Positions 1 through 46,804 of a stretch of DNA of 46,804 bases are shown here, in pieces. Under the pieces are notes generated by a model. The model made no database searches, was not told the origin of the DNA, and was given only the letters and a program-made list of their open reading frames with translations. Both the position numbers and the translations under genes were made by a program. The stretch is taken from positions 1 through 46,804 of the forward strand of contig CAJVPJ010000089.1 of the NCBI GenBank assembly GCA_910592205.1. The letters run 5' to 3'. Positions within the stretch are counted from its first letter, which is position 1; the number at the start of each line of letters is the position of its first letter. The stretch comes from Paraglomus occultum (lineage: Eukaryota; Glomeromycota; Glomeromycetes; Paraglomerales; Paraglomeraceae).

Positions 1-400
1 CGGAGGAAATGGAATTAAAAATGTTTTTTACTTTTTCTTTCTCATTATTTCTTAAAATTTCCCGATCTTCTGCTTCATTTTCGTAATCAGGAAAATTCGT
101 CCGCACGATAGTTAGGTATTGAAGAGGTATTTCTCTCTCCACCATATATTCATGGTAAGGGACTACCACTTTTTCGACTTTGTACTTGTCTTCGAAAACC
201 AAAAAAATTTGGTTAACTTGTCCAGCTGCCAACACCTCTTTTAAATTCTTTTCAGCCGCTCTTTTTTCTTCTTCGCTGAGGGTTCCTGTTAAGAAGTCAG
301 GGATTTCGTGAATTTGATAGCCAATGTCTTTTCCTTTAACTTTCCGAACAAATTCTTTAGATTGAGCGGTCCGATTGGTTTTGCAGGGAAAACTTTCTGG
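1..400 (-). pseudogene. 5'-truncated fragment of an unknown gene, running off the window
   Basis: The minus strand is open from 400 down to the window edge (about 133 codons) and has natural codon use. Stretches such as QIHEIPDFLTGTLSEEEKRA and KVVVPYHEYMVEREIPLQYL look like real protein. It has no start: the frame is closed by TAG at 401-403, and the first ATG is deep inside, near the YMVER stretch. It lies head to head with the giant plus-strand gene and overlaps its first 75 or so nucleotides, so its 5' end was probably lost in a rearrangement. I do not recognise the family. An upstream frameshift is the alternative to truncation. Confidence 0.55.
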
Positions 401-3400
401 CTATTTAGCCTCCAAAAATAAGTTGTCTGGTCCGATTTCATTAACTAAATTAATAAGTGAAACCCCTAATGAAAAATATGACCGTCTGTGAGAATTGATT
501 GAGAAGAGCGACGACGACCAAGTATTAAGTAAAAATGAAGAATTATCTGAAAAAGCAATTGGAAGTTTATGAGGTCTAAACAATGAGGATGGAAAAGAAC
601 GAAATAGAGAATCGTTAAAATTACATTGTAATTTAAGAATCTGACGGCTCAGAACTATCCGGGAAGTTACCGAGAAAATGCAGCAAAAACCGCCGGTTAG
701 CGATAACGAACTAAACGAAGAATTAGCCAATAATTTCCCTAAATTTTTTCTAGAAGGTGAGACAACTTGACAAGCCAGAGTATGAAATGAGAAAGGAGGT
801 GAGGGCTATTTTGATAGTCTAAAAAGTAATTATCTCTTATTCTCAGTAAAAAATATTCGAGGTTCCAAGAACTTTTTCGCCCAAAGCAATTTTAAGGGCT
901 TAACGGAAGAGAAATTGGAAGAACTGAAAAAAAACTGAGTAAAGAAAAGCGGACTCTCTTTTTGCTCGCTTAGACCTGACTCACTTCCATCGGCTCAAAA
1001 AGCCTACAATAATGACTGGTGAGATTTAAGAAGTAATGAGGAAAGGGGAATAATAATTAAATTTGTTAAAGACAGGGGAGGAATAATTAATTACACTTTT
1101 CGAGGAATTGCTACTAAAGATGTCGACATAACCATAGTAAATAGAGAATTTTTAGAGGAAGTTCATGAAATTTTGAGAAAATTGGTGGATGCTACCGATT
1201 TAACTCCTTTTAGTGATGAAGAAATTACCAATTTTTTAAATGAAACAAGGAAGTCAAAACTGCCAATCGGCACCGAAGATCGTTTAAAGACTGCGATTAA
1301 AAATCGAAAAGATGAGATTTGAAATGCTTTCTTTGCTAAACACTCCGAAATTACTACTGACGACCAGAAAAATGCTTGACGGGACACTGACTTAAATCCA
1401 ATCATTCAGCCGGGCAGAACTGAAAGTGAAGCCGATACTGTTTTTGCTAATTGAGGAGATATCAGCACTAGTGAATTTGAAATTCTTGGCAACAAGAAGG
1501 CTAAATATAAAAAAGATTATGAGATAGAATTATTGGTTCACCAAAAAGCCATGGTCGACCAAGCCATCACAATTAAGGAAAAAATTGCTAAAAGTGAAAA
1601 TTATAAAGATTTTGAGAATGATGGTGAAAATATAAACCCTCTTCTCCAAAAAATTGGCAAATTGGACGATAAACTACTTCCTGGCGAGCTAAAAAATACT
1701 ACTTTATCAAGGGTGTTTGAAGAGAGAAAGCTAGTTGTTTGAAAAGATACTACTATTTCTTTGATTAAAAATTATTGAAATTATTACCAGAAAATATTGA
1801 CTGGCCAGGATATAAATAATTTTTTTGACAAGGACAGCGACGGTAACAATTGAGAGAGAATTGTTAAAAATAAAATAACAACCGAGGAGGTAGAAAATGA
1901 ATTTAGAAAATTACGTGATAAGTTAATTGAAGGAGTTAAAAAAGTGTTCAAGGAAACTCAAAAAAACTTGGCTAATACGGATCAGAAGAAGGAATTGGAT
2001 AATCAAGTAAGTTTAATAAACGATTGACAGAAGGGCGAAACAACACGGTTAGAAGACAAAATTAAGGTAGAAGATTGAAAAACTAAACTCAAAAATCTTG
2101 TCAAAATAAAAAAAATACTAATCACTGCTGCCGAAGTGCGAGATAATTTGGAGGCCAGAGCCAATTTAATCCAACATCAGATCAATGCTTTGACTGATAT
2201 TAAGATTGGCGATGGTAGTAGTTCATGAGTAGATCTTGAAAATTTAATTAGCAAAAACGAGAACAAACCGGAAACAATTTTAAAAATGTTATCGGCTCAA
2301 TGGAACTTACAAGAGAAAATTGACTCCATAATCCCAACTGACCACGATGGAATTTCTATTGCTTTGGAAAATTTAAGGGCTCTGATTCCTTCTAGTAAAG
2401 ATAAAACTTTGAAAACCGCAAGGGGCAAGGACCAAGGGCGTTCTAAACTTAATGAATTTCAAATTAAGGCTTATTGGGAACGAAAAAAAAGAGTAGACAC
2501 CAAAGAATTAGAATTAGCCAAGGCTCTGGCTCAATTAGAAAGCAAACCCGGGAAACCTTGGGAAGCACCCCTCAGCGATGACGAAATAAAAGACATTAAT
2601 GGTGCCGAAAGTATTGATAATTTAAATAGCATTATCAAATACATTTTGGGGAGAGAAGATTGAAGATTATTTTTCCACGAAAAAGGGATAATTGATGAAA
2701 ATGAAAAGAAGTATTGAAAAGATACTGGTCTTAATCCGGTTCGTCCAAATAATACTGGTCTAATAACTGGTTATCTTAATCCTAAATTGCCAAGTGAAGC
2801 CGACCAAGCTTGGGAAAATGGTTGAAGAAAAATTACTGAGGAAGGCTTTACTGAATATGGTCACCAAGGAGCCAAATATAGAGGCTTCTGGGTCAAATTT
2901 TTAGTTCATCACTTCGAAGGAGTTAAGTTAGCGTGCGACATTTTCTTTGAAATAGAGTCAGAAGAGGATATTAAAAGGCTAAGTAGCGAAGGAGAAATTG
3001 CTGAAAAAGTTAAGAGGTTAGAAGAAATTAAAAAAACTCTTCCAAGTGATTTAACAATTAAAGATTTAAAAGACAAGTGATTTAAAAAAGCCTTTGAGGT
3101 CTATAAAAAGGACCAAATTAAAAAGATTAAAGACTATTGAGATAAAGCCAAAAACGTACTAGTTGAAACAAGTATAGAATCGATTTTGGGCGATACTTGA
3201 GAAAATGAACTGAAAGAATTAGACAACAAACAAACAACAATTGACAATAAAAGTGACAATTTGATTAAATTAATTAACGACCAAGTAAATATTGAAAAAC
3301 AGAAATTAATTGACGAGATTGTTGTGGCAGAAACAGATGAGCAACTGACCGAAGCCGAGAATAAAATTAGCAAGTGGGACGGACAAAGCAAGAATCAATT

Positions 3401-6400
3401 AGTTAAATTGCTAGAACTAAGGAAAGTTTTTCGCAAAGCTGCTGAAGTACTTGGAAAATCTGATGCTCCAGAAGATGAATTGAAAGCAAAAATTAACGAA
3501 CTAGAAACTTTTTTTAAAGATAAAGATAAAAAAGGAAAATCAGAGACTTTCGCTGGTTGAGCCTGAAATAATTATGAGACTATTTCCAAAACCCCAAACA
3601 AAACTAGCGAACTTTTAAACCAGTTAAAAAGCAGAATTTTAGACAATAAAATTTTGGAAATAATCAGTTGCGATACAAATGACAAACTTAATACAGTTAC
3701 ATTGGATAATTTTGTAAAACCAGCCCAAAAGAACAAACTAACTGCTTTAAAAAATTTAGTGAAGTTGATGATTTTGGTTAAAGATGGAGAAACAAACAAA
3801 GATAATAATCAGACAGAACTTCAAAATTGGATTACTCGCTTGCGAGGATTTACGACAGCAGTTGTGAATACCAACCAACAATGAGCAGTAACTGAATGAG
3901 AAAAAGCAAAAGGCTTAGGCTCGCTAGGTGAAGTCTTGACGAGATTAGAAGCCTTGGACGCCTTGGAGATAGAACTGGATAAGAAAGTTGTAGTACCATA
4001 TACTGTTTTTGGTGGACTTGGCGGTGGCGACGGGGAATTAAAAAGTATTCAGGATAATTTATTAGCCCTACAAAAATTAATTCCGCAAGATAATAATGAA
4101 AATGCGGCAGATGGAACTCCTTGCGAAGCAAGGGGGGGGGTGGGGAGTTGCTGACGCATTAAACGCTGCTCAAATTAATGCTTATAAAGTAAAAAAAACA
4201 CGAGTGGATGCTAAAGAGTTAGATTTACTTCGCCAAAGAGCCAAAAAAGTAGATGATAATGGAGTTAAGTGGAATGGAGAGTTAGTGGAGGAAGATCAAA
4301 AACTAATCGACGATGCTGAGAAAAAAGATTTGAAAAAGATTCAGACCAGAATTCGTCTCGAAAGACCCTGAAGAGAGTTCTTCAACAATAATGGAATTAA
4401 TGACTTAGACCAAAGGAAAGCCTGAATAGATAGTAATTTCTCCCCGAAAATACCTTCATCTTGATCTCTTCTGCCTCTTTGCTCAAGTTTAAGTGAAAGT
4501 GAGATAGTTCTGGATAATGGTTGGACTGATTTATTTGCTAATAGCCCAGACAGCGGAATAGGAAAAATTACTAATTGGCGAAGTAAATTAGACAAAAGTT
4601 ATAAGGTTTTTGACTATACTTCGTGAGGCATTACTACAAAAGAAGTTGATGCGGTGGAAGAGGAAAAATTAGAAATCGATAAATATCACTATCAAGCCGC
4701 TTTTAAAGGCTACAGTTCATGGGCCCAAAAACAACATGTCACTAAAATAGAAGAATGAAGAAATAAAAAATATCCTCCGTGGGAAGCCGCCCAGCATTTT
4801 CAAAATGGCTGAGAGGTTAGTGAAGCCGCAGACTTTGATAGTTCAGGACGAGGCACCGCCCAAATCGGTGGAAGCGGCAAATGGCATAATATGACACAGA
4901 AAAAACTGGATGTCAAAAAGCATTTGGTAAGCGAAAAATTGAAATTAACCTTGCAGAATGCTAATCCACCGGTATCGGAAGCCGACATTAAAAAAGAATT
5001 AAGCATTTCCCCCTCCTGGAAAGAGTATATAGAAAATGCATCAGAGATAGACTTAAATGCCCGGGAAATTAAGGTTACCAATGCCATCCAAAAAATAAGG
5101 ACAGAAAAAATTAGTTATCGACAGGCGTTTGTTAATGCTAGTGTCAATCTAACTGATACTATTATTTGGATTTTCTGAGACAAGGGAATAGACTCTAAAA
5201 CGGCCATCCAAGCCAGCCAAGAAGGGGTAAATCCAAGTCATATTAAATCTGATGGCAAAATAAATATTGAAGGCAATGATTATGACTTAAAAAATTCAAA
5301 TTGACTCAGTCAATTAGTTCGCAACCGTGCTATTGCAGCAGAAAACCGGAAATATGACGAGTTGCTAAATAAGATTAAACAGGCCCAAACGGAGGCAGAG
5401 GTAGAGGCAATTGATATCAAGATTGACGAAAACTTGATTACTCCACCCCGCAATAAACAGGAATTAATTGATTCTAAAACAACCAGCAAAAATGAAATTG
5501 CGAAACAAGAGGCGGCAGTTAAGGCTCTGGCAGATGCCAAAGACCAAGCAAAAAGTAAAGACGCAGACGGTAATGATTGAGATCCGCCATTGACTCCTAC
5601 TGAAATTAAGCAAATTGAGGATGCAAAGGACCTGGAGGCACTCAAAGAAGCCCAAATGATAATTAAAAATGCTCGGGAAGAGGAAAAAAATCCTGATCCA
5701 GAAAAAGAAAGTCCAACAACTCCTCCTCAACAACCAACTCCTCCGCCTTCTCCAACTCCGGAAGAAGAAAAGGAAAAATTTGGGGAAGACTATGCCGAAC
5801 TAAAACTAATTCAACAAGAAGGAAGAAAAAAGATTGTGGAAAACTGAAAAAAAGAAGAAAATTATGAACGTAGTAAAACTTGTCGTTATTGCCCGCAAGA
5901 GTTTCATTATGATAAAAGTTTAGAATATTTGCTGGCCAAACAAAAGGCAGAAAAAGAATTGGAAGAACATGAGACCGCTTGCCCTGTCAAGAATAAGACA
6001 GAAGAAGTGAAAAAGATCAAGCAAGAGAACTGAGAAAAGGTTAAAGCGACAACTACTCGTCATTTTTATTCTTGCCGAAAATGTTGAGGTAAAATTGAAT
6101 TAGATAAAGGTATTGCTGATTGAGAAGAAGCCAAAAAACAAGGTCGGGCTGATGTGGCTTACCACGAAGAACACGAATGTGGCAGTGAAGGTTCTAAAAA
6201 GATTGCCATTTACTTCTCTCCAAATCAAGGTGGAAATGGGCATGCCGATTTAACTTATGCCGAAAAGATTAAAGAAAATGAATTAACTTTGGAAAAAGAT
6301 AATCAAGGTGAGATTTATCAGGAGCAAGAAGATAACAATAATAAGGGAACTGATTGAACTCCATGGATAATTGGAGTAGGTGTAATTTTAGCAGCGGGAG

Positions 6401-6450
6401 CGATTATTGCTTGATTGACTAAGAAGAGAAAAAACAAGGAAAAAAAATAA
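324..6450 (+). CDS. Giant coiled-coil protein with C-terminal membrane anchor, interrupted at a G9 tract
   Basis: Reading TGA as Trp, frame 3 is open from 321 to a TAA at 4176. Frame 1 then continues the same kind of protein to TAA at 6448-6450. The switch lies at the G9 tract 4132-4140, where one G fewer would join the halves into about 2,041 residues. As sequenced, the product stops after about 1,284 residues. The protein is rich in Lys, Glu and Trp with long predicted coiled coil and loosely repeated modules (ELELAKALAQ near 2,510; ELDLLRQRAK near 4,225). Near the end come a Pro-rich linker (about 5,710-5,760), two CxxC...H...C zinc-finger-like modules (CRYC about residue 1,853; CRKC about 1,917), one hydrophobic helix (about 2,012-2,031) and a basic tail KKRKNKEKK. 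No signal peptide is seen. ATG 324 is the first Met but overlaps an antisense fragment and has no ribosome site, so the true start is uncertain. The function is unknown; it may be a surface or host-interaction protein. Confidence 0.75.
4132..4140 (+). repeat. G9 homopolymer, candidate phase-variation tract
   Basis: Nine consecutive G within the coding region of the giant gene, followed by T and four more G. With nine G the upstream frame meets TAA at 4176. With eight (or eleven) G it enters the frame that runs on to the membrane anchor at 6448. This is the usual design of a slipped-strand contingency locus. A homopolymer sequencing error would look the same. Confidence 0.8.
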
Positions 6451-6628
6451 TTTTTTAAAAATTAATATTATTACAGAATTACAATCATTAGAAAGGATTG
6501 ATTATTAAGAAGAAAGAGATTTTAAAAAAATACCTCCTAAATTCAGAAAAAAAATTTCCTAATGTCTCTGACTTAGTTAACCAAAATGCTTCAAGAAAAC
6601 TCAAAAAAATATAAACAGTATAAAACTT

Positions 6629-6787
6629 ATGAAAAAAAAGAAATTTGTGTTAGTTCTCATTTCTGGACCTAGCAGGGTCGGAAAGAGTGAAGTGGCAAAA
6701 AGACTATTAACTAATCGAGAGTTAAACATTCAACAAGTGGTTAACACTACTACTCGCTCGCCACGAATTGGATTAAAAGCAGTTTAA
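6629..6787 (+). pseudogene. gmk: Guanylate kinase N-terminal remnant
   Basis: The 52-codon ORF starts with a P-loop (SGPSRVGKSEVAKRLL) and then has TTTRSPR, the order found at the N-terminus of GMP kinase (usual pattern GPSGVGKST ... TTRxPR). Family members are about 200 residues long; this one stops at TAA 6785 before the GMP-binding lid and the rest of the core. It is therefore almost certainly non-functional, unless a frameshift lies at its end. What follows does not clearly continue the kinase. Confidence 0.6.
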
Positions 6788-6984
6788 GGAAATATTTTAG
6801 GAAATTGCCTAATATTACCAAATACCATCACTTCCTTTTTAGTGATATTAAAGAGATTAGAGAATTGGTATTTCCAATTCTAACTCCTCCGCCTTTAACT
6901 ATTGAAAAACAGCAATTCCTTATAAGAAAATTAGACCTTTGGTTAAGGAAGAGTTTAGAGATGTGGTTTGTCCGAAGCCAATAA
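6781..6984 (+). pseudogene. Possible HsdS-like (restriction specificity) relic
   Basis: Frame 1 is open from before 6781 to TAA at 6982. It contains a stretch around FPILTPPPLTIEKQQFLIRK that resembles the conserved segment before the helical spacer of type I specificity subunits (pattern IPxPPLxEQxxIxxKLD). It has no start codon and no target-recognition domain. This is a weak call based on one motif. The remaining bases up to 7078 hold nothing I recognise. Confidence 0.25.
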
Positions 6985-7078
6985 TGATGATAGATGGTGG
7001 TGATGTTCTATAAAATTTGAACAGCAAGAGGAGGATTGATCTTTCAAGTTTTCAAAACAAATCATTAAAATTAATAAT

Positions 7079-7627
7079 ATGACAGTGGTTAAAGACAGAA
7101 GTGCTGATGCAATTCCAGCATTGGAAGTAGCAAAGTTCTTTCTTTCTTTAGATCAAGAGAGAAGGTATTTTGTTAGTGAAAAAATGGTAGAGATAGAAGG
7201 GCAATCTACGCCGACCATTGGTAATCTTCGTCTTAATAAATTATTACAAATTACTCAAATGCTTTATGCCGCAAAAGAGGGAAAATGATTGTTTGAAGAC
7301 AAGTTTTGGGCTTTCGAGCATGGAGGGATAATTTATGAAGTTTATCGACAATTTCATTTTTTAGTTAACAATCATCACACACCATTCAAAAGTAAAGGTA
7401 TAAGTTCCTACCTAAAAATTTTCTTAACTAAAATTTTTAATTATTTTAACTCTTATACTGATAGACAATTAGAAGAGTTTGTTAACGAAGATCCAGCTTG
7501 ATTTAATATTTGAGAGAGAAAAAATGTTCGTGGTAGCAAGGAAATGCCTCAAAGCCCAGAATTGATTAAGTATTACCAAAATTTTGTTTCACATGTAGTT
7601 GAGTTAGTGGAAGCCCAAGAAAAATAA
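7079..7627 (+). CDS. Panacea-domain (DUF4065/SocA-like) antitoxin candidate
   Basis: The 182-residue protein contains in-frame TGA at 7286, 7499 and 7511. The segment LRLNKLLQITQMLYAAKEGK followed by LFEDKFWAFEHGGIIYEVYR matches the Panacea/DUF4065 signature (KLxKLLYFA...plF...EAWxxGPVxpxVY). Panacea domains are known as antitoxins that neutralise many unrelated toxins and are usually encoded next to them. The gene lies 9 nt before the next ORF, consistent with a toxin-antitoxin operon. The ATG follows the AT-rich TTAATAAT with no Shine-Dalgarno sequence. A second Panacea-like gene is at 38134. Its partner and activity are inferred. Confidence 0.6.
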
Positions 7628-7636
7628 AAAAACTAA

Positions 7637-8110
7637 ATGAGCAAAGAACCAAGAACTAACCAAATTGTTTTTATTGATCTTGGTTTCAGAACGAAATTAT
7701 ACTTGATATTTAAGATAACCAGATTTGAAAAAGAAGGGAAAACATTTTTTTGTCTTTATTTATTACCTATCACTTCGGAAAAAGATGAAGAAATCAAAGA
7801 GGAACAAAAACCATTTGTTGTTCAATACCAAATTCGTCTACTTCCTAATTGTATGGAAATCAATCCTTCTTTTGTTAGGTTTCATAGACATGCGGAATTA
7901 ATGAACATAGAGAAAGACAAACTATCTAAGTTTCTGTGTAAAAAATGTCCTCAAGGATGCTTTAAGCGACTTGAAGACAAAAATCAAAATGAATACGATT
8001 TTATCGTCAAAAAGCACCAAGATTATCGTAATGATAAACTAAATACTCTCAGACTATTAGAACCTTTTAATGTTGATTGAAGTAAAAAGGAAAAAAGTAA
8101 AGAAAAATAA
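7637..8110 (+). CDS. Partner of Panacea antitoxin; toxin candidate of unknown fold
   Basis: The 157-residue protein (one internal TGA = Trp) begins 9 nt after the Panacea gene. I do not recognise it securely. The N-terminus (NQIVFIDLG) and a mid-region SFVRFHRHAELMNIEKDKL are loosely like the beta-barrel of MazF/PemK RNases. A CKKCPQGC cluster around residue 95 could bind metal. The C-terminus is Lys/Glu rich. Its position makes it the likely toxin of the pair, but this is inferred from context only. Confidence 0.45.
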
Positions 8111-8306
8111 TTAATTTTTTAAATAATCAAGAAAGGTTAGAATTAGTGTTTAGAAAGATAAAAAGTATATAAAGAAACTGAAACTTGAAACTAGTAAGTT
8201 AACCCTTTTAATAAAGTTTGAGAAAAATGATAGAAAAAGGAGATAAACAGACAGTAAATACTTAATCTTAGAGTTAAATAAAAATAAAATTAACTTAATA
8301 TTGTTG

Positions 8307-8317
8307 TATATATAATA
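8307..8317 (+). promoter_or_regulatory. -10 box directly before the ogt start
   Basis: Overlapping TATATA (8307-8312) and TATAAT (8311-8316) end 1-5 nt before ATG 8318. Transcription would begin at or next to the start codon, giving a leaderless mRNA. No Shine-Dalgarno sequence is present. Confidence 0.5.
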
Positions 8318-8665
8318 ATGTCAAAATCAATAAGTGGTAATTTTTCCCACCCAGTTTATAATTGTTGTTCGCAAATACCCAAAGGTAAAGTTTCAACCTA
8401 TAAATATATTGCTGAATTTCTTCATATTCCTCCACAAGTAGTCGGGCAAGTCCTCAAAAACAACCCTTTTTCTCCCGCCGAAGTTCCCTGCCACCGGGTT
8501 ATTGCTACTAATTTTTTCATTGGAGGATACCATGGCGAATGAGGAGAAGGCGAAAAAGTTGCCGCCAAACGAAAACTATTGTCCAAAGAAGGAGTGTTTT
8601 TTGATAAACAAGGCTATTTGCTAAGAAATTTGCGGAAGAAAGTTATTTTTAATAATTTTGTGTAA
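8318..8665 (+). CDS. ogt: Methylated-DNA--protein-cysteine methyltransferase (MGMT/Ogt-like)
   Basis: The 115-residue protein is the C-terminal DNA-binding and catalytic domain of O6-alkylguanine-DNA alkyltransferase, which moves alkyl groups from O6-alkylguanine onto its own cysteine. IPKGKVSTYKYIA matches the helix-turn-helix (usual PxGxVxTYGxIA) and VPCHRVI is the active site with the acceptor Cys. It lacks the N-terminal ribonuclease-H-like domain, as in alkyltransferase-like and short MGMT proteins. One TGA is read as Trp at about residue 75. It stands alone with its own promoter. Confidence 0.9.
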
Positions 8666-8706
8666 GGCAAAAAATTTTCTCTTTTTTTGAATAAAATTAA
8701 ATAAAA

Positions 8707-10329
8707 ATGCCTTTGGTTAAAGAAAAAGATAATAAACAACGAACAAAAAATGAAGTAGAAATTGTGGAAGTTAATTTAGAAAAAATTGTTTTTAAAACTA
8801 CTTATCCTTGAGCCTTTTGTTTAAATGCTAATCAGGAGGACAAATTAAAACATTATTCTCTTCCAACGAATTTTCTTAATTATCAAAAGTTGCAAAAAAT
8901 AGTTCCAGATTATGATTTCTCTTCAATCATTACTAGTGTTTCGACGATTAATACCAACTCTCTTTCCCTCCGCGACTACCAGATTTCGGATGTAAAATTT
9001 CTTAGTCAATTAAAAAGCGTGGCCATTTTCAGTGAAATGCGGACGGGAAAGACTCCCATTGCCTTAATGACCTTTCAGAAATGACCGGTAAGCAATCTAT
9101 TAATTATCACTCCCAGTATTTTACAACAGCAATGACAAAAATCCGTAGAAGAGTGGCTAGTTAAACCCGCCTATATCATTACTTATCTAGACAAAAATTG
9201 ACGTTATGATTTTTACCAAAAATTACTTACTGAACCAGAATTAATTATTATTGTCTCCAAAGACACTTTTAAAATTGACAGCCCGCGTTTTAAGAAAATC
9301 GCAAAAAAGCCAGGAACAAACCCTCTTTATTGCGTTATTGTGGACGAAGCCCATTTTCTTCGCAATCATCAATCGCAGCAGAGCAAAAGTATTTACACCC
9401 TCAAGAATGCTCCCTACAAAATGGCTCTTACGGGCACCCCCGTTGTTAATCGCTCACCTGACATATTTGGTATTCTCAAATTCCTGGACCCCGAAACTTA
9501 CTCTTCTTACTGAAAGTTCGCCGAACAATATTTTTATATCCATAAGTCAGAGATTCGTAGAGGGAAAAAAGTATACAAAATTTTTCAAGTCAAAGATTTT
9601 AAAAACGATTATCTGCGCCGAGAATTACAAAAAAAAATTAGTCAGTTTTCGGTCAACCGAAGACAAAAAGAAGTTTTGCCTTGATTACCGCCAGTTATTT
9701 ATCAAAAAGAATATCTGCTCATGGAAGAAGAACAACAAAGTACTTATTCCCAATGACGAGAAAAATGGAAAGATTACCAACCACTCGAAGTATTAGCCAA
9801 CTTAAAAACCCTCACTCTTTACCCGCCAGCTTTAGGCTTACCAGGACCAGGCAGTAAAATCAATTATCTGCTGAGCTTTCTGGCCGAAAGAAAAGGGCAG
9901 AGTATAATCGTTTTTTCCACCCGCAGTGAAACTTTTTTGGAGCCCTTAGCCCAAGCCTTAGCCGAAAAAAAAATAGCCACTGGACTTATTATTGGCAAAA
10001 CTAGTTATCAGGAAAGGGAAGGATATATTGAGGAATTTCAAAAAGGAGAATTAGACATTTTACTTTGTAATATCCAAAGTGCGGGGGTGGGATTAAACCT
10101 GAGCCGGGCCGAGACCATTATTTTTGCGGACCGCAGTTATTCTCCGGCCGATAACGAACAAGCCGAAGCCCGTTTTTTGCCGACCACTAATTCCGAACCC
10201 TCTCGCGTCCGTTTAGTAATTGACCTTATTTGCAAAGGAACTATTGATGAAAAAATACTCCAATTACTCAAAAGGAAAGAAGATATAATTAAAGTTCTTA
10301 ATGATAACCCTAGTTATTTTTTTACTTAA
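8707..10329 (+). CDS. SNF2-family DEAD/DEAH helicase
   Basis: The 540-residue protein has the superfamily 2 helicase motifs in order: Q-like region LSLRDYQ, Walker A SEMRTGKT (usual EMGTGKT), DEAH box VIVDEAHFLRN, motif III LTGTP, and in the second RecA-like domain SAGVGLNLSRAETIIFADRS followed by NEQAEAR. These place it among SNF2/RapA-like ATPases that translocate on double-stranded DNA. The arginine-finger segment (usual QAxGRxHRxGQ) is degenerate, with Q-A-E-A-R and no HR. Many Trp are encoded by TGA. It starts 41 nt after ogt; repair and chromosome remodelling are inferred roles. Confidence 0.85.
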
Positions 10330-10384
10330 TTTTTATTATTACTTTTGGCTAAGAATAGAAAAATATATACTATATCAAAATTAA

Positions 10385-11224
10385 ATGTCCCCTCGCCAAA
10401 AAAGGTCTAAAAAAAAAATTGCTTTTCTTTTAATTATTATTTTTTCTCATCTCTTTCCGCTGATTGTTTCGGCCTTTTATGACAAAGCCACTCATACTAA
10501 TCACAATGTTAAGTTAAGTGAATTAAGGTATTGATTATGGGCCTTTACTTGATGGTCGGCTTGGGCTTCCTTATTAACGGTCCCCTGAGCAATTTATAAA
10601 TTATTCACTTTGAAAAGAAAAAAAAGTGGTTTTGGCGAACAAATGTGCGACATAATGGTAGCCGAAACCAATTTCCTCAGCGGAGTTATTTTTTGCTGTG
10701 GAGGGTTTTATTTAACTCTTCACACCGCGTTCAAAAATCCCGTAATAACTTACCCCCTTTTAGGAAATGTCAAAACAATGTATGTTTGACTTATTTATAA
10801 TTTCTTTTGACATGTTTTAGCGCCCGGCCTGGTTTTTTATTATTTTTGAAAATATTGCCAAGTTGACAAGTTAGCAAAAAAAAAATCACTTGGTTTAACT
10901 GTCAACGCGCTTAATCCCACCACCTACTTCTTTTACATTATGTTGCGACCACTAGTAAGTAATTTTTCTAAGCTACCTTCTACCCCACCTCACCATTACC
11001 CTCCAAATTATCCTTATCCTCCTTTTTTTTGGATTATGGGAGAGTTTGCTAATGGTACAGAGCAAAGGGCAGGAAGAAGTAAATTTTTATTTTGAAACTG
11101 GCAGCCAGGTTGATTACCAGGTTTAATTTGACTGGCAATAACCGTTATTTTTTGATATATAGTCTTTTCAATTTTATTCCACTTCCTAGTAAAAATAAAG
11201 AAAGAAAAAATCATATTACACTAG
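10385..11224 (+). CDS. Multispanning membrane protein, mollicute DUF1600-like
   Basis: The 279-residue protein has a basic N-terminus (SPRQKRSKKK) followed by an uncleaved-looking hydrophobic helix. Further membrane segments lie around residues 55-75, 95-115, 140-165, 190-200 and 250-275. A His/Pro/Tyr-rich loop (STPPHHYPPNYPYPPFF, about residue 210) precedes the last part. It ends in a basic tail. Most Trp codons are TGA. The architecture and aromatic loops recall uncharacterised integral membrane proteins of mycoplasmas, but the family assignment is a guess and the substrate is unknown. A -10-like TATACTATAT precedes the ATG. It converges on the recombinase gene, with 24 nt between their stops. 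Confidence 0.7.
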
Positions 11225-11248
11225 AAACATTAATAATTGGCAAATTGT

Positions 11249-11803
11249 CTAAACAATAGGTTTAAATTTCAATAAGTTAGCTAAGTCACTATCTTTAATG
11301 TATAAGGCAGTAGTGGAAACTCGACTATGGCCCAAAACTTTTTGTAAGATGTTGAGGGGCATTCCTGCTAAGAGGTTATAGGTGGCAAAACAGCGACGAA
11401 GAGTGTGAGGCGCTAATTCAATATTGGGACTAATATTTAAATCATAACGAACTCGATTCAAAAACTCTCAAAAATCGCGACGAGTAGTTTGGTTGGGTTG
11501 TCAATTATACTTTCTTAGTATTTCAGTTATTTCTGGTGAGACATAAACATAACGGTCTTTTCTTCTTTTTCCACGCAGCAAATATAAATCTTTATATTCC
11601 GGTTCTGGGTGGTTTAATTCTAAATTAAAACTAATAGCCTCAGTTACTCGCAAACCAATTTTTCAACAGAGGAGAAATAAACAATAATGGAGTCATCTTT
11701 TTCTTTCACTTTTATGATTTGGCCGGGCGGCAATAAACTCCTGAATTTCCTGCAAAAGCTGCTGGGAAGGAAGTTGCTGTAAGCGTTTTCTTATTTTTTT
11801 CAT
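11249..11803 (-). CDS. Minimal tyrosine recombinase (Xer/integrase-like)
   Basis: The 184-residue protein consists almost only of the catalytic domain. All six family residues are visible: R52 (IGLRVTEAI), K79 (RGKRRKDR), H133 and R136 (PHTLRRCFA), H159 (LGHSRVS) and nucleophile Y168 (TALYIKD). The usual N-terminal core-binding SAM-like domain of about 100 residues is reduced to roughly 35 residues. Such small Xer-like recombinases perform site-specific inversion in mycoplasma antigen loci (for example the Xer1 and HvsR systems), so it is a candidate for DNA inversion or excision here. In-frame TGA codons are read as Trp. No target site was identified. Confidence 0.85.
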
Positions 11804-11978
11804 GACATTTATTTATATAACAACTGGTCGAAATTAGTTTTCTCTGATTCATTGTAAAACGACATGCCTCAAACGATATATTTTTATTCCCTATTTTTAC
11901 CATTAAAAAATATTAGTGGACATTAGAGATAAGAAATTATTATTGGCTTTTTTTATTGAAGAGTAAACGTGTAAATCT

Positions 11979-14942
11979 TTATATTCTCGCCTCTTCAATC
12001 AATCTCTCGCTTATTATAAATATGTATACATCCATGAACTCTCAGTCGGGTTCATATTCAGCATATTGTATCAATATTTTTCCTTTGGGAAGAACTTCTT
12101 TAACAACTTCTTCTCTATCAGCTCTTAGTTCATAGTCAGATGACTCTATACACTCTTTGTAATATTTTCTATTCTCTTTTACTGGAAGAATTATTAACTC
12201 CTTTTCTAACTCTTCTTTCCCTCTCTTATTAGTTCAGCCATGATATTTTTGACTGACTCGTAAAAGGGAATTGAGAAACAAACCACGATAAATGTTTAGA
12301 GATGAATAATCTTCTTTTAGCTTTAGTATAGCCACATCGCTATTAACACAAAAGGGTTTATCCTGATAAAAATTTAAACAATCTCCATTAGTAGCAACAG
12401 TTAACATATTTCCTAAATAAGTTTTTGTTGCCGAACGAAAATGAATACCATTATTCTTCGAAGCAGTAGTAATATAGTTATTATCTCCTCACTTAACTTC
12501 TCCCATTTTTAAACAATCTTCTTTTTTAGACTTTTGGACATTAAATATTCTTCCAACTTGGAAGGGTCATCACTTTTTTTTATCTAGATCTGACCACTGA
12601 TTAACTTCATTTTTTAACCTCTCTAATTTTTTGCTTAATTCAGAATAAAATTTATCTTTTTCTTTAATCATTTCTAACTGTGCGGCAATTTGTTTAACTT
12701 GCTCCTTTTTTTCCAATATCTCCTTAATCCTATGAGGTATTTCAGTTTTTACAACTAAATCTTTCCAAACCAATTGCTTTAAAAACTTTAAGTTTTCACC
12801 AATTTTATCACTGGCTTTTAATTCCAAATTATTTTTTTTATTTTTTCACTTGTGAAGCAAATAATTATAGATAACTGTTCACTCATTTGGCTGCTCTTTT
12901 TTTAATTTTTCTTTTTCTTTTGTATTTCCTTTTTCTTCTTCATAGTTTATCCTTAACTTTCGATCTAACACTCCTGCTTTTTCCTCAATTTTATAAAGAA
13001 GAAATTCACTTATTACTTTCTCAAATAGTATTTTTCCTTTACTAGGATTAACAATAAATAGTTCGGTGAAATCCTTTTCAATTTGTTTTTTTTGTTGGTA
13101 ATGAAAACTCCAATCATCCTTGACACTAACATCAGTAACAACCAGAGAGTATTTTGCCTTTTCGTTCTCCTCGTCGTCCTTTAAACCTTTTAGGTATTTT
13201 AAATCTTTTCATAAATCATTCTTTATTTCAATTCATTTCTTGTTTTTATCTTTACGAATTTTTTTAACTAACTTATGACCATCACTGACTAAATTATAAA
13301 AATAAACCTTGTCTCCTTGTTGATGAGAACTTTCAGTTTGAAAGATAACAATTTGAGTAGGAACACTAAGAGGATAAAATAACTGGCTTGGCATTTGGAT
13401 AACAGCCTTGAGAGTATTTTGCTTATAAATTTTTTCTTTGATGTCTTTATTTAATTCAGATTTATTAGTAAAAGTAGAAGTAGGCACAATCATCGCTGCC
13501 CAACCATTTTTCACAAATTTTAATAGTTGTTCGGCAAATTTAATTTCTGGTTGTTTTGGATCAGAGTAAGGGGGATTCATTAAACCAATGCTTGGTTTTT
13601 TAGAAATTTCTTGCTTGACAAGACAATTTCCTTGTTCTAGATTAGCTTTGCCGTCTCCTTGAATTAACATGTTAGCTACAGAAAGAACAAACATCCCCGG
13701 ATGCCTTTCGATACCAATTAAATTTTCCTTAGCTTCTTCTTTGTTATTGTATTCCCTAATCTGATGCTTCATAAAAGCTAGTAAGAAACCTCCTGTTCCT
13801 GCACAAGGATCTAAACAAATATCTTTTTCAACGATTCCTCTTTTTCCCTCCTCAAAATTAGCTTTGAATTTATCAATCAATTCAACCATTAACTCAGTGA
13901 TGTGACAAGGAGTAAGTACAATACCTCTGTCCCCATCTCCCCGTCAATGCTCAAGAAACGCCTGATAAAACTTAGCTGCCAAATCATACCCTTGAAGGGA
14001 TATTATTTCCAATGCTTGATAAACCTTTACAAACACTTTTACTAAAGCAGCACTATTTTCTACTTTATTGATAACTCAAACAATAGAGTCATTTACTGTT
14101 TTTACTTTTTTGTCTCGTTGAGCATCAGAAAGAGACTCCTTTAAAACTCTTATCAGGTCGCTATGTTCTTCTTCTTTGTCAGCTTTGCCTTCTTTTAAAA
14201 AATTACTTTTTATTTCTTGACCTATAATTTCAATTTCCTCATTCTCTAATAGTTCCTCTCCTTTTTGCAATGTTTCTTTATATTTTGAAATTATTCCTCT
14301 TATTTTACTACGAATGTATTTTTCTTTCTTTATTGGTTTGCAAAGAGTAATTAGTGCTCCCGCAACAACCATCGGTTTGTCGTTTCCACCTAATTCTCTT
14401 AATAGTCGACTAGTATCTCGAGCTAAACTAATAATTTTGTTTTCATCCGTCTCTTTATCAACATTGTTTTTTTTAACCACAAATAGATCCAAATATTTTT
14501 CTTTACTTGCCAAGAAGTTTTCCAGACGTTTAACAAGAGTAATTTTCTTTTCTTTAATAGTAAAAGTAGCAATTTTAAAATTGTCTTCCTCACTAATATT
14601 TCCTGAAATAGCTAAGCCAACTACTTTATAATCAATGGATAACTCTTCAAAAAAACTTAAATAATGTTGAATATCTTCAATAGCTTTTTTTTGTTGCGAA
14701 GTTTTCTCTTTAACTTCTACCAGAAACAAAAATTTTTCTTCTTCACTACAATAATAAATATCAAGTTTGCCTAGTTCTCCTGTTTTTGCTTTTGAAGCTT
14801 TAGAAAGGATTTGGCGAATTGATTGATTACTAATGGCTTTAGAATCTTTTGTATTAGGTTTAAATTTTAATAATTCTGCGGAGAAGTTGTGCTTATCTAC
14901 TAAAGCGTTGTAAATTTTTAGAACTTCGCTGTCTTCTGACAT
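11979..14942 (-). CDS. Single-chain restriction-methylation-specificity enzyme (type IIG/BcgI-like)
   Basis: One 987-residue ORF combines three functions. The N-terminus has a PD-(D/E)XK nuclease signature (GKLDIYY with D61, then LVEVKEK with E76 and K78). The middle is an N6-adenine methyltransferase: LTPCHITELMV, SAM motif DPCAGTGGF (378-386) and catalytic NPPY (456-459). A helical spacer rich in Lys/Glu (about 705-785) leads to a target-recognition domain of HsdS type (VGRIFN, NNYITTASKNNGIHF, about 795-920). Cleavage, modification and recognition in one chain is typical of type IIG enzymes. It ends at TAA 11979. No separate hsdR or hsdS is nearby apart from a possible relic at 6781. It lies beside the recombinase, suggesting an acquired defence island. 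Confidence 0.85.
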
Positions 14943-15498
14943 AAAATATTTATTTTTTCTTATTAATATTCTTTAATTGATGAATTTTTTATTTCTTTTA
15001 ACCAATTCAACTTAAGTCTCCTTTGGAGTAGGTAACTAATCTTGTTTTCTTTTCTTTGACATGCTACTTCTTAAAAGTTTTATATATTCTATTTTAATAA
15101 CTTAAACAGAAAAGCACTCCCAGATAATTTGATAGGAGGCAATGTCTCTGCAAATAAATTGTGCATAAGGCAATCAAATATTTAATTTTCCTCTTTTTGT
15201 ATTTATTTCTAACCATCCAAACATAAAACATGATAAATAAACTCACCTCTATCTAAAAATACCATTTATTCCCGACCTAATTAGCCATTATGAGAGGAAT
15301 AAAAATAAAAGACAATTTAAAATGACATATAATAAATAACCTCATTTTTTACTGGACTAAAAATCCTTGAATAGTTTTATAAGCAAGAAATGAAAATCAC
15401 CGCAAAAAATAAGAAAAAGTTAAATAAGAGCCAAAATTAGACATTTTTTTTGCAAGATTACCACCACTCACTATGAATATTGCTTTAAAATTAATCTA
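14943..15498. other. Intergenic region, no gene seen
   Basis: This 556-nt AT-rich stretch between two divergent genes has no ORF above about 30 codons and no tRNA fold that I can see. The ends should hold promoters for mnmA and for the restriction enzyme (TAAATATTTT precedes ATG 14942). Confidence 0.6.
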
Positions 15499-16668
15499 AT
15501 GAGTGAAAAAAAAGTTATTTTAGCTTTAAGCGGAGGGGTAGATTCAGCAGTGAGTGCTTATCTCCTAAAAAAGGAAGGCTATGAAGTAATTGCCGTTTTT
15601 ATGCAAAATTGGGATGATTACCTCGGGGTGCAACAAACAAGTATTTGTTCACAAACTCAGGATTGAAATGACGCTCAGGAAGTTGCTCGCCAACTAAAAA
15701 TTCCGATTTACAAAGTGGATTTTATCAGGGAATATTGAGATAAGGTATTTGCTAATTTTCTCCTTGAATTAAAAAAAGGTCTTACTCCTAACCCCGATAT
15801 TTTATGTAATAGCGTGATTAAATTTCATTATTTTATTGAATATACAAAAAAAAATTTTGCTGCTGATTTTATTGCTACCGGCCATTATGCAAAAATAGTT
15901 CAGGAAAGAGAAAAATGTTATTTAGCAAAACCGAAAGATGCCAATAAAGACCAAACCTATTTTCTGTGCCAGATTGACCGCCATTTATTAAGTAAATTAA
16001 TTTTTCCTTTGTCTGATTTAACCAAAAAAGAAGTACGCCAAATTGCTGAAGAAGCAGGCTTAATTAATGCCCAAAAAAAAGATTCAACCGGCATTTGTTT
16101 TATTGGCGAGCGAAAATTTGAAAACTTTCTTGCTAATTATTTTCCTAAAACTGAAGGCGAAATCATAGACATTGACAGCCAAAAGGTTATTGGTAAGCAT
16201 TCAGGAATTCCTTACTTTACTATTGGTCAAAGGCGCAATTTAGGACTGCAAGGACAAAAAAAACCACACTATGTAGTAGCAAAAAATATCGAAAAAAATG
16301 TAATTTACGTGGCTGGCGGTTGGGACAACAAGTGATTATATAGTAGTTGGTGTACGGTGAAAAATGTTAACTGATTAGTGACAGAAAAAGAATTACATAA
16401 ATATTTCGATCAGCAAAAAATAACGGCTAAATTTCGTTATCGACAGCCGGAAATACCAATAAAGAGGATTCTTCGCATAAATACTTTTACTATTTGTGGT
16501 AATAGCCCTTATAACTATCAAGACGAATTTTTAGTAGAATTTTATGAAAAACAAAGAGCCATTACCCCTGGCCAGTATGCGGTTTTTTATCAGAATAATA
16601 TTTGCTTAGGAGGAGGAGTAATTATCAACACAGAAAGAAATAGAGAAAATGGCGAGTTAAAATTTTAA
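15499..16668 (+). CDS. mnmA: tRNA-specific 2-thiouridylase
   Basis: This 389-residue protein thiolates U34 of tRNA Lys, Glu and Gln, using persulfide sulfur and ATP. It has the PP-loop [13 protein letters not shown] near the N-terminus, the first catalytic Cys in [17 protein letters not shown], the second catalytic Cys in [13 protein letters not shown], and [10 protein letters not shown]. The length and C-terminal barrel are normal for the family. TGA encodes Trp at conserved sites such as REYWDKVF, which supports code 4. Sulfur would come from the desulfurase at 20260. No Shine-Dalgarno sequence is seen. Confidence 0.95.
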
Positions 16669-16688
16669 GGCGCTGGGATTTTTGTTGA

Positions 16689-16808
16689 TTAATTCACTTT
16701 TTTTGGCCTTGTTGACCGAGAAAGAAGAACCATTTCTGGCACAGCAAGCAGAACGACGATAGCGATAAAAACTAAAATTAAATATTTTTTGGAAGAAGTT
16801 TTTGTCAT
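16689..16808 (-). CDS. Small single-pass membrane protein (39 aa)
   Basis: A short ORF reads MTKTSSKKY, then a hydrophobic stretch LILVFIAIVVLLAVPEMVLL, then a basic tail ending RPKKVN. This is a convincing N-in, single-pass topology with no charged residue in the helix. It is convergent with mnmA, with 20 nt between their stops. There is no Shine-Dalgarno sequence and no known family. It could be a chance ORF, but the charge and hydrophobic pattern argues for a real small membrane peptide. Confidence 0.4.
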   Translation of the reverse strand: MTKTSSKKYLILVFIAIVVLLAVPEMVLLSRSTRPKKVN

Positions 16809-17041
16809 TAAATTGTGAAACTAACAGAAGTCTTTTTCCAAAAATCCCATTAATTCCTCGCACTCTTTACCCAAGAGTTAACTTTTTCGCTTGTATGTGT
16901 TAAGCACAATTTTTCTATCTATGCTTTTAGCGAACTTCAATCCTTGGCCTCCAACTTTTCTTTTGTTTTTATTTCTAATTTGTGTTGATGTTGTGATTAA
17001 TATATATTTTTCCGCCTCTTCTTCACTTATTTTTAGTTAGC

Positions 17042-17068
17042 ACTAGCCTAGCAAGAAACTAGGCTAGT
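17042..17068 (+). terminator. Perfect 10-bp hairpin between convergent genes
   Basis: ACTAGCCTAG (17042-17051) pairs with CTAGGCTAGT (17059-17068) around a 7-nt CAAGAAA loop, followed on the plus strand by an AT-rich run. It lies just past the stop of the minus-strand gene ending at 17105 and may terminate transcription from either side. The T-run is imperfect, so it could instead be a protein-binding palindrome. Confidence 0.5.
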
Positions 17069-17104
17069 TAAAATTATATTTTGATTTTAAACAGTAAAAA
17101 GTCT

Positions 17105-17605
17105 TTATTTATTATAAGGGTGGTATTCAATTTGATTAGTCATCTGTTCCTCTTCACCTTCTCCATAATAAGCGTCTTTTGCTTTTACTGCTAACTCAGT
17201 CGCTATGCCGACTACAGTATTTGTTTTTACGGCAGCCATCGCTACTTTGCTGGCTTCTCCAACCGCATTGTTCGCTACACCAGCAACTTCATGGACAGCG
17301 TTATCAACCAAACTCAAAGCGCTGCCAATTACACCAATAATGCCCTTCTCTTCTTCTATTCCTAATGCTTTCTTAATCTGCCTTATTTCCATTTCGTTAA
17401 ACTCTCTTAATAAACATAGCGAGTCAGACGATTCAGATACTACTTCCTCGGGATCAATTTCACCTGATAATGAAAAGTGAATAAGTGCTTCTTCTTTTAT
17501 TGGTCCGCCCATTCCTAAAAGAGAATAACCAGTAGTAACCTCACTAATTAATCAATCTTCGGGATTATTTTTAACTTCTTGAATTATTTTAATTTTATTT
17601 ACCAT
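17105..17605 (-). CDS. Hypothetical protein with Ala-rich amphipathic helix
   Basis: The 166-residue protein starts MVNKIKIIQEVKNN and contains one TGA-encoded Trp at residue 18. The middle (about residues 85-145) is a long small-residue helix rich in Ala, Val and Gly (VGEASKVAMAAVKTN) without a clear 20-residue hydrophobic core, so it may lie on a membrane or self-assemble. The N-terminal half carries acidic segments. I do not recognise the family. It is monocistronic. Confidence 0.6.
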
Positions 17606-17940
17606 ATTTAGTTTTATTTTTATTACTTTACTGTCAGATTATTTACCAGTTCTAACAACTGAACAACTACTTTTTTTAATTAATAACTTAGAGCCAGAAG
17701 TAATTAGTAAAAAACTAGTCTAAGTATTTTTTTATCTACTCCAGACGGAAAAGATAACGAAGATATTTTTGGGAATAACACCCTATTTATTGTGGCTATC
17801 TAGTATAGCAAAAAAAAGTATAAGGAACTAGCCTGATACAAAAAATTGTTTTTGTTATGTTAGAGTATTGCTTTCATCCTTTTTTGTTTTTCTTAGTCAT
17901 CGTTAATTAATTTTATATATATTTTTGATTTCTTATTATA
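17606..17940. other. Intergenic region, no gene seen
   Basis: This 335-nt AT-rich stretch lies between the end of cysS and the start of the hypothetical gene on the same strand. There is no ORF of note and no convincing RNA structure. Confidence 0.5.
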
Positions 17941-19287
17941 TTATAGAAATACATAAATATCTAATTCTTGTAGTTGTTTTCTAATGGCATCAGCCTGGAT
18001 ATAATTGCCTTTGGCTTGTAATTTTTGTCATTTTCTAATTAATAATTTAGTTGTTAAATTATAAGGAGATAAGTCAAATTTAAAGCCCAATAAGTCAAGG
18101 GTAAAATAAAAATCACTAATTGCCTTTTGTAATTCTTCACTATGTCCTTTTCTCTTATCGATGATTTTATTAAGCGAATTAATGGTTTGTTCCAAAAAGA
18201 AAAGAACTTTAACGGTATTAAGATTATTCAACAGATTAGTAATTATTTCTATCCTCTTTGGTGTTTCTAGTTGAGTAATTTTTATCATTTCCCTATATAA
18301 ATAAAAATTCAGTTTTTTCAGCAAATTTTTAATTTTTTGAGTATAATCAATTGCTTGTTGAATTAATTCTTTACTGAGATTAATTACTTGATTATAACGA
18401 GTGTTTAAAATCAGATAACGGAAAGCATTAGGACCATATTTTTGCGCGAAATGTTTCGCGAGAATAACATTACCGAGTGATTTTGACATTTTTTCTTTTT
18501 TTCAATGAATATGAGCGATATGTAGTCAAATTCGGCTTAATTCTCTATTATTAAGGGCTAAATATTGAATTCTTTCATTTTCATGATGAGGAAATAGTAA
18601 ATCGTTGCCACCCCCATGAATATCAATGGTTTGGCCGTGAAAAAATTCATTAATAAATACGGAGCACTCAGTGTGTCAGCCTGGTCTTCCAACTCCTCAA
18701 GGTGATTCTCAGGTTATTCCCTCAGCAGTCTTTTTTCACAGCACAAAGTCTTTATTGTTTTCTTTACTGGTTTGATTTGTTCCCCGCACATTGGTCTTTA
18801 ATTTTTCCAGATTTTGTCCGGAAAGTTTGCCATATCCTTGACTTTTTTCGATACTAAAAATAATTTCTCCTTTATGCTGGTAGGCAACTCCTTTTTCTAA
18901 TAAAGTGCTAATAAATTCCTGAATTTGGGGAATATAATTAGTTACTTGTGGCAAGTAAGTAGGAAAAAGAACATTATAACGAACTAGATTAGCCAAATAA
19001 GATTTAGTATAATGATTGCTAATTTTTTTTTCACTTTTTTTTTCCTGTTGGGCTTTGGCAATTATTTTATCATCAATGTCAGTAATATTCTGGATATAAT
19101 TTACTTTCAGACCTAAACTTAATAATAAGCGGTGAAGAATATCAAAAATAATCACTGAGCGCAGATTGCCAACATGAATATGATCGTAAACAGTTGGTCC
19201 GCATAAGTAAATGGTGATAGTTTGACCTGCCCGAAGTTCTATTTTAGTAATTCTATTTTCGAGACTATTAAATAGTTGGAGTTCCAT
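17941..19287 (-). CDS. cysS: Cysteinyl-tRNA synthetase
   Basis: This class Ia synthetase charges tRNA-Cys. The 448 residues show [17 protein letters not shown] (zinc Cys and HIGH-like HVGN), NITDIDDKI, the second zinc cluster GWHTECS with [15 protein letters not shown], and KMSKSLGN. The helical anticodon region ends with [14 protein letters not shown]. The length is normal. ATG 19287 is chosen because it begins the conserved fold about 30 residues before the CGPTVYD motif; upstream in-frame codons belong to the overlapping neighbour. Trp is often TGA. Confidence 0.95.
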
Positions 19288-19342
19288 TAAACTAATTTTG
19301 TGGAAATCAATTAATAGTTTAGGTTTTGTTTCAATTATTTTT

Positions 19343-19705
19343 TTAGTTAATTTGATAGCAATTTCGCACTCATAATCAATCAGAATTATTATCCTCAAAT
19401 CAGAAAACTACTAAATAATTTTTATCATGATAAAGAGTTTTCTCCAAAACATAAATATCGCGGTTTTTAACTCTTTTTTGAGGTTTCATTCTTTTTCTCC
19501 CGTTTAATTTCTCTTTTAAAAGGTCCAAGATTAGTTCTTTGGTAATCTTTTCTCGACCTTTTTTCCCTCAAGGATGGTCGGTAATAGTGATTTTGGTGAT
19601 AATTCTCCTTTTAAAAGTAAAAGTGAATAAGCAAGAGTAAGTTCATTGATTTTCTTGGCAAATTGGACTAAATTCCTCTTTAATTAATTTAAACCACTCA
19701 GACAT
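19343..19705 (-). CDS. Toxin-like partner of the HTH antitoxin (DUF4258/BrnT-like guess)
   Basis: The 120-residue protein starts inside the end of the HTH gene (17-nt overlap), so the two are translationally coupled. After an N-terminal region with SCLFTFTFKRRIITKITITD comes a basic core (KEKLNGRKRMKPQKRV) and a final strand region YLVVFWFEDNNSDWLWVRN. The last part resembles the small RelE/DUF4258-type fold, in which strands follow a basic helix. The similarity is weak; the toxin role is inferred mainly from gene order and coupling. Confidence 0.45.
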
Positions 19706-20036
19706 GGGAAGTATCTTTTTTTTGTTCGACAATGACTTTTATTTCGGCCGGAGAAAATAATTTACTAACCGCATTTAGCAAGTTGTCTCAATTAACTTTG
19801 GCAATCCGACAAAATAAAATGTCTTGGGTTTCAGGTAGAGTTAGATTTATTTTTTGGGATATTTCCTCATCACTTAAATTATTATCCTCCTGATAGCCTA
19901 ATATTTTCTCACATAGTTCATATTTAACTAACTGGGAAGGGGTTGGATTAGCGGGTAAATCTCAAAAACCCTGACCGATATTTTTGGGATCTTCGGCTTC
20001 TTGAAGAGCCTTTTCAAATTCTTTATCTCGTGGCAT
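19689..20036 (-). CDS. HTH antitoxin-like regulator
   Basis: The 115-residue protein has an acidic N-terminus (MPRDKEFEKALQEAEDPKN) and a helix-turn-helix: LVKYELCEKILGYQEDNNLS, then DEEISQKINLTLPETQDIL. That order is typical of XRE/HigA-like antitoxins that bind their own promoter. It overlaps the downstream gene. Two TGA codons are read as Trp near residues 25 and 83. Self-repression is expected but not shown. Confidence 0.6.
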
Positions 20037-20259
20037 ATTAAGTTATTTTTAAATTTTGCCGGGTTTCAGCAACGTTTTTAATTCCTTCCCGTTGGGAAAA
20101 TCGGCAACCTTCCATGTATTCTTTGACATTTTCAAATTTTATTTACAACTTCTTTGAATATTTTATTAAGTTTTGCTGGATTTATATGCAAATTTTAAAA
20201 TGCTAATCAGTAATTAAATAGATATAAAATAAGTAATACATTATTCTAACTCTTTTACT

Positions 20260-21492
20260 ATGAATAAGATTCGCCAACTTTTTCCTTTTTTTAATTATTA
20301 CAAAAATCTTGTTTATTTAGATAGTGCTGGCACTAGTTTAAAACCTAAAATTGTTATTCAAGCCATTACTGATTATTACCAAAAGTACTCAATTAATAGT
20401 CATAGTGGCAGCAATAACCCTTTATTTAATGAAGTCTGAACAACCATTCAAAAAGCACGAGAAATAATTGCTAAAAAAATTAACGCTGGAAGCGAAGAAG
20501 TTATTTTTTTCCCCTCTACTACTTATTCTTTAAACCTTTTGGCCTTTTCTTTGAAAAATTGCTTAGAAAAAGGAAATAAGATTTTTTTAACTCATTTAGA
20601 ACACAGTTCTAATTGTTATCCTTGGCAGGCCATTGCTCAAGAAAAATTAGCCCAAGTAGACTTCTTACCTCTAAGTAAGGATTTCATGATTGACACTAAT
20701 AAATTAGAAAATTATATTGACCAAAAGACCAAAATAGTTAGTTTTTGCCATTTAAGTAATAGTTTGGGAGTAATTAATCCCGTCAAGGAAATTACTGAAA
20801 AAATTAGAAAAATAAATCCCAATTGTTTAGTAATAGTTGATGCTTGTCAAAGCATCGCCCATTTACCAATTAATGTTAAAGAGTGAAACATTGATGCTCT
20901 GGTTTTTTCCGGACACAAACTTTGCGGACCAACCGGAATAGGGGTTCTATGGTTAAAAAAAAAAGTGGGGCAAAAATTACCGGATATATTATGAGGAGGC
21001 GGAAAAAAAAGTAGTCCTAATCAGAAAATAATTTATCCTCTACCCTTAACCCAAAAATTTGAAGTTGGCACTCTGCCCTTAGCCCAAATTTTTGGTTTGC
21101 GAGCCAGTTTTGAATTTCTTAATAGTTTTGATAACGAGAAAATAAGTAATTATGAAAAAAAGTTAAAAGATTATACTCTCAAGGAATTAGCCAAATTAGA
21201 AAAAGTAATCATTTATAACCAAAATTTATCAGAAAATGCTGGCATTATTCTTTTTAATTTACAAGGCTATCATCCTCATGATGTTGCTGATTATTTAGGT
21301 AAAAATAATATTTGTGTTCGGGCTGGTGATTTTTGCTGCCCTTATCTCAAAGAATTAATTGGAGTAGAGGCGGCCATAAGAATTTCCCTTTTTATTTATA
21401 ATACGAAGGAGGACATTAATAAATTAGTATATTATCTGAAAAAATTAGAAAAACAGCCCGAGTTGGTTGTGAATTTTTTCAATTCAAATTAA
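20260..21492 (+). CDS. sufS: Cysteine desulfurase (SufS/CsdA type)
   Basis: This PLP enzyme of 410 residues takes sulfur from cysteine as a persulfide. It has the N-terminal [11 protein letters not shown], the cofactor region [11 protein letters not shown], the Schiff-base Lys in [15 protein letters not shown], and the active-site loop [10 protein letters not shown] carrying the persulfide Cys. The length matches group II enzymes. No sufU, sufBCD or iscU is nearby; in wall-less bacteria the main client may be MnmA, encoded 4 kb upstream. It starts at ATG 20260 after a TATTCT box. Confidence 0.92.
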
Positions 21493-21525
21493 GTGAAAAT
21501 TTTTTTTGTTCTAAATTCTTATTTG

Positions 21526-24500
21526 CTAATTAGTATTTTCTTTGCGGGGTTTTTGTTTCACGAAATAAAAAGTCATTCCCGCTACAATGACTATCATCAT
21601 CACAATTCCAAATATCCCTAGTGGTGTCCTATATCATGGCGGATTTTCTTGGGAGGGATTATTACTTTCAAATTTGGCTTTTATAGCCTTTCATTCTTTA
21701 ACTTTTGCTTCCATTTTATTTACCAAATTTTTTAAGGCTTCTTGCTGAATGGTTGAGTAAGTTTTGATGATTTTGCTTTTTTCGCTATCTTCGACAAACT
21801 TTTTAAGTTTGTTTAATTTGTCTTCCAAATCTTTTAACTGGGTTTTTCAATCACTATAATCGAATAACGCTACCGTTATCAATTCTACTAAATTTTTTTT
21901 CTCTTTGCTAGCGCTTTCTCCTCGTTCCCGGATTTCAGCCGCCTTTTCTCACAGAGGAAAGTAGACTTGATCGTAATCTTTTTTATTATTCCTATATTCA
22001 TGATTTTTCATGAATTTCTCTTTAGCCTTTTGGAATTCGGCTCTAGTTTTAGCATTTCTAATGTCTTGATAATCCTTTTTACTCTGTTCAGCTCAGTCAT
22101 TTAGTTTTTCCAACATATCATTAGCATATCCCTGGCTTTGGGTGCCTTTTTTGTATTTATTTACTGCCTCTCATGCTTTTTTATTATTTGAGTCATTTTT
22201 GTAATTGTTAAGTGCGTTTAGTAGTTCGCCATTATCATCACTAGTAGCATTATCAATTTCCTGACATTTTTGCCAGATTTCGATAACTTTGTTTATATCA
22301 GTTTCTGAGTCCTTAATGTCGGTTATTATTTCTTCGTAAGCGTCTTTGCCATTAATTTTTAGACCAGCCAGCAAGGATTTTAATTCCCGACGGGCTTTTT
22401 CAAGTTGTTTTTCTTGGGAAGTTTTTAATTTTTCCAAGGCAGTTGCTACGCAATCTTCACTATCGCTGTCTTGATTCTTGACCTTTTTAGCAATTTCTAA
22501 TGCTTTCTTTTTGTTCGCATCATTTTCACTATCAGAAATAAACCTTTCTAATTCTGTTTTAGTATTGGAAGTTTTCGTGCCGTGAGCCTCTTCCAACAAT
22601 TTCACCAACTTTTTCAGTTCCTCAAATACCGATTTGGTAAATCCATCTTGGTCGGGTTGACAATTTTGATAAATCTTTTTGCCTAAATCGCTAGCCTGAT
22701 TTTTCAGTCCGTCCAGTTCGGCTCGTCAATCAGGATTTTTTGAGGAAGGGTTGTCATTATCATTGAGGTGAGCCAAAGCATTATTTATTTCAATCAAAAA
22801 ATTATCAATTACCGGCTTCCAAACTCCATTTGAAGTATAGAAACAAGTAGTTTTTCATTTTTCTAACTTGATTTTGGCTTCTTCTAGTTGAGTTTTAATT
22901 AAACTAGAAAAATAATTGGACTTACTAATTCATTTTTCATAATCGGTTATTCACTTACTAGCCAATTGATAGCCATCGTCAATTTTTTTTTTAGTATCTG
23001 GGTCATTATATTTTGGGGCATCAATGGCTCCAGCACCAGTGGCGTCGCCTGGAATTCTTCAATCACAACTAGCCGTGTCTTTTAAGGCTTTATAGTAGTA
23101 GTTTAGGTGTTCCAGTCGGCTTCAATCCTTTACTTCATTAAATTGAAGATTGACACTTGGATATTTTTTATCTCCCTTTCGTTTTGGGTTTCCTTTTCGA
23201 GTGGCTTTATCGCTTTGTGGTTCGTCGTAGTCTTTGCCAAAAAAAGCTAAATCCATGGCTTCCTCGGCATTTTGAGCAGAAAGAATGTCATAATATATCT
23301 TGGATTCGCCGCCAAAGTACCAGCCACCATTAACATAAAAATATTTGCCGTTAGTAGAGTCTTTTAAAACATCTCCCGGTTGAAAACCAAGACATTCCTC
23401 TGGCTTACGATTGGCAAAAACTTGAACATCATTACCATTTTTATCTTTAATTGTTTTCTTCTTAGTAAATACGTCTGCGTTTGGACCAGTGTAACCGGTG
23501 GCAAAATTGCGAAAATTATTAATTTTTTCTTCGGTGTAACGAACTGGCTTAGTCGGGTCTATTTTTTTTACTTTTAACTCATTATTAGCGGAGTCAAAAT
23601 AGGTGGTTAAATTCGGGTCTAGGAGCGGAAATCCTCTATAGAAACCCGGCTCTTTGAGAGCTTTTCTAAGACTTTTTTCACTATATTTAGATGAAACAAT
23701 AATTAACTGAGATTTTGTGGCAATTCCAATCTCATGTAACTCTTGTAAATAAAATAAAAATTTTATTCATTTATCTTTATAAATTTTCTTATCCTCCTTA
23801 TCCTTTAAACCAAAAATAATGTGCTTGGTATTAGTTGGCTTTTTAGCAATTTTATCTCTTAATAACGGTTTACCGTAAAAGTAAGTTCATAACCCGGTTG
23901 CGGAGACCCCAGTTGTGGAGTCAGGAGGAGTACCGAGGTCACCAGTAAGGTCAGGTAGGTCGTCATCTGGACCAGTAAGAAAGTCTAAAATCTTACCATA
24001 CTTAGGCTTCAAATTTTTTTCAATTAAATCTTCCAAGTTTAAAAGGTCTTGTTTTTGTTTGCTGCGGTCTTCTACTATTTTAATTTTGTTGTCGGGCTCG
24101 TCGTGATATCAAGTATCACTAATGCTTATTTTGCTTTTGTTCAGAACACCACCAAAGTCGTCTACTGACAATTTTAGGGTTCTAGCTTTAGATATTAAAT
24201 TCTTTTTCGAAATTTTTCAATGGTCTCATCCGTTGTTTAGATCTTTATCAACGGTTAGTTCAAAATCAAGTTTTTTTTGGGCGTTGGTTCCAATTTCTTT
24301 AACGTCATATTTTAACAAAATAAGGTTACGTCAGGTGGTTAAAATGTCTGTGGGGCCAAAGATTTCTATTCTGCTAATGTCTGATCTATCAACAAGTTCA
24401 GTTAAAGTCGGGAATTGAAACTCACCAGTTCCAGCACCCATTAAGTCTCTTCCTACATTACCATTTGCTCCGTTTGCCGTCCCATTATCCCACGCCTCTA

Positions 24501-24609
24501 ACGGAGCAGATAGGTTAATCGCAAGAGTGGATTTAAAATCGTATGAGTCAAAAAGATATACCTGGTCTCTTTCAGTTTCGATTTTAAGGTTAGTTGTGTT
24601 AGTTGTCAT
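21526..24609 (-). CDS. Large tail-anchored protein (1,027 aa)
   Basis: It starts MTTNTTNLKIETERDQVYLF with no signal peptide. The N-terminal 350 residues look globular and beta-rich (VYLFDSYDFKSTLAINLSAP). The rest is charged, Trp-containing helical coiled coil, for example EKLKTSQEKQLEKARRELKS. It ends with a hydrophobic helix TPLGIFGIVMMIVIVAGMTF (about 997-1,016) and a basic tail KQKPRKENTN. More than ten TGA codons are read as Trp. The family is unknown; the architecture is shared with several other genes in this window. A T21 tract lies 74 nt upstream of the start, so transcription may vary in phase. Confidence 0.8.
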
Positions 24610-24620
24610 GGTTTTTATCC

Positions 24621-24626
24621 AGTATA
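24621..24626 (-). promoter_or_regulatory. -10 box of the 1,027-aa gene
   Basis: TATACT on the minus strand ends 11 nt before ATG 24609. No good -35 lies at the usual distance. The T21 tract (A21 on this strand) is about 57 nt further upstream. Confidence 0.4.
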
Positions 24627-24682
24627 ATTAATTTTAGTCGACACTCTCCCTATAGAAATTGACAAGTTTTGATACCTAACTG

Positions 24683-24703
24683 TTTTTTTTTTTTTTTTTT
24701 TTT
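24683..24703 (-). repeat. T21/A21 homopolymer upstream of the 1,027-aa gene
   Basis: Twenty-one T on the plus strand (A21 on the coding strand), 74 nt upstream of ATG 24609. In Mycoplasma hyorhinis, poly-A tracts in vlp promoters switch transcription by changing length. The position here is suggestive, although it is not between the obvious -10 and a -35. Confidence 0.7.
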
Positions 24704-24776
24704 GCATGTTTCTGTGACTGATTATCATAATAATTATTTTATAATTAAATTTTATTTTGAGTCTTAGAATTTGAGT

Positions 24777-24810
24777 AAAAAAAGCCTCTTCGAGGTCAAC
24801 AAAGAGACTT
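24777..24810 (-). terminator. Intrinsic terminator after the DnaJ-like gene
   Basis: On the minus strand AAGTCTCTT and AAGAGGCTT form a 9-bp stem (one G-U pair) around an 11-nt loop, followed by T7 (24777-24783). It lies 60 nt past the stop of the DnaJ-like gene and would end the eight-gene operon. Confidence 0.7.
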
Positions 24811-24869
24811 TTCGCAAACAAAGACCAACCAAAGAATTATCTTGGATTATTGAGAAGCAAAGTTGTAAA

Positions 24870-26208
24870 TTAGTAGTTATTTTTCTTACTCATTTTGTAG
24901 ATAACAATTCCAACCACAAATAAAATTATGGCTCCTACTCCAATTGCTACCGGTGCTACTCAATTCTTATTATCTTTTCCTTGCGAGTTTGTTCCTTCGG
25001 ATCCAAATATTTCTTTTTCTAATTCATTTCGACTAATTGATTGTTTAGCTGTAGGATTTTGTTGAAAATAATTTTTTAATTCGGCTTGCTCGGAGGTTAG
25101 ATTATTATCTTCCAAGGTTCTGGTTTTTTGTCCGTCTAATTCAATTATTAATTTGTTATCCCGGAAAGAAAATGCCACTACTCCTTCTTTTTTCATTCAA
25201 TTTAGTAATTCCTGTAAAGGATTTTTAACTACTGTCTTTTTGTTCCACTTTTTATTGTTCTTTTTTTCATCTAATTTTTGGTTCATAAACTCTTTTAATT
25301 TTTTGATTTCATCTTTTAACTCCTTATTGTCCTTTAATTTTTGACAGCTAGCACATAAGTTTTCTCCAAGTCGTTTTTCGTAAGAAGGAAATTTTTTAAA
25401 ACATTTTTCGCAAATTTCTTTTTCTTCCTCATAAGGTTTTTCTGGATTATTGAAGTCATCTTTATATTTATAATAATCCTCATTTTTACCATTCTTTTTG
25501 TTATAAGTCTCTTTACAATCTCAATCACAAAAAGTTTTCCCATCTAATTTTCAAGGAAAGTACAGGTCATTACGAGTTTTTCCACAACTCGCGCAAGTAA
25601 ATTCTCGACTTAGTAAGTCAATTATATCAGAAATGTGTCATTTTTTATCGTTAACCTTCCATTTATCAGTAATTTCAGTAATCTTTGTTTTTCAATCGCT
25701 TACTCCTAATTGTGTGTTAAGTTTTTGGGCTGAGACATTTTTTCTAAGCAGCTCCTTTTCAAGGTAATCAATGGCATTGTCTTGTCATTCTTTCAACTGT
25801 TTATTTTTTCATTCTTCGTCTTTTCTTTTTTGGTCTTTTCAAAATTCATCTCATCAGTCGTCATTTTCTCTTTTTCATTTATCATAATCAAAGGAAGAAG
25901 AGTATGAATAACTGTAACCACTTCCGTAAGAATTATCCTCTTTTTTATCACCATATAAATCATATTCTCTTTTCTTGGCTGGGTCAGACAAGACTTCATA
26001 GGCATTATTTATCTCTTTAAATTTTTCTTCGGCCTCCTGCTTAGTTTTAGCATGAGAATTCCCGCGGTCAAAACTGTCTGGATGCCATTTTAAAGCCATT
26101 TGTCGATAAGCCTTTTTTATTTCCAATTGGGAAGGGTTATTTTCTTTTCTTAGTCCTAATGTTTCGTATAATTTATAAGTTGTGTGTGTGTGTGTGTGTG
26201 TGTGACAT
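24870..26208 (-). CDS. Membrane-anchored J-domain zinc protein, 5' (TG)12 tract out of frame
   Basis: An N-terminal J domain is clear: [28 protein letters not shown] with the HPD signature, then [18 protein letters not shown]. Next come a Gly/Tyr/Ser-rich linker, charged helices, two zinc-binding clusters (CASCGKTR...CDWDC and CEKCFKK...CASC), another coiled region, and a C-terminal helix [20 protein letters not shown] with tail KMSKKNNY. It may recruit a DnaK-type chaperone to the membrane. The only ATG upstream (26208) is followed by a (TG)12 repeat that puts the ribosome on a TAA at 26175-26173. Thirteen or ten units would give a 446-residue or slightly shorter protein. As sequenced the gene is off unless TTG 26126, inside the J domain, is used. 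Confidence 0.8.
26181..26204 (-). repeat. (TG)12 microsatellite within the DnaJ-like gene start
   Basis: Twelve TG units on the plus strand read as alternating His/Thr codons right after ATG 26208. With 12 units the reading frame ends within 12 codons; one more unit restores the J-domain frame. The J-domain frame has no ATG or GTG of its own above this point and is closed by TAA just upstream. Confidence 0.85.
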
Positions 26209-26281
26209 AGTAATTTTTAAATTTTTAATTTATTGTTATATTGTAGTTTTATATTTTTTTTGAATCAGGGACTGATTATTA

Positions 26282-26791
26282 TTAATTATTTTCTTTACTT
26301 CAATTATGTTTTTTTAGAAAGTCATTGACGGCTTTCCTTTGTTCAGAAGTCAGTCCATCCTTTTCCTCTCTTTGTCGGTAGTCCGGATCCCCCTCATCTT
26401 TCACCGGCATTAAAAAAAACTTGCTCAACATATACTTAATCGCATAAGTTTCACTGGAACCTTTAGCTTTAGCTAAGTCCACATTACTTCCACACGCTCA
26501 AAAGTTAAATAGTAATCGTTGTTCGGGATTGGCACTATCCACTATCTCTAATTTCTTCAAGTATTTAACATAATGTTCTTTACCATCTTTTTCATGAATA
26601 AAGGGTTGAGTAATGTCATCGCTTAATAAGAGAGTTAGTTGATACTTCTCTAATAAAGGCTTTAATAATTGTAAAACTTGTAATTCATTGAAAAAGAAGT
26701 ATTTTTGGAATTTGTTTTCCTCGGTGCGAATGAGTTCTTTAATTTGGGTTTGGATTGATTGGAGTTTAGTGTAGATATTTTGTTTTTCCAT
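26282..26791 (-). CDS. ERF-family single-strand annealing protein
   Basis: This 169-residue protein fits the ERF superfamily, phage-type recombinases that anneal complementary single strands. The N-terminal helix QTQIKELIRTEENKFQKYFF is followed by LLKPLLEKYQLTLLLSDD, a mid-region with FNFWACGSN, and KAKGSSETYAIKYMLSKFFL ahead of DEGDPD. That last segment matches the family hallmark (GSAxTYAxRYALxxLFgi...DDD). It sits in an operon with recA and dUTPase, with an 8-nt gap to the gene before it. It suggests a prophage-derived recombination module adopted by the cell. Confidence 0.75.
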
Positions 26792-26799
26792 ATCATTAT

Positions 26800-27537
26800 T
26801 TATTCCTTAATTGGAGATAGAGCATCAGGAGGACCTATTTTCGCAAATTCCTCTAACAAGTTATCAGGGTGTATTTTTTTGAGACAGGATTCTAGTTCGC
26901 TTTCGTGAGTGGTTAAGTCTTCTTTTCCTTTGGCGATTAATAACAATTCTACTCCTTCATAGTCCAAAAACTCGCTGGTAGTAAGAGGAATAAAAGAATA
27001 GTTATCAAATTTATTTTGTAAAGAAGGAGGGAATTTGACTTTTTGCTTTTCGGGCAACCCCACTCCTGAGGAAGTAGCGGCTTGAGGATTTTTAATACTA
27101 ATTAAGTAATCGCCTTCTTTTTGGAGATTGAATTCTTTTTGCGTTTCTTTAATTTGCGGAGGATTAGTTAATTGATAAATAAAATGGCTGTGATTGTTAT
27201 GGGCCACCAATAAATATTTTCCAACTCCGAGGCAATGGGAAACTGGTAGGGTTCGCTCTCCTCTTGTTTTGGTTGAATAATGCTTTTCATTTAAGGATGA
27301 TAATAATTCCTTTTTGCTAGTTTTAATGGCTTCTAAAAATAGAAAATATTTTTCTTTTTCAGTAGAAGGTAATTGTTTTTTTCCAACGATTAATAATTGA
27401 TATTTATCTTGATTTTGGGGCTGTAAAACGAAAAAAAAACGCTGCACTCCTTCTTTCTTATCAGAACCGTTTTCAACTTTTGGGCGATGGAAGAAATAAA
27501 CGCTACCACCTTGCAAAACATTAATTTTCTTTTCCAT
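26800..27537 (-). CDS. Conserved hypothetical protein
   Basis: The 245-residue protein lacks membrane segments. Its motifs GGSVYFFHRPKVE, QRFFFVLQPQ, YQLLIVGKKQLP, HSHFIYQLTNPPQIKE and GDYLISIKNPQ recall a family of uncharacterised bacterial proteins of about 240 residues, which I know only by pattern. No catalytic motif is evident. It is in the operon between dUTPase (11 nt before it) and ERF (8 nt after), so a role in nucleotide or DNA metabolism is possible. It has no TGA codons, unlike most neighbours, which may hint at foreign origin. Confidence 0.6.
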   Translation of the reverse strand: MEKKINVLQGGSVYFFHRPKVENGSDKKEGVQRFFFVLQPQNQDKYQLLIVGKKQLPSTEKEKYFLFLEAIKTSKKELLSSLNEKHYSTKTRGERTLPVSHCLGVGKYLLVAHNNHSHFIYQLTNPPQIKETQKEFNLQKEGDYLISIKNPQAATSSGVGLPEKQKVKFPPSLQNKFDNYSFIPLTTSEFLDYEGVELLLIAKGKEDLTTHESELESCLKKIHPDNLLEEFAKIGPPDALSPIKE

Positions 27538-27548
27538 AACTTTTTATT

Positions 27549-28241
27549 TTAGTAATTTTTTTGTTGTCGCTCTCAATTGATTTTATTTTTTGCCATATAG
27601 GCATTTTCAATATCTTTTTCACTTTTCATTCCTAACTTTTGAGCTAGTTCTTCAAAAATTATTAGTCAGCGATAGAAACTGGCTTTATTTTTGTTCTCTT
27701 TAATTCCTTCTAAAAGGCTAATGTTTGTTTTTTTAATATCTTTTTTTATTTTCTCCATTTCTTTTTCGAATTCCTCTTTTTTCATGCTTTCTCCCAAATC
27801 ATTTAAATTTTTTTGTCAACTTTTTTCAAAATTAGCAATTGCGTTCTGTTTGACTATACTAAAAGGAACTGCTAGAATAAACGCCTCTGTTTCTGAAAAA
27901 AGAGCCAGCAGCAGTTCATTGTAATCAGGCTCAGGGGCTAATTTTTGAAACTTATAATCGGAAAAATCAATTTGAAAACTGTTCGCTCAACTTAAATAAA
28001 AATGTAAGCAATCAATTAATTCTTCCTTGGCTTTATCTCAATTGACTTCTTTTTGGCTTTTTCAGTGTTTAAAAGTTTTTAGTTCGTTGGCTAATTCGCC
28101 AATTTCCACCAAGAGGGCAATCTTGGTACGAATAAAACTTTCTTTACTGTCCGCATCAGTCAGATTTTTTTTTTGACGAATAAATTCATCCAATTTTTTT
28201 TGTTCAGTTTGCAATTTTTTTAGGATTTCAGGTGTTAACAT
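27549..28241 (-). CDS. Dimeric all-alpha dUTPase (MazG-like fold)
   Basis: The 230-residue protein matches type 2 dUTP diphosphatases, which split dUTP to dUMP and PPi. ALLVEIGELANELKTFKHW carries the ExxxE metal motif and KAKEELIDCLHFYLSWANSF the second acidic motif. The C-terminal signature includes LAQKLGMKSEKDIENAYMAK followed by NKINWERQQ. Trp is encoded by TGA at several places. The enzyme keeps uracil out of DNA and provides dUMP for thymidylate synthesis. It follows recA after 41 nt. Confidence 0.8.
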
Positions 28242-28282
28242 TTCTTAATCTAGTTTAGACTAATTTCTCTTTATTGTGAGTA

Positions 28283-29293
28283 TTACCTGGCTACGACATT
28301 TTTGACATTTTTCTCAATTTCTTGGTAAACCTCAGGATTTTCTAGTAAGTAATCAATAACGTTTTCCTTGCCTTGGCCCAGTTTGTTCTCTCCATAAGAA
28401 TATCAGGTTCCACTTTTTTGAATAATATTTAATTCAGTGGCTAAGTCAATGATTTCCCGTTCTTTTTGAATGCCTTGTCCAAAAATTATTTCTAGATTAA
28501 CAGTTTTTAAGGGTTCTCCTACCTTGCTTTTTTTTATCAAGGCTTCTACCTCAATACCGACTACCTTACTATTTTTTTCAATTTTGCCGGTTGTTTTTAG
28601 TTTAATCCGAATGTCAGAGTCAAATCTCAAAGCCATTCCGCCAGTAGTTGTTTCCGGATTACCACCATAATGACCGGTAGAAATTTTGTTCCTCACTTGA
28701 TTAATAAAAATGATAATGGTGTCTTTATTAGTCAATTCGTTTTTTAACATTCTTAATCCCTGCGACATTAATAAAGCATGCGAACCAATTTTATATTTTT
28801 CCAAATCAATCATTTGGGGGGCGAGATTAGAAACTGAATCCACAACGATTAAATCAGTGCCTTCCCTAATCAAATCCCTAATCATTTCAAAAGTTTTCAC
28901 CGCACTATTAGGATACAAAATCATTAAATTCTCTTTATCTACTCCAATATTTTGGGCGTATTTGATATTTAATCCATTTTCCAAATCAATATAAACAGCT
29001 TTTTTTTTTAATTTTTGACATTCGCTGACCGCATGTAAAGCCAAGGTGCTTTTACCACTCGATTCTAGACCGTATATTTCCACTATCTTGCCGCAAACAT
29101 AACCGCCGGTTCCGATTGTTTGGTCGAGAAGAAGGCTGCCCGTCGACAAAGTTTTTTGGTCTTTTAATTTACTTTCTCCTAAAGTAGTAATAGTGCCTTC
29201 ACCGTATTCCTTAGTAATGTTTTCAATAATGCGTTTTATTTCTTGGGAAAGGGAAGGGTTTTTTTCAGTTCGGACTTCTTTTTTTTGGTTCAT
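28283..29293 (-). CDS. recA: Recombinase A
   Basis: This 336-residue RecA drives homologous strand exchange. Visible are Walker A GLESSGKSTLALHA, the Walker B region LIVVDSVSNLAP, loop L1/L2 elements NQVRNKI and GGNPETTTGGMALRF, and a short C-terminal tail without the acidic run of E. coli. ATG 29293 is chosen because TTG 29320 upstream lies within the spacer to cmk and a TATTAG box sits just before the ATG. Full length and intact motifs argue that this lineage recombines actively. Confidence 0.95.
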
Positions 29294-29323
29294 ATCTAAT
29301 ATTTTTTTCTTGTTTGGCAAAAT

Positions 29324-29980
29324 CTAAACTGATTTAATTCCTTTTTCCTCCATCAATAGTAATATTTTTTTTACGCTTTCTTCGGACGATAAATGAGTAG
29401 TGTCTAACTCTCAACTATCAGCAGTTTTTATCAGTGGGGAAATTTGTCGGTTGGTGTCTCTTTTGTCTCTTTCTTCTAATTCCTTTTTCACTTCTTCTGG
29501 GATTAGTTTTTTTTCATATTGATTATTTCTCCGGCGGGCTCTTTCTTCCAAACTGGCAGTTAAAAAAATCTTGACTTTGGCGGTTGGCAAAACTTCCGAG
29601 GTTATATCCCGACCAACTACCACTCAGCCTTTATTTTTGGTTAATTCTCGTTGAAAATTGAGGATGACTTTTCGCAATTCCGGAAGCGGAGACAGTTGGG
29701 AGGCCAAGTCACTAATCAGGGGCGAACTAAGTTGTACCCGCTCTTTTTCTAAAACAGAAACTATTTTTTCCGGGTTTTTTTCTAACCAGTTTTTTCAAAG
29801 GGAAAGCACTTTTCCTTTTTCAGGTTGAAGAAAACCATTTTGCTGGTAAAAAAGGGCAAAATGGCGATATAATAAGCCGCTGTCAAAAAAATGATAATTC
29901 AGTTTTTCCGCCAACAAGCGGCCAATGGTAGTTTTTCCGGAACCAACTGGCCCATCTATGGCAATATTAACTTTTACCAT
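29324..29980 (-). CDS. cmk: Cytidylate kinase
   Basis: This 218-residue CMP/dCMP kinase has the P-loop IDGPVGSGKTTIGRLLAEKL, the CMP site FFDSGLLYR, WVVVGRDITSEVLP, and the lid LEERARRRNNQ, then RDTNRQISPL and TADS. Length and order are normal. It begins inside the last codons of the metalloprotease gene (14-nt overlap) and is followed by recA after 30 nt. Confidence 0.92.
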
Positions 29981-31412
29981 TTTTTTTCGAACTGCTTGAC
30001 CCGTCCCAGAATATCACCACCACTAACCCAATCACCAATATTCCTACTCCTCCACCAATGTATCAATATTTTCATTGGTCTCAATGACTTTGGCTTTTTT
30101 GGCTATCGCCTAAAATACTAGCAGCCGCTCATTCTTTTTGTTCTTTTTCGGGAGATTTTCATCACTCTTCAAATTCCTTAAATTCAGGGGTTTCTCGAAC
30201 CATTTTCTCAATGTCTTCCATTAAGTCGTAAAATAATTTTCCGTGACCTCCTCCTTCTTCACCATCATAATCAAGCTTCATAGTGTCAACTATGGAGTGG
30301 GCTAATTCGTGGACAATAGTTTCTACCGCGTTTTCAAAACAGATATCATGATAAAATCGTCTATTATTTTTTTCTTCCGCACTGTTTATTCATTCTTCAT
30401 AGCCCAACCGATTAAAAAAGAGTTTTTTGCTAAGGGTAATTACTATATTGCGACGCAGACGTGCGTCGTTTTCTTCTTTAATGATTAATGCTGAAGTTCT
30501 GGAGGGGCCAGGGGGGTCTATATATCAACCGATCTCAACCGGTTTATTACAAGTAGTTAAACCAAAAGTTTCCATTCCTTCTGAGGAGTTTTCAAGGTCT
30601 TTTTTGGTAACGAAGCCACCATAGCCCTTAAAATGAATGACAGGGGGCTGACTGAGAAGAGCAACAAATTCTTCCCATCCTCCCTTTCCTTCTTTATTGT
30701 TCGCATTCAAAAAATAATTAATATCTTCCTCGGAGTTAGGGTTTGCCTTTCTCCCATTAATCATGAATGGAATAAAACCGCGAGTTAACAATTTTTCGCC
30801 GTGTTTGGGAATGAATTCCCGGGCTTGGTGGTGTCATTTTATTAATCATTCGTTTATTTTAGGTTGCATATCTCCCCATTCGGAAACAAAGGACTCTTCC
30901 CACTTTTTTTGAAATTCTTGTTGTTTTTTTACTTCCTCATAAGATCGGTTGGTGGAAGTTTTTTCTTTTATTCTTATTAGTGTTTTGCCGTCCTCGTAAA
31001 GTTTCGCATAGAGGGGGGCTAACATCTCAGGATTTTCCTCCTCCATTTTTTTTAAATCTCAGCCTTGCAGATCTTTATATATTTTTTTGCTAATTTTATC
31101 CAGTTCGTCCCGCACTTCTTCTTTTTCTTTGCTTGTTAATCTTTTCTTTGTTATTTTGTCATTTAAAACCCTTTCAGCGGCTTTTATCCGGTCTCGATTG
31201 TTAGCGATTAGTTTACTAACCTCTTTTTGAGTGGGAGAATTCGTTCATTTTCCAAGTTCGCTTTCATAATCATAATTTGGCTCGGTCTTTGTTGGTCATT
31301 TTCAGTAAATCAAGCCACCCGCTAATGAAGCCACTAGCAAGAATAAAAAGACATAAAGTAAAGTGTCATCGCTGGCTTTATTTTTTCGTGAATTCTTGTC
31401 AGTATTTTCCAT
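29967..31412 (-). CDS. Membrane-anchored HExxH metalloprotease-like protein
   Basis: The 481-residue protein has an N-terminal membrane helix (LLYVFLFLLVASLAGGLIY, about 18-36), a charged helical stretch, and a zinc-protease segment ETIVHELAHSIVD with H368, E369 and H372. GGGHGKLFYDLM follows; H390 is a likely third ligand, as in SprT/WLM-type proteins. A second helix close to the C-terminus (IGGGVGILVIGLVVVIF) and a Ser/Lys tail close the protein. If both helices span the membrane, the catalytic domain lies between them on one face, possibly outside. It overlaps glyS by 35 nt and cmk by 14 nt. Confidence 0.7.
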
Positions 31413-32793
31413 ATAAACTATTTAAATAATTTTTTACTTCCTCGCGACCTATTCTTGTCTGTTTCATATTATCCCGCTGGCGGAGAGTAATGGTGTTATC
31501 TTGGACCGTTTGAGTGTCTAAGGTGAGGCAATAATAAGTGCCAATCGCGTCTTGTCGACGATAACTTTTGCCAATATTGTCCGTTTCCTCGTAAGCCACT
31601 GAAAAATTACTGCTTTTTAGCAATTCGCAATACAATTGATAAGCCTGGGTTCGGATTTCTTTTTGTCCCCTTTCTTTACCAACTGGCAAAGGAATAATAG
31701 TGACAAAATAAGGTGCTAATAGTGGTGGTAATTTCAATACTTCTCTTTCGTTGTCTTCGCCACGAGAGTTTTTTACTATTTCTTTCTGATAACTGTCCTC
31801 TAATGTGGCTAACATTAACCTTTCTAAGCCAAAAGAAACCTCAATGACAGTAGGAATAACCCCGTCAATACTGAAATCTTTTCCCGAATATTGACTATGT
31901 TGGGAAAGGTCATAATTACTGCGGTGGCTATTGCTGCATAATTCCCCCCAACCAAAATGATAATTAAAATAAAGGTCCTGTGTCTTTTGGGCATAATGGG
32001 GTAATTCTTCCGGGGCTAAGTTTATTTGCTTAATTTTCTTTTTGTCATTGACGATAACTTGGTTAAGAAAGTCCCAGGCTTTTTTCGTTCAATATTCTCA
32101 CCATTTTTCACTTTCGTTCGGGAGACAAAAAAACTCTAATTCCATTTGCTCGAACTCTCGCGTGCGGAAAATACCGTGATGGAGCGTAATTTCATTGCGA
32201 AAACTTTTGCCGATTTGGCCGATGCCAAAAGGTAGCGGTCGATGGATGCTTCTTTGAATAGCCGAAAAATTGGTGAAAATTCCTTGGCAAGTTTCGGGTC
32301 GCAAATAGACAGTATTTTCTTTTCCGTCCGTAATTTCTAGATTAGTAGTTAGAAGCAAATTAAACTGCCGGGGGGGATGAAAATCATTTTTGCCACAATT
32401 AGAACAATTGTTTTTCAGTGAGTAATTATTTTTGTCCTTTCTTTCCAAAAAAGCAGTAAATTCCCCCGTTGTGATTAAATTATCCAGCCGATATCTTTTG
32501 TGGCATTGGCGACATTCTGCTAATCAATCGTGAAAGTTTTTTAAGTGTCCTGAAGCCTCCAAAACTTGAGGATGAGTAATTATTTGACTATCGCAACTGA
32601 CATTATAAGGGCTAGAAGTGATAAAATACTTTCACCAGAGATTTTTTAAATTCCTTTTTAATTCGGCTCCATAGGGGCCTAAGTCTCACGACTTAGCTAG
32701 ACCCCCATAAACTTCGGCATTAGGAAGTAAAAACCCGCAATGTTTCAGATAATTGGTTATATCTTTTTTTTCGGCTGAACTGCTTTCCGGCAT
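31378..32793 (-). CDS. glyS: Glycyl-tRNA synthetase, homodimeric type
   Basis: This 471-residue class II synthetase charges tRNA-Gly. It shows the start LKHCGFLLPNAEVYGGLAKS, zinc cysteines (CRQCHKRY; CSNCGKNDFH), motif 2 RPETCQGIFTNF, GIGQIGKSFRNEI, REFEQMELEFF, and motif 3 with EVSFGLERLML. The length equals other alpha2-type enzymes. The frame continues past a TGA (Trp) near 31399 to TAA 31378, adding a short tail that overlaps the next gene. It is the first gene of the operon. Confidence 0.95.
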
Positions 32794-32802
32794 TTATATA
32801 AC

Positions 32803-34671
32803 CTATTTTACTTTTGCTTGCTTTCTTCTTCTCACTATCACTATAGCGACTACTGCCAAGACTGCTAGAATAGAAACAGGAACAATTACTTCCGGACGGA
32901 AGAAACCCGTCTCTTGTGTTTTGTTTTGAGAAACATTTTCTAAATCTTTAAGAGCCTTTTCCACTTTGTCTTTTTTTGTTTGATAGGCTTTTTGCTGATA
33001 AGGATTAGTGCTTAATTTCAAACTTCATAAATCCCTTTTTATCTTTTCGAGTTGACTTTTTAGATTACCAGCCGTGGCATTTAATACTTTTTGGGCTTGA
33101 TTCAGCAAGTTATCCGTTTCCACCACTGCTACCTCTTCACTAACTTTTTCGCTAACCTCCTCTTCTACTTGTCTTACCTCAACATCACTAGTATATTCAC
33201 CATTCTTTAACTTATTTAACTTGTCTTGGATTATTTGTCCCAACTTATCAATTTCCACTTTAAACTCATTTATTTTTTTTTCTAATACTTCCGCCATCAT
33301 TTTTCCATAACCTTGAGGGTCATTTTTGGCTAATTCATCTTTTTTTTCAGTAATTTTGGTTTTTTGCTCTTCGCTGATTTTTCCTTCATTTTTTGATTTC
33401 TCAATCTCGGCTAATTTATTTTCTTTTTCCTGATCAGTAGTATTTTTAGAAAGTCCTTGTAGAGCATTAGTTATCTTAGCAGATACTTCTTCATCTTTTT
33501 TAGTCTGGTTCTGTTTAACTTCTTCTTCAACTTTAACTCGCTTTGTTTCGCGAGAGTCATTATCATTGCCGCCATTCTTTCTTTTTTTATTGTTGCCAGA
33601 ATTGTTGGAGTCATTTGTGTCTGGTGAACCACTAGAACCAGGAATTTCTTCGTTTGTTCCGGAATTATCGTTAGTTTTTGTTGGTTGGTTAGTTGAAGAT
33701 GATGGATTTTCAAAGTCATACTTTCATCCTCGTGCTACGGAGATCCAATTGATTTTATCCTTAAATTTTTCAAAAGATTCACCAGTACCATTTCAAACAG
33801 TATATTCATTATAATTATAATGATCACTAAATACTTCTTTTTCTATTTCACTACCGTATTTCGCTATCTTTATTAACTCACTTGCTGCCATCACTGCCTC
33901 ATTAAACTTAGCCAAATCCCCTTCTTTTTCAACTTTATAATCTATTTCGAGTATTTCCTTCCAACTTTTTTTAGCCCTTTGAATAGCCTCATATATTTTA
34001 TTGCTGGCCGCATTCCGCAACTCCTTTTGTACCTCTCATTTTGTTTTTTTTCTGACTCTAGTTGTGCCAACTTCTGCTAAATCCAACTCACTTTCAAAGG
34101 AAGTTATTTTCAACGTTTTATTATGTCCAATATATTCAATTTTTTTACCGGAAAAATTTTTTAAAACATATTCCCCGCCTTCCTTCAAATATTCACTAAG
34201 TTCCTGTATTTGCTCCTCTGAACTTGTTTCGTAAGAATTAGGGCATTTAATCAAAATTAAAGAAATTATTCCTTCTCCTGGACAAATTCACCCTTCAGCA
34301 AAGTTTTTTGGCTCGGCTAAATGTAATCCTATGCTATTTTCATCTGCTCAAAATTTATCATCCTTTTTCCCCAATCTAAAACGTAATTCATTAGGTCATT
34401 CAAAAGTTTCTAATGGAATATTTCCTTGCACTTCAAAAGTTCTATAATTAGAAAAGCCAATATTACGGCTAGATTTCTCTGTCCCTGAATCTAATTCTAT
34501 TTTTACTCACTTATCTTCATATTTACCATAATGTATTCGGTTTCCTCCTTTAACGAATAGGGAATTAATTTCTCTTCCATTATGATTAATCGTTTTAAAT
34601 GGCACAATAAACTCTCCTGAACTCTCATTCCAATTCATTTTTTCTATTTTAGTAATTATTTTTATTGTCAT
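32803..34671 (-). CDS. Tail-anchored coiled-coil protein (622 aa)
   Basis: It starts MTIKIITKIEKMNWNESSGE with no signal peptide. The first 150 residues look beta-rich (FIVPFKTINHNGREINSLFV). A Ser/Asn/Gly/Thr linker of low complexity (about 325-360) leads to basic clusters KKRK (362-365) and KRVK (377-380), then coiled coil, and finally a hydrophobic helix EVIVPVSILAVLAVVAIVIV with tail RRRKQAKVK. The basic clusters resemble a bipartite nuclear-localisation signal, which may be chance. TGA is read as Trp at several sites. It shares the architecture of the genes at 324, 21526 and 24870. Confidence 0.75.
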
Positions 34672-34831
34672 ATTATTATTATATTGATTATTTAAATTTT
34701 TTTATTTTACTTTTTCTATATGTTTTATTTTATAAAGTTTTTGGAATGAAATTGTCATTTTTGCCAAAACCTAACTTGAACTGGCTGAGAAAATTTTTTG
34801 TTTATTCCTTTAATTCTCCTGCTTATTTCTT

Positions 34832-35209
34832 TTATTCATTGTCTTTTTTCTTGGCGAGTTCTCTTTCCAAATAATATAATTTAGCCCGTCGAACTTTTTG
34901 ATTAATTTGCCCAATTTTTTTAATGCCGACAATGAGCGGAGAATGATAAGAATAAGTGCTTCGAATTGCTACTTTATCACTTCCCTTGCTATCCTTTAAC
35001 ACTGAAAAAGTATAACTGATTTGTCCTTTATTTTTTTGAGTAATTACCGTGCCTTTGAAATGGGTTAGCCGATATTTTGACTTTTCATCATTTTTGGCTT
35101 TTTCAGTTTTGTTAAAATTCTTGATAGTAATTTCTACTTTGTCGCCAACTTGTAAGGGAGGTAAATCAGTGCGAAAATATTGTTTGGTTATATCACGAAT
35201 GGTATCCAT
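34832..35209 (-). CDS. rplS: 50S ribosomal protein L19
   Basis: The 125-residue protein has the L19 core: PPLQVGDKVEITIK, FKGTVITQKNKGQISYTFSV, RSTYSYHSPLIVGIKKI, and the end KVRRAKLYYLERELAKK. The segment YHSPLIVGIKKIGQIN corresponds to the usual FPLHSPxIxxIEVxRxG. It lacks the usual trmD or rimM neighbours. The start is preceded by a -10 box only 6 nt away. Confidence 0.92.
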   Translation of the reverse strand: MDTIRDITKQYFRTDLPPLQVGDKVEITIKNFNKTEKAKNDEKSKYRLTHFKGTVITQKNKGQISYTFSVLKDSKGSDKVAIRSTYSYHSPLIVGIKKIGQINQKVRRAKLYYLERELAKKKDNE

Positions 35210-35215
35210 AATTTA

Positions 35216-35221
35216 ATTTTA
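35216..35221 (-). promoter_or_regulatory. -10 box before rplS
   Basis: TAAAAT on the minus strand ends 6 nt before ATG 35209, with no Shine-Dalgarno sequence in between, consistent with a leaderless rplS mRNA. Confidence 0.4.
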
Positions 35222-35249
35222 GGTGGTAGTGATGATAAAAATAATCTAA

Positions 35250-35663
35250 TTATTGTCGTATCTCTTCTAATTGCGACGGTTGAGGAAAAGTTTTTTTAAC
35301 TCGAAAATCAAACATGATATTATCATATAAAGGGATTGGCTTGATTCGCTCTCCTTCTTTTTCTAACTTAATAACTCCCATCGCCACTAAGGATTTCACA
35401 TCTTTATAAACATTGGCATAATCACGGTTTAGTAATTTAGCTAATTGATAAAGGGATTGGGGTTGTTTTTCTACTAAACAAGCAAAAAGTCTTGGTCGCG
35501 GAGAAATAAATTCTTCCGTAATGTCCTTGATATTGGCAAAACTAATTTGATGCAAATGAACGGATGGTTTGCCAGTTCGCACGGCTTTTAGCATTTCTTC
35601 CCCCATTCTTTCTAAGGAAATGGTTGGATCATATTTAAAAATAAAAGTTTTTTCTTTTTTCAT
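35250..35663 (-). CDS. TumA-like winged-HTH antitoxin (HVO_A0114-type)
   Basis: The 137-residue protein has a short N-terminal region (SLERMGEEMLKAVRTGKP) and a winged helix: SPRPRLFACLVEKQPQSLYQ, then LAKLLNRDYANVYKDVKSLV and MGVIKLEKEGERIKP. This is the pattern of MarR-like DNA-binding proteins that accompany TumE toxins. ATG 35663 (MKKEKTF) is preferred over an in-frame upstream codon because the toxin gene ends at 35677. It probably represses its own operon. Confidence 0.65.
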   Translation of the reverse strand: MKKEKTFIFKYDPTISLERMGEEMLKAVRTGKPSVHLHQISFANIKDITEEFISPRPRLFACLVEKQPQSLYQLAKLLNRDYANVYKDVKSLVAMGVIKLEKEGERIKPIPLYDNIMFDFRVKKTFPQPSQLEEIRQ

Positions 35664-35676
35664 AACAACTTGTTTT

Positions 35677-35994
35677 TTAAAAAATATCACCAAATTTCTC
35701 ATAAACCTTTTGGTAAAATAAATCAAGGGCTTGTTCTAATGAAACCCATTCTAAATTTACAATTGGTTCTCGGTCAAGATGATAATGAAATCCTTTTTTT
35801 ATGTTATAGTCAATTAATATTCTTTCTTCTGGATTATCTTTGTTACAAGCAATTCAACCAAATTTTAGTCCATCAGGATATAGATGCCTTTTTGGTTCAG
35901 GAACTAATCAAATATCCATTTCGATAATAATTGTTTTTCCTGAACTGGTGAAAAATTTTCCTTTCTTCCAGTAGATTAAATTTCCTCCATCCAT
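35677..35994 (-). CDS. TumE-like (DUF6516) toxin candidate
   Basis: The 105-residue protein includes KRHLYPDGLKFGWIACNKD, then ERILIDYNIKKGFHYHLDRE and SLEQALDLFYQKVYEKFG. The central strand with D-Y-N, then HYH, and the C-terminal helix fit the TumE family (yDNxxgkghHxH). The gene is first in a two-gene operon with the TumA-like regulator, 13 nt apart, as usual for this system. Two TGA codons encode Trp. A TATAGAT box lies 5 nt before the ATG. Confidence 0.55.
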
Positions 35995-36144
35995 TTAACA
36001 TCTATATTATTATTTTATATGTTTTAAAGAATATAGGTGTTGGTTTTTATTTTTCTTACTATCAAGTCGAATTTCAAGGTCCGGTTATCTACAAAGAATC
36101 TTTGTATAGTATGGTTAGAAAAAAATAAAAAATCTATTAATAAC

Positions 36145-37935
36145 ATGTCTTTTTCTCCTAAATACGATTTTTGCTTAACTGAGAAAAATCCTCAAACAAA
36201 TTATTGGAAGAAAAAAGCAACGGATTCTGCTACTAATTTTGCTGGCACTTTGTTGCTTCCACCTCCTAATATTACTGGTAATTTACATTTAGGACATGCT
36301 TTTGAATCAGTAATTCAAGATTTTTTAGTTCGTTTTTCTCACCTCAATCAGAAGCCAATTTATTGAATTGCCGGAATTGACCACGCTGGAATTTCCACTC
36401 AGAGCAAAGTGGAGAAATTAAATCTTCCTCTCTTAAAAACTGACCAGCAAAAAAGAGAATATACCTTTCAAGTCTGATATCCTCAAACTCGGCAAAATTT
36501 CTATCATCAATGAGAAAAAATGGGCTTATTAATTGACGCTGAAAGAGCCACTTTCACTCTGGACCCAATTATTCAAAAACAAGTGCGGGAAGCCTTTGTC
36601 AGACTTTATCGGGAGGGGTTGATTTATCGGGGCGTGAGATTAATAAATTGAGACCCGAAATTAAAAAGCGTAATTTCGGATATTGAAGTAGAGCACAAGC
36701 CCGCCAAAAGTAAATTATACTATCTAAAATATCCTCTCTGTGATAGTGAAGATCATTTATTGGTTGCTACTAGCCGCCCAGAAACTATTTTTGCGGATGT
36801 GGCCTTGTTTATTAACCCGCACGACCCACGCTATCAAAAATACCTTAACTGCCAAATAAAACATCCTTGGACAGAAAAAATTATCCCAATTTTGGCAGAT
36901 GAAAGTATTAAAATTGATTTTGGCAGCGGAGTTTTAAAATGTACTCCCGCGCATGATTTTACTGATTATGAATTAGGAAAAAAATATCAATTACCAATAA
37001 TTAGTTGTACTAATGAAAAAGGAGTATTAAATGATTTAGCAGGAAAATGAAAGGGGCGAGAAATTAGTAGTATTCGCAAAGAGTTTGTTAAAGAATTAGA
37101 AAAAAAAGGTATCTGTGCTAAAGTTGAAGAATATGAGACCAATTTGGCTTATTCTTCGAAGTCGGGAGTGATAATTGAACCACTTCTTTCTCAACAATGA
37201 TTTTTAGATTTGCCGGCCTTAATTAAGCAAGTAGAAAAAAAACAGCCCAATTTTCTAACCAAAATAAATTTTACCACTAGTCAATTCCGAAAAACTTTAG
37301 AAGAGTGGTGCAATAGGGCTCATGAGTGGTGTATTTCTCGCCAGTTATGGTGAGGACACCAAATCCCTGCTTGATATCATAAAAAAACTGGTGAAATTTA
37401 TGTTGGTGAAAATCCTCCTATTCCCGAAACTGAATGAGAACCTGAAAAAGACGTTTTGGATACTTGATTTTCCAGTGGCTTATGACCGCTGGTTGTTCGG
37501 GCCCAAGAAGGAGAAAAATTTCCTTCACCTCAGCCTAATTGTTATCCGATAACTGCTCTTATTACAGGCTACGATATTCTTTTTTTTTGAGTGCTAAAAA
37601 TGATATTGTTGGGAACTTATTTTACTGGCAAAGTGCCTTTTCAACAAGTATTATTACACGGCCTAATTAGAGACAAATATGGAAAAAAAATGTCAAAATC
37701 ATTAGGTAACGGAGTAGAACCGGACGAATTAATAGAAAAATATGGTTGTGATAGTTTGCGGCTTTTTTTATTAGAGAATAATGTGTGGGGTTCGGATTTG
37801 ATTTACGAGGAAAGCAAAGTGGTTGGCAGTTGACGTTTTTGTCAAAAATTATGAAGTATTAATAATTTGATAACCAGCAAAATCCCAACCACTGAATTAA
37901 GAAAAGTTAATAAGGAAGATTTAAAAACTTTATAA
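36145..37935 (+). CDS. valS: Valyl-tRNA synthetase lacking the anticodon-binding domain
   Basis: This class Ia synthetase charges tRNA-Val. It shows [20 protein letters not shown] (HIGH), the [11 protein letters not shown] motif, the editing-domain signature [31 protein letters not shown] with TGA as the second Trp, and [13 protein letters not shown]. It stops at TAA 37933 after 596 residues, just where the helical anticodon-binding domain begins (GSWRFCQKLWSINNL). Family members have about 870-950 residues, so some 250-300 are missing. I see no continuation downstream in any frame. It is either a truncated copy with a second gene elsewhere or a genuinely minimal enzyme. Confidence 0.85.
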
Positions 37936-38133
37936 ACCATAAAAAACAAAAATATAAAATATTTTCCTAGTCATGAAGAAGCAAATATTGTATTCTTTTG
38001 TGGATGAGAAAGTTCAATGGAAAAATAATCCTTTTTTAGAATTCTCTAAATGACTAGAAAAGCGTAATAAGTAATGAGCAAAATATTAACACTAAAATAA
38101 TATTAATTAAAACAAAAGAAATTAGTTATAGTA

Positions 38134-38529
38134 ATGAGAAATAACAAACTAAAACAATTAAATTTAAATCCTTTAGCAGTAGCCAAATATTTTTACGAAA
38201 AGTTGGGATCAAGAGCGACCGAACAACCTTTTATTCATCCAGTTCTCTATCTAACTTACCGCGAAATACTAAAAAAAGAAAATCTTAGTCTCTTTAAGGA
38301 GGGATTTGAGGACTGAGAGACTACTCCTGTTCTTCCTAGTGTTTATGCTTATTTAGAAAAAAATGAAAAACCACCCTTTCGCCAAATTCCTGACATTACT
38401 AATGAAATAGTTCTTCATCACCTAGAAAATATTTGCCGTCGTTATCAACGCCAATACAAAAACGGAGAACCAGAATTATTTACTTGTGATTTACAGTTTA
38501 AGGCTCAAAGGCTAGCCGGAAATTTGTAA
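38134..38529 (+). CDS. Second Panacea-like antitoxin candidate
   Basis: In this 131-residue protein LNPLAVAKYFYEKLG, then LYLTYREILKKENLSLFKEG and FEDWETTPVLPSVYAYL follow the Panacea/DUF4065 plan (ANYF...KLLYfa...lF..EFEAWxxGPVxPsVY). One TGA is read as Trp at residue 62. The gene lies 3 nt before the next ORF, indicating a coupled pair. It is divergent from the Panacea gene at 7079, so it was probably acquired separately. Confidence 0.55.
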
Positions 38530-38532
38530 TTT

Positions 38533-39009
38533 ATGTTATTTTCTTTTGAGTGGCTAATTACTAAGTGCATTGCTGACCCAACTTTTACTAATCGCTTAGA
38601 AAAAAGTAAAGTTCGTGGTATTCTATGCAGAATACTAAAAAAATTTACTGAATATTCGGCTTATACTTTGGAACAACTAAAAGATAATGACCGACATTTT
38701 CGCTTTATTGCTAATGAAAAACAAAAGAAATTAGTTATTGAAAAAAATAGTAAATATCATTGAGATAGAAAAAATATTAGCTCTTTGTTGAGGGTTAGTC
38801 AAATTTGTCAATTATCTTTGGGTAGTGAGGGAGAACGAGTAATTGGTATTCTTCGAAGAATTAATAATTCCCAGAAAAATCCCGAAAGAGATCATTTATT
38901 TTGACCTTTACACTTAGATTTTGAGCATCTTCTTTATCCTAATCGAAAAAAGAAAGATGTTAGTAAACTTGATTTAGTTTGTATTATGGAAGAAGGAAAT
39001 TGTCATTAA
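38533..39009 (+). CDS. Partner of Panacea-like gene; toxin candidate
   Basis: The 158-residue protein (two TGA-encoded Trp) follows the antitoxin candidate after 3 nt. It starts MLFSFEWLITKCIADPTF, is basic and helical in the middle (FIANEKQKKLVIEKN), and has an H/L-rich part DHLFWPLHLDFEHLLYPN. I do not recognise the family. It is unlike the partner at 7637, as expected for Panacea systems, whose toxins vary. Its role is inferred from position. Confidence 0.4.
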
Positions 39010-39026
39010 ATTTTATCATAAAAATC

Positions 39027-40565
39027 ATGGAAACCAAATCATCTGAAAATATTAAAAAAAAACTTGCTGAAAAAGAGGAAGAATTGAGAGAAATTTGAGA
39101 AGAATTAAGAGCCGAAAGAGAGAAACCAAAAGAGGAAATTATTGAAGAGTTGAAAGGAATTAAGCGCACAACTGGTCAACACCCCGGAGGGCTCCTGATT
39201 ACTTTGCCTAACACGGACATTCAAAAATATACACCCTTGAATTATCCGGCTGATAACCGCCAATCAGAGTGAATGACTACTCATTTTGAATATAGTTTTT
39301 TGTCGGAAATATTTCTCAAAGTTGACATTTTGGGACATGACGAGCCCACTGTCTTACAAAAATTATTTCAATTGACCGGGATTGACCCCACCAAAATCTC
39401 CTTCCAGGACAAAAACATAATGGAAATGTTTACTAATGCTGACACTCTTGGAATACCGGAATTTGGCACCGATTTCGTCAAGAGAAATTTATTAACTCCT
39501 TTAAAACCAACCAAATTTTCCCAGTTGGTTCAAATTTCAGGCTTCTCGCACGGCACTAATGTTTGAACTCAAAATCAACACACCATTTACAAAAATGGTC
39601 AATTGTCTTTGAGTGAATTAATTGCTTGTCGGGAAGATATTTGAAATTTCTTAGTTTCCTGAGGGGTAGATAATAAAAATGCTTTCATTGCCACCGAGTT
39701 CATTCGGAAAGGAAAATGAGAAAAATTATCAGAAGATATTAAAGAGGAAATAAAAAGTAAGTTGAACGATAAAGAAGGTGAATTATATTTTTCCATTCTG
39801 AGTAAAATCAAATACATTTTTCCCAAGCCCCACGCCATTGCTTACACCATGACTGCCTGACGAACTGCTTTCTATAAGGTATACCATCCCCAAGAATTTT
39901 ATTCGGTTCTTTTAACTTACCACACAGACGTTTATGACATTTGATTAATGACCTTAAACCCAGAAACTATTAATTTTCGATTAGAAAGACTCCTAATTAA
40001 TCCTCTTAATTATAAAAATAATGAAAAAGAATTATTATCAATTATTAAAGTTTTCGAGGAACTTAATAAAGAAAAAAGAAGAATGGAAAAGGCAGCCAAA
40101 GGCAAGAAAATTTCCGGAAGTGCTTTAGAAAAAATGGATATTGACAAGATTTTAGAAAGTGTTCGCGAAAAAATAAATAGTTCGGGAGATAAAAACCTAA
40201 TCGAGAGTTTGCAAAAAAATGGTAAAACCTGAAAATTAACCGCCAAAGAAAAACATCTATTATTCACTTTAAAAGTAGTTTTGGAAATGGAAATGAAAGG
40301 CTTGAAATTTGCCCGTGGTTTAGATTTTAATAATTCAGAAATTAAAGATTTTAAAATCGAAAACAATACTATTTATTTTCCTTTTACGGCTATTGCGGGA
40401 ATTGGTGAAAAGTTGGCGGAAAAAATTATTGCTTATCGACAAGAAAAAGGACAAATTACTAATAATTGAAAGGAGGAATTAACTGGAGTATTAAATATTA
40501 ATCATATCCAGCAGTTAGAAAATCTAGAAAAACATAATTTAATAATTAACTTGGAGGCAAAATAA
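39027..40565 (+). CDS. polC: C-terminal part of DNA polymerase III alpha, PolC type
   Basis: From about residue 48 this 512-residue ORF matches the C-terminal third of Gram-positive PolC: KRTTGQHPGGLLITLP, PLNYPADNRQSEWMTTHFEY, KVDILGHDEPTVLQKL, TLGIPEFGTDFV, FSQLVQISGFSHGTNVW, and FPKPHAIAYTMTAWRTAFYK. Full PolC has about 1,440 residues; the OB/exonuclease, PHP and catalytic palm Asp residues are absent here. Instead it begins with about 45 highly charged coiled-coil-like residues (KKLAEKEEELREIWEELRAE) that fuse into KGIKRTTGQ. It starts 17 nt after the toxin candidate. It is either a split polymerase whose other half is elsewhere, or a relic. Confidence 0.85.
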
Positions 40566-40740
40566 ACCCACTATGTATCATAAGGTATTTTCAAAGTTAA
40601 ATCTTGACCTTGTAATTTCTCAAGCACCTTTTCAATAACTCTTCCTAGGAGTCTTTGTTGATGATAATAATTTTTTATTATACTAAAAAGCAATTCTCTA
40701 CTTGGTTAGAGGTTATATAATGGCTAGCATTAAAAAAATC

Positions 40741-40908
40741 TTATCCAACTTTTTCTTTTTTTAGTTCCTCAACTAGCGCTTCAGCATCTTTAAGTAATTT
40801 ATTAATTTCATCAGTTAACTTCTTTTCTTTTTCGATATACTGGCTACGAAGAACCTTTTTTTGCTCAACTTGCTTTAATAAGTCCTCAATTTTTTCTTTT
40901 TTATTCAT
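40741..40908 (-). CDS. Small coiled-coil protein (55 aa)
   Basis: MNKKEKIEDLLKQVEQKKVL, then LTDEINKLLKDAEALVEELK forms one continuous charged heptad-like helix, with no Trp or Cys. Its ATG overlaps the stop of the preceding gene (ATGAATAA), a clear sign of translational coupling. It is the last gene of a four-gene operon. It may oligomerise with the coiled-coil proteins encoded upstream. Confidence 0.6.
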   Translation of the reverse strand: MNKKEKIEDLLKQVEQKKVLRSQYIEKEKKLTDEINKLLKDAEALVEELKKEKVG

Positions 40909-42379
40909 GTTCTATATTATCTATCCGAGCACTATATTTCACTAAAAGAGATTTTATTTCACAATAAAAATTATTAAACATTTCTTTCACTTTTAATTTT
41001 TTTCTCATACTTCTATTTGCCTCAATTTTTTCTTTTATAAGACTTGATTTATTTTTTATATAGACCTGTCATCTCTTTCCTACTCTTAAGTTTCTTTTTT
41101 TTAATAAATCTATAAATCTTCTAGTCCCAAAAAAAGATATCGCTGCTATGGGAACAACTAGGACAAAAACTTTTATTACATTTTTACTGTCGTTTGCTTT
41201 TTGTTCGTCTTGATTAGTAATTGAGTTTCTTTCACTTTCAAGTTCTTTAGTTGCTTCTTTATATAAATACTTATCAATTTGTTCTTCGGTTAACTTCCCA
41301 TTCTTTGCCAGTTCATTTAATTGTTGGTAATAGGCTTTCATTTTTTTAATTTTATCTTCTTTATCACTAGAACTTAAATTATCAAACTCAAAACGTTTAA
41401 TAATTTTAATTATTTCTTCGGGAGATTTAGTAGTAATAAAAGTGTCTAAGTCTTCAATCTGATATTTAGTTTGAATTTCTTGTAAAAATTCAGGATTATC
41501 TTTAATTGGATTAATTAAGTTTTCTACATTCTCTTTAGTGTCAAAGTTGGAAAGAGAGGAGAATTTAGAGAAAATTTGAGGAGAAATTTCGAACTGTTTA
41601 TTTTCTTCGCTTTTAAACCGTTTTCTAATCTCTTCTAACTCTTTTTCCTTCTCTTCAATCTTCTTTTGAATTTCTTCTTGTTGCTGAGGGTTTTTAATTT
41701 TGCTGCTTTTTAATTGTTTTATTTCTTCTTCTAAATTAAGAACTTTTAATTTATTGTTAATTTCTTTAAGCAAATGTCTTTCCGAGTCAAATAAATGAAT
41801 AATTTCTTTTAATTCTTCCAGCGCTTTTTTACAATTTTCTAACTCATGTTTTTCCAAGCCCTCCAACTTTTCTTTTGTGGTTTCTCCTCTTGAAATTATT
41901 AGAGCAATTTGGTGTTGATAAGGCGTTGCCTTGCTTTGAATAGTTTGTAGTTCAGTTTTAGCATCTTGAAGATTATTGTCTAAACTAGTTTCTTTTTCAA
42001 TTTTTTCGAGAATATTAAGTAGCATCATTAATTCACTTCAATTATATTTTTTCTCTTTTTGGTAAATTTTGCAAAAACTATCTTTTAAATCTTTAGTTTC
42101 TTTATTGATTTTTGGGCTTGATTCTTGCCTTTTTCCTTCTTCTTCAACTCGGTTTTTAAATTCTTGTTCTTTTTGCTGAATTTCCTCTTCTTGATTTTTC
42201 TTTTTTGTTTCTTCCTCCTGAGTTTGTTGCTTCTCTTGCTTAATTCTTTGTTCCTCTTCTTTTTTTAATCTTTCTTTTTTTGCTTCGGAGTATTTTTGCC
42301 AAGTGTTGGCAAGACCTTCTAAATAACCAAAATGCTGCTTTTCTTTGATTTCTAACTCTTGTTTATTGCGATGACTCAT
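40901..42379 (-). CDS. Coiled-coil protein with one membrane helix (492 aa)
   Basis: The first 110 residues are an extreme charged helix (KKERLKKEEEQRIKQEKQQT). Further coiled coil follows (IKQLKSSKIKNPQQQEEIQK), with a Phe/Asn-rich globular patch around 250-330. A single hydrophobic helix VIKVFVLVVPIAAISFF lies near residues 399-415, then about 75 basic residues. Two in-frame TGA codons, near 42040 and 41070, split it under the standard code. It starts within the stop of the upstream gene (TAATG). The function is unknown; it may link the membrane to a cytoskeleton-like assembly. Confidence 0.7.
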
Positions 42380-42765
42380 TATGCCATACTCTCAAAAATC
42401 ATAGTCCTTACCAATTTTATCTTTATAGTTAATTGCTCGGGCTTTTCTTTAATCTTTTCAATGACTTGCTCTTTTTCCTTATCAAATCGCTTACCTTCTT
42501 GGATAATAAGGTTTCACAAACTTTCTCCCAGCTCTCCAAGTTGCTTATAACTTTTTATACACTTATTAAGGTGAGTAATATGTCATTCTTTTTCTTCTTC
42601 AGGAGTGCCTCCTCAACATTCACAGTCACCACCATATGGACGAAGATTGCGATAAGGTCTGCCTAAACTATCATTACCCAGTTCTTTTCAATCAATGTTA
42701 GAGCAACTGAGCCTTGCCTCAATTAACTTTAGAAAAGAAATTTTGTCTTTTTCTTTGATTACCAT
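42379..42765 (-). CDS. Hypothetical Cys-containing protein (128 aa)
   Basis: It starts MVIKEKDKISFLKLIEARLS and contains GGDCECWGGTPEEEKEWHI, then THLNKC, a possible zinc site made of two Cys, two His and a Cys. A charged helix (RFDKEKEQVIEKIKEKPEQL) fills the C-terminal half. TGA is read as Trp at four places. It lies 20 nt after the phase-variable gene and shares A with the next ATG (TAATG). No family is recognised. Confidence 0.6.
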
Positions 42766-42785
42766 GATTGTTTGTTTATTATGCT

Positions 42786-43911
42786 TTATTTAATAATAGT
42801 TTGCGAAAGAGTATCTTCTCAAGTATCAAAAAGCTTTTTAAATTCATTTTTAAAACTTATTGCGAAATTATTATCAGAAGAACTTGAATAATCATAAGAA
42901 ATGGTTATTGAAAAAAACATATTTCTCTCATCTGGTGCAAATATTTGCTCAAATGTCTTTTTCTTATCGTAGGGTCTTATTTTTTGTGTTCCTCAGTGAC
43001 TAAAAACTTCTCAAGGATTTTCTCCGCTGGGTCTATAAGTTATTCTTTCCTTTCCAAGAGTATCTTCCAAACTGTTTAACAAAATAGCTAACAATATTTT
43101 CTTCTCACTTGAACCTCAACCATCGTATTTATATTTACCTGTTAATGTAGGATATTCTGCCTGTTTCTCTTTTTTAATATTGCCGTTTTTTTTTTTCGTT
43201 TATATCGACAATATTTGCTTGTAGTCAATCATAAAACCCCCCCCCCCCCCCCCAATCTCGTTTTTTATTTTTTATTTCTTCTAACTCCTTTTGAAATTTT
43301 TCTTTTACTTTTTTTTCTTCTTTAACTAGTTCTTCTTGACAGTTAATTTGTCTCTCCCTCTCATTAATTTCTTCATCTTTTTCTTGGATGGTTTCCTCTA
43401 AATTATTAACTTTTTCTTCTAATTTTGTTTTCTCGCGTTTTAAATCCTCCGCTTCCTTAACTTTTTCCCTCAACTTTTCCAATTCTTCCAATCTTTTCAC
43501 TAATTCCTTTTCTACATTTTTTTCTGATACTGGTTTATCTATAAATACTTCCTCTTCATTATCTATGGTGTAAGCACCACGAATAAGTTTTTTTTCTGAA
43601 ATGTCAAAAGTTAAATAAAGAGGATAAGCGATGTCTTTGCTTTGTGTTATTTCCAAACTTTCCATTAATTCATGAGGAATATCAATTTGAACTCATTCAT
43701 CTTCGTTGTCTTCTAAATAAAATCCGTATCTTTCATAATTAGGTTTATCTTTTCATTTTGTAGTAAACATGTAATTTCTTTCCTCTACTTTTAATTTAAC
43801 ATAATTGCTGGGTATTGGTTGTTTAAACTCTTCCCTGTTTAATATTTCTTGAATATTTACTGTTACTTGATTTATTATTTGCTCTTCTGCGTAAAGTTTT
43901 GTATGTGTCAT
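42786..43911 (-). CDS. Phase-variable coiled-coil protein with C17 and T11 tracts
   Basis: It begins MTHTKLYAEEQIINQVTVNI, has a beta-rich N-terminal part (YPLYLTFDISEKKLIRGAY), then a strong coiled coil (REKVKEAEDLKREKTKLEEK) and a run of Gly from the G17 tract. As sequenced it stops at TAA 43176-43174 after 245 residues. A second coding stretch from 43173 to TAA 42786 (KYDGWGSSEKKILLAILLNS, then YDYSSSSDNNFAISFKNEF) is in another frame with no start of its own. Shortening the A11 tract by one would fuse the two into about 374 residues. It is the first gene of the operon down to 40741. The -10 box TATAAT lies 8 nt upstream of the ATG. The function is unknown. Confidence 0.7.
43186..43196 (-). 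repeat. T11/A11 tract at a frame break
   Basis: Eleven A on the coding strand. The frame before it ends ten bases later at TAA; the frame after it is open for 125 more codons. Ten A would join them. Confidence 0.65.
43237..43253 (-). repeat. C17/G17 tract within the coiled-coil gene
   Basis: Seventeen G on the coding strand, read as part of TGG plus five GGG codons. A length change would move the ribosome to frames that stop within about 35 codons. It is a classic contingency tract. Confidence 0.85.
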
Positions 43912-44422
43912 AGTTTATTATTATATCTAATAATGCATTCACGACCACTAAAAACAATTAAGTTTATTTACAAATAAGAAGTAGTGGTTGATTTAGGGTT
44001 ATTCTTCTTATTAGTTTTTATTCTTTTGACCATAGGCATTTTAATATTTATTTATTACTTATTGGTTTTTTTTAAACAGAACTGATAAACTGTCTTTAAG
44101 TTTAGCAATTTAGAAAGTATTCTATCTGACCTTTCTAGCTTGTTATTGTTTGAAATTTATTTATATATAGATAATGAGTTAATAATTTATTGTTTTATCT
44201 AATCATTTTGTTTATATCTGCTTAAACTAATATAGGGCAGAAAATCAAAACACTAAATACGGCATTTTCAGAATTAATTTCCGCTTTTTAATTAAAATTA
44301 CTTCCATCTAATAAACATTTAACCATATTTTTTGATTTTCTAAAAATTAACTAGCCAAAATTCTACTAAACTCTTTATTTAACAAGAGTTCAAATCACAT
44401 CTCTTATACATGCGACAATACT
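43912..44422. other. Intergenic region with divergent promoters
   Basis: This 511-nt AT-rich gap lies between two divergently transcribed variable genes. TATAAT at 43920-43925 (minus strand) serves the gene starting at 43911. No ORF above 30 codons is convincing and no RNA gene is seen. Confidence 0.5.
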
Positions 44423-44491
44423 ATGTATATAAAAAACTATAATATAGATGATTTAGTAAATGCTTTTTTGTTAGACAAATACGGAAATATT

Positions 44492-44548
<57 letters not shown>

Positions 44549-44656
44549 AATGGCAACTCCAAATCTTATTTACCTTGGATTTTAGGAGGGATTGGATTAG
44601 TTTCTTTGATTGGGGTGATTGTTTATTTTGCTACTCAAAAAGGAAAAGGAGAATAA
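44423..44656 (+). CDS. Short tail-anchored protein with (GA)26 repeat
   Basis: The 77-residue protein has 24 N-terminal residues (MYIKNYNIDDLVNAFLLDKY...), then an Arg-Glu repeat encoded by (GA)26, then SNGNSKSYLPW and a hydrophobic helix ILGGIGLVSLIGVIVYFA with tail TQKGKGE. The present repeat length keeps the anchor in frame; adding or removing one or two units would remove it. The short head suggests a gene that has lost its central part, or a minimal switchable membrane peptide. Its stop is 1 nt before the next ATG. Confidence 0.65.
44495..44546 (+). repeat. (GA)26 microsatellite in coding sequence
   Basis: Twenty-six perfect GA units, reading as alternating Glu/Arg codons in any frame, placed just upstream of the sequence for a membrane helix. 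Slippage would switch the C-terminus between anchored and non-anchored forms. Confidence 0.9.
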
Positions 44657-44657
44657 T

Positions 44658-44894
44658 ATGCCTAAAGAAAATTGTGTTGAATGTGGAAAAGAATATATAG
44701 AAAATGTTTATTTCCATAGACATTTTGGTCGTTATGATAAATCTTTTGGCTCCTTTTTATGTGACACTTGTCGAATAATCAAAGGCAAAGAATTGACACT
44801 AATTTTTACTGATTGAGTAGATATTCATCAGGATTTTTGATACTGTCCATACTTAAAAGATCATTGAGAAGAAAAAGGTTTTACTTGCCAATAA
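44658..44894 (+). CDS. Zinc-ribbon protein (78 aa)
   Basis: It starts MPKENCVECGKEY, with a second pair CDTCR about 30 residues later and a further C-P...C near the end (WYCPYLKDHWEEKGFTC). Paired CxxC knuckles suggest one or two structural zinc sites. Three TGA codons encode Trp near residues 53-72. It begins 1 nt after the (GA)26 gene, so the two are coupled. Its second half overlaps a convergent minus-strand ORF. Confidence 0.55.
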
Positions 44895-45007
44895 GTTTTG
44901 GCATTAATCCTTCAATCTTGTTTCTCTTCTATTTTTTTAATAATTTCCTTGTATTCTTTAATTTTATCTTTACAAACACCACAATCTATTTTTTTATTCA
45001 TATACAT
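44732..45007 (-). CDS. Doubtful convergent ORF with CGVC motif
   Basis: It reads MYMNKKIDCGVCKDKIKEYK and then a plausible helical stretch to about codon 40. The rest runs antisense to the zinc-ribbon gene down to TAA 44732. The first 37 codons are not covered by any other gene and look natural; the rest is probably a shadow. It may be a real small protein with a decayed end. Confidence 0.3.
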
Positions 45008-45037
45008 AGTTTTATAAAAATGAAACTGATAATAGTT

Positions 45038-45226
45038 TTACTTTTCTCAAGATGGTTTCATAAATTCTTCTTGGGAAATTTCTCTAACCTTATCTTCTTG
45101 GGCTTTTCCACTTCAACCACAAGAACAATTAAATATTCTGTTTTCAAATAAAATTTCTTTTTTCTTGGTAGCAAAATTTTGTTGTCTATCACATTGAGGA
45201 CATAATAAAGTATATATCGTTGTCAT
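45038..45226 (-). CDS. Zinc-ribbon-like small protein (62 aa)
   Basis: It starts MTTIYTLLCPQCDRQQNF, with a second cluster FNCSCGWSG, giving a CxxC...CxC metal site. The C-terminus is charged (KAQEDKVREISQEEF). It lies 10 nt after the stop of the large charged gene upstream. TGA encodes Trp twice. Small zinc ribbons recur in this neighbourhood, but no specific function is visible. Confidence 0.55.
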
Positions 45227-45236
45227 ATAATCAATT

Positions 45237-46397
45237 TTACTCCTTCTCTTTTTTCTCTTTATCTTTCTGCTTCTGCTTTTCTCGGGTTTCTCTCTGTTGT
45301 TTTTCTCTTTCCCTAGTTCGGGCTTCTCGTTCTTGTCGTTCACGGTCTTTTTTGTCTTTTTCTCATTGGGCTTCTCGTTGTTTTTTCTCCCTTTCAGCTT
45401 GGAGTTCTCGTTCTCGTTGGTTTTCTCTTTCTAAGTCTCTTTCCCGTTCTCGGTCTTTTTCTTTTTCACGTTCGAGTTCTCTTTCTAACTGTCTTTCTTT
45501 CTCGCGTTCTTTTTCTCTTTCTTTCTCCTTTTCGAGTTCTTTTTCAAAGTCTTTTTCGGTTTCTCCGGGGGACTCTTTGAGTTCTTGCTCTGGTTTATCT
45601 CATTCTTGTTGTTGCTCAAGTTCTTGTTCTGGTGGTTCACCTTCAAATCCTTTGGGGTCAGTTTCACCAATTAGAGAGTTAAATTGGGTGTTGTCATCAG
45701 TTCACTCTGGTTCAGTGAATTCTTTAGTTTCATAGGTTTTTTGACTATCGATTTCTTCCTTTTCGGCTTTATATCTAATACCAAAACTTTTGCCACCTAA
45801 TCTTCAAGTAATAGTCTCTCCATTCGGAACAAAACCATAAGCATTTTTAAAAGAACCACCTTCTGACTTTTCCTGGGTGGCTTTTTCTCAAACATCTCCT
45901 TGGGAGCCTAATCGACCAGGTTGTCCATTCACAGTTAAATGATATTCAGAAGGTGTAGCTTTTCCCATTTCAGTAAATCACGGCTCAAATGGTAATCCTT
46001 TGTGGATAGTATCTCAACTATCACTGTCGCCATTTCGGTAATTACTATGGAGGGCATCAAATAAAGGAGTTTTTTGGGCTCCACAGCCAATACAAGTATA
46101 AATATCAACCATCTTTTTAACTGGTTTAGAAAATTCTAAAATAAATGCTCCGTGGTTGTGTCCATCAACTAATTCACTATTATTAAACTGAGGATACAGA
46201 GCCATTCAGTGTTCAGTGGTGCCATCTTCATAAAAAATAAAGTAATGTCCTCGTTGGTGGAAGTTAGAACCTTTTGGTCGGTTGACTTCAGCCATTTCTT
46301 CATCATCTATTTCGTAGATTTCTTCTTCACCGACGATATTGCCAATGTCGGCTAACGAACCAAAAGTATAGCTTTCCGTTAATAATTCAACACTCAA
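45237..46397 (-). CDS. Protein with Glu/Arg-rich charged tail, start uncertain
   Basis: With TTG 46397 as start it has about 386 residues. The N-terminal 200 residues look globular (FHQRGHYFIFYEDGTTEHW, then LVDGHNHGAFILEFSKPVKK) and include a CIGCG metal-like motif. The C-terminal half is an extreme charged helix of Glu, Arg, Lys and Gln, for example EREKERQLERELEREKEKDR, which produces a Ser-rich shadow on the other strand. The frame opens after TAA 46415 and overlaps the upstream reading frame by 19 nt. It is therefore either a coupled gene or the shifted continuation of it. The first ATG is at 46295. Confidence 0.6.
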
Positions 46398-46804
46398 TCA
46401 GAGTCAACTTTCTTAATATCCCTCAATCAAGCAGCAAAATCATAGTCAGTAGGTTTTAAACCGATATCAATTCATTCTTTGGTTTGGGAATAATTAAACC
46501 CGAGTTTTCTCCATTGGTCTTTTAATTCTTTGGTGAAATTAAGACTAATATTGCTTCAATCCTTCCCATCCTGGCTGCTGCTTCTTTTCTGGGGTTTTTC
46601 TTCGGGTTTTTTATACCCCTTCTCAGTTCAATTTAAGATTAATTCTTTAAACTCTTCAGGCACCTTGCCTTCTTCTCTCTCACTTACTCCCAAATAAACC
46701 TTTTCACCTTGACTATTCTGTAAGCAATTAAGAAAGTTATTTAGACAATTTCAATCATTAGAAGGCTGCTGCTTATAATCTTTTCCGAAACTACTCCCCA
46801 ACTC
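46379..46804 (-). CDS. C-terminal part of an unknown protein, running off the window
   Basis: The minus strand is open from the window end to TAA 46379 (141 codons); the start is outside. It is Trp- and Lys-rich, with several Trp encoded by TGA, and contains NISLNFTKELKDQWRKLGF followed by SQTKEWIDIGLKPTDYDFAA and WLRDIKKVDSDW. That last segment looks like a short repeated helical module, but I cannot name the family. The next gene, in another frame, begins just before its stop. Confidence 0.6.

Follow-up and report, generated by a model that had tools for sequence, protein, structure and literature searches.

The window, meaning the whole stretch analysed (46,804 nucleotides of contig CAJVPJ010000089.1 from the Paraglomus occultum assembly GCA_910592205.1), contains five loci at which a long simple repeat lies within a gene or just before one. 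An earlier note had listed these five loci, and their positions and lengths were confirmed, the (GA)26 array being also called independently by TRF. The tracts, the genes they concern and two genes without a long tract are as follows.

4132..4140, + strand: G9 tract within the giant gene, dividing two open frames (324-4178 and 4096-6450) as assembled
324..6450, + strand: giant gene, about 2,040 codons across both frames
24683..24703, - strand: A21 tract (T21 on the + strand), lying outside the gene that follows, 73 bases 5' of its ATG
21526..24609, - strand: 1,027-aa protein with one C-terminal membrane helix and the tail VKQKPRKENTN
26181..26204, - strand: (CA)12 tract ((TG)12 on the + strand), beginning 1 base past the ATG at 26208-26206
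24870..26208, - strand: J-domain protein (PF00226) with one C-terminal membrane helix
29967..31412, - strand: protein with N- and C-terminal hydrophobic helices, no long tract
32803..34671, - strand: 622-aa protein with one C-terminal helix, no long tract
43186..43196, - strand: A11 tract (T11 on the + strand); the frame 43174-43911 and the one downstream of it, 42786-43094, differ in register
43237..43253, - strand: G17 tract (C17 on the + strand) within a gene that appears coiled-coil-like by eye
42786..43911, - strand: gene with G17 and A11, no membrane helix in a hydropathy scan
44495..44546, + strand: (GA)26 tract, in frame, coding for an Arg-Glu linker
44423..44656, + strand: 77-aa protein with a short head, (RE)n linker and one C-terminal membrane helix

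Genes at the repeat loci

The two frames of the giant gene, 1,284 and 784 aa long on either side of G9, are out of register as assembled and have a repeated domain in common (38% over 100 aa). Near its end the gene carries zinc-finger-like Cys/His clusters, recognised by eye, followed by a single C-terminal membrane helix and the tail LTKKRKNKEKK. No Pfam match was obtained for the giant gene or the 1,027-aa protein, and the first frame of the giant gene had no homologue at E 0.001 among 7,999 candidates scored. A consensus promoter scan around T21 returned 10 sites, a number that is uninformative against the 7.3 (sd 2.3) expected. Viral contigs searched with the J-domain family and the 1,027-aa protein gave no match.

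The J-domain protein contains two paired CxxC clusters, seen by eye. Its frame 24870-26126 is open for 418 aa yet out of register, as assembled, with the ATG upstream of (CA)12, and its relatives P0001 and P0002 begin with MS... without a repeat. Contig C707 encodes a second anchored J-domain protein, in which (AT)9 abuts the start codon; this gene was found by homology and not by its repeat. The C-terminal module of the 622-aa protein is common to the J-domain proteins P0006 and P0007, and the protein at 29967..31412 has a weak SprT-like match below the curated cut-off. At (GA)26, the two other frames past the tract have no helix by eye. The description of the anchored proteins as giants with long coiled coil fails at this locus, where the protein has just 77 residues.

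Affiliation of the contig

The contig sits within an assembly that looks largely eukaryotic and that also contains exon-split HSP70 matches, as well as SecY-like frames with 11 and 12 in-frame TGA. A eukaryotic origin of the window is ruled out by the bacterial RecA, tRNA synthetases and PolC-type polymerase fragment encoded there. Its GlyS has a top match overall of 91% identity and shares 74% identity with that of the Dentiscutata heterogama Mollicutes-related endobacterium (DhMRE), 70% and 62% with those of Ca. Moeniiplasma MAGs, 68% and 63% with those of GvMRE, and 53-70% with those of MAGs labelled only as Spiroplasmataceae or Mycoplasmataceae bacterium. The first cultured genus among these relatives is Spiroplasma, at 47%, and Mycoplasma proper is ruled out by them.

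TGA is read as Trp in the window. GlyS holds six TGA codons, which were compared with 10 homologues picked out of the 120 matches listed: two align with Trp in 10/10 homologues, including the three that are not from Mollicutes-related endobacteria (MRE), a third does so in 9/10, two are Trp in the seven closest homologues only, and one is Trp in five. The GC content is 32.8%, and a 184-aa XerC/D-like protein is encoded, whose scores against the XerC and XerD models fall short of the curated cut-offs; a GC content of 29-33% and a Xer recombinase are given as typical of MRE (PMC11423566). The GlyS identities of 62-74%, the GC content, TGA as Trp, the Xer-like recombinase and the eukaryote-like assembly all resemble what is described for MRE and Ca. 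Moeniiplasma (PMC10507103, PMC11423566). Judged by its genes, the window is a contig of an MRE, kin to Ca. Moeniiplasma, and not of an ordinary mycoplasma. Lipoprotein antigens that face an animal immune system are the wrong frame of comparison for a Mollicute of this endofungal type. RecA gave four matches among genome contigs, three in Bacteroidota MAGs and one in an Aminicenantes MAG, with no Mollicute among them; scans of the window found no tRNA and no Rfam family at gathering level.

Tract lengths and anchored proteins in two contigs

A second symbiont contig, C16, was found via its GA/CT runs, assigned to the symbiont by its TGA-containing long frames, and has six long tracts. Its (GA)12 lies just before a C-terminal anchor that is lost in both other frames. 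Its (GA)10 and (GA)8 are coding and lie at most 45 nt from the stop codon, so that a shift there would be of little consequence; (GA)8 is near the 3' end of an N6/N4 DNA methylase gene (PF01555). (CT)12 lies upstream of a giant, as does A21. The product of C16:8720-9439 has the layout of the 77-aa (GA)26 protein.

Expected numbers in the window, from 60 first-order simulations, are 0.55 for A/T runs of at least 14, 0.2 for G/C runs of at least 8 and 0.02 for dinucleotide runs of at least 6 units. T11 by itself is ordinary, and A/T runs of 9-11 are rarer than expected. For the window and C16 together (126 kb), 30 third-order simulations give an expectation of 0.0-0.07 for each of the long lengths observed. 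They also give about 1.6 A/T runs of at least 14 against the three seen, so that the A/T signal lies in the length (18, 19, 21) and not in the count. No A/T run of 12-17 occurs, G/C runs above 7 are of 9 and 17 only, and dinucleotide runs measure 16, 21, 24, 24, 25 and 53 nt where about none are expected. The lengths are thus non-random: the pure repeats exceed what composition allows, and their length spectrum in the two contigs is bimodal. Both contigs were chosen for their repeats, and the tract frequency in them may not be representative of the whole symbiont genome. Since host-like contigs also carry GA runs, and 350 runs of G12 or longer occur across the assembly, tract counts over the whole assembly are not meaningful. 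A search for second copies of 24650-44640 elsewhere in the assembly, which skips simple repeats and covers four of the five loci (G9 lies outside the range), returned nine short matches, none of them across a tract.

The main rival to a functional reading is neutral microsatellite growth, in which mismatch repair is lost, tracts past a length threshold expand, and these survive only in dispensable accessory genes (anchored, coiled-coil) that are becoming pseudogenes. Such threshold expansion could also yield a bimodal spectrum, although the lack of mid-length tracts speaks against it. A reduced mismatch repair has been reported for MRE (PMC10507103), and the MutS_V matches in the assembly, seven short pieces on three contigs judged host-like, an in-frame TGA being present in one of them, include no clearly bacterial MutS. 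Pseudogenes and repeats are described as abundant in MRE assemblies (PMC11423566), and ValS of the window ends short. The housekeeping genes of the window (RecA, GlyS, CysS, MnmA, SufS) have no long tracts, and two GA tracts sit where a shift would matter little. Decay is harder to reconcile with the frames flanking the out-of-register tracts, which remain open for hundreds of codons (1,284 and 784 aa at G9, 418 aa at (CA)12), and we consider neutral growth unlikely, while giving it appreciable weight.

Sequencing or assembly error in low-complexity tracts would also account for broken frames, since homopolymers are a classic error site and the breaks fall at G9, A11 and (CA)12. Against this, the two contigs hold 13 A/T runs of 10-11, of which ten (nine runs of 10 and one of 11) are found within unbroken frames, including RecA and SufS, although three of these ten are at most 70 bases from the frame start and are weaker witnesses. 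The remaining three comprise two intergenic runs and A11 of the broken gene. Errors do not typically take the form of a 12-unit dinucleotide tract, and relatives of the (CA)12 gene are intact, which makes an artefact very unlikely.

Counting A/T runs of at least 14, G/C runs of at least 8 and dinucleotide runs of at least 8 units, the window and C16 contain 11 tract loci; C17 and T11 were taken as one locus, and A/T runs of 10-11 and one (AAAG)4 were left out. All 11 are in a gene or at most 220 nt 5' of one, which has little weight because the sequence is mostly coding. The earlier note had assigned a C-terminal helix without signal peptide to four of the five window loci. A hydropathy scan bears this out for G9, T21, (TG)12 and (GA)26 in the form of a single C-terminal helix with no N-terminal hydrophobic segment. 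This tail-anchor pattern is found at 4096-6450, 21526-24609, 24870-26126, 32803-34671 and 44423-44656. By the positive-inside rule, basic tails would stay inside, which argues for a topology other than one with the bulk of the protein in the cytoplasm.

Anchored proteins are over-represented among the window tracts (4/5, length-weighted P 0.041), in a test whose anchored set includes 29967-31412, which also bears an N-terminal helix. The proposal of a repertoire dedicated to this one class is not borne out by the wider count. On C16 two of six long tracts concern anchored proteins (P 0.09-0.14, not significant), and both belong to the three GA/CT runs used to find the contig, the other three giving 0/3. 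Over both contigs six of the 11 loci concern anchored proteins and five do not, and half of the anchored genes carry no tract (2/6 in the window, 4/6 on C16; 6/12 in all). The other tracts lie within or ahead of genes that are coiled-coil-like, DNA methylase, LRR-like and HigA-like, the last two by eye; the LRR-like gene of C16 has no Pfam match. Gene models in the window were drawn manually and those on C16 followed a greedy rule, with one spurious C16 frame swapped for the LRR-like gene (about 32830-33690), and labels such as dUTPase, HigB-like and rpl19-like were given by eye. The test used the gene start 26206 and the LRR-like ends 32835-33677, and its counts are unaffected by exact ends.

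Probable phase variation in an endofungal symbiont

The best reading of these data is phase variation of the kind known in Mollicutes, here in an endofungal symbiont, and we think it fairly likely that these repeats serve a Mollicutes-related endobacterium as contingency (phase-variation) loci. The suggestion of a phase-variation repertoire gains from the placement of several tracts where a change of length would alter the product, and from the same device on C16 and C707. Slipped-strand mispairing during replication would alter the number of repeat units, and the reduced mismatch repair of the MRE group probably leaves it poorly controlled. At coding tracts a unit change would shift the reading frame. 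Beside its start codon, (CA)12 would turn the whole J-domain protein on or off. G9, (GA)12 and (GA)26, inside or before the C-terminal part, would cause the membrane anchor to be gained or lost, and A21, A18, A19 and (CT)12, upstream of genes, may tune expression via leader or promoter. As predicted from the frames, unit number would clearly change the product at (CA)12, G9, (GA)26 and the (GA)12 of C16, with little effect expected at (GA)10 and (GA)8. Single cells would probably switch membrane-anchored proteins on and off through these slip-prone repeats, and the population would be mixed in which anchored proteins its cells carry.

AT-rich endosymbionts, Buchnera among them, are known to show transcriptional slippage. 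For the poly-A tracts of Buchnera, frameshifts have been described (PMC2831843). RNA polymerase would here read poly-A or poly-G in several registers, yielding both products at all times without any need for variation in the DNA. This would suit A11 and G9, but the dinucleotide tracts and the A tracts outside genes (9/11 loci) would go unexplained, and we consider it highly improbable.

In animal mycoplasmas, phase variation through slipping repeats is a familiar phenomenon with a link to immune evasion. The Vlp proteins are lipoproteins that carry an N-terminal signal peptide, unlike the products of the four anchored tract loci of the window, which have no N-terminal hydrophobic segment and a C-terminal anchor. 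In Mycoplasma hyorhinis, the promoter-region poly-A of the surface-protein gene vlp varies in length and switches transcription (PMC10502178); A21 before the 1,027-aa protein may be compared with it, its promoter placement being putative. In Mycoplasma mycoides subsp. capri, the methylase gene mmyCI mod is off with AG12 and on with AG10 (PMC3498834). The likeness lies in a coding (AG)n of 12 units, with the frame set by unit number, in a Mollicute that reads TGA as Trp, and in the (GA)8 of the DNA methylase gene on C16. In mmyCI mod, however, both states of a type III methylase were seen, whereas here one state is known, most tracts concern genes of other kinds, lying within or ahead of them, and the tract in the methylase gene is close to its 3' end. 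Unlike the present data, the parts of PMC10507103 and PMC11423566 available to us do not mention simple sequence repeats or phase variation, and a search by titles and abstract openings found no earlier report of either in MRE.

The role of these endofungal bacteria is described as still unknown (PMC11423566). More tentatively, the symbiont, as an obligate inhabitant of fungal cytoplasm, may maintain J-domain, zinc-finger and giant proteins with a C-terminal anchor as a phase-variable set, in which start-codon repeats would set the whole protein on or off and pre-anchor repeats would set it anchored or free. Each cell would then display a different combination to its host, presumably to the benefit of the bacterium. 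The idea is testable at once on existing reads from fungal genome projects containing such bacteria. If true, contingency loci would be kept where there is no adaptive immune system to face, in an endofungal symbiont with a shrunken genome, and they would indicate which proteins are in contact with the fungal host.

Source of the window

The Paraglomus occultum assembly (32.3 Mb in 1,408 contigs, the window being one of these, C89, in its entirety) looks in large part eukaryotic, because its HSP70 matches fall into exon-like fragments spread over several contigs, and long frames are missing from many of the pieces examined. The window itself comes from a bacterium in which TGA codes for tryptophan. 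Its long frames are mostly visible under translation table 4, and among the six TGA codons of its GlyS gene two align to Trp in 10 of the 10 homologues compared and a third in 9 of 10. Genes for RecA, GlyS, CysS, MnmA, a class-V aminotransferase (SufS-like), a short ValS and a 3' piece of PolC are present. In GlyS identity, the top match overall reaches 91%, DhMRE (the Dentiscutata heterogama endosymbiont) 74%, Ca. Moeniiplasma MAGs 70% and 62%, GvMRE 68% and 63%, and Spiroplasma 47%. Together with the GC content (32.8%) and a XerC/D-like gene, these relatives identify the source as a Mollicutes-related endobacterium (MRE). MRE contigs hidden in fungal assemblies are reported for 19 of 389 screened (PMC11423566).

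The ValS frame (36037-37935) is 632 codons long, aligns as far as position 594 of the 863-position model and is truncated or broken, while the PolC-type DNA polymerase piece (38979-40565, 528 aa) is a separate frame with its best stretch at model positions 1033-1355 of 1445. Elsewhere in the assembly, an RNA polymerase subunit 2 match (C743:11683-12705) contains seven in-frame TAA codons and one TGA, and represents either a decayed copy, introns, or a different genetic code.

Inventory of the simple repeats

The long simple repeats (tracts) described for the window in the earlier note were each found in place. A second symbiont contig, C16 (79,418 bp, GC 32.0%), was picked up when 10-unit GA runs were searched for, and was analysed whole. 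Its three runs of the searched kind, which include both of its loci for anchored proteins (those with a single C-terminal membrane helix), are ascertained; its A18, A19 and GA8 are free of ascertainment.

Tract loci of the window and of C16
Window 4132: G9, between same-strand frames of 1,284 and 784 codons that have a repeated domain in common
Window 24683: T21 (A21 on the minus strand), 73 bases 5' of the ATG of a 1,027-aa protein
Window 26181: (TG)12 ((CA)12 on the minus strand), at the start of a J-domain gene
Window 43237 and 43186: C17 and T11 (G17 and A11 on the minus strand), one locus
Window 44495: (GA)26, ahead of a membrane helix
C16:8856: (GA)12, ahead of a C-terminal helix
C16:18878: (GA)10, 43 nt before the end of a coiled-coil-like gene; not an anchored-protein locus
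C16:23787: (GA)8, 30 nt before the end of an N6/N4 DNA methylase gene (PF01555, E 2.4e-21); not an anchored-protein locus
C16:33756: T18 (A18 on the opposite strand), 65 bases 5' of an LRR-like gene (by eye; without Pfam match); not an anchored-protein locus
C16:39830: A19, 25 bases 5' of the start of a HigA-like gene (by eye); not an anchored-protein locus
C16:66929: (CT)12, 217 bases 5' of a 1,090-aa protein with a C-terminal helix

Across the window and C16 the tract-length spectrum is bimodal. A/T runs of 9-11 are fewer than the third-order Markov expectation, those of 12-17 number zero, and beyond that lie runs of 18, 19 and 21; since about 1.6 pooled runs of at least 14 are expected under this model, the A/T signal is run length, not run number. 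G/C runs longer than 7 are limited to those of 9 and 17. Among dinucleotide runs none measures 11-15 nt, and beyond this gap lie runs of 16, 21, 24, 24, 25 and 53 nt, each with an expectation of 0.0. The tracts are real and beyond chance. A general homopolymer error is argued against by the 13 A/T runs of 10-11, as 10 lie inside unbroken frames, including RecA and SufS (three of them within 70 bases of the frame start). The remaining three are two runs between genes and the T11 at 43 kb, in the out-of-register gene.

Tract loci and anchored proteins

In the window, (CA)12 starts one base past the ATG at 26208, which as assembled gives a short peptide. The J-domain frame behind the repeat (PF00226, E 1.7e-18) is open and out of register with this ATG, and the database relatives P0001 and P0002 possess an MS... 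start and then the same J domain, with the repeat absent. The G17 gene keeps its register across the G tract and is shifted at A11. (GA)26 codes for an Arg-Glu linker immediately before the membrane helix, which is absent from the other two frames; the same layout is found at (GA)12 on C16, where the linker lies directly ahead of the C-terminal helix (SPWVIGGGIAIVGIIGIIIYFLIKKNKASEEF). A promoter scan at A21 was uninformative.

A J-domain search of the assembly provided a sample not chosen by repeats. On symbiont contig C707 it identified a J-domain protein of 592 aa that has a C-terminal helix and whose start codon is abutted by (AT)9, and on C46 a match with T14 close to the 3' end. No tract was found in the 3.2 kb examined on C1222 or, by eye, across 700 bases on C853; the DnaJ on C707 has no nearby tract except T10, and C16:30981-32825, also an anchored J-domain gene (PF00226, E 6e-12), has no internal tract.

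Anchored proteins are encoded at 6 of the 11 tract loci (4/5 in the window, 2/6 on C16), and tracts accompany four of six anchored genes in the window and two of six on C16, where such genes with their flanks occupy 32% and 12% of the sequence, respectively. The combined enrichment (length-weighted P 0.011, gene-number P 0.0008) includes a window chosen for this trait, and C16 alone gives P 0.14 by length and 0.09 by gene number. Anchored proteins are therefore probably favoured among tract loci, and the repertoire is mixed; the proposal that it is dedicated to them fails on the five loci of other kinds and on the C16 values.

Sixty-five bases of the symbiont J-domain gene (25217-25281) recur with 100% identity on C559 (10179-10243) in a stretch without long frames and host-like in look, a copy that arose either by insertion of symbiont DNA into the host or as an amplification chimera. 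The protein at 32803-34671 has a C-terminal module in common with the JGI J-domain proteins P0006 and P0007 (36% over 63 aa), and this anchored module occurs with differing heads. HigA-like genes were recognized by eye at C16:39874-40224 and 63558-63908, one of them preceded by A19; the window copy (19689-20036) has a weak HTH_37 match under the cut-off (E 0.0049). The window also contains an Erf-like single-strand annealing protein (26282-26791, phrog_155, E 9.5e-21), with two genes between it and RecA and with a 104-base stretch of its own repeated at 95% where contig C393 begins; a SNF2-type helicase (8707-10329) matching the phage helicase family phrog_62 (E 6.3e-80); and a 987-aa protein (11979-14942) that carries an N6 adenine methylase domain and matches phrog_13671 and, far under the cut-off, the MADS2 antiphage methylase.

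Proposed slippage and phase variation, and membrane topology

Such tracts usually change length by slipped-strand mispairing, which loss of mismatch repair promotes. Mispairing of this kind would here change tract length and thereby switch the genes concerned. The nearest demonstrated case is the mod gene of M. mycoides, off at AG12 and on at AG10 (PMC3498834); switching is demonstrated there, whereas we infer it here. The main rival, less probable yet viable, is neutral repeat growth in dispensable genes after mismatch repair loss. Mismatch repair is described as reduced in MRE (PMC10507103), and MutS_V matches in the assembly amount to seven short pieces, one of them (35 residues) containing TGA, on three contigs judged host-like.

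The anchored proteins have basic tails. By the positive-inside rule such tails would stay cytoplasmic and the bulk of the protein would lie outside, yet a signal peptide was not seen in them. Two SecY-like frames with in-frame TGA are present in the assembly (C707:6955-7926, 11 codons; C537:17636-18592, 12 codons), against one rpoB match that looks bacterial (C967); they represent either two SecY types in a single symbiont or two symbionts.

Judged by titles and the starts of abstracts, with subscription MRE-genome papers outside the literature covered, no paper was found to deal with simple repeats in MRE or with phase variation of these bacteria, a negative that carries little weight. The tracts are probably contingency loci, varying in phase by repeat slippage, and are apparently enriched for, not dedicated to, C-terminally anchored proteins.
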